Assembly: GCF_018283645.1 (NCBI RefSeq)
Contig: NZ_JAGSXH010000007.1
Location: 1-64,000 of the forward strand
Length of the DNA: 64,000 nt
Direction of reading: 5' to 3'
Origin: Actinocrinis puniceicyclus
Lineage (GTDB): Bacteria; Actinomycetota; Actinomycetes; Streptomycetales; Catenulisporaceae
Shown here piece after piece: positions 1 to 64,000 of this stretch; the first letter of the stretch is position 1; the number at the start of each line of letters is the position of its first letter. The position numbers were made by a program, and so were the translations under genes. The notes below the pieces were generated by a model that searched no databases, had not been told where the DNA came from, and worked only from the letters and a program-made list of their open reading frames with translations.

Positions 1-120
1 GAGTCCGCGCAGGACCGCTGGCGCGCCGTAAACGCGCCCCACCTCGTCGCCCTCGTACGCGCCGGAGCACGCTTCGAGCGCGGCGAACTCGTCGAGCGCG
101 AACAGCTCACCGCAGCCTGA
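1..120 (+). CDS. 3' end of a gene, possibly a transposase (partial)
   Basis: Frame 1 is open from the window edge to a TGA at 118-120 and encodes 39 residues that include WRAVNAPHLVALVRAGARF. This tail resembles, from memory, the C-terminus of IS256/mutator-type transposases of actinobacteria, but no catalytic motif lies in the window, so the family is a guess. The rest of the gene is off the left edge. No terminator is obvious before the next gene, which is convergent. Confidence 0.3.
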   Translation, partial: ESAQDRWRAVNAPHLVALVRAGARFERGELVEREQLTAA

Positions 121-245
121 TCAGCACGTCACATCCACAGGATTTGACAATTGCTCCTGCGAAGAACGCCACCAACACTCAACCCGAGCATCGACCTACA
201 TTTTCAACGAGCCCTATCAGCCCTATGGCCGTCACGTCATCAGCC

Positions 246-1037
246 TCATCGTGGGTCGTCTGCGGTGCCGGCAACGGCCGGTCCGCAATTCTCCGGCAAC
301 CCGGCTACCACCATGGCGACGGCGTCCTCCGGAGTGTCGGCCTCACCGACCACGGTCCCTCGCGACGGACCGCTGACCACGTGTCGACCATCGCTCAGCG
401 GATCGACGAACGGCACGTCCCACGAGAACGGGAAGCCGGTGCAGGTCGTGAAATGAAGCGACCAGTGACTGGTGAACGGATACAGCTGACGAAGTTTCGG
501 CTCGTCAAACGCCGTCTCGGCTAACGCCAGGACCGACCGCGCAAGCTCCAGTCTGTCCACGTCTTGACGCAGACGCTCCAAGAGCCGGCGCCACTTCACA
601 GCGACGGCCTCGGCAGGACCGAGTTCGTGGGCTTCTGCCAGCTCGCTGACCTTGACGAAGGTCGCCGCTTCGTGGATCTCCCGGATCTTGGCACCACTGC
701 GCCAGGCGTCGAGGGCTCGGGCCATCTCTCCAAGATCCACTGTCGAGCCGGTGATCAGCTCGACTCCCTGCCACCAGCCACTGAAGGTGAACCATCGTTC
801 GACGGAACCCAAAATGATCCAGGACGGCTTACGGTCGGGAGCCAGGCTCTCGACGCCTGCCGACCGATACGGGTCCGAGTCGTTGGTCAGAACCTCTCCC
901 AGAGAGAGTCCGAGCTCCGACGCCACTGAGGTCAAAGCCGCGGCGAGACTACGCGCCTCCGCCACGTCCGGATACAGATCAGGGTCCGCAAACGACGGCT
1001 CACGCCTAACCGGGGAAGAGTTCGAGCTCACAGCCAT
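246..1037 (-). CDS. DUF6193-like hypothetical protein
   Basis: This gene of about 263 residues (275 if the upstream ATG at 1073 is used) has no membrane segment or catalytic motif that I can name. Features such as a MARALDAWRSG helix, a central helical part rich in Leu/Arg, and LYPFTSHWSLHFTT near residue 200 match my memory of the DUF6193 family, which is found in Streptomyces and other actinomycetes and has no proven function. I favour the ATG at 1037 because a G-rich stretch lies upstream, but neither start has a strong ribosome site. The 11-unit hexamer repeat lies 136-201 bases upstream of this start, so it could affect its promoter. Confidence 0.6.
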   Translation of the reverse strand: MAVSSNSSPVRREPSFADPDLYPDVAEARSLAAALTSVASELGLSLGEVLTNDSDPYRSAGVESLAPDRKPSWIILGSVERWFTFSGWWQGVELITGSTVDLGEMARALDAWRSGAKIREIHEAATFVKVSELAEAHELGPAEAVAVKWRRLLERLRQDVDRLELARSVLALAETAFDEPKLRQLYPFTSHWSLHFTTCTGFPFSWDVPFVDPLSDGRHVVSGPSRGTVVGEADTPEDAVAMVVAGLPENCGPAVAGTADDPR

Positions 1038-1172
1038 AGTCTGACGCCCCCGGTGAAGAATCCGCCACGTCATTGAGACTCAGCCGTGCCGCCACGTGGT
1101 GAAACCGAGGGAAGAACGCCAGGTCAACGCGTTCCGGCCTGACTAGAGCTAAGCGAACCTACACCGGCCGTT

Positions 1173-1238
1173 GTAGGTATAGGTGTAGGTATAGGTGTAG
1201 GTGTAGGTGTAGGTGTAGGTGTAGGTGTAGGTGTAGGT
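1173..1238. repeat. Hexanucleotide tandem repeat, 11 units
   Basis: Eleven perfect-length units of GTAGGT or ATAGGT follow each other without interruption. Units 2 and 4 are ATAGGT and the other nine are GTAGGT. It sits just downstream of the ABC permease gene and upstream of the DUF6193-like gene, both on the minus strand. On the minus strand it would read as alternating Thr-Tyr codons, but that reading frame belongs to no real gene. Seven identical units in a row make it a likely site for slipped-strand length change. Confidence 0.9.
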
Positions 1239-1285
1239 TCCGCGGCTCCCTGACGGCCCAGACCGTTGCTGGGTGCGCAATGGTC

Positions 1286-2325
1286 TCAGCTGCGGAGCCT
1301 GCGGACGCGCTGGAAGCAGACGGCGGCGAGCAGCGCGGCGAGGACAACGTAGAGGGCGGTCTCGCTCCACTGCAGCGGCCAGTAACTGTTGGCGGGCTGG
1401 TAGGTGACGTCGACGTGCAGGTTTTGGGGCGCGAGGCAAGCACCGAGGGGGCCAAAGCCCGGTGATCCGGCCTTGCCCGAGGCCCCGGCTTGGCCGAAGG
1501 CTTGATTCCAGCAGCTGAGAATCTCGCCGGTCTGGAGGGGTCGGCCGGCGCTGGTGAGGGCCGGGGTCTCGGACTGGATCCAGGAGCCGGGCGGCGCGGG
1601 CAGGTCGATGGTGACGGGGCCGGTCACCGCGACGGAACGGTCGAACCTCATGGCCTGGCTCATCGTGGCCTGATTGATGGGCACGGCGGTGGTGGTCGCG
1701 GGCAGCAGGTTCGGGCGGACCGCGACGGTCATCAGGACCTGGACGGCGATGAAGACGGCGAGGGTGACAGCCATAGCGGGCAGGGTGCGCCGGATCAGCA
1801 GCCCGAGGGTGACCCCGAGCGCGAAGGCGAAGGCGGCGTAGCCGAGCGGGGCGATGCCGCGGGCGTTGAAGGCCTGGGTGCCGAAGCGGTTGCCCGAGAT
1901 GGTGTCGAGCGGGCTGGCCCACCAGGTGAGCAGGAGGCTGAGCAGGCCGGCGGTCACGATGGAGGCCAGCGCGACGCCGGTGAGCTTGACCGCGAGCCAG
2001 CGGGTGCGGGTCACGGACTGGTTCCAGGACAGGTAGTGGGTGCCGCGCTCGAGTTCCCCGGCGATCAGCGGGGCGCCCCAGAAGATCCCGATCAGGCCGG
2101 GCGCGGCGATCACGAGCATCTCGGCGAGCTGGAGCGGGCCGTTGTAGTCCTCTTGCAGCCCGTTGAGCAGCCCGAAGCATGTGTTCTGTGCCTGGCAGGT
2201 GGCCAGGTCGGCCGTATAGGAGTGCCGCAGCTGCGTTCCAGTGATCAGGGCGTAGATCGCGGCGGCGGTGAGCAGCGCAAGGATCGCGAAGGTCTGGGTG
2301 CGGAATTGACGCCAGGTCAGCCAGA

Positions 2326-2329
<4 letters not shown>
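1286..2329 (-). CDS. ABC transporter permease
   Basis: This 347-residue membrane protein starts MIWLTWRQFRTQ, the typical opening of permeases paired with small ABC-2-type ATPases in actinomycetes. Hydrophobic segments lie near residues 15-35, 70-90, 115-140, 165-190 and 200-220, with one close to the C-terminus (about 320-340). A large soluble loop of roughly 100 residues separates the last two. The ATG at 2329 is preceded by GGAGGCGGGGCG and overlaps the stop of the ATPase gene, so the two are translationally coupled. It probably forms the channel of an exporter; the substrate is unknown. Confidence 0.85.
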
Positions 2330-3240
<911 letters not shown>

Positions 3241-3653
3241 TTCTCCTCTTCGGTGGTGGTGCGGAACGTGCTGGCGAGCAGTGCCTCGATCCCCGACGCG
3301 GTCGCGGCGCGCGTGGCCGGCCACGGCCGGTGGCCGCGTCTGGGCCGGGGATGCGTATACGCAGTCGAACGCTTCGTGGGCCTCCGCGGACTCTTCGGGG
3401 CGAAGCGCGGCCGGGATGATCAGATGCCCCGTCGCGGTCGATGGCGACCCTGTTGCTGAGCCGTCATCGCAACGGCGGGCGTGGTCTCGTGCCCTTCACG
3501 GCGGGACAGGACAGGGCGGGCTGGAGAGAATGAATTCGGGTTCACGCCGCTAGCGTCCCGGCCGGCGGCGGCAGGCACGCCACGCGCCGGAGGTAGTGCG
3601 GGTCCCTCCTTGGAGGGATACGCCGCAGGCGTGCGCGCAGGTAGCGTGCAGGC
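3241..3653. other. Intergenic region between ABC operon and two-component system
   Basis: These 413 bases separate two divergent operons and should hold both promoters. On the minus strand a short open stretch just before the ATPase gene reads HLIIPAALRPEESAEAHEAF, which looks coding-like and may be the remnant of a lost gene. I could not assign it to a family and see no intact start. No hairpin of note was found. Confidence 0.4.
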
Positions 3654-5186
3654 GTGCTGGACCGTATGCGCAGCAGGGCCTGGGGGCTATCGAGTCGGCT
3701 GGTCGCCTCGTATATTCTCGTCACACTCGCCGTCGTAGTGCTGGTCGAGGCGCTCGTGCTCGGCTTCCAGGTACCCCAACTGGTGAACGGCGTCCAGGTG
3801 CAGACCCAGCTGCAGGCCCAGGTGGACGCCACCGCGCAGAGCTACGGCCAGCAGCTCTTCGAGCGCTATCCCGGTGGCGTGCCGGCCGGAACCGTGCTCG
3901 GCGACCGCGGTCAGCCCACGCTGCCGGGCCAGGCCCGGCCGGCTCCTGATGGCAGCTTGCTGCTGGTTCCGGCGATCACCGGCCCGATCCATAGCGACCA
4001 GGCGATCACTGCGGTCGTGGTGGTCGCCGCCGACGGCACGGTCGTCGCGTCCTCCGCGCCGTACCGGTACCCGCCCGGCGTGGCGGCGGCCACCGAACTG
4101 CCCGCCCCGGCAGCCCAGGCAATCACAGGCGGCCGCATCAAAGCCGGCGACATGTCCACGCCGTACGGCAGCGTGCTCTGGACGATCTGGTCGGCGGGCC
4201 GCGCCGGCACCGGCAGGCCGTCGGCCAGCGCACCGGGACTGGCCGCCTCCGTCTACCTCCAGGCGCCATGGTCGGCTCCCCGGTTCATCAACCCCATTCG
4301 TGCGTGGAGCGAGCTGGGCCAGCACGGCGAGACCAGCGCGGCGCTGTTGTCAGCGCCCTCCGCGCTGCTCATCGTCACCGTGCCGGTCGGCGTGCTGTTC
4401 GGGCGACTGGCCACGCGCCGCCTCGTGCGCCGGGTACGCCGCCTGGAACGGGCCACTCTCGCGGTCACCGACGGCGACTACACCGTCGCCCTGCCCGCCT
4501 CCGGCCGCGACGAGATCGGACGGCTGGAGGCGAACTTCACTACCATGGCCCGTCAGCTCGGCTCCGCGCTGGCCGCCGAACGGCAGCGGGCCACCAGGGA
4601 CGCGCGCGACGCGGAACGAGCCCGGATCGCGCGAGAGATCCACGATGCGATCTCCCAGCACCTGTTCGGCGTGCGGATGATCGCCGCCGGGATGCGCCGG
4701 GCCGACCCAGGCAACCAGGAGGCACAGGCGCTCGAGCGCATCAGCGAGGAGGCACTGCACGACATGCAGGCACTTCTGATCGAGCTGCGCTCGGCCAGCC
4801 TGGACGGTGCCGGGCTCGCCCCGGCCCTGCGGCAGATCTGTGCGGCCTACCACCACCGGCTCGGCGTCAGTGTCAACGCCAGCCTGGAGGACGTCACCGT
4901 CCCCGCACCCGTCGAGCACGCCCTGCTGCGCATCGCCCAGGAGGCCTGCGTCAACGCCGTCCGGCACGGCAAGGCCCGCCACCTCACCGTGTCCCTGGCC
5001 CGTCAGGACGGGCACGTCGAGCTTGCCGTCCGCGACACCGGCACCGGCTTCGAGCCGACCGCCCCGCACGCCGGCTCCGGGCTGGCCCACATCCGTGACC
5101 GGGCCGGCGAACTCGGCGGCACCGTGGACATCGACAGCGCACCCGGGCGCGGCGCGGCGCTCACCGTCCGGGTGCCGGTGCCATGA
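3654..5186 (+). CDS. Two-component sensor histidine kinase (NarL/DesK type)
   Basis: The 510-residue protein has a membrane segment near residues 18-38, an extracytoplasmic sensor part to about 228, a second membrane segment near 229-251, a HAMP linker, and a HisKA_3 domain with the phospho-acceptor His at about 330 in REIHDAISQHL. An HATPase domain follows with Asn434 (N box), DTGTGF at 461-466 and GSGL at 474. It should autophosphorylate and pass the phosphate to the response regulator whose ATG overlaps its stop. The start is a GTG at 3654; an in-frame ATG five codons on is an alternative. The signal sensed is unknown. Confidence 0.9.
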   Translation: MLDRMRSRAWGLSSRLVASYILVTLAVVVLVEALVLGFQVPQLVNGVQVQTQLQAQVDATAQSYGQQLFERYPGGVPAGTVLGDRGQPTLPGQARPAPDGSLLLVPAITGPIHSDQAITAVVVVAADGTVVASSAPYRYPPGVAAATELPAPAAQAITGGRIKAGDMSTPYGSVLWTIWSAGRAGTGRPSASAPGLAASVYLQAPWSAPRFINPIRAWSELGQHGETSAALLSAPSALLIVTVPVGVLFGRLATRRLVRRVRRLERATLAVTDGDYTVALPASGRDEIGRLEANFTTMARQLGSALAAERQRATRDARDAERARIAREIHDAISQHLFGVRMIAAGMRRADPGNQEAQALERISEEALHDMQALLIELRSASLDGAGLAPALRQICAAYHHRLGVSVNASLEDVTVPAPVEHALLRIAQEACVNAVRHGKARHLTVSLARQDGHVELAVRDTGTGFEPTAPHAGSGLAHIRDRAGELGGTVDIDSAPGRGAALTVRVPVP

Positions 5187-5830
5187 CCATTCGCGTGGTG
5201 ATCGCCGACGACCACCGCGTCGTCCGGGACGGGCTGTGCTACCTGCTGGGCCAGGAACCAGACATCGAGGTCGCCGGTGAAGCCGGAGACGGCCGACAGA
5301 CCGTGGACGTCGTCACCGCCATCCGCCCGGACGTCCTGCTACTCGACCTGTACATGCCCGGATTGGACGGGCACGCCGTGATCGCCGCGCTGCACGACAC
5401 ACCGCACCGTCCTGCCGTCGTCGTGCTCACCTCCGCCACCGACGACGAGCACCTCGTCCGCGCCATGCACGCCGGCGCGACCTCCTTCCTGCTTAAAACC
5501 GCCCCGGCCGAGCACGTCATCGCCGCCATCCGCGACGCGGCCGCCGGTACCGCCAGCCTCAGCCCCGAACTGCTGACCCGGCTCACCCAGGCGCTGCGCC
5601 GACCACCTCCGCCGGACCCGCTACAGCCGCTGTCACCACGCGAACGCGAGGTACTCCAGCTGATCGCCCGCGGTCAGAGCAACCGGCAAATCGCCCGGAG
5701 TCTGGAGATCGGCGAGCAGACTGTCAAGACCCACGTCCGCAGCATCCTCACCAAACTCGGCCTGCAAGACCGCGTGCATGCAGCGATCTTCGCCCTCCGC
5801 CACCAGACCGGCAGCTACCAGGGAGATTAA
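5183..5830 (+). CDS. NarL/LuxR-family response regulator
   Basis: This 215-residue protein has a receiver domain with the acidic pair Asp9-Asp10, phospho-acceptor Asp55 in LLLDLYMPG and the conserved Lys in LLKTAP. A LuxR-type helix-turn-helix domain follows from about residue 145 (LSPREREVLQLIARG...VKTHVRSIL). The gene overlaps the kinase gene by four bases (ATGA), so the two form a coupled pair. It likely controls its own operon or the divergent ABC exporter genes; this is inferred from position only. Confidence 0.92.
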   Translation: MTIRVVIADDHRVVRDGLCYLLGQEPDIEVAGEAGDGRQTVDVVTAIRPDVLLLDLYMPGLDGHAVIAALHDTPHRPAVVVLTSATDDEHLVRAMHAGATSFLLKTAPAEHVIAAIRDAAAGTASLSPELLTRLTQALRRPPPPDPLQPLSPREREVLQLIARGQSNRQIARSLEIGEQTVKTHVRSILTKLGLQDRVHAAIFALRHQTGSYQGD

Positions 5831-6148
5831 TCTGCCGCCCGGCAAGAGCGAGATGAAGTACGCGTACGAGGCCACCCTCGCGGTCGCCCGCAACACGCAA
5901 CACGACGGCGCCCCGCTGCAGGGCGGCCGGGCCAGTGGCGCGCCCACGACGGCTGTCAGCGCAGGTCTGTGCGGCGGAGAGGTGGCCGAGCCACTCGACG
6001 GCCTTGCCGTAGCTCCCGCTGTGCTCCCCGGAGATCCTGCGGACTTCGTCGCCGGCGCCGGCGGCTGACTACAGAGAAGACACCCCTACTACACCTGTGC
6101 CCGCCTCCGGGAGGCAGGCCACAGGCACGTCTCCAGGTATGACACAAA
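5831..6148. other. Intergenic region, no gene assigned
   Basis: About 320 bases between the response regulator and the tRNA-Leu terminator. A minus-strand stretch reads DEVRRISGEHSGSYGKAVEWLGHLS directly after a stop codon, which looks like a fragment of a former gene. A plus-strand frame starting with ATG at about 5853 also stays open to 6068, but it has no ribosome site or recognisable domain. I call neither. Confidence 0.4.
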
Positions 6149-6186
6149 GGCCGCCCTCTCCGAGGATTTCCTCGGATTGGACGGCC
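6149..6186 (-). terminator. Putative terminator of tRNA-Leu
   Basis: Read on the minus strand this is an imperfect hairpin with GGCCGTCC and ATCCGAGG on the left and CCTCGGA and GGGCGGCC on the right around a small A-rich loop, followed by TTTGTGT. It lies 20 bases past the tRNA-Leu 3' end in the right orientation. Confidence 0.6.
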
Positions 6187-6205
6187 TGTTTGTCTCGGTT
6201 CAACG

Positions 6206-6291
6206 TGGTGCGCGAGGGGGGAGTTGAACCCCCACGCCCTTGCGGGCACTGGAACCTGAATCCAGCGCGTCTGCCATTCCGCCACTCGCGC
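6206..6291 (-). tRNA. tRNA-Leu (anticodon CAG)
   Basis: The acceptor arms GCGCGAG and CTCGCGC pair perfectly, the anticodon loop gives CAG between CTGGA and TCCAG, a long variable arm (TGCCCGCAAGGGCG) marks a class II tRNA, and the T-loop is GTTCAAC. The 3' CCA is encoded (6206-6208). The CAG anticodon reads CUG, the main leucine codon in high-GC genomes. Confidence 0.95.
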
Positions 6292-6738
6292 GCAACGAGG
6301 ATGACCATAGCAGTCGGGCAGGCGCCGTCCCAAATCGTTTCGGTCGGGTCGCGAACACCGAGCAGCCTGCCGCGCCACGTGTTCGGAACCGCGCGCACAA
6401 CCTCGCCGCCGACCGCCACCCGGCATCCGCACAGTTGCCTGAATCGCTACCCGATCGTGCGGCTTCCGGTCGCGTTTCGGGCGTGACGCGTGGAATACGC
6501 GCGGCGGGGGAGGATGGTGGCGGAACAGGTGACGCCCGTCCGCCGCTCGAAGATACGATCAGTGGTGGAACGTCAGCTCCACGTGCCTCGCACTGGCTCA
6601 TCTGGGCGCGGCGATGCGGCGAACGCTCGCGCAATGAGAGAGTACGAGGTGCAACGTACCCGCCCGGCCGTCCCGCGGCCGCGGCGAGCCGCGTGCGGCC
6701 AGCCAGCCGACCGCCTAACACGCCTGAAGGGGGTGTCC
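6292..6738. other. Upstream region of fhaA
   Basis: This stretch lies between divergently oriented tRNA-Leu and fhaA and must contain both promoters. The fhaA frame is open upstream to about 6490, but codon content and the conserved fhaA start argue that this extension is not translated. I see no small gene, repeat or strong hairpin. Confidence 0.5.
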
Positions 6739-7614
6739 GTGGGAGTTCTACAGCGCTTCGAGCGTCGCCTTGAGGGGTTGGTCAACGGCGCCTTCGCGAA
6801 AGCCTTCAAGTCGGAGGTGCAGCCCGTCGAGATCGCCAGCGCGCTGCAACGCGAATGCGACGATCGCGCGGCGGTGGTCAGCCGCGGCCGAACCATGGTG
6901 CCGAACGACTTCACCGTCGAACTCGGTGACCACGACTACGAGCGGCTCACGACGTACGCGGGCCCGCTGTCCGCCGAACTGGCCGAGCTCGTCCAGGAAC
7001 ACGGACGCGACCAGCGCTACATGTTCGTCGGGCCGGTCGAGGTCAAGTTCGAGCGGGCACCCGACCTCGCCACCGGTATGTTCCGCATCCGTTCGCAGGC
7101 CCTGGCCGGCGTCGTACAGATGCCCGGTCCCGCCAGCGCACCCGGTTACCCCGATCCCGCGGCAGGCTACGCGCCCTACGGAGGCGCTCCGGGCTATCCC
7201 CCACCACCAGGCGCAGGCGGTATGGGCGCGGGCATGGCAGGCATGGGTGCGATGGGCGCGGCCGCAGGGATGGCCGCTCCGCCGCGGCCGGCACCGGGCG
7301 GATATCCGCCCCCCGGGCCACCGCTGGGCGGACCAGCGGTCCCCTCGTTCTGGGTCGAGATCAACGGCGTTCGGCATCCGCTGACCCGCCCGGTGACGTC
7401 TATGGGCCGTGGGACGGATGTGGATCTGCGCGTGGACGATCCCTCGGTGTCGCGCCGACACGCCGAAATCCGCACCGGGACGCCCTCGGTGATCTCGGAC
7501 CTCGGCTCGACCAACGGCATCGTGGTGGACGACCAGCATGTACGCCAGGCGCAACTGCGCGACAGATCGGTCATCCATCTCGGCAACACCACGATCGTCT
7601 TCCGGCAGGTTTGA
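6739..7614 (+). CDS. fhaA: FhaA: DUF3662 and FHA domain protein
   Basis: The 291-residue protein begins MGVLQRFERRLEGLVNGAF, the standard N-terminus of the DUF3662 domain (about 1-120), followed by a Gly/Pro/Tyr-rich linker and a C-terminal FHA domain (about 200-291) with the phospho-threonine-binding signature GRGTDVDL, SRRHAEI and DLGSTNG. In mycobacteria FhaA binds phosphorylated MurJ/kinase-domain partners and adjusts peptidoglycan synthesis. I chose the GTG at 6739, six bases after GAAGGGGG, because the family always starts this way. It is first in the fha-pstP-rodA-pbpA-pknB cluster. Confidence 0.93.
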   Translation: MGVLQRFERRLEGLVNGAFAKAFKSEVQPVEIASALQRECDDRAAVVSRGRTMVPNDFTVELGDHDYERLTTYAGPLSAELAELVQEHGRDQRYMFVGPVEVKFERAPDLATGMFRIRSQALAGVVQMPGPASAPGYPDPAAGYAPYGGAPGYPPPPGAGGMGAGMAGMGAMGAAAGMAAPPRPAPGGYPPPGPPLGGPAVPSFWVEINGVRHPLTRPVTSMGRGTDVDLRVDDPSVSRRHAEIRTGTPSVISDLGSTNGIVVDDQHVRQAQLRDRSVIHLGNTTIVFRQV

Positions 7615-7739
7615 ACACACCGGCGATCACCGTCGTCAACGCGGCGGATCACGGACACACAGGCCCGCGGTGTGCTGTACCTGTCTTCTCAGGATACGGT
7701 GACCGCGCGGCAACCGCTTCGAGGAGTTAGTAAAGGACG

Positions 7740-8234
7740 ATGACCGGTCTCACCCTCACCCTGATGAAGCTGGGGCTGTTGGCCGCGCTATGGGTATTCG
7801 TCCTGATTTCCATCGCGGTGATCCGCACCGACCTCTTCGGGGCGGCGGCTTCGCGCATTCGCGTCGCCCGGCCCTCCGCCCGGCCGGTGTCGGGCGCGGT
7901 GCCGGTCGGACAGGCGGCCGCCCGGCCGCGCCGTGGCGGGGTGCCGAGCAAGCTCTACGTCACCTCGGGTTCGCTCGCCGGCACCAGCGTCCCGCTGGGA
8001 ACGCAACAGATCACTCTCGGCCGCGCCCACGATTCCACTATCGTTCTCGACGACGATTTCGCTTCCAGCCGCCACGCCCGGATCTACCAGGACGCCTCGG
8101 GTCAGTGGGTGGTGGAAGACCTCGGCTCCACCAACGGCACGTACCTGGACCGGACCAAGATCACCGGTCCCGCACCGGTTCCCTTGGGCGTGCCGATCCG
8201 TATCGGAAAGACCGTCCTCGAGCTGCGGAAGTAG
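7740..8234 (+). CDS. fhaB: FhaB/FipA-like FHA domain protein
   Basis: This 164-residue protein has one N-terminal membrane segment (about 5-27) and a C-terminal FHA domain with LGRAHDSTI, SSRHARI and EDLGSTNGTYLD. It matches mycobacterial FhaB (FipA), which docks phosphorylated partners of PknA/PknB at the division site. The ATG at 7740 follows GAGGAG with 13 bases between; the family length (about 155-170) agrees. It is 14 bases upstream of the phosphatase gene and clearly cotranscribed with it. Confidence 0.92.
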   Translation: MTGLTLTLMKLGLLAALWVFVLISIAVIRTDLFGAAASRIRVARPSARPVSGAVPVGQAAARPRRGGVPSKLYVTSGSLAGTSVPLGTQQITLGRAHDSTIVLDDDFASSRHARIYQDASGQWVVEDLGSTNGTYLDRTKITGPAPVPLGVPIRIGKTVLELRK

Positions 8235-8248
8235 CGGAAGAAGCGTAG

Positions 8249-9850
8249 ATGAGCCTGTCCCTGCGATATGCGGCCCGATCCCACGTCGGCCTGATCCGCG
8301 ACGGCAACGAGGACTCGGGGTACGCCGGGCCACGGCTGCTCGTCGTGGCCGACGGGATGGGCGGCCAGGCGGCCGGTGAACTCGCCTCCTCGGTGGTCGT
8401 GCAGACCATCGCGCAGTTGGACACGCCCGCGCTGCCCCAACCGCCGGGGGATCCGATGCGCGCGCTGGCCGAGCGGATCGACGAGGCGCACGAGCGGCTG
8501 CACACCATCATCACGGAGAACCCTCAGCTTGAGGGTATGGGCACCACGCTGACGACTTTCCTGTTCAGCGAGCAAAGCGTCGCCTTCGCCCACATCGGCG
8601 ACTCTCGCGCGTATCGAGTGCGCGGCGGCCGGCTGGAACAGCTGACCGCGGATCACACCTGGGTCCAACGCCTGGTCGAAGAGGGGCGCATCAGCGAGGA
8701 GGAGGCGGGCCACCATCCGCAGCGCTCGCTGCTCATGCGCGCACTGGACGGACGTGGCCAGGTCGCCGACGCGGACATCTTGATGGCCGACGTCCAGGCC
8801 GGTGACCGGCTGATGCTGTGTAGCGACGGCCTGTCCAGCTTCGTGTCCTTCGACACCCTGGAGTCCACGCTCGCAGGGTACGCCGATCCGCACCAGGCCG
8901 CGGAGTCGTTGATCCAGCTGGCCCTGCGCGCCGGCGGCCCGGACAACGTCACGTGCATCGTGGCCGACGTGTTCGACCCCAGCACAGGCGGACCCGGCTC
9001 CTCCGCGAACGCACAGACCCAGTACATCGAGATGCCGGTGACAGTGGGAGCCGCGGCCGAGCACCCCGGCGGCGCCGGCCTGCCTTCCTTCGGCGCACTG
9101 CCGGCGCAGGCCGCGATGCCTGGCACGAATACTGCGGGCAACACCGACGAGATCCCGGTCGACACTCCCGCGGGCCGCGCCGCCCGGTTGCGCAGGCACG
9201 AGCGGCGCGAGAAGTCCGCCGACGACACGGAGGGACCTCAAGTAGGCGACTGGGCGCCTGATCCCAAGAATCGGCGCTGGGTGAAGCCGGCCGTCGCCCT
9301 GGCCGCGATCGTGGTCGTGCTCGGCGGGCTGGGAGGAGGCGCCTACTACTGGACGCAACAGCAGTACTACGTTGCATCCGATAACGGCCATGTCGCGATC
9401 TACAAGGGTGTGAACGCATCAGTAGCGGGCTTCCGGCTGTCGCATGTTTACTCGACGACGCCACAGGTCGCGGTCAGTACCCTGCCGATGGCCAGTCAGG
9501 AACGGGTGCGTGACACCATAACCGCCACCAGCCTGTCCGACGCCCAGTCGATCGTGAACACGCTCTCCGTCCTCGGTCAGGACTGCACCGCGCTGACCAC
9601 GGCTCCGGGGGCGTCGCTGAACCCGAGCGTGACCGCGAGCGTGTCACCGTCCGCGGTCTCCACCCGGCCCTCGGCCAGCGGGTCGACAGGCACCAGGCCG
9701 AGCGCGAGCGCGTCGAAGCAGGCGATGGTTACCCCGCCGCCCCTGATGGCGCCCAGTCCGTCACCCAGCGCCAGCATCGCCGAATCGAACCAACTGTCGG
9801 CGCAGTGTCCGGGAGCGTCCGGTGATTCGGGCGGCGGCGGGTCAAGCTGA
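8249..9850 (+). CDS. pstP: PstP: PP2C-type Ser/Thr protein phosphatase
   Basis: The 533-residue protein carries the metal-binding PP2C motifs RDGNEDS, VADGMGGQAAGE, GTTLTTFLF, HIGDSRAYRVR, CSDGLSSFV and GGPDNVTC within the first 240 residues. A linker and a single membrane segment near 350-370 lead to an extracytoplasmic tail that ends in Ser/Pro/Thr-rich low complexity. It reverses phosphorylation by PknB and targets cell-wall and division proteins. It lies in the conserved fhaB-pstP-rodA order. The outside tail is longer than in many mycobacterial homologues. Confidence 0.94.
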   Translation: MSLSLRYAARSHVGLIRDGNEDSGYAGPRLLVVADGMGGQAAGELASSVVVQTIAQLDTPALPQPPGDPMRALAERIDEAHERLHTIITENPQLEGMGTTLTTFLFSEQSVAFAHIGDSRAYRVRGGRLEQLTADHTWVQRLVEEGRISEEEAGHHPQRSLLMRALDGRGQVADADILMADVQAGDRLMLCSDGLSSFVSFDTLESTLAGYADPHQAAESLIQLALRAGGPDNVTCIVADVFDPSTGGPGSSANAQTQYIEMPVTVGAAAEHPGGAGLPSFGALPAQAAMPGTNTAGNTDEIPVDTPAGRAARLRRHERREKSADDTEGPQVGDWAPDPKNRRWVKPAVALAAIVVVLGGLGGGAYYWTQQQYYVASDNGHVAIYKGVNASVAGFRLSHVYSTTPQVAVSTLPMASQERVRDTITATSLSDAQSIVNTLSVLGQDCTALTTAPGASLNPSVTASVSPSAVSTRPSASGSTGTRPSASASKQAMVTPPPLMAPSPSPSASIAESNQLSAQCPGASGDSGGGGSS

Positions 9851-9883
9851 CGACGGCGACGGGCGAAAGCCGGACTTGGTGCC

Positions 9884-11326
9884 GTGGACCGGAATGACAG
9901 GAACGTGATGCGCATGACGAGCACGCCACTGGCCGCTCAGGCGGCCCATCCGCCCGGCGAGCCGCACGTTCCCAAGCGGCGCAACATCGAGGCACTGCTG
10001 CTGGTGTTCGCGCTCGGTATCGCACTGTTCGCCTATGCCGACACCGGCAAGGCGATGACCGGCAAGACCCCGCCGAACCTCGCGGCGCTGGGCGCGGAGT
10101 TCGGCATCACACTGCTGGCGGCCCACCTGGTCGTGCGCCGCTTCGCCCCCTACGCCGATCCGGTGCTGCTGCCGGTCGCCTCGATGATCAACGGCCTGGG
10201 GCTGGTGCTCATCTACCGGCTCGACCCGTACAACATCGCCAACAAGCTCGCGCCGAAGGCCGGAGCCGCACCGAACCAGGCGATCTACACGGTGCTCGGG
10301 ATGGCCGTCTTCATCGTGCTGGTGATCTTCCTGCGCGACCACCGCGTCCTGCAGCGCTACGCGTACATCTCGGCGCTGGTGGGGTTGTTCCTCATCGCGC
10401 TGCCCGCGGTGCTGCCGGCCAGCATCTCCGAGGTCAACGGCGCGCGCAGCTGGATCCGGCTCGGCGGCTTCTCGGTGCAGCCGGCCGAGTTCGGCAAGCT
10501 GTTGCTGGTCAGCTTCTTCGCCGCGTACCTGCACGCCAAGCGAGACGCGCTCGCGCTGGCCAGCCGCCGTTTCCTCGGTCTGTACCTACCGCGCGGCCGG
10601 GACCTCGGGCCGATCCTGGTCTGCTGGGCGTTCGCGATGCTCATCCTGATCCGGGAGACCGACCTGGGCGTGTCGCTGATGTTCTTCGGCGCTTTCGTGA
10701 TCATTCTGTACATGGCCACCGAGCGCACCAGCTGGCTGCTGTTCGGCCTGCTGCTGTTCGTCGGCGGCGCAGCCGCCGTGGCGAACATGTCCTCGCACGT
10801 GATGGTCCGGGTCCACGCCTGGCTGCATCCGTTCTCCGACGTGACCGGCCAGACCCGGCAGCTGGCCCAGTCGCTCTACGCGTTCGCCAACGGGGGCCTG
10901 TTCGGCACGGGGCTCGGCCGCGGCTACTCATACCAGATCGGTTTCGCGAACAACGCCGACTTCATGCTGGCGACCGTCGGCGAGGAGCTGGGCCTGGTCG
11001 GGCTGACCGCGCTGTTCGTCGCTTATGCGATCATCGTGGTGCGCGGCGTGAAGACGGCACTGCTGGTGCGCGACCCGTATGGCAAGCTGTTCGCCGCAGG
11101 ACTCGCGGCGACCTTCGCGCTCCAGGTGTTCATCACCGCGGGCGGGGTCACCCGGATCATTCCGCTGACCGGTCTGCCGATGCCGTTCCTGGCTTACGGC
11201 GGCTCGGCGCTGATGGCCAACTGGATCCTGGTGGCGCTACTGATCAGGATCTCCGACGCGGCCCGGCGTCCGCTGCCGCCCGCGATTCCACTGAGCGACG
11301 AGATGACCCAGGTGGTGCAGGCGTGA
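9884..11326 (+). CDS. rodA: RodA/FtsW family SEDS glycosyltransferase
   Basis: This 480-residue polytopic membrane protein has about 12 hydrophobic segments. SEDS hallmarks include NGARSWIRLGGFSVQPAEFGKL and the PMPFLAYGGSALM loop near the C-terminus. It polymerises lipid II into glycan strands with the class B penicillin-binding protein encoded next to it. The start may be the GTG at 9884 or the ATG at 9908. Its stop overlaps the GTG of pbpA (GTGA), which implies coupled synthesis of the two partner enzymes. Confidence 0.93.
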   Translation: MDRNDRNVMRMTSTPLAAQAAHPPGEPHVPKRRNIEALLLVFALGIALFAYADTGKAMTGKTPPNLAALGAEFGITLLAAHLVVRRFAPYADPVLLPVASMINGLGLVLIYRLDPYNIANKLAPKAGAAPNQAIYTVLGMAVFIVLVIFLRDHRVLQRYAYISALVGLFLIALPAVLPASISEVNGARSWIRLGGFSVQPAEFGKLLLVSFFAAYLHAKRDALALASRRFLGLYLPRGRDLGPILVCWAFAMLILIRETDLGVSLMFFGAFVIILYMATERTSWLLFGLLLFVGGAAAVANMSSHVMVRVHAWLHPFSDVTGQTRQLAQSLYAFANGGLFGTGLGRGYSYQIGFANNADFMLATVGEELGLVGLTALFVAYAIIVVRGVKTALLVRDPYGKLFAAGLAATFALQVFITAGGVTRIIPLTGLPMPFLAYGGSALMANWILVALLIRISDAARRPLPPAIPLSDEMTQVVQA

Positions 11327-12810
11327 ACCGGCCGATCAAGAAGGTGGCGATCTTCTGCCTCGCGCTGTTCGCCGCCTTGTTCGTCAACGCCAACTACATC
11401 CAGTTCGTCAACGCGTCCTCGTACTCCTCGCACCCGGACAACCGCCGCAACCTGATCTACGCCTTCCAGAACCCGCGTGGGCAGATCATCGTCGACGGCA
11501 AGCCCATCGCGACCTCGACCCCGAGCAGCGGAATCCTGAAGTACCAGCGGCAGTACACGAACGGTCCGCTGTACGCACAGGCGACCGGCTACTTCTCCGT
11601 CAACTTCGGCTCGACCTCGATCGAGCACTACGAGAACTCGCTGTTGCAGGGCACGGACGCGCGGCTGGCCACCCAGCAGTTCCTGAACACGATCGAGAAC
11701 AAGGGCAAGAGCGGCGGTTCGGTCGTGCTGACGCTCAACGCCGCGGCGCAGCAGGCCGCCTACAACGGACTGTCCAAGGCGGGCGGCGGCAAGGAGATCG
11801 AGGGCGCCGTCGTGGCGCTCGACCCGAAGACCGGGGCGCTGCTCGCCCTGGTCTCCGCGCCCTCATTCGACCCGAACTCGCTCGCAACGCACGACACGAA
11901 GGCTGAAGCGAGCGCGGCCAACGCTCTGAAGTCCGACCCGCTGCAGCCGAACCTCGACCGGGCGCTGTCACAGACCTACCCGCCCGGCTCGACATTCAAG
12001 ATCATCACTTCGGCCGCGGCCATGGACAACGGGATCAACGGCCAGCCGGTGGACGAGAACACGGTCATCCCCTCACCTCTCAACGTGCTGACCTTCAAGG
12101 ACACCACCGCGTCCTTGTCCAACGACGCCGGCGAGACGTGTGGGAACACGACGCTGATTCAAGCCTTCACGCTTTCGTGCAACACCGTCTACGGCACGGT
12201 CGGACTCGACGTGGGCGGCGCGAAGCTACAGGCCGAAGCGGAGAAGTGGGGCTTCAACCAGACCGGGCCGTCGGTGCCGATGAACGCGGTGACCTCCGCT
12301 TTCCCGAAGAACCTCACCTTCGACGCCTCGGTCGCCCAGTCCGCCATCGGCCAGTTCAACGTTCGCATGACGCCGCTTCAGGGCGCGATGATGGCGGCGA
12401 CCGTCGCGAACGGAGGTGTCACGATGGCTCCCTATCTCGTCAAGCAGGAGCTCGACACGAAAGGCAACGTGATCTCGACGACCGAGCCGAAGCAGCTGTA
12501 CAACCCGATCACCTCGCAGCAAGCCGGCCAGCTGAAGGACATGATGGTCTCGGTCGTGCAGAACGGAACGGGAACCGCGGCGCAGATCAACGGCGTCCAA
12601 GTCGCCGGCAAGACGGGTACCGCACAACGTGGCACTGGGCAGAACGCGCTCGCGTGGTTCGTGTCCTTCGCTCCGGCGGACAACCCGAAGGTGGCGGTAG
12701 CCGTTCTCGTGCAGGACAACAACCCGAACGCGGGCGACGTGTACGGTGGCACGCTGGCCGCGCCGATCGCGAAGGACGTGATCCAGGCGGTGCTCGGCTC
12801 GCAGCGCTGA
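11323..12810 (+). CDS. pbpA: PbpA: class B penicillin-binding protein
   Basis: The 495-residue transpeptidase has an N-terminal membrane anchor (about 7-24), a dimerisation-type N-domain, and the three active-site motifs S223-T-F-K, S285-C-N and K430-T-G. It cross-links peptidoglycan outside the membrane in partnership with RodA, whose gene overlaps it by four bases. The start is a GTG. Length and motif spacing match mycobacterial PbpA. Confidence 0.94.
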   Translation: MNRPIKKVAIFCLALFAALFVNANYIQFVNASSYSSHPDNRRNLIYAFQNPRGQIIVDGKPIATSTPSSGILKYQRQYTNGPLYAQATGYFSVNFGSTSIEHYENSLLQGTDARLATQQFLNTIENKGKSGGSVVLTLNAAAQQAAYNGLSKAGGGKEIEGAVVALDPKTGALLALVSAPSFDPNSLATHDTKAEASAANALKSDPLQPNLDRALSQTYPPGSTFKIITSAAAMDNGINGQPVDENTVIPSPLNVLTFKDTTASLSNDAGETCGNTTLIQAFTLSCNTVYGTVGLDVGGAKLQAEAEKWGFNQTGPSVPMNAVTSAFPKNLTFDASVAQSAIGQFNVRMTPLQGAMMAATVANGGVTMAPYLVKQELDTKGNVISTTEPKQLYNPITSQQAGQLKDMMVSVVQNGTGTAAQINGVQVAGKTGTAQRGTGQNALAWFVSFAPADNPKVAVAVLVQDNNPNAGDVYGGTLAAPIAKDVIQAVLGSQR

Positions 12811-13133
12811 ACCGGCGGTGGTGAACCGTCCGGACGCCGGTTTCGTGCTCCCCCGGCGCACACTCGGACCGCCACTGCCGCGAAGCTCTACTGCGGGCGT
12901 CGCTAGCCGTGAAACAATCGCGCCGAACAGGTTTGAGCGCGGCGGCGCGGCTTGGGCCGACAGGGTACAGCGGGCACGGTGTCGCACGCGGCACAGTGTC
13001 CCTGGAAGAGCACGGCACGGCATCCTGTCGAGTACGGCTAGGACGCACAACGGCATGAAGACGGAACCCGGCGAATCGCCGCTCCCGCGGGCACCAGGCC
13101 TGGCGGTTCGGCGACAGGGGAAGGGCTGAGCAG
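12811..13133. other. Gap between pbpA and pknB
   Basis: In mycobacteria and many relatives pknA lies here; in this genome there are 323 bases and no kinase remnant. I see no conserved small gene. The pknB ribosome site (GGGAAGGG) sits at its right edge. A separate pknB promoter could lie in this space. Confidence 0.5.
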
Positions 13134-15050
<1,917 letters not shown>

Positions 15051-15066
15051 CGAAAGCGCACCGCAG

Positions 15067-15714
15067 TCAACGACTGACCGGCTCCGACGGCCTCGCACCC
15101 ATCACCGGTGCGAGGCCGTCGGAGCGTTGGACCGCCTCGGCGTCGCCGCAGACCGCCAGCCAGTTGGCCAGCATCCGGTGCCCGCCCTCGGTCAGCACGG
15201 ATTCGGGGTGGAACTGCACCGCCTCGATCGGAAGACTCACGTGGCGAACGGCCATGATCACGCCGGAGCCGGTGCGGGCGGTGACCACCAGGTCGCCGGG
15301 CAGCGAGTCCGGCTCCACGGCGAGGGAGTGGTAGCGCGTGGCGGTGAAGGGATTCTTCAGCCCGGCGAACACTCCGGCGCCGTCGTGCGTTACGAGGCTG
15401 GTCTTGCCGTGCAGGAGTTCGGGAGCGCGGTCGACGACGGCGCCGAAACCCACCGCGATCGACTGAAGACCGAGGCAGACCCCGAACAACGGCTTACCGA
15501 TCGCGGCGCAGTGGCGCACCATGGCGACGCAGATCCCGGCCTCTTCGGGGGTGCCCGGTCCGGGAGAGAGCAGCACGCCGTCGTAAGCTGCGGCATCCTC
15601 GACCCTGACGGCGTCATTGCGGCGCACCTCGCAGTCCGCGCCCAGTTGGTAGAGGTACTGGACCAGATTGAAGACGAACGAGTCGTAGTTGTCGACCACC
15701 AGGATGCGTGCCAT
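15067..15714 (-). CDS. pabA: Glutamine amidotransferase, aminodeoxychorismate/anthranilate synthase subunit II
   Basis: The 215-residue class I glutamine amidotransferase has the oxyanion motif SPGPGTPEEAG, nucleophile Cys in FGVCLGLQSIA, and the His-Glu pair in AVQFHPESVLTEGG. It supplies ammonia from glutamine to a synthase partner (PabB or TrpE) encoded elsewhere, for folate or tryptophan. The start MARILVVDNYDSFVFNL at 15714 is the family norm. It is convergent with pknB. A perfect 19-bp stem lies inside its last 60 bases and probably terminates both genes. Confidence 0.92.
   Translation of the reverse strand: MARILVVDNYDSFVFNLVQYLYQLGADCEVRRNDAVRVEDAAAYDGVLLSPGPGTPEEAGICVAMVRHCAAIGKPLFGVCLGLQSIAVGFGAVVDRAPELLHGKTSLVTHDGAGVFAGLKNPFTATRYHSLAVEPDSLPGDLVVTARTGSGVIMAVRHVSLPIEAVQFHPESVLTEGGHRMLANWLAVCGDAEAVQRSDGLAPVMGARPSEPVSR
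15081..15125. terminator. Bidirectional terminator inside the 3' end of pabA
   Basis: The arms GCTCCGACGGCCTCGCACC (15081-15099) and its exact complement (15107-15125) form a 19-bp perfect stem with a 7-base loop. It lies between the convergent pknB and pabA stops but overlaps pabA codons near its C-terminus. There is no long U-tract, which is common for actinomycete terminators. Confidence 0.75.
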
Positions 15715-15769
15715 GGGGCCAGCGTAGCCGTCCGTGCGCGGGATGCACGGGCGGCCGGGAATGCTCAGG

Positions 15770-15931
15770 CTACTGGGAAAGCGAGCCGCCGCCGGAGAAC
15801 GGCAGATGAGGCTCGAGCCAGGGAAAGACGTACTGGAAGAGTACGAACACGACGACACCTAGGATGGCCAGCGCCCACAGGACTCGCATCCACAGCGCTC
15901 CGGGCAGGTGTCGCCAGATCCACGCGTACAC
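15770..15931 (-). CDS. Small conserved membrane protein (53 residues)
   Basis: A GTG at 15931, preceded by AGGGG with eight bases between, opens a frame that begins VYAWIWRHLPG and ends at a TAG at 15770. It has one membrane segment (about 17-36) and a short Gly/Ser-rich tail. Tiny proteins with a Y-x-W-x-W-R-H-L-P-G start are, from memory, conserved beside pabA/crgA in actinomycetes; their function is unknown. It lies 56 bases upstream of pabA in the same direction, so the two probably form an operon. Confidence 0.75.
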   Translation of the reverse strand: MYAWIWRHLPGALWMRVLWALAILGVVVFVLFQYVFPWLEPHLPFSGGGSLSQ

Positions 15932-16181
15932 GCGTCATCCCCTGTCCTTCCATGCGCGTCTCCTACCGGTTCCCGTGCCACGCAGCACGCCCGACACGGA
16001 TGCGCACCTTGAGTGGCAGATCGGTAACCCCGAGCCACCTTACTGCTTACTTTCCTGAGAACCGGTGGACACACCGCAGGTAAGGCTGAGAAAGCCCGCC
16101 GCATGCTGTCGCTACGGGCATCGCACGGCTACGCTATGGGTGCCGTACAGCAGTCGGTGAGTCAGTGAGCAGGAGAGTTCC

Positions 16182-16427
16182 GTGCCGAAGTCGAAGACTC
16201 GGGACAAGGTGGCCTACACCCCGCCCGAGCAGAAGGTCCAGAAGATCAAGGTCGAGTCCTCGGCCTGGGTGCCCCGGTTCATGGTGGCGTTCTTCCTGAT
16301 CGGTCTGGCCTGGATCGTCTCGTATTATCTGAACCTGCACTGGATCTCGAACCTCGGCGCCTGGAACGTGCTCATAGGCTTCGCGTTCATCGCGGTCGGG
16401 TTCACGCTCTCAACACGCTGGCGCTGA
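16182..16427 (+). CDS. crgA: CrgA cell division protein
   Basis: This 81-residue protein starts MPKSKTRDKVAYTPP and has two membrane segments (about 30-50 and 62-78) joined by a short loop, the pattern of CrgA (formerly UPF0233). CrgA is part of the actinobacterial divisome; it binds FtsZ, FtsI and FtsQ and affects septum timing in Streptomyces. The start follows AGGAGAG. It is a single-gene unit, divergent from the small membrane gene and pabA. Confidence 0.95.
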   Translation: MPKSKTRDKVAYTPPEQKVQKIKVESSAWVPRFMVAFFLIGLAWIVSYYLNLHWISNLGAWNVLIGFAFIAVGFTLSTRWR

Positions 16428-16641
16428 GCGCGGCGGGAACCTGCGTCGTCGACCGTAGCGCCGCGGGCGGCCTCCGGAGCCGGAGTTATCCACAGGCTCC
16501 GGGCCGCCTTCTCCACAGGTTATCCACAGTGTGGAAAACTTCACACGATCTGTGGATAACCTTGGAGGCGGCAGCCCGGAAGCCGACGCATGACACCGCG
16601 GCCACGCACCCTGCAGATGCGTCCCCACCTGGGCGAAGAAG

Positions 16642-17622
16642 CTAGCCGCGCAACCGCGTCCAAGCCTCGCTCAATGCGCTGGTACTGGCCTGATCCTGCA
16701 GCTGCGAGGTGTGTACAAGTACGACGATCGTGGCGACCAGGAGGATCAACGACCCGGCCACGGTGGGAACCACGTTCTGTGGATTCCTGAACCAGGCGAT
16801 CATCGTGCGCGGCCTCGGCGCGTATGCCAACGCGATCCCCAGCAGCAGGCCGGCGACCAGCCCCCCGACGTGCGACTGCCAGCTGATCCCGCCCCAGGTG
16901 AAGCTGAAGACGAGGTTCAGCAGGATCACCGTGATCACGGGTTGCATGTTCAGCCGCTCGCGATAGGCGAGCACCGCGAAGACGCCGAGCAGTCCGAAGA
17001 TCGCGCCAGAGGCACCGAGACTGGCTCCATAAGCATGCAGCGACGCGTATGACGCTGCCGAGCCCGCGATGCCGCACGTGAAATACGTCAGCACATAGCG
17101 GGTGCGGCCAAGGCGGCTCTCCACGGCTACGCCGATCCACCACAACGACACCATGTTCATAGCCAGGTGCGCGAGATTCAGGTGCACGAACATGGAGCTG
17201 ACCAGGCGATACCAGTCCCCGTAGGCGACTCCTATGTGGCGGGCGGACGGCAGCGTGGAAATCTGCTGCGCCATGGCCTGCAGGTCCATCCGATCCGTGA
17301 ACGCGGGGCCGACCACGTTCTGAAGCCCGAACATCACGACGCAGACGCCGATCAGAACGCCGGTCGCCAGACCCTGGCGGGTGTGCGGTTTGCCGCCGAC
17401 GGTCGTGCGGACTTCCCGCACTTCCCGGCTGCCGCCGCGGACGCACTCGGGACACTGGAAGCCGACCGGAGCGGGCACCATGCAGTCAGTGCAGATAGAG
17501 CGGTCGCAGCGGGCGCAACGCAGATATGTCTCCCGGTCGGTGTGCCGGAAGCAGACCGGCGCACCCGACACGGCGCCGGCGCCGGAAGTGGTCGTCGGCA
17601 GCTCGTCGGACGGCATCGTCAC
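16642..17622 (-). CDS. Rhomboid-family intramembrane serine protease with N-terminal zinc-binding motif
   Basis: The 326-residue protein starts with a soluble Cys-rich part (CFRHTD...CARCDRSICTDCM...CPEC, about 25-60) that resembles a B-box zinc finger, then six or more membrane segments. The catalytic Ser lies in GASGAIFG and the catalytic His in SHVGGL, so the protease should be active. Rhomboids cut membrane protein substrates within the bilayer. It follows the cyclophilin gene on the same strand, a conserved order in actinomycetes, but a hairpin separates them. Confidence 0.92.
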   Translation of the reverse strand: MTMPSDELPTTTSGAGAVSGAPVCFRHTDRETYLRCARCDRSICTDCMVPAPVGFQCPECVRGGSREVREVRTTVGGKPHTRQGLATGVLIGVCVVMFGLQNVVGPAFTDRMDLQAMAQQISTLPSARHIGVAYGDWYRLVSSMFVHLNLAHLAMNMVSLWWIGVAVESRLGRTRYVLTYFTCGIAGSAASYASLHAYGASLGASGAIFGLLGVFAVLAYRERLNMQPVITVILLNLVFSFTWGGISWQSHVGGLVAGLLLGIALAYAPRPRTMIAWFRNPQNVVPTVAGSLILLVATIVVLVHTSQLQDQASTSALSEAWTRLRG

Positions 17623-17653
17623 AGTCCTATCCCCGATGAATGCGAGCCGAATC

Positions 17654-17678
17654 GGCAGTCAGCGCGGGGCTGACTGCC
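17654..17678 (-). terminator. Terminator after the cyclophilin gene
   Basis: The arms GGCAGTCAGC and GCTGACTGCC pair perfectly over 10 bp around a GCGGG loop, directly after the stop of the cyclophilin gene. It should limit read-through into the rhomboid gene. Confidence 0.6.
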
Positions 17679-17680
17679 TG

Positions 17681-18223
17681 TCAGGATGCGCGGCGCTCGA
17701 TCACCACGGACTCGAGCACCACATCGTCGACCGGCCGGTCCATCGGCCCGGTCTTCACGTTGGAGATGGCGTCCACCACCGCGCGGCCGGCCTGGTCCGC
17801 GACCTCGCCGAAGATGGTGTGCTTGCCGTTGAGCCATGCGGTCTGGCCCACGGTGATGAAGAACTGCGAGCCGTTGGTGCCCCGGCCGCCCTGCTTGCCG
17901 GCGTTCGCCATGGCCAGCAGATAAGGCTTGGTGAAGGCCAGTTCCGGATGGATCTCGTCGTCGAAACGGTAACCCGGACCGCCGGTGCCCTGCCCCAGCG
18001 GGTCGCCGCCCTGGATCATGAACCCGGGGATAATGCGGTGGAATATGGTGCCGTCGTACAGCTTCGCGGTCGTCTTCTGCCCGGTGCGCGGGTCGAGCCA
18101 CTCCTTGCCGCCCTCGGCCAGTTCCACGAAGTTGCGTACCGTCTTGGGCGCGTGATTCGGGAACAACCGCACGGTGATGTCCCCGTGCGTGGTCTTGAGT
18201 ACGGCGTAGGTCTCCTCGGCCAT
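17681..18223 (-). CDS. ppiA: Peptidyl-prolyl cis-trans isomerase (cyclophilin type)
   Basis: The 180-residue protein covers a complete cyclophilin domain: ITVRLFPNHAPKTVRNFVEL, FHRIIPGFMIQGGDPLGQGTGGPGY, NGSQFFIT and FGEV. It speeds folding at prolyl bonds, and no signal peptide is present, so it is cytoplasmic. The start MAEETYAVLKTTHG at 18223 is preferred over the ATG six codons upstream because it fits homologues. Its position next to the rhomboid gene is conserved in actinomycetes. Confidence 0.93.
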   Translation of the reverse strand: MAEETYAVLKTTHGDITVRLFPNHAPKTVRNFVELAEGGKEWLDPRTGQKTTAKLYDGTIFHRIIPGFMIQGGDPLGQGTGGPGYRFDDEIHPELAFTKPYLLAMANAGKQGGRGTNGSQFFITVGQTAWLNGKHTIFGEVADQAGRAVVDAISNVKTGPMDRPVDDVVLESVVIERRAS

Positions 18224-18529
18224 GGCGGCCCTCGCTTCCATCGTTCGCTACGTTGTGGAACGCCCCCGGCGTCACGCCCCTCGGCCGGCCGCTTACGTCG
18301 GCTGGTGCATGTCCCTGCACATCTTCCCACGCGCCACCGGTTCACTGCGCCGCGGTAGCTGAGCGGTAGCTGATCTGTGTCAATCCGCGCGGCGGTACCG
18401 AGTGGTTCACGGACGATTTGTCCAGTTGACCGGGAACTGCGCGCGCCGAACGGCGCAATCCGCGCATAGTCATAGCGGTCGCGGGAAAGCGGGAGGCGTC
18501 CGAACGACGGAAGGGTGAAGGGCCGAGCC
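18224..18529. other. Divergent promoter region
   Basis: About 300 bases lie between the cyclophilin gene and the DUF5324-like gene on opposite strands. No gene or repeat is visible. GGAAGGG at 18508-18514 sits 15 bases before the GTG of the right-hand gene, too far for a good ribosome site. Confidence 0.5.
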
Positions 18530-19123
18530 GTGACCAAGACGAGCCATTCCCAGCCGCTGAGCCGCGGATCTGTACAATCCGTCCAGCCGTGGCTTCGCGA
18601 TCACTATCAGACGCTGCGTACGGAGGCCGCCCCCCGGTTGGAGCATGCCCGTTCAACCGTGGCGCCCGCCCTGGCGGACGCATCGCACCGCGTGCGAGAG
18701 GAACTGGTGCCGGCGGCGGCGCAGCTCTCCTCACGGGTCGCGGACGCGGCGGTACAGCGCTCTGCTCCGTTGCGCGCCGAGTTGTCCGATCGGGCCTATG
18801 CGACCCTGGCGGCCGCACGCGGCCAGGTGACCGCCGCCCAGATCGAGCACCTCAAGCACAACGGCCGCGGTCACCGCAAGCTGTGGCTGATCGGTGGGGC
18901 TGCGGCGGCCGGAGCCGCGCTGGGCACCGCGGCCGTGCTCTGGCAGCGCTCGCGCGACCAGGTCTGGGTAGAGGACGAAGCGGTCGAAACCGCGCTCAGG
19001 GCAACCGAAGCTGCGGCCGATCAGGTGAACGCGGCGGACCACGGCTTCAAGTCGGGTACGGGGGACGAATCCGAACCGGATTCGTCGTCGACCTCGTCCG
19101 ACAATCGCAGCGGTGACCGCTGA
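18530..19123 (+). CDS. DUF5324-like membrane-anchored protein
   Basis: The 197-residue protein has a long helical N-terminal half with repeated Ala/Arg/Val/Glu heptads, then LAAARGQVTAAQIEHLKHNGRGHRK, one membrane segment (about 120-140), and an acidic Ser-rich tail. This matches my memory of the DUF5324 family of streptomycetes, found next to ppiA near the origin, with no known function. I chose the GTG at 18530. A strong hairpin follows the stop. Confidence 0.7.
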   Translation: MTKTSHSQPLSRGSVQSVQPWLRDHYQTLRTEAAPRLEHARSTVAPALADASHRVREELVPAAAQLSSRVADAAVQRSAPLRAELSDRAYATLAAARGQVTAAQIEHLKHNGRGHRKLWLIGGAAAAGAALGTAAVLWQRSRDQVWVEDEAVETALRATEAAADQVNAADHGFKSGTGDESEPDSSSTSSDNRSGDR

Positions 19124-19149
19124 CGCCAACTGAGCGAACCCCGTATGCG

Positions 19150-19183
19150 GCGCTCGTCGGAACGCACAGGTTCCGACGAGCGC
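19150..19183. terminator. Terminator between convergent genes
   Basis: GCGCTCGTCGGAAC (19150-19163) and GTTCCGACGAGCGC (19170-19183) form a perfect 14-bp stem with the loop GCACAG, 26 bases past the DUF5324-like gene. It lies between that gene and the convergent methyltransferase gene. Confidence 0.8.
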
Positions 19184-19259
19184 GCCGTTTGGCGGTGTCT
19201 TTTGGGCGGCCCGCCGTAAGCCTGCCCGTTGAGCAGTGGGTGAGGCACGGCAAGAACGC

Positions 19260-20129
19260 CTATTCCGGGACTGCCACTGTGAGCAAGTGCCCGGATACCC
19301 CGAGGAGTGTCGGCTCTGACTCGACGATGCGCAGAGCCGCAAGTAGGGCGGCGAGTCTGTCTGGGTCGTCGAGAACCGCGTCGAGATCGCTCATCAGCCA
19401 TGCGGTGCCCTCGACGCCATACTGTCCGGTCACGCGGAAGCCACAGCCGGCCACTTCGGCGTCGACCTCGCCCGGCGGCTCCAGGTAAGCCGTGGTGAAA
19501 TCCCCGCCGGGTTCGACCAAACCGGTCGCCGCGGTCACTACCAGCCGGGCGCGCCGCCATGGCTCGAACCAGCCGCCGCGATTGAGCTGGTCGTGCAGAC
19601 CGGCGTATCGGTTGATGGTGGCGACAACGGCGGTGCCGCCGGGTCGCAGCACGCGCCGCGCTTCGGCCAGCACCGCCCGCCGGTCGATCACGTCCGGCAG
19701 ATGGTAGAGCGGCCCGAGCAGGAGTACCACATCGACCGAGGCGTCGGGCGCGTCCAGCGCCCTGGCGTCGCCCAGCCGCGCCACGATCCCACAAACGGTT
19801 GCGGCCTGCTCGACGTGCAGCGGCACGGGATCGACAAGCTCGACACTCCAGCCGTCCGAGGCGAGCCACTGCGCGTGCACCCCACTGGCGCCGCCGACGT
19901 CGAGCAGGCGCCCGCCAGGCTCAGGAAGCACTCGTCGCAAGATGTCCTGCGTGCGCAACAGCTCCAGGCGCCCTGCGCCGTACCGCAGGCGACCGTCCTC
20001 ACGGCCTTGTGCGTAGTAGTCAAGGATCTCCGGTGCAAGCTCTGGCGCCGGGCGCGACGAGAGCCGATCAGTTCGCTGACCAGCTTGAGGGTTCACGTTC
20101 GGTTCCGGGCACGGATTCTCTGTCGGCAT
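19260..20129 (-). CDS. Class I SAM-dependent methyltransferase
   Basis: The 289-residue protein has the SAM-binding glycine motif RLLDVGGASGVHAQWL, acidic residue in VELVDP, and the motif LLGPLYHL followed by EARRVLRPGG, the usual end of the Rossmann core. The C-terminal 100 residues are variable and should set the substrate, which I cannot name. The start MPTENPCPEP at 20129 is chosen because the upstream extension is Arg-rich and lies opposite the next gene's promoter. It is convergent with the DUF5324-like gene. Confidence 0.85.
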   Translation of the reverse strand: MPTENPCPEPNVNPQAGQRTDRLSSRPAPELAPEILDYYAQGREDGRLRYGAGRLELLRTQDILRRVLPEPGGRLLDVGGASGVHAQWLASDGWSVELVDPVPLHVEQAATVCGIVARLGDARALDAPDASVDVVLLLGPLYHLPDVIDRRAVLAEARRVLRPGGTAVVATINRYAGLHDQLNRGGWFEPWRRARLVVTAATGLVEPGGDFTTAYLEPPGEVDAEVAGCGFRVTGQYGVEGTAWLMSDLDAVLDDPDRLAALLAALRIVESEPTLLGVSGHLLTVAVPE

Positions 20130-20224
20130 GCGCACCATGCGGCAACGATCTCGACTCGGCTTTCGCGTCGCAACGGAATTCACTCGGGGTCGTCGGTGCG
20201 ACCGCCAGGCTCGCCGAGTTCGGA

Positions 20225-20779
20225 TCAGCGCGCGCGGCGCAGCAGGTGCCGAGCTGGGACGTGCCGGCGCGCAGGCTCGCTCAGAGAGCGACCGATACCG
20301 TCCGCCCAGCGCTCGATTGCGGCCCAATCGCGATAGTCGCCGTAGCGGCCACCCATCAACAGAAAGATGATCCGGCCGGTCTTCGAGATCTCGTGCGCCG
20401 CAATCACGCCGGAGAACAAGCGGTGTCCGGCCGGCTTCACGACTCCTTGGAACCGAGCGAGCAGCTTGTGCTCCTCCGTCGCCGCAATCCGCCGCATCGG
20501 TCCCCTCAAGGCGGCCGGCATGCCGACGCTGAACATCCACAATGGCTTGGTCGACATCAGCCCTGCGTTACGCCGCACGAAGTCCTCCGCGGACGGCAGC
20601 CACGCCTGGTTGTGGACCGCGCTACCAAGCACGAGCGCGTCATAGTGAGACAGCCCGGTCACCTGATCGATCGGTCGCACGTCGACCCGAGGGACCGACC
20701 TGCGGATGACATCGCCGATCCGTTCGGCGATCTCCCGTGTTGAACCGTACGCGCTCGCGTAAGCGACCAGCACCGCCAT
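20225..20779 (-). CDS. Flavodoxin-domain protein (HemG-like)
   Basis: The 184-residue protein opens with AVLVAYASAYGSTREIAERIG, the FMN-phosphate loop of flavodoxins, followed by DALVLGSAVHNQAWLPSAEDFVRRN and a WMFSVGMP strand. This layout matches flavodoxin-domain proteins annotated in actinomycetes as protoporphyrinogen oxidase-like. The real redox partner is unknown. The ATG at 20779 follows GGAGGTG. The methyltransferase gene lies 95 bases downstream on the same strand. Confidence 0.85.
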   Translation of the reverse strand: MAVLVAYASAYGSTREIAERIGDVIRRSVPRVDVRPIDQVTGLSHYDALVLGSAVHNQAWLPSAEDFVRRNAGLMSTKPLWMFSVGMPAALRGPMRRIAATEEHKLLARFQGVVKPAGHRLFSGVIAAHEISKTGRIIFLLMGGRYGDYRDWAAIERWADGIGRSLSEPARRHVPARHLLRRAR

Positions 20780-21602
20780 GGCGTCACCTCCGTCGATAAG
20801 CACTCACACTTACGACGCTAGGCACGCTTTTCCTACCAGCCAGGGTCGGATGTCCTCATCCGGGCGGGATCTCTTGTCCGGAAAATCCGCCCGTCTGCTC
20901 AGTTCGTCTGTCTCGGGCGCGCAATCGCCGACGAGGCCGTCAGCGCTCGAGACCGGCCAGCTGGCCGGGCGCGCAGAAGATCACGGTAGCGTCGTCGTGG
21001 ATCTCGTTTCTGAACCACGCGCGCACTGCTCGTCGGAGAGCTCGGCCTCCCGGACCTGCCGGATGAGCTGGCTCGGGCCGTGAGCTTGGATCACGTCGAG
21101 TGCCTGTGTCCAGTCCATGAGTCCGTAGCGCTCAACGGCGGCGGCTCCACTGAGCAGCGCGGCTCGGCGCACGCTCCCGCGGCCGACGTGTCCTTGTCGC
21201 GCATGCGCCGCGGAGTCAGGATTCGTCGATGCGATCCAATAGCCATCCCGCACATTCCGCGAAGCCCGCTCGGCCGCGGCCAGGTCGACGAGGGCTGACT
21301 CACGTTCGACGGTACCGCGCCGCGTGGCGGCGACCCGCTCGCGCTCGGCAACCTTCGTTCGGCCGCATGGGACAGGCCGATTGCGTCGCGAAGGTGACCC
21401 GCATCGATGACTCCTCCACAGAGGGAGCGCAGCGCACACCGGCCCGGCCGGGAAGAGTATTTGAACTCTCTAAGCTCGGCCACGCGGGCGTCGCCTCGTT
21501 TCACCTCGTTGGACCGGTCTACCGCGGGCGCCGCTGTGGCTGTCGGCTCCGGATCCTGGCGGGCACGCGACAAGCAGGCATGGGCACGTGACCCCGCCTG
21601 CG
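20780..21602. other. Region without a confident gene
   Basis: About 820 bases hold no gene I can support. On the minus strand 20981-21439 stays open and includes YGLMDWTQALDVIQAHGPSQLIRQVREAELSDEQ, which looks coding-like; its first part is Arg-rich and it has no clear ribosome site, so it may be a decayed or very divergent gene. A weak inverted repeat lies near 21445-21485. Confidence 0.4.
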
Positions 21603-22058
21603 CTACACCGTCTGGTCGGCGGCCGCGATCGGGCTGCCGAGGGCCGCAGCCACCCGCTTGGCGATCTTCGCTTGAGCTCGACCCCAACTGAAACGGTACG
21701 ACATCGCGGGATCGATGGTGTCGACCTGCATCGAGTACGTGAGCAGATGCCCCTTCAGCGGCCCGGCTTTGAAGTTCGCCCGGGGGACTGAGAGCGCGAT
21801 TTTCTTGCCGACGTTGGTGTTCACGAAGTCCACGAGTGCGATGCGCTGGTCGGTCATCACCATGAGATACGGTCGCGGCCTCGCCGCGACGATGAGAAGA
21901 CCGCCGGAGGCGATGCCGGCCACAGCGGCGGTGGCGACCTGGCGCTTGGCCGATACCTTGCCGAGCTGAAGCACTTCGATCATCTGGATCTGCTCGCCGG
22001 GCGCGAGCGCAGGCGCGACGACATTGGTGCAACGCTGAATGACTTTACTGGAGACCAT
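21603..22058 (-). CDS. Hypothetical protein (151 residues)
   Basis: The protein starts MVSSKVIQRCTNVVAPALAPGEQI, then has a weakly hydrophobic segment (about 40-60) and a beta-rich core with YLMVMTDQRIALVDF, a pattern seen in bacterial PH-like domains that begin with a threshold helix and end with a Lys/Arg-rich helix. This family guess is based on layout only. The ATG at 22058 follows GAGGTTG. It stands alone upstream of the mobile region; its function is unknown. Confidence 0.7.
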   Translation of the reverse strand: MVSSKVIQRCTNVVAPALAPGEQIQMIEVLQLGKVSAKRQVATAAVAGIASGGLLIVAARPRPYLMVMTDQRIALVDFVNTNVGKKIALSVPRANFKAGPLKGHLLTYSMQVDTIDPAMSYRFSWGRAQAKIAKRVAAALGSPIAAADQTV

Positions 22059-22413
22059 AGGACAACCTCGCTATGCACGTGCTGGTGCCCGATAGCCGGG
22101 GCTGATGATGGTGTGGCTTGCGGAGATCTCTCACGCGGCTGACGACCGGGCCAAGGTTAGCGCCAGCACCCTTGCGAGACAAGACGCTGACTTCGGTGAG
22201 GACCGGCTGCCACGGCGGACGGTCGCGCACGCGGGGATGCGCGATCATGCTGCGATGAGCTGGAGGGGACTGTGGACGATCGCCGCGATCAAGGACGCTG
22301 ATGTGCGCCGCCTACGTAAGCGGTTCGAAGCCGCGGTCAACACGCGGCGCTCCGATCCAACAGTCGTGGAGGCATGGCGTCTTGGACCGCCGATCCGAAC
22401 CTGGAACCGGGTG
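22059..22413. other. Boundary between chromosome and mobile region
   Basis: About 355 bases that should hold the promoter of the 151-residue hypothetical gene on the left. A plus-strand frame here (GLWTIAAIKDADVRRLRKRFEAAV) stays open into the IS end at 22414 and could be a gene cut by insertion, but there is no proof. The left attachment site expected for element 1 was not found in this stretch. Confidence 0.35.
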
Positions 22414-22957
22414 TCAATGGCCACGAGGTTCTCCTTGTGGGCGGACAGGTGTTCTCCTTGCTGGTGGCCATCAGAAATCCCTGTAGATGGCCACGTGGAT
22501 CCCTGCTGGCGGACATCAGAAATCCCCAGGGCGTTCCCGCCCTCTGCCGCAGGTAGGCTGGGTGCAGTTGCGGACTGCCTGGTCCGTCCCGACCCGAGGG
22601 CAGGCCTAGCGCAGGGCTGGGCGCTCCCAGGCGGTGGTACAGATCGTCGATCTGGGCACCGCTCAAACCGACGGTCCGGCCCCACTGGCCGACGGCCCCG
22701 GTCACCACGGCCGTGCCGCGCAGCCGCATCGGCACCCCGAGCTCTCGCGCGAGCAGGCTCGCCGGCCAGTTGACCGGACGCCCTGCGGCGATGCCGTCCT
22801 CGTCGACCCACAGCGCGAGCCCGCCGTCGACCACCAGCCGCTCGACCGCCGCGCAGCCGATGACGGCACGAAGCCCGTGGATGACGCCGACGGACCGGTC
22901 GCGGGACAGTTCCACATCGGCCACGCGCCCGTCTCGGTCGATGCCCAACGCCTTCAT
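22337..22957 (-). CDS. DUF3846 protein with IS-derived 3' end
   Basis: The first 110 residues, MKALGIDRDGRVADVEL through PVNWPASLLARELGV and GTAVVTG, match the DUF3846 domain, a small family common on plasmids, phages and AICEs, with no known function. From about residue 143 the frame runs through the repeated IS21-type end at 22414-22530, so the original 3' end was replaced. It starts 28 bases after the istB stop on the same strand. It is probably a relic of element 1. Confidence 0.6.
   Translation of the reverse strand: MKALGIDRDGRVADVELSRDRSVGVIHGLRAVIGCAAVERLVVDGGLALWVDEDGIAAGRPVNWPASLLARELGVPMRLRGTAVVTGAVGQWGRTVGLSGAQIDDLYHRLGAPSPALGLPSGRDGPGSPQLHPAYLRQRAGTPWGFLMSASRDPRGHLQGFLMATSKENTCPPTRRTSWPLTPGSRFGSAVQDAMPPRLLDRSAAC
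22414..22530 (+). mobile_element. Solo IS21-type end with internal repeats
   Basis: This stretch starts TGTCAATGGCCACGAGG and carries repeated blocks. A 27-base unit ending CATCAGAAATCCC occurs at 22455-22481 and again at 22500-22526 with three mismatches, and the block GTTCTCCTTG occurs twice. Multiple repeats of this kind are the known hallmark of IS21-family ends, where the transposase IstA binds. No istA follows, so it is a solo end left after deletion. Confidence 0.55.
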
Positions 22958-22984
22958 GGGATGGGCTCTGGTTGACCGGGGCTT

Positions 22985-23610
22985 TTAGGTGAGCGGGACC
23001 ACGCCCCTGCCGGCCAGGGCCTCGGCGAGGCGGTGGGAATCGCCCTGGGTCTGGACGAAATGCGCGTGGTGCATGAGACGATCGATTCCTGCGGTCGCAA
23101 TGGTCTTGGGCATGATCGTGTCAAAGCCCGAAGGGTGAATGTTGCTGGTCACAGCTATGGAGCGGCGTTCATATGCGGCGTCGATGATCCTGTAGAAGGC
23201 CTCGGCCGCGTCGGCGGCCACCGGCAACAGGCCGACGTCATCGATCACGATCAGATCGGCCCGGCAGATCCGGGCCACCGTCTTGGCCATCGACCCGTCG
23301 ATCTTCGTGCGGGCCAGGGTGCTCTCCAGGGTCTCGAGGGTGAACCAGGCCACCCGCAGGTCGTTTTCGATCGCGGCGTGTGCGAGCCCCTCGGTGAAGT
23401 GCGATTTTCCTGTACCCGAGGGTCCGCTGACGACTAAATTCTCCTTGCGCCCGATCCATTCGAGGGTGGTTAGGGCGTTCTGGGTGGCGGTGGGGATCGA
23501 GGAGTCCTCCACGCGCCAGGACCCGAGGGTCTTGCCGGTAGGGAAGTGCGCGGCGACCCGGCGGGTGCGTCGGGTGGCCGAGTCCTCTGCCCTGGCAGGT
23601 GCTTGCGCTG
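22985..23610 (-). pseudogene. istB: Truncated istB (IS21 helper ATPase)
   Basis: The frame contains RRVAAHFPTGKTLGSW, Walker A VSGPSGTGKSHF, Walker B DLIVIDDVGLLP and the C-terminal LAEALAGRGVVPLT of actinomycete IstB. The normal N-terminal 40-60 residues are missing: homology stops near 23610, exactly where the AICE-type hairpin repeat begins. No istA is present upstream. The gene is therefore a fragment, and the IS cannot move by itself. The break marks a deletion or insertion joint inside element 1. Confidence 0.85.
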
Positions 23611-23618
23611 CCGGCGTT

Positions 23619-23747
23619 GGTCGGCGGGTCAAGACACGTTCTTCCGTCTTGACCTGTCGGCCGGCGTCTGGCACCCCTCGGGATGACGGGGCAGACGAGG
23701 GGGCCGGACCGACCCACCCACTTACCTCCTGCACCCTCCCGACCTGC
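23619..23747 (+). repeat. AICE non-coding repeat, copy 1 (with hairpin)
   Basis: This stretch aligns with 27872-27990 in element 2. It starts GGTCGGCGGGTCAAG, contains a 9-bp stem GGTCAAGAC (23627-23635) with GTCTTGACC (23646-23654), and goes on through CTGTCGGCC, a GTCTGGCA block and a C-rich tail. The same stem in the other copy has one A-T pair changed to G-C on both sides. It has no coding signs. Here it is wedged between the istB fragment and the rep remnant. Confidence 0.75.
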
Positions 23748-23754
23748 TGCTCTA

Positions 23755-24150
23755 CCCCCCTCCACCTGCAACGGGCTGGGTCGAACTATCGACCTCGACC
23801 ACTGGGACCTGACCGACCACGCCCGGACGCTGATCGAAACGTGTTGGCGGCTCGGCGCGATTGCGGAACTCGCACCGCTGCGGCTGCGCAAGTGGGCTCA
23901 CATGCTCGGCTTCGGCGGCCACTTCGCCGCCAAATCTCGCGGCTACTCGACAACCCTGGGCGCGCTGCGCCAGGAACGCGCCGACTACACCGCGCGCCGC
24001 GACCCGCTGACGCTCGCGCTCGTCGACAGCCCCGACGTGCTGGTCGTCAACCACTGGAACTACGCCGGACCGGCCGACCAACCGTCGTCATCGACGCCGC
24101 AGTCTGGCCACACCGACCACTCACCCGACCCGGAAGGAGGCCCCGAATAG
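23755..24150 (+). pseudogene. rep remnant of element 1 (C-terminal part)
   Basis: From about 23766 the frame reads CNGLGRTIDLDHWDLTDHARTLIETCW to NHWNYAGPAD and matches the last 120 residues of the complete Rep of element 2 (about 354-476) at high identity. The N-terminal zinc cluster and the HFH catalytic region are missing, so it cannot start replication. The remnant ends in a TAG at 24148-24150, right before the excisionase gene, in the same order as in element 2. Confidence 0.85.
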
Positions 24151-24158
24151 ACACTCTC

Positions 24159-24362
24159 TTGACCGTCGAACAAGCCGCCGAACTGTTCAATACCACGCCG
24201 CGGTTCGTCCGCCGCCTGGTCGCCGAGCGGCGCATCACCGTCGTCCGCCTCGGCCGACACGTGCGCATCCCGCGCTCGGCCGTCGTCGACTTCGTCCAGG
24301 CCGGAACCGTTCTGCCGCTGTCGACTCGGCGCGCCGTTCGTCACCTGACGACGGTGGCCTGA
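24159..24362 (+). CDS. Excisionase-like helix-turn-helix protein of element 1
   Basis: The frame encodes LTVEQAAELFNTTPRFVRRLVAERRITVVRLGRHVRIPRSAV, a MerR/Xis-type DNA-binding fold of about 67 residues. A perfect AAGGAGG lies at 24134-24140, six bases before an ATA codon at 24147 that overlaps the rep stop. A former ATG there would be ideal. As it stands the first usual start in frame is TTG at 24159, 18 bases from the ribosome site. The gene may thus be weakly expressed or silent. Its stop overlaps the integrase ATG. Confidence 0.75.
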   Translation: MTVEQAAELFNTTPRFVRRLVAERRITVVRLGRHVRIPRSAVVDFVQAGTVLPLSTRRAVRHLTTVA

Positions 24363-25525
24363 TGGCTGGCAAGCGGCGCTTCGGCCGCATCCGGCAACTG
24401 CCTTCCGGCCGGTATCAGGTGCGCTACCTCGGCCCGGACGGCGTCGACCGACCCACGCCGGAGACCTTCCGCACCAAGACCGAGGCGGAAAAGTGGCTGG
24501 TAGACAAGGAAGCCGAGATCAACCGGGATGACTGGATCAACCCGGACGCCGGCGCGGTCTCGCTTGAGCAGTTCGCCGAGGAGTGGCTTCGCGACCATCC
24601 GAAGATGCGGGCCTCGACGCGGGCGCGGTCGGTCGGTCTGCTCCGGCTGCACATCGTGCCCTACCTCGGCGGCAAGCCAATTGGAGAGATCAAGCCCGCG
24701 GACATTCGCCGCTGGTACAAGCAGATCAACGATGGCGGCCTCGGCTCTGCCTCGGTCGCGCGGGCGTACTCGCTGCTGCGGGCCATCTTCAACACCGCCC
24801 GGAAGGATGAGGTGATCCGTCGCAACCCGTGCCAGATCGACGGCGCGGCGCTCTACAAGTGGAAGGAGCGGCCCGTTCTGACGATCAGCGAGATATACAC
24901 GCTGATAGATCGGATGCCGGACCGCTACAAGGCGCTCGTCCTGCTCGGCACCTTCACCGGCCTGCGCTGGGGCGAGCTGGTCGGGCTACGGCGGCGGAAC
25001 ATCGACGTGGTGGCGTGCACGGTGACGGTTGAGTCGATCGTCGTCGAGGTCGACAACGGCCGGATACTGCTTGACCAGAAACCGAAGTCAGACGCGGGCC
25101 TGCGTACCGTGGCGTTCCCCTCGCAGATCGGCCCGGCCCTGGCCGGCCACCTCGCCGCCTTCGTCGACGCCGCGCCGGACTCGTACGTGTTCACCTCGCC
25201 GCTCGGCGGCGTGCTGCGGCGGGCGAACTTCCGGCGGCTCTGGCTCGACGCACTCAAGGACGCGGGCGTGCCTCAGATCAGGTTTCACGACCTCCGCCAC
25301 ACCGGAGCGACAATCGCGGCCCAAACCGGCGCGACCCTGAAGGAGCTCATGCAACGGATCGGGCACTCCACGCTGAACGCGGCGCTCGGCTACCAGCACG
25401 CTTCCCAGGGCCGTGACCACGTGATCGCCGCCGCGCTGGACAAGATGATCTCGAAGGAACGGGCTCGGCAGGCCAAGGCCAACAAGGCGAAGAAGAAGCC
25501 ACCGGAGAGCGGCTCCTCGGCCTGA
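24362..25525 (+). CDS. int: Tyrosine integrase of element 1
   Basis: The 387-residue recombinase has an N-terminal AP2-like arm-binding part (RRFGRIRQLPSGRYQVRYLGPDG), a SAM-like core-binding domain (about 70-160) and a catalytic domain with Arg in GLRWGELVGL, HDLRHTG, GHSTLNAALGYQH with nucleophile Tyr, and a Lys/Ala-rich tail. It should integrate its element into tRNA-Ala. The ATG overlaps the excisionase stop. The attachment core begins 18 bases after its stop. It is clearly different from the integrase of element 2 over the N-terminal half. Confidence 0.93.
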   Translation: MAGKRRFGRIRQLPSGRYQVRYLGPDGVDRPTPETFRTKTEAEKWLVDKEAEINRDDWINPDAGAVSLEQFAEEWLRDHPKMRASTRARSVGLLRLHIVPYLGGKPIGEIKPADIRRWYKQINDGGLGSASVARAYSLLRAIFNTARKDEVIRRNPCQIDGAALYKWKERPVLTISEIYTLIDRMPDRYKALVLLGTFTGLRWGELVGLRRRNIDVVACTVTVESIVVEVDNGRILLDQKPKSDAGLRTVAFPSQIGPALAGHLAAFVDAAPDSYVFTSPLGGVLRRANFRRLWLDALKDAGVPQIRFHDLRHTGATIAAQTGATLKELMQRIGHSTLNAALGYQHASQGRDHVIAAALDKMISKERARQAKANKAKKKPPESGSSA

Positions 25526-25527
25526 TC

Positions 25528-25544
25528 GGGCACGCAACGGGCAC
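25528..25544. other. Candidate integrase arm site A (GGGCACG pair)
   Basis: GGGCACGCAACGGGCAC is a pair of GGGCAC(G) units ten bases apart and sits directly beside the attachment core. A nearly identical 17-mer (16 of 17 bases) occurs at 26836-26852. Short direct repeats next to an attachment core are the usual binding sites for the N-terminal arm domain of tyrosine integrases; the role here is inferred. Confidence 0.5.
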
Positions 25545-25627
25545 AAAGACCCCTCACCATGATCGGTGAGGGGTCTTTGTGCTGGTGGAGCCAAGGGGAC
25601 TTGAACCCCTAACCCCCGCCTTGCAAA
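25544..25627. repeat. Attachment site between elements 1 and 2 (att, 84 bp)
   Basis: This segment repeats at 38270-38353 with two mismatches (25564 C/T and 25578 T/C). It contains a 13-bp stem hairpin (AGACCCCTCACC type) and the 3' half of tRNA-Ala up to the anticodon arm (CCGCCTTGCAAA). After 25627 the sequence leaves the tRNA. It is the left border of element 2 and the right border of element 1. Confidence 0.95.
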
Positions 25628-25723
25628 TTCGCTCGGCCGTTCGACTCACCGGTGCCCGCGCTGCTCAGCCTCGGTCGGCACACGCTGGGAGGGACCGCCA
25701 GATACCACGCTGTCCCCCTCCGT

Positions 25724-25745
25724 TGATGTCACTGCGGATGTCACC
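25724..25745. other. Candidate integrase arm site B, left (GATGTCAC pair)
   Basis: TGATGTCAC and GATGTCACC repeat 13 bases apart here, just inside the left border of element 2. The same pair occurs at 38251-38270 beside the right core. The matching arms on both ends of the element suggest binding sites for its own integrase. Confidence 0.45.
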
Positions 25746-25753
25746 AATCGAGC

Positions 25754-26692
25754 TCAGCCGATGATCAGATCTTCGGTACCTGGCCACGCCAACGCAACGC
25801 CGGCGCGCTCACATAACTCGAGCCAACGAAGGCTGGACGGCTTCCTCTCGACCCATAGGACTCCTCGCACCGCGGTCGATCGCGCCGCAAGCAAATCGAG
25901 GTAGTCAAGGATCTGGCCCAAGCCCATGCGTAGTTGACGCGTCTCGCTCGCGTCGGTGAGCGACTTCACCTCGCAAACGGTGAGCGTGCCGTCCGCGTCA
26001 TGCCAGGCGATGTCGAAGTCAGGGTCTTCTGGAAGCGGGGACAGCGGGATGCGACCGCGCGCATCCAGTGCCTTGGCCAGATCGTTTTGGAGCCGGCGAT
26101 GAGCGCTGAGGTTCCGGCCGATCAGGTCCGGGTCAGGGATTCCTGGCAGAGCGGGCGCCGGCTGTACCGATTCGTCCGCTGGCTGGTAGGTACCTCCTAC
26201 CGGCAACGTCGGGATGGTGATCGGCTCGGAGCGCTCGGCGCGGACTAGATGAAACTGGATCACCTGACGCATGGGTCCGTTGCCGGTCTCCGGCGCCTGG
26301 CCGTAGCTGAATGGCTCGACGTCGTCCAGAACAAACTCGCCCACGTAGCGAACTTCGCCCTTGGCACCATCAAACAGGCGCAAGTGGCGGCCCTGCTCAA
26401 TGCAGTCCCTGATGGCGCGGTTTCCGCGAACAAACTCCTGGTCACCGTGCTGTCCCTCGCCTGTGTACCGAAAGGTTCCATCCTCGGCCCACCGGTCATA
26501 GTAGCCGTGGAAGTGCCCTGAGCGTGGATCGGTGAAGATCAAGATGTTCGGCGACTCGCGGCACGGACTGATGCCGTTCTGGTTGCTGCCTCCGTACCGC
26601 GCGTGCAGCTCTACTCGTCGAACGAGATCACCAGGGGCTAGATGCCAGTCGTCACCCTGCACAGCCTCGATAGTCATATGAACATACTGCAT
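25754..26692 (-). CDS. Putative modification-dependent nuclease: ScoMcrA/SRA-like N-domain plus PD-(D/E)XK
   Basis: The 312-residue protein has two parts. Residues 24-150 (VELHARYGGSNQNGISP, FTDPRSGHFHGYYDRW, YTGEGQHGDQ, RYVGEF) match the N-terminal domain found in many actinomycete HNH restriction enzymes such as the ScoMcrA group, where it helps read modified DNA. Residues 195-305 look like a RecB-type PD-(D/E)XK nuclease: Asp227 in FDIAW, Glu241-Val-Lys243 and a Q260-xxx-Y264 motif. The HNH domain usual after such a head is absent. It lies at the left edge of element 2, a common cargo position, and likely serves in defence. An ATG five codons downstream is an alternative start. Confidence 0.7.
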   Translation of the reverse strand: MQYVHMTIEAVQGDDWHLAPGDLVRRVELHARYGGSNQNGISPCRESPNILIFTDPRSGHFHGYYDRWAEDGTFRYTGEGQHGDQEFVRGNRAIRDCIEQGRHLRLFDGAKGEVRYVGEFVLDDVEPFSYGQAPETGNGPMRQVIQFHLVRAERSEPITIPTLPVGGTYQPADESVQPAPALPGIPDPDLIGRNLSAHRRLQNDLAKALDARGRIPLSPLPEDPDFDIAWHDADGTLTVCEVKSLTDASETRQLRMGLGQILDYLDLLAARSTAVRGVLWVERKPSSLRWLELCERAGVALAWPGTEDLIIG

Positions 26693-27402
26693 CAGGCTGC
26701 CGACGACGTCCGGGGAACTATTGCTTTACAAAGGGCCTGATATCGATCTAGAGTTCGAGCATGAGTCGCTGGCCTGCGGCCTAGCGGCCGATTGTCCGTG
26801 AGTACACGCGACTGACCCTGGCCACCTCTCCAAACGGGCACGCGACGGGCACGCTATCGGTACCATCAGAGCTGTCTCTCTATCGAGAGGAGGTGATGGC
26901 CTTGCCGACGTTCTCTCTGACGTTGTCGCTGGCCTTAACCTCGACGACGCCTTGGACAGCAGGGAGTCGCTATAAACGCCTGTGAAGGTACCCGAGCCCC
27001 GCGAAACCCAAGCATTGGGCGTGACCAGCTCTTTCAGGTCATTGGGTGCCGCTGAAGCAGGAAGGCCCAGCCTCAGCAACTGGGTCATTCCGGGGAAGTA
27101 ATTCCACCGGCCCGCCGTTGCTCCATACTTCGGCGATGGTCCAGCCATTATGGCTAGCCTCATCCGAGGCCGGGTGCCGGAGTTCGCTCCGGCACCCTCC
27201 TGGCCTCTTCGTCCCGAACGTCGTTCCGCGTCGTCGGCTAGTCTCGTCGGCTGTCGACTGATGGCCGTTGTCGCAGCTCGGCTGTCGTCCGTTGTCGGCC
27301 AGTGTCGTCTGTTGTCAGAGACTTCGCTGACTTCCTGCTGAGTCAACTGGTTGCTTAGAGGTGGTGCCGTAGCTTCTCTCACGGTCACGGCATCACCCGC
27401 CG
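26693..27402. other. Non-coding stretch in element 2 with arm-like and GTCGTC-like repeats
   Basis: About 710 bases without a convincing gene. It holds the GGGCACG pair at 26836-26852, a strong ribosome-site-like GAGAGGAGG at 26885-26893 only two bases before ATG 26896 (29-codon frame, unsupported), and a run at about 27225-27330 with repeated short units of the type GTCGTC/GTTGTCGGC. A 313-codon minus-strand frame across the region is Arg/Ser/Thr-rich and not convincing. Confidence 0.45.
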
Positions 27403-27618
27403 TTACGCTCGCAGCCGCCTCACCGCGAGGGCTGCGCACGGGCTCGTCGCGAGAGCGAAGCCGACCAGCGGCGCCGGTTCGTGCTGAATCGCGAGCACCC
27501 CTGCTATGGCGCAGGAGCAGGCGTGGATAGCCACGGTGCACAGTCCGGCGCCTACGCGTTCCGCGATTCGGAGCCATCCGGCGGTTGACAAGGGCTGCTG
27601 TGGATCGGGCAGACTCAT
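27403..27618 (-). CDS. Small membrane protein of element 2 (71 residues)
   Basis: The protein starts MSLPDPQQPLSTAGWLRIAERVG and has two likely membrane segments (about 26-45 and 50-66). AGGAGG sits five bases before the ATG at 27618, which makes this start very convincing. I do not recognise a family. It is transcribed away from the hairpin repeat copy 2. Confidence 0.75.
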   Translation of the reverse strand: MSLPDPQQPLSTAGWLRIAERVGAGLCTVAIHACSCAIAGVLAIQHEPAPLVGFALATSPCAALAVRRLRA

Positions 27619-28654
27619 AGTGCCTCCTGAGTGGGGCGACGGTCCGCCTGAGCCGACTACCGGCCAAGGCATTTCGGCTCAGGCGGGCTGGACTCCGCCA
27701 TGATTCTGCGACCCGTCAACGCCCGGTAGGGCGTTACTCCAAATGGGTGACGCGCGCTGACCTGCCTCTTTGTATGCTTTATCAAGCTCCTACCGGCGGA
27801 GCGCAGCTAGTTTTTCGGGCTGAGGTTCTGGTATCTCCTCGATCGGGCAAGCTCCTGCTTTGCCGGGCGGTGGTCGGCGGGTCAAGGCCGCCTTTTGCCT
27901 TGACCTGTCGGCCGTCGTCTGGCAACCCTCGTGGTGACCGGGCGAGGAGGTGCCAGGGCCGACCCACCCTCTTCCTTCCCCTACCCTCCCGCACCGGTTG
28001 CTCCGCCTATCTCCGAGGAGGGCCGGGGGTTCGGGGGCAGCGCCCCCGTGTTCTCGAACGGCACGCTGTCTGGCCTGCTGGTGTTCGGCTGTTCGGGCTT
28101 CTGGTGCAGGTGGGCGCTGTGCCTGTCGAGTGCCGGGAGCTGCTGACTGCTGCGGGCGTCGTGGGTGTCGTTGTGTCCGTGCCCGTCCTGCTGTGTGTGC
28201 TGTCCTGTGTCGTGTCTCGCGGACGCTGGCGCGCCGGCCGCGCGCGGAACGCTGGCGCGGGTCCGGCAGCGCCGAAGCGGTCCGCGGTAACCTCGTGCGC
28301 CTGGGCCCTGCCCGTTCAGCTCGGCCGATGGCTCAGCTTCGTCGTCGTGCCCGCGGGCGTCCTGCTGGCGCGTCCGGCGTGACTGTCCGGCTTCTCGCCT
28401 GGGAGCGTGCGCGCGTCCTGCTTCCGGGTTCGCCCGGCGCGGGCCGAGACGGAGTCGGGGCGAAGACAGGAGACGACGGCTCGGGCGGCGACGGGCTGCA
28501 CACCGCGAAGCGGTGTGCCTTGATCCTCGTAGAGAAAGTTCTAGCCCATTGATCGACTGCGCTCGCTGGTGCAAACGTGCTTCGCTTGCTTCGCGCACCA
28601 GAACTCTGATACGGCTACGGCTGTCGTCGCTGGAACGAGGCAAAGGCAGCGTAG
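27619..28654. other. Long GC-rich non-coding region of element 2
   Basis: About 1 kb separates two small genes. It contains the hairpin repeat copy 2 (27872-27990), then a G/C-rich block at about 28015-28050 with the inverted repeat GGGGGC/GCCCCC, and long frames with Arg/Ala/Ser bias that look like shadows. In this class of element such space can hold the conjugation clt locus or replication sites, but no such site is proven here. Confidence 0.5.
27872..27990 (+). repeat. AICE non-coding repeat, copy 2 (with hairpin)
   Basis: This is the counterpart of 23619-23747. The hairpin is GGTCAAGGC (27880-27888) and GCCTTGACC (27897-27905) with an eight-base loop. One base pair differs from copy 1 by a change on both strands (A-T to G-C), while the loop differs in sequence and length. 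The downstream CTGTCGGCC, GTCTGGCA and GACCCACCC blocks are shared. The pattern points to selection on structure. Confidence 0.75.
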
Positions 28655-29206
28655 ATGGATCTCGCGACTCAACTTGTAACGATCGTCGGCGTTCTCGTGG
28701 GCGCTCTGTCGACGTACGTTGCGAGTTACCTCGTGGAACGCGGCAAGGATCGTCGCGGCCTCGCGCTGCGGTGGGATGAACGCAAGCTAGACACGTACGT
28801 GTCTTACGTCGCTCACGTGCGTGACGTGATCTATGCCGCGGTGCTGCTCTTCGAGTCCAGAGAGGGTCTGCGGACGATCGACAAGACGATTGATCAGCTC
28901 ACTCTGGGACTCATTGATGCGGAGCGGTCGCGCGCCCTGCTGTTTGAACAGCTCGTGTTGCTCGGCGGCGCTGAGGTCGTCGACGCTGGCCATGAGCTGA
29001 ATCGGGCCGTGCTGGCGATCGACTGGCGGGCGCGCGAACTCACTGATGAGGACCTGCCGGGCTGGCGGGCGCTGCACGTTCGCGCGTTCCAGCTGATCAA
29101 CGAGTTTCACAACGCTGCGCGCTCAGATCTCGGCGTGCGGGGCGAACTGGCTGCCGACCACTCGGGGCTGACGCTCAACCTGCCGTCGGCGCGGCAGGAC
29201 TCGTGA
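28655..29206 (+). CDS. Membrane-anchored hypothetical protein
   Basis: The 183-residue protein starts MDLATQLVTIVGVLVGALSTYVASYLVERGKDRR: one N-terminal membrane segment (about 5-27) followed by a charged, helical cytoplasmic part. This layout is common in actinomycete mobile elements and prophages, with unknown role. The stop overlaps the 3' end of the convergent glycosyltransferase gene by 32 bases. The ribosome site (GAGGCAAAGG) is acceptable. Confidence 0.75.
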   Translation: MDLATQLVTIVGVLVGALSTYVASYLVERGKDRRGLALRWDERKLDTYVSYVAHVRDVIYAAVLLFESREGLRTIDKTIDQLTLGLIDAERSRALLFEQLVLLGGAEVVDAGHELNRAVLAIDWRARELTDEDLPGWRALHVRAFQLINEFHNAARSDLGVRGELAADHSGLTLNLPSARQDS

Positions 29207-29957
29207 CGCTCGCCGGCTGCTGCTTTGCCAGTTCAGCGATGGCGTCGGCGCGCTCGCTGATCAACTGCATGCGCAGGGTCCACGTGGTCGCCTCCTTGTG
29301 CTCGGGCTGGGCCGAGACCTGGCCGGGCCATTTGCGGTAGAGCAAGCCGACTTCGCCGATGAAGTAGCCGGTACCGAGCATGCTCGCGGCAATCAGCATC
29401 CCGGTGTCATCGGAGCCGGGTACGGACATCCACCCGCCGACAGCTGTGACCAGGTTGCGGCGGATGCACACGGTCGTGGGGTGCACGGGCAGCCGGTAGT
29501 TGTGCTCGCGCCAGTGCTTCAGGATCTGGCCCGGATACAGGCGGCCGGTCGGCGGGTCGTTGTCGAAGCCGATAGTCGAGCCGTCCGGCATGAGGTCGAG
29601 CACGCGGGAAGTGGTCCATTGAACGTCGGGCTTGGCTTCGAGCACTGCGATATCGCGGGCAAGAGAGCCCGTGGTGAGCTGGTCGTCCTGGTCTAGGTTC
29701 TTGATCAGGTGACCCTTAGCGCGGGCGAGAGCAAGGTTCCGCGTGATCGCCACACCACCGTGCGGGTTGAACCCGAAACTGATGCGCTCATCGTCGGGCA
29801 GGATCGCTCGGGCGCGTCCCGTCTCGCCGTCCTCTTGTACGACCCATTCCCATTGCCAGCCGGCCGGGAGGTCTTGCGCGGCGAGTGCGTCGTATGCGGC
29901 TGTCAGGTACTCCGGTTCTGGCTGGTAGACCGGCGTGAGTACAGAGATGGTGTTCAT
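29175..29957 (-). CDS. Family 2 glycosyltransferase
   Basis: The 260-residue protein has the GT-A fold start ISVLTPVYQPEPEYLTAAYDAL, then FNPHGGVAITRNLALARAKG and the metal-binding acidic motif NLDQDDQL, followed by an acceptor-side region with TGYFIGEVGLLYRKWPG. It would transfer a sugar from a nucleotide donor; the acceptor is unknown. No membrane segment is present. The gene overlaps the upstream GntR regulator by four bases, so the repressor and the transferase are translated together. It is unusual cargo for a conjugative element. Confidence 0.85.
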   Translation of the reverse strand: MNTISVLTPVYQPEPEYLTAAYDALAAQDLPAGWQWEWVVQEDGETGRARAILPDDERISFGFNPHGGVAITRNLALARAKGHLIKNLDQDDQLTTGSLARDIAVLEAKPDVQWTTSRVLDLMPDGSTIGFDNDPPTGRLYPGQILKHWREHNYRLPVHPTTVCIRRNLVTAVGGWMSVPGSDDTGMLIAASMLGTGYFIGEVGLLYRKWPGQVSAQPEHKEATTWTLRMQLISERADAIAELAKQQPASVTSPAAPTAG

Positions 29958-30751
29958 GCGGTCTCCCAGCGCTCGAGCGTGGTCGTGTAGATGAACTCGG
30001 TTCGGTCTCCGGGCAGGATGACATACGCGACTTCAGCTACGTGGCCTGCGGTGTCGACGGACGTGCGCTTGAGTTCGAACACCGAGACGCCCTGTGCGTC
30101 GATGCCGAGTTGTTCCGCCTCGTCGGCCAGTGGCGGCCGGGCTGTGATCTCGTCGGTGATGCGGTCGACTTCGATTCCGAGCGTGCTGAGCTGGTGCTGA
30201 GTGCCGCCTGGCCACGGCTCGTTGTTCTGGTCCAGTAGCGCCGGATTCTGTGCGGCCACGTCGTAGACGAGATAGGAGCGCGAAAGGCTGATCGGCGCGC
30301 TCTCGTGCCGGGATGTGGTGCGGTAGGTACGCAGGAGCATGCGAGTTCCGGGCTCGACCTTGAAGTCCTCGGCCAGCTGCTCATCTGCAGGGATGTCGTC
30401 GTATTCGGCGGAGAACTTCAGGTCGTCGTATGTCAGGCCTGTGTCCTGCTCGGTGGCTCCGGTCGCTCGGCGCTGTTCCTCGGGCAGGTGTACGCGCGCC
30501 TTCTCCCATTGATAGCGCTCAGGTGTCCTGCGCACCGGAGTACGGGCACTGCGGACGTATCGGCCTTTGCCGTGTCGAGTAATGATCAGGCCTTCGGCGC
30601 GAAGCACGCTGAGAGCTTGCCTGGCGGTCGGGATCGTGACGCCGTATTCCTCGGCGAGCTTCGATTCTGGGTCTAGCTGCTCACCGGGTGCGAGCGATCC
30701 GCTCATGATCTTCTGTCGCAGCTCGGCTGCGATCCGCTCGTACTTGGCCAT
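29954..30751 (-). CDS. GntR-family regulator with UTRA domain (KorSA/TraR-like)
   Basis: The 265-residue protein has an N-terminal winged helix (MAKYERIAAELRQKIMSGSLAPGEQL to RHGKGRYV) and a C-terminal UTRA-type ligand domain (about 100-260). GntR/UTRA proteins such as KorSA of pSAM2 silence transfer and replication genes of AICEs. It is divergent from the SCO3933-like gene, with an inverted repeat between them. I chose the start at 30751 (MAKYERIA); an ATG eight codons upstream is possible. Confidence 0.88.
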   Translation of the reverse strand: MAKYERIAAELRQKIMSGSLAPGEQLDPESKLAEEYGVTIPTARQALSVLRAEGLIITRHGKGRYVRSARTPVRRTPERYQWEKARVHLPEEQRRATGATEQDTGLTYDDLKFSAEYDDIPADEQLAEDFKVEPGTRMLLRTYRTTSRHESAPISLSRSYLVYDVAAQNPALLDQNNEPWPGGTQHQLSTLGIEVDRITDEITARPPLADEAEQLGIDAQGVSVFELKRTSVDTAGHVAEVAYVILPGDRTEFIYTTTLERWETA

Positions 30752-30790
30752 CTGATGCCTCCTCGCGTCCCTCACACATTAGCTCCTCAA

Positions 30791-30840
30791 TAGGACTTGA
30801 CGACAACCAGACGGTCCGTCACTATCGAATCAGAGTCCTA
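30791..30840. promoter_or_regulatory. Candidate operator between gntR and the transfer operon
   Basis: The divergent promoter region holds TAGGACT (30791-30797) and its complement AGTCCTA (30834-30840), with a near-perfect palindrome GACGGTCCGTC (30810-30820) midway. The symmetry around the centre suits a dimeric GntR repressor that controls both directions. Confidence 0.45.
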
Positions 30841-30875
30841 AAGAGAACTAGACGTATAGATGACTGGAGAAGCTT

Positions 30876-31193
30876 GTGTTGATTGTTCCGCTTGACCCGA
30901 CTCGCCCGCTGATCGCGATGGGCGGGGCCGCACCGCAGGTGGACCGGGAGACCGGTGCTCAGGCGCTGGACCGCAACACCAAGGAGCCGCTGTATGACGT
31001 GCAGGTCGTCATGCCCACCGACGACGGGCAGCCGCTGGCGATGCGGGTGACGGTGCCGCAGTCCGGGTTGGCCGAGCAGGTGGAGTTGGGCTCGATGGTC
31101 AAGGCCGCGGGGCTGACGCTGGTGACCGACGTAAAGAACGGTAAGGCCTGGTACATGTACCGGGCTTCCGCTCTGACGGTTGTGCGGGGCTGA
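30876..31193 (+). CDS. SCO3933-family regulatory protein
   Basis: The 105-residue protein starts with GTG (MLIVPLDPTRPLIAMGGAAP) and contains YDVQVVMPTDDGQPLAMRVTVP. This matches the SCO3933 family, a small protein conserved as the first gene of AICE transfer operons in Streptomyces; the molecular role is not settled. It is followed after three bases by the small membrane gene. Confidence 0.8.
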   Translation: MLIVPLDPTRPLIAMGGAAPQVDRETGAQALDRNTKEPLYDVQVVMPTDDGQPLAMRVTVPQSGLAEQVELGSMVKAAGLTLVTDVKNGKAWYMYRASALTVVRG

Positions 31194-31196
31194 GCC

Positions 31197-31412
31197 GTGC
31201 TGCTGCTGGTTCTGCTTGTGGTGGTGCCGGTCGCCGTGGTGTTCGCCGCCCGGCGGCTGGCCGGCCACCCCATGGTGCTGGTCGGCCGCGATTTGGCGGT
31301 CTCGGTGTTCCTGGTGGGTCGGTTCGTGTACCGGGCGGCCCGGTTGCTGGTCCGGTTCATTGTGGGGGAGGTGCGCTCATGGCAGATCTCGCGTTCGTCG
31401 TTCCGGGCGTGA
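31197..31412 (+). CDS. Small membrane protein of the transfer operon
   Basis: The 71-residue protein has one or two hydrophobic segments (about 2-18 and 27-45) with Arg-rich flanks. The start is GTG, three bases after the previous stop, and the last 34 bases overlap the translocase gene. Small membrane proteins at this place are typical of AICEs and may help the translocase at the membrane; that is inference. Confidence 0.75.
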   Translation: MLLLVLLVVVPVAVVFAARRLAGHPMVLVGRDLAVSVFLVGRFVYRAARLLVRFIVGEVRSWQISRSSFRA

Positions 31413-32713
31413 TCGCCGCTGCTCCGATGCTGGTGACCTCGGTGTCCGCGGTGAGGTATGTGCGGGCCGATCGGCTCGGGCGGGCGGTGTTGCGTAAGGG
31501 CTGGCGTATCCGGTTCACCTGGCGTCGTACCGCGCTGCGCTGCGGCCTGTATCAAGCCGACCAGGCGGCCCCGGCCGGCGGAGAGACGCTGATGATGCGT
31601 TCGCGTGACCGGCTGCTGATCCCGCGCATCGCCGTCGCTCCCGGACCGAACGGCCTGACGGTGAGCGTCAAGACGGTGGGTCAGGTCGGGTTGGAGGACT
31701 TCGAACGTTCCGCCGACGACCTGGCCAACGCCTGGCGCGTGCGCTACCTGGAAGCCTCGCCAGCCCGGCCCGGGTACCTGACGCTGCGGGTCGTGCTGCG
31801 TGACGCGCTGCGCCAGCGCACGCTCTTCGTTCCCTCCCCGGATGCCCCGGTGGACCTGCGCACGTGGGTTCTCGGCGTCGGCCGCGACGGGCAACCGGTG
31901 AAGGTGCGTACCGCGGAGGTCTCCGGCATCGCGGTGGGCGGCCTGTCCGGCTACGGCAAGACCAGCCTTGTCTACCACCGCTTCGCCACCCTCGCACCGT
32001 CGCCGCTGGTGCAGTTCGCGCTGATCGACGGCAAGGACTTCGAACTGTCCGACCTTAAGGCCCGCGCCTACCTGCACTGCGGCGACGACCTGGACCGGGC
32101 GCACCACATCGTCTCGCAGGTGCACGCCCTGTACACCGACCGGAAGAACGCGATTCGCGCCGTGCTGCGCCGACGCTCCTTCTGGGCCGGTGACCCGATC
32201 GAGGCATGGCCGCTGACCGTGCTGGTGATCGATGAGGCACACACCTTCCTGCACGAGACCAAGAGCACCGACCCGGGCGCGAAGGACCGCAACAACCGGG
32301 TGCGCGACATCGTCGGGATGCTCGACGAACTGGTGCGCAAAGGCCGCACCGTCGGCATTCAAGTCATGCTGCTGACCCAGAAGCCGACCGGGGAGGCGAT
32401 CCCGACCACGATCCGGGATAACTGCCAGATCGCGCTGTCCTTCGCGCAGCGCTCCAAGGAAGCCGCGATCGCCGCGCTCGGCGACGACATCAACGACTAC
32501 CCGCACGCCCACCCGCGCCGCCTGCAAGACCCCGCCTATGTCGGCGTGGTCTCGGTCCTGGCGGAGGGCCGCCCCGGCTACAGCCTCGCCCGCATCCCGT
32601 ACGTGACCGACCGCGACGCGATCGCCCTTGCGGCCTCGACCGCGCACCTGACCGCCGACCCGCGCCGGCTGCTGGCCGCCGCGCTCGCCCCGGCCGACAC
32701 CATCCCCGCCTAA
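31379..32713 (+). CDS. FtsK/SpoIIIE-type conjugal DNA translocase (TraB/TraSA-like)
   Basis: The 444-residue ATPase has a Walker A GGLSGYGKTS at about residues 187-196 and Walker B VLVIDEAH near 281-288. One hydrophobic N-terminal segment (about 5-22) is followed by a soluble domain. In actinomycete elements one such hexameric translocase moves double-stranded DNA between hyphae without a type IV secretion system. The size is near that of TraSA of pSAM2, and it is the key transfer gene of element 2. Confidence 0.9.
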   Translation: MADLAFVVPGVIAAAPMLVTSVSAVRYVRADRLGRAVLRKGWRIRFTWRRTALRCGLYQADQAAPAGGETLMMRSRDRLLIPRIAVAPGPNGLTVSVKTVGQVGLEDFERSADDLANAWRVRYLEASPARPGYLTLRVVLRDALRQRTLFVPSPDAPVDLRTWVLGVGRDGQPVKVRTAEVSGIAVGGLSGYGKTSLVYHRFATLAPSPLVQFALIDGKDFELSDLKARAYLHCGDDLDRAHHIVSQVHALYTDRKNAIRAVLRRRSFWAGDPIEAWPLTVLVIDEAHTFLHETKSTDPGAKDRNNRVRDIVGMLDELVRKGRTVGIQVMLLTQKPTGEAIPTTIRDNCQIALSFAQRSKEAAIAALGDDINDYPHAHPRRLQDPAYVGVVSVLAEGRPGYSLARIPYVTDRDAIALAASTAHLTADPRRLLAAALAPADTIPA

Positions 32714-32789
32714 CCAATCATCCCCGCAGTTCAGTGCCACGCGCGCAAAGTCCCTACCCGTCCCATGCCTCAACCCGGAAGGAGGCGAC

Positions 32790-32987
32790 ATGCCTCGTAA
32801 GTCAAGGCCCGTCGTTGTCGAGCCGGACCCGTGCCCGGCCTGCCAGGGCTCGGGTCAGACTGCGCAGCCGGTCACCCGTCGTCGCGGCACCGTGCGCGGC
32901 CAGATGGGCGTCTGCCTGGCCTGCCTTGGCACCGGTACCGCTGACAACGCTCCGGCCATTGCCTCGACCGCCCGGCCGCACCTGTAG
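32790..32987 (+). CDS. Small zinc-ribbon-like protein
   Basis: The 65-residue protein has two pairs CPACQGSG and CLACLGTG, a DnaJ-like CxxCxGxG arrangement that should bind zinc. A strong GGAAGGAGG lies six bases before the ATG. Proteins of this type occur in most AICE operons beside spd genes; the function is unknown. Confidence 0.78.
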   Translation: MPRKSRPVVVEPDPCPACQGSGQTAQPVTRRRGTVRGQMGVCLACLGTGTADNAPAIASTARPHL

Positions 32988-33093
32988 ATCCGGCCGCCGC
33001 CGCTGGCCACCAGTCCACGCCCCTCGGCCTGGTGACCGGCGCGACCTACCCGGCTCAACAAACCAACACCCGAACACAGAGAGGAGAACTGAC

Positions 33094-33423
33094 ATGGACG
33101 GCATCGAACTGCTCACCCTGGCCGCCGGCGTCGGTGGCACCCTGACCGGCTTCTTCCTCGGGCTGCGCGTGTGCGGCCCCCGCATCCAGATCGAGTGGAC
33201 CGAGCGTCACCCGCGCGAACTGGCCCAGCAGGTACGCGACGGTGAACTGAACCTCTCCGCACTGACCGAGCACTCCCGCCGCCTGGTACTGGCCGAGCTG
33301 GCCCGGATGGGCAACGGCCTGCCGATCGAGGCCTCCGCGCAGTTCCTGGCCGTCACCGGCATCCAGGGCCGGTACGTCGGCAAGCCGGAACCGCACTGGG
33401 CGCACCGGATCGAGTCCCGCTGA
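33094..33423 (+). CDS. Hypothetical AICE protein (109 residues)
   Basis: The protein begins MDGIELLTLAAGVGGTLTGFFLGLRV, one membrane segment, followed by a helical soluble part with RELAQQVRDGELNLSALTEHSRR. The ribosome site GAGAGGAG precedes the ATG by eight bases. Its stop overlaps the next start (ATGA). I do not recognise a named family. Confidence 0.72.
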   Translation: MDGIELLTLAAGVGGTLTGFFLGLRVCGPRIQIEWTERHPRELAQQVRDGELNLSALTEHSRRLVLAELARMGNGLPIEASAQFLAVTGIQGRYVGKPEPHWAHRIESR

Positions 33424-33671
33424 TGACCGCCCCTACCTGCGCCCTTCAGCTGCCGCTGTTCGCCGAGACCACCGGCGGGCCGGAAGACCGCATCCCCTCG
33501 GACGGGCTCACGCTCGACACCCCCGCCGGCCCGGTCGACCTGGTTGCCGTCCAGCGGGCCCTGGACGGTGAGCGCCTGCACCTCACGCGCGCCGAGCACC
33601 GCTACATCGCCGCCCAGGTCCGCGCACACCTGACCGTGCGCCCCGCCAACCGTAAGGAGGTTGCCAGATGA
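33423..33671 (+). CDS. Hypothetical AICE protein (82 residues)
   Basis: The protein has a Pro/Leu-rich N-terminus and a C-terminal helix pair (DLVAVQRALDGERLHLTRAEHRYIAAQVRAHL). It overlaps both neighbours by a few bases, which argues for coupled translation within the operon. No motif or membrane segment is visible. Confidence 0.7.
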   Translation: MTAPTCALQLPLFAETTGGPEDRIPSDGLTLDTPAGPVDLVAVQRALDGERLHLTRAEHRYIAAQVRAHLTVRPANRKEVAR

Positions 33672-34402
33672 CCGCCTTTCGCCGCTTCACCGATGGTGTC
33701 CTGTTCCAGGCCGTGCTGACCGGCTCGCTCTCCTTCTCCCACATCCACGACCTCGCGGCCGTGCACGGACAGTCCGGCTGGAAAGCGTGGCTCTACCCGC
33801 TGTCCGTCGACCTGCTCACCGTGGCCGCCTACCGCAAGCTGACCGCCGCGCGCTCGACCAAGGCCCCTGCCGGCCTGGCCTGGTGCGCCTTCCTGCTCGG
33901 CCTGGCCGCCTCCCTCGCGGCGAACATCCTCGGCGCGTGGCAGAACCCTGACCGGCTAGTCGCAGTCGCCCTCGGCGTCTGGCCCGCCGTCGCCTTCCTC
34001 GTATGCACCCTGCTCACCCACGACCCGACACCCGCCACGGCTCCCGCTCCGGCTCCGGCACGGGCTGATGTTCCGGCCGTGGTCGACGCAACCGCCGCGC
34101 TACCGGTCATTGCTGCCGCTCGGCCGGTCGACTCGATCCGCACGTCGTTGAGCCGTGTCGTCGAGCAGGTCGAGCCGCTGGCCGCACCCGCGCCCGTGGC
34201 CGCTGCCTCGTCGGAGCCGGTGCCCGAACTGCCGGAGGTGTCTCCGAAGTTCCTGGAGTGGGCCCGCCGCGTCGCCGACGAACACCAGACCGTCACCGGA
34301 ACCCCGATCGACCTGACCACCCTGGCCCGCAAGCTGCGCGTCAATCCGCCCCTCGCCCGCGCCGTCCACACGCACCTGCTCACCGGATCGGCAGGTGCCT
34401 GA
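33668..34402 (+). CDS. DUF2637 membrane protein (Spd-like)
   Basis: The 244-residue protein has an N-terminal half with about four membrane segments (ending near residue 118), the layout of DUF2637, and a C-terminal Pro/Ala-rich linker followed by a helical domain (FLEWARRVADEHQTVTGTPIDLTTLARKLRV) that may bind DNA. DUF2637 proteins of conjugative elements are linked to intramycelial spread (pock formation). The ribosome site AAGGAGG precedes the ATG. Confidence 0.82.
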   Translation: MTAFRRFTDGVLFQAVLTGSLSFSHIHDLAAVHGQSGWKAWLYPLSVDLLTVAAYRKLTAARSTKAPAGLAWCAFLLGLAASLAANILGAWQNPDRLVAVALGVWPAVAFLVCTLLTHDPTPATAPAPAPARADVPAVVDATAALPVIAAARPVDSIRTSLSRVVEQVEPLAAPAPVAAASSEPVPELPEVSPKFLEWARRVADEHQTVTGTPIDLTTLARKLRVNPPLARAVHTHLLTGSAGA

Positions 34403-34610
34403 CGTGGCCGACACGACCCAAGCCGTCTATCTGGAGCTGGCCGTACGCGCCCTGGAGAACGGCGACCGCCCCGCCCTCGCCGGAGCGCTCGCGTCCCTCG
34501 ACCCCGCCACCCTCGACCACCTCGCCGCCGTCCTCGCGCACCCCGTGTGGGCAGGGCTTGCCAACCACTACCCGCAAGCTCTCGCGGCCATGCCGCTACC
34601 GCGCCGCTGA
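34395..34610 (+). CDS. Hypothetical AICE protein (71 residues)
   Basis: This short Ala/Leu-rich helical protein starts with GTG at 34395 inside the previous gene (a second GTG at 34404 is an alternative). Its core reads AVYLELAVRALENGDRPALAGALASLDPATLDHLAAVL. No family is recognised, but gene overlap and codon use fit the operon. Confidence 0.65.
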   Translation: MPDVADTTQAVYLELAVRALENGDRPALAGALASLDPATLDHLAAVLAHPVWAGLANHYPQALAAMPLPRR

Positions 34611-34728
34611 CCGGTCCCGTGACCGGTGCGCCCAGGAGGAACGGCCTTTCCTCTCGCCAAAGACAGAACGGCCGTCCCCCCGGGCTCCTCCCACTACCCG
34701 CAAGAGCAGAGATGGAGGTGTTCTCATC

Positions 34729-35505
34729 ATGCCCGAAACCCGCTTCTACCTCGGTGCCCATCACCCCAACTGGCTGAGCCTGGTTGACTTCCCGCTGTTC
34801 ATCTCGCACCGCCGCCTGACCGGACGCGCGACGCTGCCGCGAGCTCGCGCACCCTGGGCGCTGGACTCCGGCGGCTTCACCGAACTGAGCATGTACGGCG
34901 CCTGGCAGACCACACCCGAACAGTACGTCGCCGCCGTACGCCGCTACCGCGACGAAATCGGCCTGCTGACCTGGGCCGCACCGCAAGACCTGATGTGCGA
35001 ACCGTTCATGCTCGCCAAAACCGGCCTGAGCGTCACCGAGCATCAGGCTCGCACCGTCGGCAACTACCTGCGGCTGCGCGAACTCGCCCCGGACCTGCCG
35101 TTCGTCCCCGTTCTGCAAGGCTGGGTGCTGCCCGACTACCTCGCCTGCCTGCGTCGCTACGAGCGTGCCGGAATCGACCTTGCTACGCTTCCGCTGGTCG
35201 GCCTGGGCTCGGTGTGCCGCCGCCAAGCCACCGGACAAATTGCCGCGATCGTCAGTGTCCTGGCCGGTCTCGGCTTGAACCTGCACGGGTTCGGCGTCAA
35301 AACCCTGGGTCTGAGCCACTACGCCGAACACCTGGCCTCGGCCGACTCGATGGCCTGGAGCCTGAACGGCCGTCACACACCTGGGTGCACCCCCACCCAC
35401 CGCAACGAAGCCAACTGCCTGCCCTTCGCGAGCTCCTGGCGCCGACGCATCCTCACCGCGCTGCGCAGCGTGCAACTGAGCCTGCCGGTTGGTGGTGCCG
35501 CGTGA
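34729..35505 (+). CDS. TGT/DpdA-like 7-deazapurine base-exchange protein
   Basis: The 258-residue protein resembles tRNA-guanine transglycosylases. WALDSGGF (D46) matches the DSGGF substrate motif, VLQGW (128-132) and VGLGS (157-161) match the base-recognition strands, HGFGVK (186-191) follows, and Asp206 in SADSMAW is placed like the catalytic Asp. A C-x9-C pair (220, 230) replaces the usual zinc site. Short proteins of this kind in actinomycete elements are annotated as DpdA-like; DpdA puts preQ0 into DNA. No preQ0 genes lie nearby. GGAGGTG is eight bases before the ATG, and the stop overlaps rep. Confidence 0.75.
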   Translation: MPETRFYLGAHHPNWLSLVDFPLFISHRRLTGRATLPRARAPWALDSGGFTELSMYGAWQTTPEQYVAAVRRYRDEIGLLTWAAPQDLMCEPFMLAKTGLSVTEHQARTVGNYLRLRELAPDLPFVPVLQGWVLPDYLACLRRYERAGIDLATLPLVGLGSVCRRQATGQIAAIVSVLAGLGLNLHGFGVKTLGLSHYAEHLASADSMAWSLNGRHTPGCTPTHRNEANCLPFASSWRRRILTALRSVQLSLPVGGAA

Positions 35506-36932
35506 CCGACACCCTCGACCTGGCCGCGCTCGGCTTCCGAAGCGGCGACCTCGGCTCGCTCGTGCGCGTCGTCCAGGCGAAAGACCTGCTCGACCGAGCC
35601 GGGACCTGCGAACGTCCGTTGCGGCTGGTCGGCGGCCGTGACGTGATCGAAGCCACTACCGGAACCCTGCTCGACTCGACCACCGACCAGCAGATCACCG
35701 TCTCGTGCGGCAACCGCCGCGCCTCGGTATGCGGCTACTGCTCCACGCTGTACAAGTTCGACGCCTACAACCTCGTAGCCGCTGGCCTGCGCGGAGGAAA
35801 GAACACCCCCGCCGCCGTCGCCGCGCACCCCCGACTGTTCGTCACCGTCACCGCCCCGTCCTTCGGCCCGGTGCACCTCGGCCCGGACAAGTCCGGCCAG
35901 CTTCGCCCGTGCAAGCCGCGGCGCGACGGCTCCGGCTGCGTTCGTTGGCATCGCGCGGATGACCCGCTGATCGGGACGCCCCTCGATCCGTCCACCTACG
36001 ACTATCAGGGCCATGTCCTGTTCAACGCCATGGCGGGCGCGCTGTGGTCCGCCACCCTGACCGAGATTCGCCGCGCGCTGGCTCGACGCCTCGGCCTACC
36101 CCGCCGCCGCGCCGAGAAGCTGGTACGGGTCAACTTCGCCAAGGTCGCCGAGTACCAGGCGCGCGGCATCGTGCACTTCCACGCGGTCGCCCGCCTCGAC
36201 GGACCGGACGGACCGCTCTCGCCTCCGCCAGCCTGGGCAACCGCTGAACTGCTGGAGCAAGCGATCCGGGAGGGCGTCGCCCGCACCTCGGTCGAGGTGC
36301 CCGAGTCCAAGGCTCTCGGCGCTCCGGTTCTGGCCTGGGGCGAGCAAATCGACGTACGCGCGATCGCCGCCGGGCAGTTCGACCACGCCGACGACCTGAC
36401 GGATGTGCGCGTGGCCCGCTACATCGCCAAGTACGCCACCAAAGCCGCCGAGTCCGCCGGTGTCGAGCTGCCGCCGATGGCCTGCCGTACCTGCGCCGGC
36501 TCCGGCCGCGTCACCCTGCGCACCCTCGACCGACCGGACGCGCTCGTACCCTGCTCCGCCTGCTCAGGCATCGGCCGCACCCTCGACCTGGACCAATGGA
36601 ACCTGACCGACCACGCCCGCCGACTCATCGACACCTGCTGGCAACTCGGCGCCATCCGCGAACTCGAACCGCTCCGGCTGCGCAAGTGGGCTCACATGCT
36701 CGGCTTCCGCGGCCACTTCGCCACTAAATCCCGCACGTACTCGACCACCTTTGGCGCGCTGCGCCAGGAACGCGCCGACCACACAGCACGCCACGACCCG
36801 CTTACCGCCGCACTGGCCGAGTCACCCGACGTACTCGTGATCAACCACTGGAGCTATGCGGGACCGGCGGACGCTTCGGCGTCCTCTCCGATCCCTCGTC
36901 ACATGCCTGACCTGGAGGGGGCCGCGCCATGA
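35502..36932 (+). CDS. Replication initiator of element 2 (RepSA-like)
   Basis: The 476-residue protein has a zinc-type cluster CGNRRASVCGYC (69-80), an HUH-like H225-F-H227 in GIVHFHAVARL, a candidate catalytic Tyr in YIAKYATK (about 307-314), and two CxxCxGxG knuckles (about 328-357). This is the layout of rolling-circle initiators of AICEs such as pSAM2 RepSA. The start GTG overlaps the stop of the DpdA-like gene. The C-terminal 120 residues are duplicated as a remnant in element 1. Confidence 0.88.
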   Translation: MTDTLDLAALGFRSGDLGSLVRVVQAKDLLDRAGTCERPLRLVGGRDVIEATTGTLLDSTTDQQITVSCGNRRASVCGYCSTLYKFDAYNLVAAGLRGGKNTPAAVAAHPRLFVTVTAPSFGPVHLGPDKSGQLRPCKPRRDGSGCVRWHRADDPLIGTPLDPSTYDYQGHVLFNAMAGALWSATLTEIRRALARRLGLPRRRAEKLVRVNFAKVAEYQARGIVHFHAVARLDGPDGPLSPPPAWATAELLEQAIREGVARTSVEVPESKALGAPVLAWGEQIDVRAIAAGQFDHADDLTDVRVARYIAKYATKAAESAGVELPPMACRTCAGSGRVTLRTLDRPDALVPCSACSGIGRTLDLDQWNLTDHARRLIDTCWQLGAIRELEPLRLRKWAHMLGFRGHFATKSRTYSTTFGALRQERADHTARHDPLTAALAESPDVLVINHWSYAGPADASASSPIPRHMPDLEGAAP

Positions 36933-37117
36933 CTGTGACCGACATCGACGCCCTGACGGTGCCTGAGGTGATGGCCGCGCTTCGGGTGGGCCGCCATGCC
37001 GTCTATGACCTGATCCGTTCTCGTCAACTGGCCTCGATCAAGGTCGGGCGTGCCCGGCGCATCCCGGTAACCGCCTTGTCCGCGTACATCACCCGTCGCC
37101 TGGAGGAGCAGTACTGA
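36929..37117 (+). CDS. xis: Excisionase of element 2
   Basis: The 62-residue protein has a MerR/Xis-type helix-turn-helix (LTVPEVMAALRVGRHAVYDLIRSRQLASIKVGRARRIPVTAL). It directs the integrase to excise. It overlaps the rep stop by four bases and the integrase start by one base, the standard rep-xis-int order. The start is an ATG, unlike the damaged counterpart in element 1. Confidence 0.88.
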   Translation: MTVTDIDALTVPEVMAALRVGRHAVYDLIRSRQLASIKVGRARRIPVTALSAYITRRLEEQY

Positions 37118-38253
37118 TGGCCAAACGCAACGCCAATGGCATGGGTACGGTGACGCTGCGCAAAGACGGGCGCTGGCAGGCTGCTGTCTACGTGCTTCAG
37201 CCTGACGGCACCGAGAAGCGCAAGTTCGTCTACGGCAAGACTCGTCAGCAGGTTGAGGATGCGCGCCGCAAGCTCGTCGACAAGGCACGCGCCGGCATCC
37301 CGACTCCGACGCGCTCGCCTCGGCTGAGCGAGTGGCTTCCGTTGTGGCTTGAGGAGGTCATCAGGCCGCAGCGCAAGAAGACCACTCATTCGAAGTACGC
37401 CATGCACATCCGGCTATACCTCGTCCCGATGCTGGGCGCGAAGCGGCTGGAGGCTCTGAGTGTGTCGGAGGTGCGCAAGTTCCTGAACGCTCACGCTCAG
37501 CAGAACACCGCCGCGACGGCCAAGGAGTCTCACAAGGTGCTCCGGTCAGCGTTGTCGGCGGCCTGCCGGGAAGAGTTGATCTCGCGGAACGTCGCCATGC
37601 TCGTCGACTCGCCCCGTGTCGAGTCCGCCGTGCACGACCCATGGACGATTGACGAGACGCTGGCCTTCCTGAAGGTCGCCCGCGGCGACTCCACGTATGC
37701 GGCCGTTCTGCTGGCGATCGCGCTCGGGCTGCGGCGCGGTGAGATTGTCGGCCTGAAGTGGTCGCAGGTCGACTTCGGCTCGCGGACGATCCGGCTCGGC
37801 CGACAGCTCCAGCGTCGTGACGGCGTGCTCTACGAGGATGAGACCAAGGGCCGCAAGCGCTCGATGCCGCTTCCGCTGGTCTGCGTGATCGCGCTGCGCT
37901 GGCAGCGTCTTCGCTGGCTCTCGATGCGCGAGAAGGCCGGTGCCGGCTGGGTCGCGAATGACTGGGTGTTCGTCACCCGCACCGGTCGTCCGGTCGAGGG
38001 GCGCAACCTGCACCGTTCGTTCGTGAACCTCGCGCAGCGGGCCGGCGTCCGCTCGGTTCGCCTCCACGACGCTCGGCACGGCTTCGCCACGCTCCTGGCA
38101 GACTCCGGCGTCGAACCGCGGCTACTGATGGAACTGCTCGGGCACTCGCAGATCGCCGTGACCATGAACGTCTACACGCACGTGGTCGAGAAGTCGAAGC
38201 GGGAGGCGATCAAGACCGTTGACCGGCTGCTGAGGCCCGACCGTCCGCACTGA
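37117..38253 (+). CDS. int: Tyrosine integrase of element 2
   Basis: The 378-residue recombinase has an N-terminal beta-rich arm-binding part (GMGTVTLRKDGRWQAAVYV), a core-binding domain (about 70-160), and catalytic Arg in GLRRGEIVGL, HDARHGFAT, and GHSQIAVTMNVYTHV with nucleophile Tyr. It integrates and excises element 2 at tRNA-Ala. The core starts 17 bases after its stop. It shares the fold but little sequence with the integrase of element 1. Confidence 0.93.
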   Translation: MAKRNANGMGTVTLRKDGRWQAAVYVLQPDGTEKRKFVYGKTRQQVEDARRKLVDKARAGIPTPTRSPRLSEWLPLWLEEVIRPQRKKTTHSKYAMHIRLYLVPMLGAKRLEALSVSEVRKFLNAHAQQNTAATAKESHKVLRSALSAACREELISRNVAMLVDSPRVESAVHDPWTIDETLAFLKVARGDSTYAAVLLAIALGLRRGEIVGLKWSQVDFGSRTIRLGRQLQRRDGVLYEDETKGRKRSMPLPLVCVIALRWQRLRWLSMREKAGAGWVANDWVFVTRTGRPVEGRNLHRSFVNLAQRAGVRSVRLHDARHGFATLLADSGVEPRLLMELLGHSQIAVTMNVYTHVVEKSKREAIKTVDRLLRPDRPH

Positions 38254-38270
38254 TGTCACCTGCTGATGTC
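38251..38270. other. Candidate integrase arm site B, right (GATGTCA pair)
   Basis: TGATGTCACCTGCTGATGTC carries GATGTC twice, 14 bases apart, right at the edge of the core. It matches the pair at 25724-25745 inside the other end of element 2. Confidence 0.45.
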
Positions 38271-38353
38271 AAAGACCCCTCACCATGATTGGTGAGGGGT
38301 CTTCGTGCTGGTGGAGCCAAGGGGACTTGAACCCCTAACCCCCGCCTTGCAAA
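38270..38353. repeat. Right attachment site of element 2 (att, 84 bp)
   Basis: This copy of the 84-bp repeat overlaps the 3' half of the intact tRNA-Ala and carries the hairpin AGACCCCTCACC/GGTGAGGGGTCT. Element 2 lies between this copy and the one at 25544-25627. Integration here keeps the tRNA whole. Confidence 0.95.
38272..38303. terminator. Hairpin in the att core, terminator for tRNA-Ala and integrase
   Basis: AAGACCCCTCACC and GGTGAGGGGTCTT pair over 13 bp around the loop ATGATT. On the minus strand it follows the tRNA-Ala 3' end by six bases and ends in TTTGACATC; on the plus strand it follows the integrase. The element copy at 25546-25577 keeps the whole stem. Confidence 0.8.
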
Positions 38354-38384
38354 GGCGGTGCTCTGCCAGTTGAGCTATGGCCCC
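38309..38384 (-). tRNA. tRNA-Ala (anticodon TGC)
   Basis: The acceptor GGGGCCA pairs with TGGCTCC, the anticodon loop TTTGCAA gives TGC between CCGCC and GGCGG, and the T-arm has GGTTCAAGTCC. The CCA is encoded (38309-38311). It is the integration target of both elements and sits in the conserved gyrA - tRNA-Ile - tRNA-Ala neighbourhood. Confidence 0.96.
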
Positions 38385-38491
38385 GCGGCGTGACCGCGAC
38401 GGTCTGGCATCACCGACACGTCCCGGCGCTCCCTTGGATCTTACAAGGCGCGCCGCATGTGCGCCCGCGACTTGCGCCGACCGACCGGCGG

Positions 38492-38626
38492 TCAGTTCTT
38501 GTTGCCGGCCGGGACAGGGTCGGTAGCCTCGGTCCACAGGTCCTGCTCCGCCTTATCGGCCTGGACCTGCCGGTAGACCAGGAAACCGCCCGCGGCGACC
38601 AGGGCGAGCAGGAGCAGCTTCTTCAT
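38492..38626 (-). CDS. DLW-39 family protein (44 residues)
   Basis: The peptide MKKLLLLALVAAGGFLVYRQVQADKAEQDLWTEA has one membrane segment and the DLW motif after which the family is named. It is conserved next to tRNA-Ala and gyrA in actinomycetes; the role is unknown. The ATG at 38626 follows GAGAGGG. The length agrees with the family (about 39-45). Confidence 0.9.
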   Translation of the reverse strand: MKKLLLLALVAAGGFLVYRQVQADKAEQDLWTEATDPVPAGNKN

Positions 38627-38767
38627 GGCAACCGGCCCTCTCACTAGAGTTCGAAACGGCCTGTCCGTTCCCGACAGTTCCCGTGCGAGTCGAGGATAAC
38701 AGCCGCGCAATACCGTTCGATCCCCGCAGGGCAAATAACCGCCGCGGCCTACCGCGCTGGTACCGCG

Positions 38768-39274
38768 TCAGCCTGCGGACGGGTTACGACGCGCGATCGA
38801 AGCGTTGAGGACCGTCGCGAACGCGCACCATCCCCCGTATGGAACGAGCGCGGTGGCCGCAACTGCGTCGATACGTGCGAGACGGCGGATCAACTCCGCG
38901 TTGCTGGCATCCAGCAGAGCCGTGCTGACCACCGCGCTCCTCGGGCTGCGGGCGCGGAAGAACAGCCAGGTCCATCCGGCGTTCAAGGCGAGATTGGTCG
39001 CCAGACTCGCGGCGAGACGTAGGCGAGTCGCCTCGTCCGCCTTCGTCAGGGCCCGGCCGCCCGCCCAGGCGATGGATGCGTACAGCGAACCCCATACCGG
39101 GCCGAAGACCCATGCCGGCGGCTGCCATGCCGGCTTGTCCAGCGTCTTGTACCACTCTCCCCGTGGATCGACTGGTTTCGCTCCCAGCAGAGCGGTCAGC
39201 GCCACGGCGGATGCGGTTGCCGCGTATGGTGCCCATCGTGTCGTGGGCGAGGCTGCGTTCATGTTGGACGTCAT
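38768..39274 (-). CDS. TspO/MBR family membrane protein
   Basis: The 168-residue protein has five membrane segments and the motifs WYKTLDKPAWQPPAWVFGPVWGSLY and NLALNAGWTWLFF of TspO, a tryptophan-rich sensory protein that binds porphyrins and related molecules. The start may be 39274 (after AAGAAAG) or the ATG four codons downstream. It is not normally part of the origin cluster, so it may be a lineage-specific insertion. Confidence 0.88.
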   Translation of the reverse strand: MTSNMNAASPTTRWAPYAATASAVALTALLGAKPVDPRGEWYKTLDKPAWQPPAWVFGPVWGSLYASIAWAGGRALTKADEATRLRLAASLATNLALNAGWTWLFFRARSPRSAVVSTALLDASNAELIRRLARIDAVAATALVPYGGWCAFATVLNASIARRNPSAG

Positions 39275-39471
39275 ACGCTTTCTTATACCCATTTGGCACT
39301 ATTCATGCGCTGTTCTAACAGAACATCACGATGGCCGCGAGAATGAAGAAAACGCTTCAGACCTGCGTGAAGATGCATGCAAAGTCTGCCAGGCGCCTGA
39401 TTTCAAGGCCTCGGCTACTCTCCCCCTCACCTGCCGAAGTCCGCCGCCCACAAGCCAGGAGATTGGCACGA

Positions 39472-39648
39472 CTACTCGATGACTCGCTCGATCGTCACAA
39501 CGTGCGAGGCCTTGACCCGCAAGATGATCTCTCCTGTCGTATCCACAAAGTCGACGAAGTCACCCACGGTCTTGAAGCTGTGAGCTACTACATCCCGCTC
39601 TCTGACTTCGCTCGTCGAGTAACCTTTGTTGATCACGTACTTCGCCAT
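39472..39648 (-). CDS. Small hypothetical protein (58 residues)
   Basis: An ATG at 39648 opens a frame MAKYVINKGYSTSEVRERD that ends at a TAG at 39472. Alternating hydrophobic residues (FVDFVDTTGEIILRVKASHVVTIERV) predict a small beta-sheet fold, and the reading has natural codon choice. The ribosome site is weak. I do not recognise a family. It lies between tspO and tRNA-Ile. Confidence 0.6.
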   Translation of the reverse strand: MAKYVINKGYSTSEVRERDVVAHSFKTVGDFVDFVDTTGEIILRVKASHVVTIERVIE

Positions 39649-39861
39649 ACCGCCAGCATCCCGCGCAGACGTTCGGGACGCTACTCAGCCGCTGGTCTAT
39701 CCGCGCAAGTGCCTCGGCCGAGACGACCTGATGGAGGCGCGGGACGCGCTGAGCCGCGCCAAGGCAAGGGCGCCAAAACCAAGATCGTGACACTTTGTGA
39801 CATCGGGACCAGTAAGTGATCTTGTAATGTCGCCGGCTTGATTACCTGACATTGAGAGAAA

Positions 39862-39908
39862 CAGCACAGAAACCCTGGACAGGTCTAGTGTCCAGGGCTT
39901 CTGTGCTG
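39862..39908 (-). terminator. Strong terminator of tRNA-Ile
   Basis: CAGCACAGAA and CCCTGGACA on the left pair with TGTCCAGGG and TTCTGTGCTG on the right, a stem of about 19 bp with one unpaired base per side. On the minus strand it is followed by TTTCTCTC and comes 12 bases after tRNA-Ile. Confidence 0.85.
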
Positions 39909-39919
39909 CTTGCGCAACG

Positions 39920-39993
39920 TGGACCTAGGAGGACTTGAACCTCCGACCTCTTCCTTATCAGGGAAGCGCTCTAACCGACTGAGCTATAGGTCC
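39920..39993 (-). tRNA. tRNA-Ile (anticodon GAT)
   Basis: The acceptor GGACCTA pairs with TAGGTCC, the anticodon loop CTGATAA gives GAT between CTTCC and GGAAG, and the T-loop is GTTCAAG. CCA is not encoded. It lies downstream of gyrA, as in other actinomycetes. Confidence 0.96.
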
Positions 39994-40098
39994 ATGTCCC
40001 ACTTGCCGTCGAACGGTGTGGGCGCTAGAGCAGATTAGCGCATCGAGCGGGCCGCCCCAAAACGAGAATCGCCCGTGAGGCCAGCGATGCCCCCGCCG

Positions 40099-40896
40099 TC
40101 ACTGGTCTTCGGCAAGAGTCACCTCGAAGCCGCCGACGAATCCGGCCGCGAGGTTGTAGAGGTACGCGCCGAGCGTCGCCAGCGCCGTGGCCAAGACCAC
40201 ATCGACGAGCGCGATGATCACCATGTAGCCCTCGACGTGGCCGAAGGAGAGGAAGCTGGCCAGATTGAAAGAGCTCGTGGTGGATGTTCCCGTACCGCTG
40301 CTGGTCAGGTCGCCCACAGTCTTGTTGAGCGAACTGAAGACGCCGAGGGCGTTGAGCACGTTCCAGACGACCGCGGTTCCCACGATGGTGACGATTCCCA
40401 TCGCGATGGACAGCACGAACGACACTTTCATCACCGACCACGGATCGACCCGGGCGACCCGCAGGCGGGCCTTGCGGACGCGTGGCTGTGGTGCGACGGA
40501 CGACGAGGCCGCGCCGCGGTTCTGCCGGGACTCCTGCGTGGCACTGCCGATGGCGGCTCCTACGCGCGCGAACGACCGGCCGGCGCCGCTCAGTGCACGG
40601 CCCACGGTGTCTGCCGGACTGCTCCCACCGCGCCGCGCGTCGCCGGAGTCCGGTGCGGGCTGGAACTGACCGGCGCCTGCTCCCACACCTGCTCCCGCCG
40701 GGGCGGAAGCAGGCGCCGCTGCGGTGAACGGGGCGGCCGTGGGCGCGGAGTGGCTCGCCTGCGCGGCGGGACGCACGGCGGTAGAGGCTTCGCCGTAGCT
40801 GCGGCTGCCGGCGGGCCGCGCATCCATCGGGTTCGAGCTCTCACTCACGGTCGTCTCCAGGGCCCCTGCGTCGAAGTTGCTCATCGTCAGCTGCAT
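40099..40896 (-). CDS. DUF3566 transmembrane protein
   Basis: The 265-residue protein has a disordered Ala/Ser/Pro-rich N-terminal half and a C-terminal DUF3566 domain (about 142-262) with RVDPWSVMKVSFVLSIAMGI, two membrane segments and GFEVTLAED. It is always encoded directly downstream of gyrA in actinobacteria; the mycobacterial homologue (CwsA-neighbour region) has been linked to the cell envelope, but no activity is proven. An ATG at 40881 is an alternative start. Confidence 0.88.
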   Translation of the reverse strand: MQLTMSNFDAGALETTVSESSNPMDARPAGSRSYGEASTAVRPAAQASHSAPTAAPFTAAAPASAPAGAGVGAGAGQFQPAPDSGDARRGGSSPADTVGRALSGAGRSFARVGAAIGSATQESRQNRGAASSSVAPQPRVRKARLRVARVDPWSVMKVSFVLSIAMGIVTIVGTAVVWNVLNALGVFSSLNKTVGDLTSSGTGTSTTSSFNLASFLSFGHVEGYMVIIALVDVVLATALATLGAYLYNLAAGFVGGFEVTLAEDQ

Positions 40897-40976
40897 GTCC
40901 TGCGGCGAGGCCGCAGGCCCAGGCCGTATACCCGGGGCGGCGGCTACGACGCCCCGCCCCGGCGCGCTCCTGGTTA

Positions 40977-43679
40977 TTACGCCTCGTCGGGGGTCATCGG
41001 TTCCGCTTCGGATACGGTACCTCCGTCTGCGGCCACCTGGCCCGCGCTGTCCATCGCGGGGCCCTCGTGCTCCGTGCTGTCGGGATCGCCATCTCCGTGA
41101 CCAGCAGCAGAATCGTCCGAACCGGTACCTTCCCCGTCGACGACCTCCGCTGCGTCCGAATCGGCGTTGCGGGCGATCCCGATGACCGCGTCCTTCCTAC
41201 CGACATGGATCAACTGGACTCCCATGGTGTCGCGGCCCGTCTCGCGCATGCCCGCCACCGCCGTACGGATCACCCCGCCGCTCGCCGTGATCGCCAGGAC
41301 CTCGTCGTTCTCGTCAACGATCAGCGCGCCGACCAGATCTCCGCGCTCGTCGACGGTCTTGGCCGCGATCACGCCGAGTCCCCCGCGTCCGCGTACCGGG
41401 TACCGCTCGATCGCCGTGCGCTTGCCGAAGCCGCGATCGGTCGCGGTGAAGACGAACGTGCCTTCCTTCACCACACTCATCGACAACAGTTCGTCATCCT
41501 CGCGGAATCGCATGCCGATCACACCGGAGGTGGCACGCCCCATCGGCCGCAGCGACTCGTCGGATGCGGGGAAACGGATCGCCTGAGCCTTCTTGCTCAC
41601 CAGCAGCAGGTCGTTGTCGGGAGACACCAACTCCGCCGCGATCAACTCGTCGTCCTCACGCAGGTTGATCGCGATGACGCCACCGGAACGCGGCGAGTCA
41701 TAGTCCTTGAGCACGGTCTTCTTCACCAGGCCGCGCTTGGTCGCCAGCACCAGGTAAGGAGCCACCTCGTAGTCGCGCAGATCCAGAACCTGGGCGATGG
41801 TCTCGTCCGGCTGGAACGCCAGGACGTTGGCCACATGCTGGCCGCGGGCGTCTCGGCCTGAGTCCGGCAGTTCGTATGCCTTCGCCCGGTAAACGCGGCC
41901 CTTGTTGGTGAAGAACAGGATCCAGTGGTGTGTGGTCGTCGTGAAGAAGTGGTCGACGATGTCGTCCTGCTTGAGCTGGGCGCCACGCACTCCCTTTCCG
42001 CCGCGCTTCTGCGAGCGGTACAGGTCTGTCCTGGTCCGCTTGGCATAGCCACCACGGGTGATGGTGATGACGATGTCCTCCTCGGGGATCAGGTCCTCGA
42101 TGGACATGTCGCCCTCGTAGGGCACCAGCTGCGAGCGGCGGTCGTCGCCGTACTTGTCGACGATAGCCTGCAGTTCGTCGGAGACGATCTGCCGCTGCCG
42201 CGGCTGCGACTCGAGGATCGCCCGGTACTCGGCGATCTTCAGCAGCAGGTCCTCGTGCTCGTCCACGATCCGCTGCCGCTCCAGCGCGGCGAGCCGGCGC
42301 AGCTGCATCTCCAGGATCGCGTTGGCCTGAACCTCGTCGATCTCCAGCAGGTTCATCAGGCCGACCCGCGCCACGTCCACTGTCTGGCTACTCCGGATCA
42401 GTGCGATGACCTGGTCGATCGCGTCCAGAGCCTTGAGCAGGCCCTGCAGGATGTGATCGCGCTCCTGAGCCTTACGCAGCCGGTACCGGGTACGTCGGAC
42501 CACGACCTCGACCTGATGGTCGACCCAGTACCGGATGAACGCGTCCAGGGAGAGTGTGCGCGGCACCCCGTCCACCATCGCGAGCATGTTGGCGCCGAAG
42601 GTGTCCTGCAGTTGGGTGTGCTTGTAGAGATTGTTGAGCACGACCTTCGCCACCGCGTCCCGGCGCAGCACGATCACGAGGCGCTGGCCTGTGCGGGACG
42701 AGCTCTCGTCCCGCACATCGGCGATGCCCTGGATCTTGCCGTCCTTCACGAGGTCGGCGATCTTGGAGGCCAGGTTGTCCGGGTTCACCTGGTAGGGAAG
42801 TTCGGTGACCACGAGGCAGTTGCGGCCGTTGATCTCCTCGACCTCGACCACGGCGCGCATGATGATCGAGCCGCGGCCGGTGCGGTAGGCGTCCTCGATG
42901 CCGCGCCGGCCGACGATCTTCGCTCCGGTCGGGAAGTCCGGGCCCTTGATCCGCTCGATGAGCGCATCGAGCAACTCGGCCGCGGTGGCGTCGGGGTGGG
43001 CGAGGTACCATTGCACGCCGTCGTTGACCTCGCGCAGGTTGTGCATCGGGATGTTGGTGGCCATGCCGACCGCGATCCCGGAGGAGCCGTTGACCAGTAG
43101 GTTGGGGAACCGGCTCGGCAGCACGACCGGCTCGCTCGAGCGCCCGTCGTAGTTCGGGTTGAAGTCGACGGTGTCCTCGTCGATCTCTCGGAGCATCTCC
43201 ATGGCGAGAGGGGCGAGCTTGCACTCGGTGTACCGCATCGCCGCAGCGGGGTCGTTTCCGGGCGAGCCGAAGTTGCCGTTGCCGTCCACCAACGGCATCC
43301 GCATCGCCCACGGCTGGGCGAGCCGCACGAGCGTGTCATAGATCGCGGAGTCGCCGTGCGGGTGGTAGACGCCCATCACCTCGCCGACCACACGCGCGCA
43401 CTTGAAGTAGCCGCGGTCGGGCCGGTAACCGCCGTCGTACATGGCGTACAGCACTCGGCGGTGCACTGGCTTGAGGCCATCACGCACCTCGGGCAGCGCC
43501 CGGCCGACGATCACCGCCATGGAGTAGTCGAGGTAGGACCGCTGCATCTCGGTCAACAGGTCGACCATCTCGATGCGGTCGTTCGCCTGCTCGATCACGG
43601 GTGCGGCAACGGCGCCGTCGATCGCGGGTTCGTCGGCGCCGGGATCGGCGGGGCCGGTCGGGTTGCTCTGGTCTGCCAC
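40977..43679 (-). CDS. gyrA: DNA gyrase subunit A
   Basis: The 900-residue protein has the breakage-reunion domain with [11 protein letters not shown], the quinolone-resistance region [14 protein letters not shown] (wild-type-like Ser and Asp), active-site Tyr in AMRYTECKL, and the C-terminal beta-pinwheel with the GyrA box QKRGGKG. With GyrB it adds negative supercoils. The GTG at 43679 (VADQSNPTG) follows AGAAGGAAAG and is preferred over 43748. The acidic C-terminal tail is long (about 65 residues). Confidence 0.97.
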
Positions 43680-43795
43680 GGAGGGTCTTTCCTTCTGCTC
43701 TACGCGGATTGCTGGGTCTGCGGTCACAGACGGCGGCGGGCCTCGCACGGGACCTGGGCCGCGGGCCGGACGGGTCGTCAGATGTCGAGACAGCG

Positions 43796-46334
<2,539 letters not shown>

Positions 46335-46874
46335 TCAAGGGGCACGACAGGTTCGGGCGCCGCCGTTCGCCGACCATCGACCGCGCCGCCAACTGGGAGG
46401 ATTCGGTCCGAGCACGGCGATCCGCTCTATAGCCGGGCGTGGCGGACCCCCCGGCGTGACACGGCGCGGCACCGCCGCATTCAGGCGGGCGAGCAGCGAA
46501 ACCGAGAGGTTTCGCAGTTCGGTGGCCCACGCCGAGGAGTCGGTCTGCACTGTAAGCACGCCCTCCTCATACGAGACGGGCTCGCAGTGCGCGGCAATGC
46601 GTGGACCTACGATATCCGCCCAGCCGTGGATGATTCCGCCGACCGCGGCCGGCGTTTCCCATCCGGCCTCGGCGAGCAGCCGGGTCAAAGTCGCTTCGAG
46701 GGGCTGCGGGTCCCGTTCATCGGGACGCGCGCCGGATCGCCGGCCGGCCGCGGCCGAGCCACGGCGTAACGCCCTGCCCTCCTCTATCTCCCGGGCCCGC
46801 TTGCGCGCGGCCGTCAGTGCCGCCCGCGCGAGATCTGCGCCGCGCAGTGCTGAGGTGTTGTCCGGCTCGGTCAC
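46335..46874 (-). CDS. dciA: DciA-family replication protein (DUF721)
   Basis: The 179-residue protein has a basic linker at the N-terminus and the DUF721 core with [40 protein letters not shown]. DciA helps load the replicative helicase DnaB in bacteria that lack DnaC. It overlaps the recF stop by four bases and is part of the dnaA-to-gyrA run. The C-terminal extension after the core is Arg/Pro-rich. Confidence 0.92.
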
Positions 46875-48088
46875 GTGACCGTGTCCCCACGCGTTACCGA
46901 GCCCTTGGCGACCCGGTACCGGACGCCGTCGAGTTCGGGCGGTACGTCCGCGTCGACGGCCGCGGTGATGAGAACCTGTTCGGCGGACGCGGCGACCGCT
47001 GCCAGATGAGTGCGGCGAGCGGTGTCCAGTTCCGCGAAGACGTCGTCGAGGAGCAGTACGGGCTCGATGCCGTCAGAGCGCAGCAGGTCGTAGGAGGCGA
47101 GCTTGACCGCGAGAGCGAACGACCAGGACTCACCGTGACTGGCGTAGGTCTTCGCAGGCAACGCCCCGCCGCCGTGGTCGATAGCGAACAGCACGTCGTC
47201 ACGATGCGGTCCGACCAGCGTGACGCCGCGCTCCACTTCCTCGGCCCGTGAGCGGCTCAGCGCGACGGCGAGGGCGGCTTCGAGTTCGTCGACCTCACGG
47301 CGGCGGCCGCGCCCCATCGGATCCGGAGCCGGGGCCACCCCCACAGTGTCGCCGCCGTCGCGTACGTGCGGGTCAAGCGGACAGGACGGCCGGTACTCGA
47401 GCATCGCGCCCGGGTGGCCCGCGATGGTCCCGTACGCCTTGTCCGCCAGCGGACTGAGCGCACGCAGCAACTCGAGTCGCGCGGCGAGCAGGTGCGCGCC
47501 GGCCTTAGCCAGATGCGCATCCCAGACATCGAGGGTGCTCAGGTCCGGAACCTGGCCCCCACGTGCCGCGCGACGCATCATTGACGCGGATTTCAGCAGT
47601 GCATTGCGTTGTTTGAGCGCGCGCTCGTAGTCCGCGCGCACTCCCGCATAGCGCGGCGCGCGAGCCACGAGCAGTTCGTCGAGGAAGCGCCGGCGCTCCG
47701 CAGGGTCGCCCTTGACCAAGGCCAGATCCTCCGGGGCGAACAGCACTGTACGCAGATAACCCAGAACGTCCCTCGGCCTGTTCACCGGCGCGCGGTTGAG
47801 CCGAGCGCGGTTTGACCGTCCCGGGTTGATCTCAAGCTCGATCATGGCGGTGCGGTCCTCGTGACGAACCGCGCCGCGCACCACTGCGCGCTCGGCACCG
47901 GCCCGCACCAAGGGGGCGTCTTGGGCGACCCGGTGGCTGCCTTGGTTGGCCAGGTACCCGATGGCCTCGATCACATTCGTCTTGCCCTGGCCGTTCGGCC
48001 CGACGAGCACACCGACGCCGGCCTCGAGCGCGAGTTCGAGGCCGGCATAGGACCGGAAGTCCACTAAAGACAGATGGCTGAGACGCAC
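46871..48088 (-). CDS. recF: RecF DNA repair protein
   Basis: The 405-residue SMC-like ATPase has Walker [10 protein letters not shown] near residue 33, the [35 protein letters not shown] block, the signature-like LVGPHRDD and Walker [13 protein letters not shown]. RecF helps load RecA at single-strand gaps. It lies after dnaN and gnd in the conserved order and overlaps dciA. Confidence 0.96.
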
Positions 48089-48138
48089 TGCCTACACGTT
48101 CCTGGGGGATGGCGTTCCGATCACGCTCGAGCCGTCGG

Positions 48139-49053
48139 TCAGGCTCCCGGCGTGTGGTGCTCCGCGGCGGACTTGCCGTCAGCTCCGGTGACGGCGTGCC
48201 CGCCGAACTGGTTGCGCAGCGCGGCGACCATCTTCATCGAGGGCGAGTCCTCCTGGCGGGAGGAGAATCGCGCGAACAACGCTGCGGTGATCGCGGGAAG
48301 CGGTACGGCGTGGTCGATGGCCGCCTCGACCGTCCAGCGGCCCTCGCCGGAATCCTGCGCGTAACCGCGCAGCTTCTCCAGATGCTCATCCTGGTCGAGT
48401 GCGGCGACCGCCAGGTCCAGGAGCCAGGAGCGGATGACGGTGCCTTCCTTCCAGGAGCGGAACACCTCGCGCACGTCGGTGACCTCGGGCACCGCCTCGA
48501 GCAGTTCCCACCCCTCGGCATAAGCCTGCATGATCGCGTACTCGATGCCGTTGTGCACCATCTTGGAGAAGTGTCCTGCGCCGACCGCTCCGGCGTGCAC
48601 GAACCCGAACTCGCCCTCCGGCTTGAGCGCGTCGAAGATCGGCTGAACCTTCGTCACGTCGGCGTCGTCACCGCCGACCATCAGCGCGTAGCCGTTCTGC
48701 AGCCCCCACACACCGCCGGAGACTCCGGCGTCCACGAAGCCGATGCCTTTGGAGGCAAGGTGTTCGGCGTGCTTCTTGTCGTCCGTCCAGCGTGAATTGC
48801 CACCGTCCACCACGACGTCGCCTTCGGACAGCAGTTCGCCGAGTTCTTCGATGGTGGATTGGGTGGCGGCGCCGGCCGGGACCATCACCCACACCGCGCG
48901 CGGGGCGGAAAGTGCGCTCACCAGATCCTTGAGCGAGCCGACGTCCGACAGTTCGGGGCTGCGGTCATAACCGACCACCGTGTGCCCCGCGTGGCGGATG
49001 CGCTCCCGCATGTTCCCGCCCATCTTGCCCAGCCCGATGAGTCCGAGTTCCAT
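48139..49053 (-). CDS. gnd: 6-phosphogluconate dehydrogenase (decarboxylating)
   Basis: The 304-residue enzyme has the NAD(P) motif GLGKMGGNM, substrate motif DGGNSRWTDD and the catalytic region GAGHFSKMVHNGIEY. It converts 6-phosphogluconate to ribulose-5-phosphate and CO2. The short form (about 300 residues) is the type placed between dnaN and recF in actinomycetes. The start MELGLIGLG at 49053 is the family norm. Confidence 0.95.
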   Translation of the reverse strand: MELGLIGLGKMGGNMRERIRHAGHTVVGYDRSPELSDVGSLKDLVSALSAPRAVWVMVPAGAATQSTIEELGELLSEGDVVVDGGNSRWTDDKKHAEHLASKGIGFVDAGVSGGVWGLQNGYALMVGGDDADVTKVQPIFDALKPEGEFGFVHAGAVGAGHFSKMVHNGIEYAIMQAYAEGWELLEAVPEVTDVREVFRSWKEGTVIRSWLLDLAVAALDQDEHLEKLRGYAQDSGEGRWTVEAAIDHAVPLPAITAALFARFSSRQEDSPSMKMVAALRNQFGGHAVTGADGKSAAEHHTPGA

Positions 49054-49203
49054 GACGCCTTCCCTCTGCTGTCCGTATGCCGTGGACTGCCGCGCGGTCC
49101 GATCGACTTCGTCTTGGCTGCGTTGTGATTTCCGGATCGACCGTATCGCCGGCGTGTGCTTGCCGCACACCGCACAGGATGCTCGCGCCGCGCCCGGTCT
49201 TTC

Positions 49204-50340
49204 TCAGCCGGAGAGCCGGATGGGCATGATCAGGTAGCGGTACGCGGGGTCGTGATCGGCGTCCACGGCAGGGCGCCCGGTCAGAACGGCCGGCTTGGTC
49301 GACGTCGTGTATGACAACTGCGCAAAGGGTGCGTCGATCGCCCCGAGACCTTCAAGCAGGTAGCCCGGATTGAAGGCAACGGAGATGTCTTCCTCGTCGA
49401 AGACCGCGTCCATCGTCTCCGAAGCCTGTGCCTCGTCCCCTGAGCCGGCCTCCAGCGTCACCTGACCCGCGGAGAAGTTCAGCCGGATCGGCGTGTTGCG
49501 CTCGGCGACCAGCGCTACCCGCTTGACCGCCTCGATCAGCGGGGCGGTCTCGATGACGGCCGCTCCGGTGTACTCGGAGGGGAACAGCGCGTTGTACTTG
49601 ATGAACTCGCCTTCGAGCAGCCGGGTGGTGGTGCGCCGACCGCCCGCCTCGAAGCCGATGAGTCCCTCGCCCACCGCGCCGTCCTCGCCGGACAGGGCGA
49701 TGGTCACCCACTCGCCGGAGGTGAGGGACTTGGCGATGTCGTAGAGGGTCTTGGCGGGGACCAAGGCGACCGCTTCCGCGTCGGCGCGCTCCGGCTTCCA
49801 AAGGATCTCGCGCACCGCCAGGCGGTAACGGTCGGTCGCCGCCAAGCGCAGCGTGTCGCCGTTGATCTCGATGCGGACTCCGGTCAGGAACGGCAGTGTG
49901 TCGTCCTTCCCGGCGGCGACCGCGACCTGGGACACGGCGTTGGCGAACGTGTTACCGGCGATCGCGCCGCTGGCCCCGGGCATCTGCGGCAGCGCGGGGT
50001 AATCGTCCACGGGCATGGTCTGCAGGGTGAAGCGCGAGGTGCCGCACACGAGGGTCACCTTCGAACCCTCGGTGGTGATTTCCACCGGCCGATTCGGCAG
50101 CGATCGGGTGATCTCGGCGAGCAGCTTGCCGGAAACCAGTGCGGTGCCCTCCTGCTCGATCTCGGTGGACACCTCCGACCGGGCAGAGACCTCGTAGTCG
50201 AAGCCGGAGACTGTCAACTGGCCGCTCTCGGCGCGCAGCAACAGGCCGGCGAGCACGGGGGCGGGCGGCCTGGCCGGCAGCGAGCGGGCGGTCCAGGCGA
50301 CCGCGTCGGCAAGTACGTCGCGTTCCACTCGGAACTTCAC
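49204..50340 (-). CDS. dnaN: DNA polymerase III sliding clamp (beta)
   Basis: The 378-residue protein has the clamp repeats starting VKFRVERDVLADAVAWTARSLP and ends with DHDPAYRYLIMPIRLSG. It forms the ring that tethers the polymerase. The GTG at 50340 follows AGGAGGCGG; longer frames upstream run into oriC and are not real. Confidence 0.97.
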   Translation of the reverse strand: MKFRVERDVLADAVAWTARSLPARPPAPVLAGLLLRAESGQLTVSGFDYEVSARSEVSTEIEQEGTALVSGKLLAEITRSLPNRPVEITTEGSKVTLVCGTSRFTLQTMPVDDYPALPQMPGASGAIAGNTFANAVSQVAVAAGKDDTLPFLTGVRIEINGDTLRLAATDRYRLAVREILWKPERADAEAVALVPAKTLYDIAKSLTSGEWVTIALSGEDGAVGEGLIGFEAGGRRTTTRLLEGEFIKYNALFPSEYTGAAVIETAPLIEAVKRVALVAERNTPIRLNFSAGQVTLEAGSGDEAQASETMDAVFDEEDISVAFNPGYLLEGLGAIDAPFAQLSYTTSTKPAVLTGRPAVDADHDPAYRYLIMPIRLSG

Positions 50341-51285
50341 CGGTATCCGCCTCCTGGCAGTGGGCGCCGCTGATCTGGCGGCTGTGTGAGAGCTGTGTAC
50401 GGGGCCGTGGCGAGCAGTGGGGGCCAAGGCGCGGGGACCGGCCGACCGCGCATCCACGGCGGACACCATCATGCCGCCTTCCCCCGACAAAAGTTGCCCT
50501 GCCCGGGTGGTTGCCGAGCGGTGGAGGGTTTTTCCACAGGCGGTGGATGGAAGAACGGCGGATGAGGGCTCCCCCGCCGCTGCAAGCGCCACCTTACCGG
50601 GACCGCAGGAGGTTGGACCTCGGACGACCGGTCGAGGTTTTCCACAGATCAGGCGGGAAGCTGCTGAAGTTCGGGTTTCGGTTCTATATATCTGTAGTCG
50701 TAGTAGTAGGCGCTGTGGATATGTGGAAAAGCGCTCTTAGTGCAGCTCAGTCCGCGAATTTTCGTCCACAGGGCTTGTGGAGAACCTGGGGATAATTGGC
50801 GGCGGCCTGTGGATGGCGAAAAGTTGTCCCCACAGTTTCCACAGCCGCGCCCCGGTTTTGCACAGGCTGTCCCCAAGTTGATCACCAGGCTTGGGGATAA
50901 CCTGTTCACTCGGACGAGTTACGACGCCCAGACCTGCACCGTTTATGCACAGAAGTTATCCCCAGGTATCCACAGGATGTGGGAAACCCGAAGCGCCAGA
51001 CTCGATTGTGTCTGTTTTGTCGGCTTTCTCGACTATGCACGCATCACTGCGTCGATGGGTACATTAGTCGACTCATTCAGGCCAGCCGGAGGTGACACGC
51101 CCGGATCCGGACGAAAAGAACCGACCGAGCGCCTGTGGACAATCGTTGTGCGCGGTCTTGTTACCGCGTATGCGGCGTGAGATAGGGCATTGAACCGACG
51201 CCCTAGATATCCACAAGGGCGTGTGGATAACATGCCATCTTTTCCACACCCTGTGGATACGTAACTACGTTAGTTAGGGGATCGC
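50341..51285. other. oriC: oriC, chromosomal replication origin
   Basis: The dnaA-dnaN gap is full of DnaA boxes of the Streptomyces type in both directions. TGTGGACAA at 51134-51142 is a perfect box; others include 50530-50538, 50638-50646, 50714-50722, 50722-50730, 51207-51215, 51222-51230, 51240-51248 and 51252-51260, with several more TTATCCCCA/GTTGTCCCCACA variants between 50820 and 50990. No gene is present. Position between dnaA and dnaN is the actinomycete norm. Confidence 0.95.
50681..50730. other. Candidate origin unwinding element (AT-rich, DnaA trios, GC spacer, two boxes)
   Basis: Reading right to left: two overlapping DnaA boxes (TGTGGAAAA 50722-50730, TGTGGATAT 50714-50722), a GCGC spacer (50710-50713), then trinucleotides TAG-TAG-TAG-TCG-TAG (50695-50709), and the AT-rich GTTCTATATATCT (50681-50693). 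This is the order described for the bacterial basal unwinding system. It is the only AT-rich stretch of this kind in the origin. Confidence 0.6.
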
Positions 51286-52857
51286 TCAGCCACGCATCGA
51301 CTTGATGCGGTTCGTCAGTTCGGTGACCTGGTTGTAGATCGACCGACGCTCGGCCATGAGCAGACGGATCTTGCGGTCGGCGTGCATGACCGTGGTGTGG
51401 TCGCGGCCGCCGAACTGCTGCCCGATCTTGGGCAGCGACAGGTCGGTCAGTTCCCGACACAGGTACATGGCGATCTGGCGCGCCGTCACCAGGACCCGGC
51501 TGCGCGAAGTGCCGCACAGGTCCTCCATGGAGAGTCCGAAGTACGCGGCGGTCTGCGCCATGATCGTCGCGGTGGTGATCTCGGATCCCGCGCTGTCCGG
51601 AATCAGGTCTCTCAGCACGGCCTCGGCGAGCGGGAAGTCCACCGGCGCGCGGTTGAGCGAGGCGAAGGCGGTGACTCGGATCAGCGCCCCCTCCAGTTCG
51701 CGGATGTTGGTGGAGATCTTGCTGGCGATGAACTCCAGCACCTCCGGCGGTGCGTTCAACCCCTCCTGCGCGGCCTTCTTGCGAAGGATCGCGATGCGCG
51801 TCTCAAGTTCGGGCGGCTGCACGTCGGTGATCAGGCCCCACTCGAAGCGCGAGCGCAGCCGGTCCTCCAGCGTCGTCAGCTGCTTGGGCGGCCGGTCGCT
51901 TGAGATGACGATCTGCTTGTTCGAGTTATGCAGCGCGTTGAAGGTGTGGAAGAACTCCTCCTGCGTGCCTTCCTTGTTCTCCAGGAACTGGATGTCGTCG
52001 ATCATCAGGATGTCGACGTCGCGGTAGCGCCGGCGCAGAAGGTCCTGTTTGCCGTCGCGGATCGCGTTGATGAAGTCGTTGGTGAACTCCTCGGTGCTGA
52101 CGTACCGCACCTTCGTCCCTGGATAGAGCGATCGCGTGTAGTGGCCGATCGCGTGCAGCAAGTGGGTCTTGCCGAGACCGGAGTCACCGTAGATGAACAA
52201 CGGGTTGTACGCCTTCGCCGGAGCCTCGGCGACTGCGACCGCGGCGGCGTGGGCGAAGCGGTTACTGGAACCGATGACGAAGGTCTCGAACAGATACTTC
52301 GGGTTGAGCCGGGCGTTCTCGCCCTCCCTTGAACCCGTCTGCTTGCCGTGCGGTGCGAGCCCTTGCCGCGGCGGGTGCGCGTCGTCCGCCGAGGACCCGT
52401 CGCGGGCCTCGGTGAACTCGGGGCTGCGCGTCGGCGTCGGAATCGGCGGTTGGCCGGCGCCGGGCTGTGCCGCGCCCTCGGGATCCAGGTGTGAGCGTTC
52501 CTCCGGCGCGGGCGCGAACGGCAGCCGAGCAGCCTGCTGAGCCGGCGCCGGCTTGGCGGCCGCGACGGTCACCGCAATGCGCATCTCCTGGCCGAGGATC
52601 CGCCCGAGCCCGGAGGTGATCAGATCGCGCAGCTTGGTCTCGAGCACTCCTTTGGAGAACTCGTCTCCGACGCTCAGCAGTGCGGTGTCGCCGACGAGCG
52701 CCATCGGTACGATCACCCGAAGGAAGGCTCGGTCCCCCGGGCTCACCGAGTCAGCCGCGTCGACGTTCGCCAAGAACGTGGCCCACACCGACGTGAAGTC
52801 CAGGGGGATGCCGTCCGCCGCAGCGGAACGGGAATTGTCGTCAGGCACGGCTACCAC
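51286..52857 (-). CDS. dnaA: Chromosomal replication initiator DnaA
   Basis: The 523-residue protein has domain I (1-90), a Pro/Ala-rich domain II linker (about 100-190), the AAA+ domain III with Walker [12 protein letters not shown] and Walker [11 protein letters not shown], and domain IV with the box-binding [12 protein letters not shown]. It binds oriC boxes and unwinds DNA. The start is GTG (52857), with a second GTG three codons on. DnaA boxes at 52888-52920 and 53103-53111 suggest self-control. Confidence 0.97.
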
Positions 52858-53403
52858 TCACGGGTCGGGTTTGGGCAGGGGTCGCGCCCGTCCACAAGTT
52901 TTCCACAAGTCCTGTGGAAAACTCGGTGTCTGGCTTGGCAGGGTCGCCGGTGTCTCTTCCGGGGATGTCGCGCCGCCTGGCCCGTGTCTGAAGCGGCGAC
53001 GATATGTGCAGATCAGACATGGTGGGAACCTGGTCTCGGGCGACTCGACCGGCATTAGTGACTCGCATGACGGTAGCCATCCCGCGCGCCCTGTTCAACT
53101 TGTTGTCCACAGGCTGTGCTTAAGGTCGCGCGCCTGATGTGTGTCGTCCGGTGACGTGCCTGTCCTGCGCTCACAGGCAGCTTCGCTCGGTGCCCGTGGG
53201 TGATCGGATTGAGCGGTTTGACCCATCGCCGATCGTCCGCGTACCGTAAGCAGGTCGAGATGCCGACCGGTGTTGTGTCATGCCTGGGCAATGGATGCTT
53301 TCTGCAGGACATTGCGGGCCAACCGGAGCAGCAAGCGCTCCACACGACGGCCACTGGGCATCGAGGCGTTGAGGACCGTTGTCAGCACCTGTCTGGAGCC
53401 CCA
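52858..53403. promoter_or_regulatory. Divergent dnaA/rpmH promoter region with DnaA boxes
   Basis: The 546 bases hold a cluster GTCCACAAG, TTTTCCACAAG and CTTGTGGAAAA-like motifs at about 52890-52922 and a perfect TTGTCCACA at 53103-53111. They lie upstream of dnaA and can serve autoregulation. The long 5' leader for rpmH is typical. No gene was found. Confidence 0.75.
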
Positions 53404-53541
53404 GTGACCAAGCGCACCTTCCAGCCGAACAACCGGCGTCGTGCCAAGACCCACGGCTTCCGGCTGCGCATGCGTACGCGCGCCGGCCGGGCCATCCTCT
53501 CGTCGCGCCGGGCCAAGGGCCGACGCAACCTTTCTGCCTAG
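53404..53541 (+). CDS. rpmH: 50S ribosomal protein L34
   Basis: The 45-residue protein reads [19 protein letters not shown] to the typical Arg/Lys-rich end GRRNLSA. It is part of the large ribosomal subunit. The start is a GTG. rnpA begins seven bases past its stop. Confidence 0.97.
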
Positions 53542-53548
53542 TTCCCAG

Positions 53549-53923
53549 GTGCTGCCCGCAAACCGCCGCGTGAAGCGGGGCGAAGACTTCGCCCTCGCGA
53601 TGCGTGGCGGGCGCCGGGCGGGCCGGTCGACCCTCGTCGCACACCTGTGGTCGGCCGACCTGGACACCCCCGAGCCGCGCGTTGCCGTAGCCCGCACGGG
53701 TCCTGCCCGTGCGGGCTTCGTCGTAAGCAAGGCCGTCGGGCCCGCGGTAACCCGCAACCGGGTCAAGCGCAGGTTGCGCCACCTGGTGGCAGCCAGGCTC
53801 GATCGGTTGCCGGGCGGCTCGGTCCTGGTTGTTCGGGCGCTTCCCCCGGCTGCTGCGGCCGCGGGCGACGAACTCGCTCGAGACCTCGACTCGGCGCTGC
53901 GCAGACTCGGGGGAAGCGGATGA
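53549..53923 (+). CDS. rnpA: Ribonuclease P protein component
   Basis: The 124-residue basic protein has the conserved [26 protein letters not shown]-binding helix. It joins the RNA subunit (not in this window) to mature tRNA 5' ends. The GTG at 53549 ([14 protein letters not shown]) is preferred. The stop overlaps the yidD start. Confidence 0.95.
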
Positions 53924-54192
53924 AATACGTGCTGATGGGATTGATCCGCCTTTACCAGCTGACGATCTCGCGCATGCTGGGTCCGGTATGCCGCTACTAC
54001 CCGAGCTGTTCGCACTATGGGTACGAGGCGATCTCGGTGCACGGATCGGTCAAGGGCACGATCCTAACGGCGTGGCGGATCCTGCGGTGCAATCCGTGGA
54101 GTGCCGGAGGCGTGGACCCGGTGCCTCCGCACGGAGCGTGGCGGATAGTGGATGTGGATGGGGACGCTGCTTCGGCGCGCCGTTCCGTGTGA
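53920..54192 (+). CDS. yidD: YidD membrane protein insertion efficiency factor
   Basis: The 90-residue protein has the family core [31 protein letters not shown] and [13 protein letters not shown] with conserved Cys residues. It binds the inner membrane and helps insertion through YidC, whose gene follows 39 bases on. It overlaps rnpA. Confidence 0.95.
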
Positions 54193-54231
54193 GGTTTTCG
54201 TGGGTCTTGAGTCGAGCCGAGGAGCCTGACC

Positions 54232-55323
54232 GTGTCGTCTCTGTATTCGTTGCTGGATCCGTTGATCTGGGGCGTCAGTTGGATCATCGCCGGATTCCAC
54301 AAGCTGTTCAGCCTGGTGTTCCTGCCGGACAGCGGTTGGGCGTGGGGTCTGTCGATCGTCTTTCTGACCCTCATGATCAGGGCGGCCCTCATCCCGCTGT
54401 TCGTCAAGCAGATGAAGTCCATGCTCGCGATGCAGCGGATCCAGCCTGAGGTCAAGAAGCTCCAGGACAAGTACAAGAAGGAACTGGACCGGGCCAAGTT
54501 CGACCCGGCCAAGAAGAACGAGATCCGGCAGCGTCAGCAGCGCGAGATGATGGCGCTCTACAAGGAGCACGGGACCAACCCGTTCGCCAGCTGCCTTCCC
54601 CTCGTGGTGCAGTCGCCGTTCTTCATGTCGCTCTACCGCATGTTGTACCTGGTGGCCAATGGCCGCTCGATCGGTGCGATGACCGCGGTGCTGGTGGCCA
54701 GCGCCAACAAGGCGCATATTTTCGGGGCGCCGATCTCGGCGCACTTCAACACTCCGGCGGCCCAACTCGTCGCGGTGGGTTCGACCAGGCTGACCGTACA
54801 GGTCGTGATCATCGCGATGACGGCGGTCTACGTGGTCACCCAGTTCATCACCCAGCGGCAGATGATCCTTAAGAACAGCGTGCCGGACAACCCGATGGTC
54901 CAGCAGCAGAAGATGATGATGTACGTCATGCCGCCGCTCATGGCGCTCTTCTGTTTCGTTGCCCCGGTCGGTGTGTTGATCTACCTGCTGACGACTAACT
55001 TCTGGACCATGGGCCAGCAGTTCTACATGCTGCGTAACGCGCCGCAGCCGGGTTCGAAGGCGCACGAGGCACACCTGGCCCGGAAAGCGGCCAAAGCTGC
55101 GCGACAGGCTACCAAGGGGGATCAGCCGACCGACGCGGTCCCCACGGCTCAGAGCGCGAACTCCACGGGCAAGAGCGTCAGGGACGGCAAGGCGGTCAAC
55201 GGGACCGCGGCGAAGGTTGCGGGCGCCGACAAGGCGATGGACACGCACCAGATAGAGGACACTCGAGCCAGGACGCAGCGTCGTCAGCCGGTTCGCACCA
55301 CGCGTAGCGGGCGGAAGAAATAG
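54232..55323 (+). CDS. yidC: Membrane protein insertase YidC/Oxa1
   Basis: The 363-residue protein has the 60-kDa inner membrane protein domain: an N-terminal membrane segment, KQMKSMLAMQRIQPEVKKLQDKYK, GTNPFASCLPLVVQSPFFMSLYRML, and a hydrophobic C-terminal pair, then a Lys/Arg-rich cytoplasmic tail that can bind ribosomes. The start is GTG with GAGGAG upstream. Confidence 0.96.
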   Translation: MSSLYSLLDPLIWGVSWIIAGFHKLFSLVFLPDSGWAWGLSIVFLTLMIRAALIPLFVKQMKSMLAMQRIQPEVKKLQDKYKKELDRAKFDPAKKNEIRQRQQREMMALYKEHGTNPFASCLPLVVQSPFFMSLYRMLYLVANGRSIGAMTAVLVASANKAHIFGAPISAHFNTPAAQLVAVGSTRLTVQVVIIAMTAVYVVTQFITQRQMILKNSVPDNPMVQQQKMMMYVMPPLMALFCFVAPVGVLIYLLTTNFWTMGQQFYMLRNAPQPGSKAHEAHLARKAAKAARQATKGDQPTDAVPTAQSANSTGKSVRDGKAVNGTAAKVAGADKAMDTHQIEDTRARTQRRQPVRTTRSGRKK

Positions 55324-55390
55324 CTTTTCGGGAAGACCCCCGAGGTGCCGCCCGGCGACGCGGGGCCAGGAGAGACGTAGGGAGTGCACG

Positions 55391-55906
55391 GTGACGGAAT
55401 CGGCCGTCGAGGCGGAGCAGGCGGTGTCCGCTGAGCAGAATGAGGACGAGCTGACCCGGCTAGAAGAGGAAGGCGAGATCGCAGCCGACTATCTCGAGGG
55501 GCTGCTCGACATCGCTGATCTCGACGGGGACATCGACATGGATGTCGAGGGCGACCGCGCCTCGGTCTCCATCGTCGGCGCGGAGCTCGACCAACTGGTC
55601 GGACCGAACGGTGAGGTGCTTGAGGCGCTGCAGGAGTTGACCCGATTGGCGGTGACCCGGGAGACCGGCGAGCGCACTCGGCTCATGCTCGACGTCGGCG
55701 GGCACCGTGCCGCCCGGCGAGCCGCCCTGGAACGGCTTGGAGTCGAGACGGCTCGCAAGGTCAAGGAGACCGGGGAGCCGGTGAAGCTGGCACCGATGAG
55801 CCCGTTCGAACGCAAGATGGTGCACGACGCCGTCGCGGCCGCCGGCCTGCGCAGCGAATCCGAAGGCGAGGAGCCAAACCGTCGGGTCGTGGTTCTGCCA
55901 GTGTGA
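55391..55906 (+). CDS. jag: Jag/KhpB-type RNA-binding protein
   Basis: The 171-residue protein has an acidic N-terminus, a KH domain (about 60-100, LVGPNGEVLEALQELTRLAV) and an R3H domain (SPFERKMVHDAVAAAGLRSESEGEEPNRRVVVLPV). It binds RNA and affects division and envelope proteins in other Gram-positives. A strong terminator follows its stop. Confidence 0.94.
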   Translation: MTESAVEAEQAVSAEQNEDELTRLEEEGEIAADYLEGLLDIADLDGDIDMDVEGDRASVSIVGAELDQLVGPNGEVLEALQELTRLAVTRETGERTRLMLDVGGHRAARRAALERLGVETARKVKETGEPVKLAPMSPFERKMVHDAVAAAGLRSESEGEEPNRRVVVLPV

Positions 55907-55926
55907 AGCATGCCGTTGGAACCGGT

Positions 55927-55964
55927 CGGGCCGGCTCCGTCTCCATGGAGACGGAGCCGGCCCG
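55927..55964 (+). terminator. Intrinsic terminator after jag
   Basis: CGGGCCGGCTCCGTCTCC and its exact complement form an 18-bp stem with a two-base AT centre, followed by TTTCTT. It closes the rpmH-rnpA-yidD-yidC-jag operon. Confidence 0.9.
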
Positions 55965-56009
55965 TTTCTTGGGATGATGAATGCGTTACCGCGTCCGCCG
56001 GCGCTATGT

Positions 56010-56023
56010 GTTCCACGTGAAAC
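56010..56023. promoter_or_regulatory. parS site 1
   Basis: GTTCCACGTGAAAC differs from the ParB-binding consensus GTTTCACGTGAAAC at one base. It sits just upstream of rsmG, 14 bases before the chosen ATG. Confidence 0.9.
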
Positions 56024-56036
56024 CGAGGAAGATCTG

Positions 56037-56744
56037 ATGCTCGAAGCGAAGCTTCCCGCCGCACCGGGAGCGGCCGTCGACCTTTTCGGTTCGGCGCTGC
56101 CGGTGATCCGGAGTTACGGAGAGCTGTTGGCTGGACCGGGCGTGGAACGAGGGCTGATCGGGCCTCGTGAGGTCGACCGCCTCTGGGAACGGCATCTGAT
56201 GAACTGCGCAGCGGTGGTCGAGTTGATTCCGCATGGCGCGCATGTGGTCGATGTCGGCTCCGGCGGCGGACTTCCCGGCGTGGTGCTCGCCGCCATTCGC
56301 CCGGATCTCCGGGTGACTTTGCTGGAGCCGCTGCTGCGGCGCACCGCCTTCCTCGAAGAGTGCCTCGACGTTTTGGAGCTGGACAACGCGGAAGTGCTGC
56401 GGGCGCGTGCCGAGGACTGGGCTCGCCGGATGGGTGCGGATGTGGTCACTGCCCGCGCGGTGGCACCGACGGAGCGTTTAGTCGGATGGTGTCTTCCACT
56501 CCTGCGTCCAGGTGGCCGAATGCTTGCCTTGAAGGGAGAAGCGGCCGCGGATGAACTCGCCGCGGTTGAACCCACGTTGGCCGCACTCGGCGCCAAGTCC
56601 TGGAGAGTAGTCGATGTCGGCGAAACCCTTGGTAACGCCGCGACCCGTGTCATCCGCATCGACCTGGGCCCTGGGGGTTTCAAGCCGACTGGCGCCAGGC
56701 GAACGCGCGAGGGACAACGCTTTCGTCGCGGCGTGCATGGTTAA
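56037..56744 (+). CDS. rsmG: 16S rRNA (guanine527-N7)-methyltransferase
   Basis: The 235-residue enzyme has the SAM motif VVDVGSGGGLPGVVLA, EPLLRRTAFLEE and VTARAVAPTERL of RsmG (GidB). It methylates G527 of 16S rRNA; loss causes low-level streptomycin resistance. I chose the ATG at 56037 after GAGGAAG; a start at 55974 would put parS 1 inside the gene. Confidence 0.94.
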   Translation: MLEAKLPAAPGAAVDLFGSALPVIRSYGELLAGPGVERGLIGPREVDRLWERHLMNCAAVVELIPHGAHVVDVGSGGGLPGVVLAAIRPDLRVTLLEPLLRRTAFLEECLDVLELDNAEVLRARAEDWARRMGADVVTARAVAPTERLVGWCLPLLRPGGRMLALKGEAAADELAAVEPTLAALGAKSWRVVDVGETLGNAATRVIRIDLGPGGFKPTGARRTREGQRFRRGVHG

Positions 56745-56804
56745 ATGTGACACCGCCTCTCTGCGCGCACGTCTTACGTCGACCGCTCTGCTTGAGCAGC
56801 GCGG

Positions 56805-56818
56805 GTTTCACGTGAAAC
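56805..56818. promoter_or_regulatory. parS site 2 (perfect)
   Basis: GTTTCACGTGAAAC is an exact ParB-binding palindrome in the rsmG-parA gap, 80 bases before parA. Confidence 0.97.
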
Positions 56819-56897
56819 GTAACCCCAACGAGTGAGTTCCCGGGGAGACGCGCCGCGACTGACTCAGTAGTTTCTCCGACCGAGGCGGCGAGGGGAC

Positions 56898-58169
56898 ATG
56901 ATGGTCGCGCACGGTCAGTACAGTGCTTTTGCAGAGGACGATCCCGGTCACGGCGATTCGGCCTCTGGGACAGGTCACGCGGAACCGGCCGGGGAGCCGC
57001 TTGCGCGAGGATGGCGGCTCGACGAGTCGCGGGACCTGCCGACGCCGCCTGACGGCTTCAGCTGGTCCTGGCAGCTCGACCCGCGGGCCCAGGACGCCGA
57101 ACGAGCCGTCGTCTCGGCGACGGAGGAAGAGAGTTGGCCGATGCCCTACGACGAGCCGCCCGCCGCGGGAGCGCCTGACATCCACGTGGTGCGTCCCGAA
57201 CTGGACACAGATCTGCTGCACGGCGGCCGCGGCCGAGCCGAGGACACACCGATCGCCCGTGAGGCGGAGGCGGCGCTGGCTGCGCTCTCCCGTAGCAGCG
57301 CGGAGTTGCCGAAGCCGAGCCGTACCCGCACGTTCGTGGTGGCGAATCAGAAGGGCGGAGTGGGAAAGACCACTACCACCGTCAACATCGCGGCCGGCCT
57401 GGCACAGGGTGGGTCCAAGGTGCTGGTGGTGGACCTCGATCCACAAGGCAACGCCTCCACCGCGCTGAATGTGGACCACCACTCAGAGATCCCCTCGATC
57501 TACGACGTTCTGATCGAGCGGTACTCGATGGATGAGATCGTCCAGCCGGTCAGCGACATCGAGGGTCTCTTCTGCGCGCCCGCCACCATCGATCTGGCCG
57601 GAGCCGAGATCGAACTGGTCTCCATGGTGGCTCGGGAGAGCCGACTGCAGCGGGCGCTGTCCGTCTACCACAGTTCGATGGATTACATCCTGATCGACTG
57701 TCCGCCCTCACTCGGTCTGCTGACAGTCAACGCGATGGTGGCCGGGGACGAGGTACTGATCCCGATCCAGTGTGAGTACTACGCGCTCGAAGGACTTGGG
57801 CAACTGCTGCGCAATATCGAATTGGTGCGTGCGCACTTGAACCCCAACCTGCACGTCTCAACGATTCTGCTCACGATGTACGACGCGCGCACCCGGCTTG
57901 CATCTCAGGTTGCCGACGAGGTGCGCACCCACTTCCCTGACCAGGTGCTGCGTACCTCGGTGCCGCGTTCGGTACGCATTTCCGAGGCTCCGAGTTACAT
58001 GCAGACGGTGATGACCTACGACCCGGCATCGACCGGGGCGCTGGCCTACCGCGAGGCCGCCCGGGAAATCGCGGAGCGTTGGGCGGCGCGGGAGAAGGTT
58101 TCCCGCATCCCCGTGCAGTTGGATGAGGGCAGCACTCATGTTGGGATCGACGCTGAGGTGAAGCGATGA
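56898..58169 (+). CDS. parA: Chromosome partitioning ATPase ParA
   Basis: The 423-residue protein has the deviant Walker A KGGVGKTT at 152-159, DPQGNASTAL, DCPPSLGLLTVNAM and the C-terminal ParA block. The first 140 residues are an acidic, disordered extension, longer than in most homologues. ParA moves origin copies with ParB. parB overlaps its stop by four bases. Confidence 0.96.
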   Translation: MMVAHGQYSAFAEDDPGHGDSASGTGHAEPAGEPLARGWRLDESRDLPTPPDGFSWSWQLDPRAQDAERAVVSATEEESWPMPYDEPPAAGAPDIHVVRPELDTDLLHGGRGRAEDTPIAREAEAALAALSRSSAELPKPSRTRTFVVANQKGGVGKTTTTVNIAAGLAQGGSKVLVVDLDPQGNASTALNVDHHSEIPSIYDVLIERYSMDEIVQPVSDIEGLFCAPATIDLAGAEIELVSMVARESRLQRALSVYHSSMDYILIDCPPSLGLLTVNAMVAGDEVLIPIQCEYYALEGLGQLLRNIELVRAHLNPNLHVSTILLTMYDARTRLASQVADEVRTHFPDQVLRTSVPRSVRISEAPSYMQTVMTYDPASTGALAYREAAREIAERWAAREKVSRIPVQLDEGSTHVGIDAEVKR

Positions 58170-59230
58170 ACGACCGGCGACGGGGACTCGGCCGTGGACT
58201 CGGGGCGCTGATCCCGACCATGCCAGCGGAGGGATCCGATGGCGCCCCGGCGCTGACCGCACCGGCGGCAGCGCCGTCCGTGCCGCAACGGCGCCTGCCG
58301 CTCGGTGAGATCTACCGTCCGGACGCGGATCAGGAGCCGGAGCCCGCGGAGCCGGTTTTCGTGGCCGCGTCGATCGTGGCCGACGAGGTACCCGGCGCGC
58401 ATTTCGCCGAGTTGCCGATCGACGCGATCGTGCCGAACGCGAAGCAGCCGCGCGATCACTTCGACGAGACCGCGATGGAGGAACTGGTCCACTCGATCCG
58501 CGAGGTGGGGCTGCTCCAGCCGATCGTGGTCCGTCCAGAGGGGCCGCGTGGGAACGGCAAATACGAGCTCATCATGGGCGAGCGCCGTTGGCGTGCCGCC
58601 CAGCGCGCCGGCCTTGACCGTATCCCCGCGATCGTGCGGGAGACCGATGACGAGCGGATGCTCCTCGACGCGCTGCTGGAGAACCTGCACCGCTCGCAGT
58701 TGAATCCCCTCGAAGAAGCCGCGGCCTACGACCAGCTCCTCAAGGACTTCTCCTGCACGCATGAGGAACTGGCTGACCGGATCGGCCGTTCCCGCCCGCA
58801 GGTGTCGAACACGTTGCGCTTGTTGAAGCTGCCGCCCAAGGTGCAGTTGCGCGTGGCGAGCGGCTTGCTCAGCGCCGGGCACGCACGCGCGTTGCTCGGA
58901 CTGGACACGACGGAGGAACAGCAGCGACTGGCAGAGCGAATCATCGCCGAGGGGCTCTCGGTGCGCACGGTCGAGGAGATCGTGGCGGTGGGCGATCCGG
59001 AGAGCGACCGCGCTCGGGCCCCGCGCAGGGTTCGCGCGGGAAGCCGGGTCTCCCCTGAGCTGACGGACTTGGCCGGTCGTCTGTCGGATCGATTGGAGAC
59101 GCGGGTCCGGGTGGATCTGGGCGCGCGTCGAGGCAAGATCGTGGTCGAGTTCGCCTCTCTTGAAGACCTTGAGCGCATTGTCTCGACCCTGGTGCCGGGG
59201 GAGCGTGTACGCGGTCGGGCCGGCGACTAG
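58166..59230 (+). CDS. parB: Chromosome partitioning protein ParB
   Basis: The 354-residue protein has the N-terminal ParA-stimulating RRRGLGRGLGALI-like start, CTP-binding GERRWRAAQRAG and ENLHRSQLNPLEEA, the helix-turn-helix HEELADRIGRSRPQVSNTLRLLKLP, and a C-terminal dimer domain. It binds the parS sites found next door and spreads as a CTP-driven clamp. A terminator containing parS 3 follows. Confidence 0.96.
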   Translation: MNDRRRGLGRGLGALIPTMPAEGSDGAPALTAPAAAPSVPQRRLPLGEIYRPDADQEPEPAEPVFVAASIVADEVPGAHFAELPIDAIVPNAKQPRDHFDETAMEELVHSIREVGLLQPIVVRPEGPRGNGKYELIMGERRWRAAQRAGLDRIPAIVRETDDERMLLDALLENLHRSQLNPLEEAAAYDQLLKDFSCTHEELADRIGRSRPQVSNTLRLLKLPPKVQLRVASGLLSAGHARALLGLDTTEEQQRLAERIIAEGLSVRTVEEIVAVGDPESDRARAPRRVRAGSRVSPELTDLAGRLSDRLETRVRVDLGARRGKIVVEFASLEDLERIVSTLVPGERVRGRAGD

Positions 59231-59322
59231 TGTTCCGGCGCGGGAAACTAGCGCGCTGACTCGGGCATGATGCGCGCGCGGGGGGCGACCTCTACACGCG
59301 AGCCCGGTGCGATAACACTGCC

Positions 59323-59362
59323 GATGGTCCCTCCTGTTTCACGTGGAACAGGGAGGACCATC
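59323..59362 (+). terminator. parB terminator with embedded parS site 3
   Basis: GATGGTCCCTCCTGTT (59323-59338) and AACAGGGAGGACCATC (59347-59362) pair over 14 of 16 positions. The apex GTTTCACGTGGAAC (59336-59349) is a parS site with one mismatch to the consensus. One element thus combines an RNA hairpin and a DNA-binding palindrome. Confidence 0.75.
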
Positions 59363-59478
59363 TGCTTACTGAAAAGCTGTCGTCCGAGCCTGCACGATCG
59401 GCGACGTATCCGGAATAGTCGCCACCCCATATCTGTTCGTCTCCATGCAGCCACACGAAGAGGGAAGGTCAGCGAGCC

Positions 59479-60453
59479 GTGCCGCAGAACCAGGAAGAGC
59501 GCGCCAGCCAGACCCGCGAGGTCATCATCATCGGTTCGGGCCCGGCCGGGTACACCGCGGCCATCTATACCGCCCGAGCTGGTCTCAAGCCGCTGGTCTT
59601 CGAGGGTGCCGTGACCGCGGGTGGTGCGTTGATGAACACCACCGAGGTGGAGAATTTCCCGGGCTTTCCCGACGGTGTCATGGGGCCGGACCTCATGGAC
59701 AACCTGCGCAAGCAGGCCGAGCGGTTCGGTGCGGAGCTGGTGGCGGACGACGTCACCGAGGTGGAGTTGGTCGGCGAGGTAAAGCGCGTCGTCGACGGCG
59801 CGGGAGAGGCGCATCTGGCCCACACCGTCATCATCGCCACCGGTTCGGGCTATCGCGAACTGGGGTTACCCGACGAGAAGCGGTTGTCCGGCCACGGTGT
59901 CTCCTGGTGCGCCACCTGTGACGGGTTCTTCTTCCGCGAGCACGACATCGTCGTGGTCGGCGGCGGTGACACGGCGATCGAGGAGGCCACCTTCCTCACT
60001 CGCTTCGCCCGCTCGGTGACCGTCGTGCACCGCCGCGACCAACTGCGGGCAAGCAAGATCATGCAGAATCGTGCTTTCAGCAACCCGAAGATCTCGTTCG
60101 CCTGGAACAGCGAGGTGGTGGGGATCGAGGGTGAGGACCGTGTCAGCGGCGTGCGACTGCGGGACACCGTGACCGGCGAGGAGCGCACGCTCGACGCGAC
60201 CGGTTTGTTCATCGCCATCGGACACGAGCCCCGTAGTGACCTGTTCCGCGGCCAGCTCGATATCGACGCCGAGGGCTACATCAAGGTGGAGTCGCCGAGC
60301 ACGCTCACCAACCTGCCCGGGGTCTTCGCCTGCGGCGACGTGGTGGACCACGTGTACCGACAGGCGATCACCGCGGCAGGTACCGGCTGCTCAGCCGCGC
60401 TCGACGCCGAGCGTTACCTCGCTGCACTCAAGGACGGCGCGCCCGCAGTCTGA
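59479..60453 (+). CDS. trxB: Thioredoxin-disulfide reductase
   Basis: The 324-residue flavoprotein has the FAD motif [10 protein letters not shown], redox pair C144-A-T-C147, NADPH motif [10 protein letters not shown] and the C-terminal FACGDVVD. It reduces thioredoxin with NADPH. The start is GTG at 59479. trxA follows 90 bases on. Confidence 0.96.
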
Positions 60454-60543
60454 TCCGTGGCAGCACGACAGCAGAACCGTGCGGTGTACGGCCACGCGGC
60501 CGCGGTGGCATCAGTTCGGAATGGACACTGGGAGACAACAAGA

Positions 60544-60873
60544 ATGTCAGACCTCAAGCATGTAACGGACGCGTCCTTCCAGCAGGACGTGCTCGACAAC
60601 TCCAAGCCGGTGCTGGTGGACTTCTGGGCGCCGTGGTGCGCCCCCTGCCGGATGATCGCGCCCATCCTGGACCAGATCGCCGTCGAACACAGCGACTCGC
60701 TAGAGATCGTCAAGGTGAACATCGATGAGAACCCGCAGATCGCGGCGAAATACGGGGTGCTGAACATCCCGATGCTCAACGTCTACGTCAAGGGCGAGGT
60801 CGCCAAGACGATCGTGGGGGCCAAGCCCAAGCGGGCCCTGCTCAACGACCTGCAGGACTTCATCTCCGCCTGA
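60544..60873 (+). CDS. trxA: Thioredoxin
   Basis: The 109-residue protein has the active site W31-C-A-P-C35 and the cis-Pro in NIPML. The variant WCAPC differs from the usual WCGPC by Ala for Gly. It is the partner of TrxB. The start is ATG at 60544. Confidence 0.96.
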   Translation: MSDLKHVTDASFQQDVLDNSKPVLVDFWAPWCAPCRMIAPILDQIAVEHSDSLEIVKVNIDENPQIAAKYGVLNIPMLNVYVKGEVAKTIVGAKPKRALLNDLQDFISA

Positions 60874-60937
60874 GCGCCGCCGCTGTTCGGCTCTGCTTCG
60901 CGCACCGCTGCACCCGTCGGGCTGCCGAGCAATTCGA

Positions 60938-61729
60938 CTACTTCACCACCAGGCCCTGGGCCAGCACCTGGTAGTTCTGCGGCGTGCACGGCTGTGCGTA
61001 CACCACGGCGCGCACCGTCGAGGGATCACCAACAAGGGCATACACGACAAGCACCGCGGGAACTGCGGAATAGTCACCGTTCACTACTGCCAGCGGTTGA
61101 CCGCTGCCGAACGTCGGGTCTGAAATGCACGGCGAGTTGATGCGCGCGCGCGGAGTCATTCCGGCAAGAGCCTGCTTCACCCAGACAGCGAGCGGCGTGG
61201 AAGGGGCGAGCACCTCGGGTGAACCCGCAGTCCCCTCGGCACGACGAGCGCCATTGTTGTCGAGCTTCTGGTACGGCCGCGGGGCGGCGCTGCCAGCGGA
61301 CGCCCTGCCGGCCGAACTGCCCGAGGAGGTGAGATTCGCCGCCAGTACCACGCCTCCGGCGGTCGTGGCCAGTGCGGCCATTGCCCAGCCGAGACCGCGG
61401 GAGAACCGGACCCGGCCGCGAGCCCGGACGGAGCGGGAAGAGGACGCGTCCTCTTCGGCCGGCGTGGTGGGCGCCCGCTCAGCCGCCTCGCGGGCGAGCG
61501 CGGCGTCGATCCGCAGCGCGACCTCGTGCGGCAGTTGCGGCCGCTCCAGCGTTGCCAGGACGGTCAGCAACTGGCTGAGCGTGTCCAGGTCGCTTTGACA
61601 GGTCGGGCAGTCCCGGAGGTGTTCTGACGAGCTCTCAGCGGTCGGCTGGGAGCCTTCCGCCACTGCTGACAACTCATCGGCCGACAAGTGGACGCCGGGC
61701 TTCCCAGGGGGCTCGTGTGCCGTTGTCAC
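60938..61729 (-). CDS. Zinc-type anti-sigma factor (RsmA-like partner of SigM)
   Basis: The 263-residue protein has an N-terminal anti-sigma domain with H-x3-C-x2-C (HLRDCPTC), a membrane segment near residues 118-140, and an extracytoplasmic C-terminal domain. It should hold SigM at the membrane until released. The GTG at 61729 overlaps the sigma stop (GTGA). It is convergent with trxA. Confidence 0.88.
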   Translation of the reverse strand: MTTAHEPPGKPGVHLSADELSAVAEGSQPTAESSSEHLRDCPTCQSDLDTLSQLLTVLATLERPQLPHEVALRIDAALAREAAERAPTTPAEEDASSSRSVRARGRVRFSRGLGWAMAALATTAGGVVLAANLTSSGSSAGRASAGSAAPRPYQKLDNNGARRAEGTAGSPEVLAPSTPLAVWVKQALAGMTPRARINSPCISDPTFGSGQPLAVVNGDYSAVPAVLVVYALVGDPSTVRAVVYAQPCTPQNYQVLAQGLVVK

Positions 61730-62412
61730 CGCACACCTCGTTCCATCGGTTCCGGGCTGTCCCCGACGCCCGCGCCGGCGCCGCCCCGGCCGGGAGTCTG
61801 TTCTTGGACGGGCGCGGCCGCCGGCTGGTTCCGCAGCTCCGCCAGGAGCAGCGCCAACTTCGCCCGGCCGCGCGCGCAGCGGCTCTTGACCGTTCCGGCC
61901 GGGATGTCGAGTGCCTGTGACGCCTCTTCCACCGACAATCCCTCGACGTCGACTGCGACGATCGCCGCCCTCTGATCCGGCGGCAGCGAGGAGAGTGCCT
62001 CCTCCAACACGATGCGGAGTTCGCGATTCGCCACCATGTCTGACGGATCGCGCACCGCGCGCTGCCACGCGGCCGACTGTTCATCGGGGTAACGAACGGT
62101 CGGGCGTGCTGCTTTCCGCCGCACCCGATCCAGACTCGCGTTCACCACGATCCGGTAGAGCCACGTGCCGACCGCGGCTTCGGAGCGGAAAGCGGCGACT
62201 GCGCGAAACGCGGAGACCGCGGCATCCTGCAGGGCGTCGGCAGCTTCTTCGGGATCGCCCGTGGTGCGCAACGCGACCGCCCAGAGGCGGTCACGGTGAC
62301 GATTGAACAGCTCGCTGAACGCCTCGCGGTCGCCGCCGATGTGCCGGGCGATCAGCGCGCGATCGGCGTCGTCGTCGAGCGCACGCTGATCGTCGCCGCG
62401 CCGTGATCGCAT
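61726..62412 (-). CDS. sigM: ECF sigma factor SigM
   Basis: The 228-residue protein has sigma region 2 (AFSELFNRHRDRLWAVALRTTGDPEEAADALQDA, WLYRIVVNASLDRVRR) and region 4 (SLPPDQRAAIVAVDVEGLSVEEASQALDIPAGTVKSRCARGRAKL). It directs RNA polymerase to stress genes; in Mycobacterium SigM lies in the same murJ-trxB-trxA context. A strong GGGGGAGGAG precedes the ATG at 62412. Confidence 0.93.
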   Translation of the reverse strand: MRSRRGDDQRALDDDADRALIARHIGGDREAFSELFNRHRDRLWAVALRTTGDPEEAADALQDAAVSAFRAVAAFRSEAAVGTWLYRIVVNASLDRVRRKAARPTVRYPDEQSAAWQRAVRDPSDMVANRELRIVLEEALSSLPPDQRAAIVAVDVEGLSVEEASQALDIPAGTVKSRCARGRAKLALLLAELRNQPAAAPVQEQTPGRGGAGAGVGDSPEPMERGVR

Positions 62413-62489
62413 TCGCTCCTCCCCCGGAACGTGCCGCCCCTCCGGGCGGCAGCCGGCCTGCCGAGGCGTCCGTGCCGCCGAGGCGGCGT

Positions 62490-64000
62490 CTACGAGTAGA
62501 TCTTGACGTTCGCGAGGCTGTCCCGATAGCCCGCGATGTTGTACTGGCTGCGATCCTGATGCGGCAGCGCGGTGAACCAGACCATGACATATCGCGTGGT
62601 CACGGTTGCCGAGAACGCGATGTCCACCTCTGCGTTGCCTCCTACGCCCGCCTTGGTCACCTGCTTGGTGAACCCGGGAGGGGTCGAGTTCTGCACCGGA
62701 GGAAGCGAGTCGAGGGTGGCATCCGCGGTCCACACCTCGACCGTGGCCCCGGGTACGCCCACGCTGAACGTCACCTTGCCCACCTTCTGCGCCGAGCCGA
62801 GGTCGAAGATGATGCCGGTGCCCTTCCGGTAAGACGTTATGTCAGGGCCGTCGATATAGGTGGTAGTGACCCAGCCTTCGGATGAGCCGTTGTAAGACTG
62901 CTGCAGCCGCTCGATGTCGTCTTTGCCCTTGTCCGAGTCCCATATCGACGCGTTCGCGATGGACAACTGCCGGACGGTGACCGGGGCGGACGAGGCCGAA
63001 CTGGTCTGCGGACTGCTCGACGGGGAGGTCTGGGCGCCCGACCCTTGGCTGCTGCCGCCGAGTTGAAAGGCCGCGACCGCACCGACGACAACCACGATGC
63101 CGAGGATCGCCGCGAGGACGCCGCGCGGCGTGCGGCCGACGCGACCGCCGGGCGACCCGAGTTGTTGCACCGCGGTCGGAGTCGCTACCGGATATGCCGG
63201 AGGACGTCGCAAGGCCGGGCGTGCGATGACATCAGTGATCTCGGACTCGTCACGCAGCTTCGGCAGCGCGGCGATGCCGGATGTCAGCGCCTTCACGCTG
63301 TCGATGGCCGGCACCTCGGCGTCCGCAGCCTCCAACGCCTGCTCGACGAGTTGGTCCACCGCTTTCGGGATCGCGGCGCGCACCTGCGCAGGGGTGAACG
63401 GCTTGCCGTGCGAGCGTGGCGCGGCGGGCAGGCCGAAGGCCGGATGCTCGCCCGGCCAGCGCCCGGTGAGGGTGGCGTACCAGATCGCCCCGATCGCTCG
63501 GACGTCCTCGGTCGGCGCGGTCGCTGCCTGCGCCCCGGACATCGCGGCCTCCAGACACAGGCCACGGATCTTGACCTGGTTGGTGCTGGTCAGTATTACC
63601 TTGTCCGGATCCAGTGCACCGTGCCGCAGGTCGCAGCCGTGGGCTTCGGCGATGGCGACCGCCAGTTCCCGGGCGATCCGGCTGGCGAGCGCAACGGACA
63701 GCGGACCGCGCGAGAGACGCTGTGTCAGGGAGGACGCGTCTGAGACCCACTCAGTCACGACATAGACGAGACCCTCCTCGTCCGCTACGTCGAGAACCTG
63801 CACGAAGCGCACATCGGGAACCGTCGCCGCGCTCCTTGCCGCCGCCTCCACCGCTTGCGCCCGAGGATGCCTGGAGTCGATCAGGTCGATGCCGACCTCG
63901 CGGTTGAGCAGTTCGTCGAAGCCGACCCAGCCCTGGGGAACGGGCTGCGGACCGCCGGAGTAGCTGCGCAGTTCGCGTTCCAGCCGATACCGGCCAGCCA
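62490..64000 (-). CDS. Protein kinase-like membrane protein (partial, runs off the window)
   Basis: The frame is open from the window end (LAGRYRLERELRSYSGG) through a kinase-like domain with VYVVTEWV and LRHGALDPDKVILTSTNQVKI, in which the HRD and DFG motifs are absent, so it is a pseudokinase. A membrane segment (about 310-330 from the edge) leads to an outside beta-rich domain. In mycobacteria a similar pseudokinase is fused to MurJ and bound by FhaA. Here it appears to be separate; its start and murJ lie off the window. Confidence 0.85.
   Translation of the reverse strand, partial: AGRYRLERELRSYSGGPQPVPQGWVGFDELLNREVGIDLIDSRHPRAQAVEAAARSAATVPDVRFVQVLDVADEEGLVYVVTEWVSDASSLTQRLSRGPLSVALASRIARELAVAIAEAHGCDLRHGALDPDKVILTSTNQVKIRGLCLEAAMSGAQAATAPTEDVRAIGAIWYATLTGRWPGEHPAFGLPAAPRSHGKPFTPAQVRAAIPKAVDQLVEQALEAADAEVPAIDSVKALTSGIAALPKLRDESEITDVIARPALRRPPAYPVATPTAVQQLGSPGGRVGRTPRGVLAAILGIVVVVGAVAAFQLGGSSQGSGAQTSPSSSPQTSSASSAPVTVRQLSIANASIWDSDKGKDDIERLQQSYNGSSEGWVTTTYIDGPDITSYRKGTGIIFDLGSAQKVGKVTFSVGVPGATVEVWTADATLDSLPPVQNSTPPGFTKQVTKAGVGGNAEVDIAFSATVTTRYVMVWFTALPHQDRSQYNIAGYRDSLANVKIYS

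Follow-up and report, generated by a model that had tools for sequence, protein, structure and literature searches.

Tandem accretion of a complete-looking AICE and an AICE remnant at a tRNA-Ala gene of Actinocrinis puniceicyclus, with a probably chimeric right end in the remnant

Two dissimilar integrases beside one attachment sequence

How two unlike tyrosine integrases came to be followed by nearly the same attachment sequence at a single tRNA gene is the question raised by this locus of Actinocrinis puniceicyclus. The window analyzed here is the whole stretch of 64,000 nucleotides at the start of contig NZ_JAGSXH010000007.1, and the sample comprised one genome of the genus Actinocrinis. 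The analysis of the att sequences reveals a direct repeat of 84 nt (25544-25627 and 38270-38353) with two mismatches (98% identity), both in the hairpin (C/T and T/C), whose 24-nt core was reached in 0 of 100 shuffles and is thus far beyond chance. Each copy opens with a 36-bp hairpin and continues through the 3' half of tRNA-Ala(TGC) as far as the anticodon loop (...CTTGCAAA), and each stands directly 3' of a different tyrosine integrase gene, the distance from stop codon to repeat being 18 nt for int1 and 16 nt for int2. The repeat, its two mismatches and its place behind each integrase had been proposed by a first-pass annotation, and all three were borne out. The features that define this junction are as follows:

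24362-25525, + strand: int1, tyrosine integrase of the distal element E1, 387 aa (Pfam PF00589, 4e-17)
25527-25544, + strand: E1 arm repeats CGGGCACGCAACGGGCAC, int1 type (place and pattern as the TGGCACG repeats in int1-lineage loci)
25544-25627, + strand: attL of the proximal element E2, which is also the right att of E1 (hairpin 25544-25579, tRNA-Ala 3' half 25583-25627)
37117-38253, + strand: int2, tyrosine integrase of E2, 378 aa (Pfam, 5e-26)
38251-38271, + strand: E2 arm repeats TGATGTCA...TGATGTCA, int2 type (conserved in int2-lineage loci)
38270-38353, + strand: attR of E2 (hairpin and tRNA-Ala 3' half)
38309-38384, - strand: tRNA-Ala(TGC), regenerated by the 3' half of E2 (ARAGORN, Rfam)
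39919-39993: tRNA-Ile(GAT)

Overall, the reading that we consider likely is a tandem accretion of two AICE-type elements, the E1 remnant and then E2, in which the right end of E1 is chimeric.

E2 is a complete-looking AICE and E1 a remnant

E2 occupies 25.6-38.35 kb and presents as a complete-looking AICE, with an integrase beside an att at a tRNA gene, a RepSA initiator, and attL and attR in direct repeat:

25628-38269, + strand: E2 body, complete-looking AICE, about 12.7 kb between the att copies (gene content; empty site in the relatives G001 and G003)
25754-26692, - strand: cargo, SRA-like domain protein (Pfam SAD_SRA 2e-5, under the curated cut-off)
27814-28546, + strand: repeated non-coding region with a hairpin at its end (copies in contigs C44, C399 and C118 and in E1)
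29175-29957, - strand: cargo, glycosyltransferase family 2 (Pfam 1e-8)
29954-30775, - strand: GntR/UTRA regulator (Pfam 4e-20)
31379-32713, + strand: TraB/FtsK-like transfer ATPase (NCBIfam plasmid_TraB 8e-7, Pfam FtsK 0.01; both under curated cut-offs)
33668-34402, + strand: DUF2637 membrane protein, in an SpdB-like place (Pfam 2e-13)
34729-35505, + strand: cargo, DpdA-like protein (Pfam PF23859 2.5e-94)
35502-36932, + strand: RepSA replication initiator (Pfam PF20199 2e-132)
36929-37117, + strand: xis2, excisionase-like HTH protein, 62 aa (Pfam HTH_17 2e-12)

The translation of the TraB/FtsK-like ATPase holds a Walker A motif (GLSGYGKTS). The genes of E2 are those of a pSAM2-type AICE, the TraB/FtsK-like one being a putative member, and E2 resembles such AICEs in its RepSA initiator, its apparent tra-rep-xis-int order, its tRNA target and the regeneration of the tRNA 3' end, whereas its tRNA-Ala target, integrase lineages and cargo (DpdA, glycosyltransferase family 2 and SRA-like) set it apart from them.

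The following features lie to the left of E2:

22337-22957, - strand: DUF3846 protein gene on the E1 side (Pfam PF12957, E=3e-10)
22985-23734, - strand: orphan IstB-like ATPase gene on the E1 side (Pfam IstB_IS21 2e-38, NCBIfam IS21_help_AAA 6e-54)
23609-23752, + strand: partial copy of the E2 non-coding repeat (full copy at about 27814-28546), 80% identity, at the left junction of the Rep remnant
23767-24150, + strand: RepSA C-terminal fragment of E1, 127 aa, N-terminal part missing
24159-24362, + strand: xis1, excisionase-like HTH protein of E1, start codon uncertain (translation read by eye; E2 xis in the same place)

No IstA was recognised beside the IstB-like gene. The int1 reading frame is intact. 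E1 lacks the combination of int, rep and tra between two atts that marks an AICE, with a truncated Rep, no recognised tra and no left att, and its left end lies somewhere between about 18.96 and 23.6 kb. A third att copy, for which a search left of 22.4 kb had been suggested, was found neither in the window nor in the remainder of the 100,633-bp contig, and anticodon-loop words used as queries between 18.2 and 23.8 kb returned no degenerate copy. A candidate on contig C118 was rejected, being a displaced 3' half of tRNA-Ala(GGC) that matches the element on contig C310. E1 is therefore a remnant made up of a RepSA C-terminus, an excisionase, int1 and a right att, and the description of the locus as a pair of integrative elements does not hold in the sense of two intact units. 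E2 is predicted to be capable of excision with Int2 and Xis2, and E1 is predicted not to excise alone.

The two elements had further been called unrelated, which must be given up because the E1 RepSA fragment is 72% identical to the E2 RepSA in amino acids (about 80% in DNA). It is also 76% identical to the fragment on C44 and 75% identical to the RepSA on C95. Given the shared Rep, E1 and E2 are backbone relatives with unlike recombination cassettes.

Stacking at this tRNA is of a known kind

In two genomes of the same family (G001 and G003), the tRNA-Ile/tRNA-Ala/tRNA-Leu neighbourhood is present and the site holds no integrase. These genomes are syntenic with the window as far as 18239 (G001) and 18962 (G003), and again from the tRNA onward; tblastx synteny was left out as noisy. 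Consecutive elements with att copies of one tRNA between them, together with these empty sites, mark the locus as a tandem accretion, and the repeat, tRNA and integrase data uphold the earlier view of two different integrases accreted at one tRNA. Within Catenulisporaceae, this tRNA-Ala serves as a hot spot: G006 has a stack there too, an int1-like element and then another integrase, and G011 carries a third integrase type.

Stacks with hairpins of both lineages were also found at tRNA-Arg and tRNA-Val in related genomes. At tRNA-Arg of a 9,025,608-bp chromosome, an int1 element lies distal and an int2 element proximal, with unlike hairpins and a 43-bp core. We take this stack to be the published Sav3708/Sav3728 pair of S. 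avermitilis. On that identification, the pair has the same order of lineages as the window, but differs in that its hairpins are unlike each other, only the 43-bp core repeats, the target is tRNA-Arg, and about 0.8 kb separates the distal integrase gene from its own att. Sav3708 and Sav3728 of Streptomyces avermitilis are tandem AICEs at tRNA-Arg with integrases from two subfamilies (PMC3218068), and because the same int1-distal/int2-proximal stack stands in that published array, accretion of this kind was already known. A tRNA-Arg hot spot in rhizosphere Streptomyces is described, in the portion of the report consulted, as holding several AICEs and remnants with integrases 39-88% identical, with module exchange and decay to defective elements in the stacks (PMC9513070). 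It is similar to the window in gathering AICEs and remnants with unlike integrases at one tRNA, and different in tRNA and host, and that portion makes no mention of exchanged att hairpins. We confirm the locus as an AICE accretion that is mostly ordinary, with a less usual detail in its att hairpins. The stack illustrates cleanly how mobile elements and their remnants build up at tRNA hot spots.

Two integrase lineages with overlapping targets

Both integrases carry a tyrosine recombinase domain (Pfam), and they share 24% identity over about 370 aa, nearly their full length, which agrees with their earlier description as dissimilar and is far from identity above 70% throughout. Relatives of int1 at tRNA genes reach 51% identity, and those of int2 in the Streptomyces group reach 62%; a class-wide int2 search returned no relative closer than these. 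The int1 tree has long branches and does not place the window int1 firmly. Elements of the int1 lineage target tRNA-Gly(TCC, CCC), Arg(CCT), Val(TAC), Thr(TGT) and Ala(TGC), and those of the int2 lineage target tRNA-Arg(CCT), Val(TAC), Thr(TGT) and, in this window, Ala(TGC). Since several tRNAs are used by both, target sharing between the lineages is common. Changes of tRNA-target label number at least 14 on the int1 tree and 8 on the int2 tree.

The first-pass annotation had left two options for the shared core, convergence or exchange. Convergence on one core is nothing unusual, given shared tRNA targets and the corresponding stack in S. avermitilis (PMC3218068). One could go further and suppose that unrelated elements evolved the same target independently, so that the 84-bp identity is simply host tRNA plus host terminator. 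The use of the same tRNAs by both lineages in many hosts fits this explanation, but the element itself carries the hairpin, attL hairpins are unlike attR hairpins in most clean insertions, the terminators differ in the empty-site relatives G001 and G003, and the Rep backbones of E1 and E2 are related, which together make it very unlikely.

The hairpin of E1 resembles int2-type hairpins

The exchange option was examined by comparing hairpins over 39 nt without gaps, with 85 int1-lineage elements in the comparison. The E1 hairpin is identical to that of E2 at 37/39 positions and to those of int2-lineage elements at other tRNAs at 32-33/39, while its best match to any other int1-lineage element is 26/39. 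Apart from E1, no element among the 85 of the int1 lineage scores above 29/39 against any int2 hairpin, and the mean for other cross-lineage pairs sharing a tRNA is 16.2/39 (maximum 22, n=202). Across lineages, hairpins do not track the target tRNA instead of the integrase (16.2 vs 16.8 of 39), and within int2 a weak effect of the target tRNA was seen (partial r 0.14, p 0.02).

Where a single element of either lineage is inserted, identity between attL and attR mostly covers the tRNA 3' half alone (43-46 bp) and the hairpins differ, which indicates that a hairpin normally travels with its own integrase gene. Exceptions with hairpin-like sequence common to attL and attR occur in several single insertions (e.g., L162, L163, L172 and L173). 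The window departs from most insertions, as its repeat identity continues through the hairpin. As far as the junction, the E1 arms agree with those of the same-family int1 element in G006, and beyond it the two sequences part. The G006 tRNA has mismatches to its displaced copy on both sides of the T stem, which places strand exchange at or near the anticodon loop.

Part of this likeness could reflect shared design and not exchange. Some int1 elements of Streptosporangiales have the same layout, with arms followed directly by a hairpin with a CATGATCGG loop and an int-to-tRNA distance of about 56-57 nt. The CATGATCGG-loop hairpin was accordingly rejected as an int2-exclusive mark, similar loops being present in Streptosporangiales int1 loci (80 named int1 loci), and the claim of exchange therefore rests on the whole 39 nt. 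Over that length, the hairpin values (37/39 to E2, at most 26/39 to other int1-lineage elements) favor the exchange half of the earlier proposal.

A probably chimeric right end and how it may have formed

Ordinary insertions keep hairpin and arms together with their integrase gene, and the E1 hairpin stands at 37/39 to E2 and at most 26/39 to int1 types. The right end of E1 is therefore probably chimeric: int1 and arms of the int1 type would be fused, just past the arm repeats, to a hairpin and core of the int2 type. E1 would have entered tRNA-Ala(TGC), downstream of tRNA-Ile, first, and E2 would have integrated later into the tRNA-Ala rebuilt by E1, so that it adjoins the tRNA. Strand exchange by Int2 most likely took place in the tRNA part of the core, probably in the anticodon loop; with exchange inside the tRNA core, the attP of E2 would rebuild the tRNA and leave the former 3' half at 25583-25627. 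The source of the chimera may have been a past recombination or deletion with another int2-type element at the same tRNA, and the forming event may have been a deletion between stacked elements, a cassette swap or a gene conversion.

A cassette swap would make E1 an int2-type element whose xis-int cassette, arms included, was replaced by an int1-type one while Rep and hairpin/core were kept. The E1 Rep C-terminus and hairpin/core both match E2 around an unlike xis-int, one Rep clade occurs with several integrase types (C44, with an int2-like fragment, G003 and G011), and switching of integrase and excisionase has been reported for AICEs (PMC9513070). However, the Rep clade is common in the Actinocrinis genome, so the Rep likeness of E1 and E2 is not specific, and a deletion between stacked elements could yield the same junction, which leaves the swap a tentative option with roughly one chance in three. 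Gene conversion between att copies 12.7 kb apart, after the arrival of E2, is less probable still: the tract is short and flanked by an identical 45-bp tRNA part, but unlike hairpins persist in related stacks of the same geometry, and it would be fortuitous for the tract to stop exactly at the arms.

It is an evenly balanced matter whether an attP hairpin-plus-core can pass between integrase lineages in AICE stacks, so that an integrase with its own arms comes to act on the core of another lineage; E1 would then be a captured case, its junction falling exactly between arms and hairpin. The chimera, if true, would highlight one route for re-pairing integrases and attachment sites. Such re-pairing would in turn be relevant to the switching of integrases between tRNA targets, as both lineages have moved among several tRNAs.

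Other AICE traces in this genome and its relatives

The other two tRNA-Ala genes of the genome also bear AICE traces: tRNA-Ala(CGC) (L150, C44) has a Rep and an int2-like C-terminal remnant, and tRNA-Ala(GGC) (L008, C310) has an integrase 41% identical to int2, with a displaced tRNA half on C118 (L007). In relatives, the elements of G006 (L142) and G011 (L143) have unlike integrases and one and the same unusual 3' half of tRNA-Ala (CAACGAGACTCGAACTCGCAACC), a further hint that cores are shared between integrase types. In G005 (L135, 1872-6366), a 4.5-kb segment between whole and partial tRNA-Ala copies contains a transposase-like ORF and encodes a 977-aa protein; no tyrosine integrase was found in it. 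In G007 (L137, 1627-1700) and G004 (L138, 1514-1587), a cut in the anticodon loop ends the native tRNA-Ala, and right behind it stands a different, complete tRNA-Ala, which suggests that the element supplies an entire replacement gene.

The genome has a recurring non-coding region of about 0.7 kb at five sites linked to AICEs (window 27814-28546, C44 at L150, C399 at L151, C118 at L007, and E1 23609-23752), and the window copy has no Rfam match. In three copies, the terminal hairpin varies on both sides of its stem, e.g., GCACACCGC/GCGGTGTGC versus GCACGCCGC/GCGGCGTGC.
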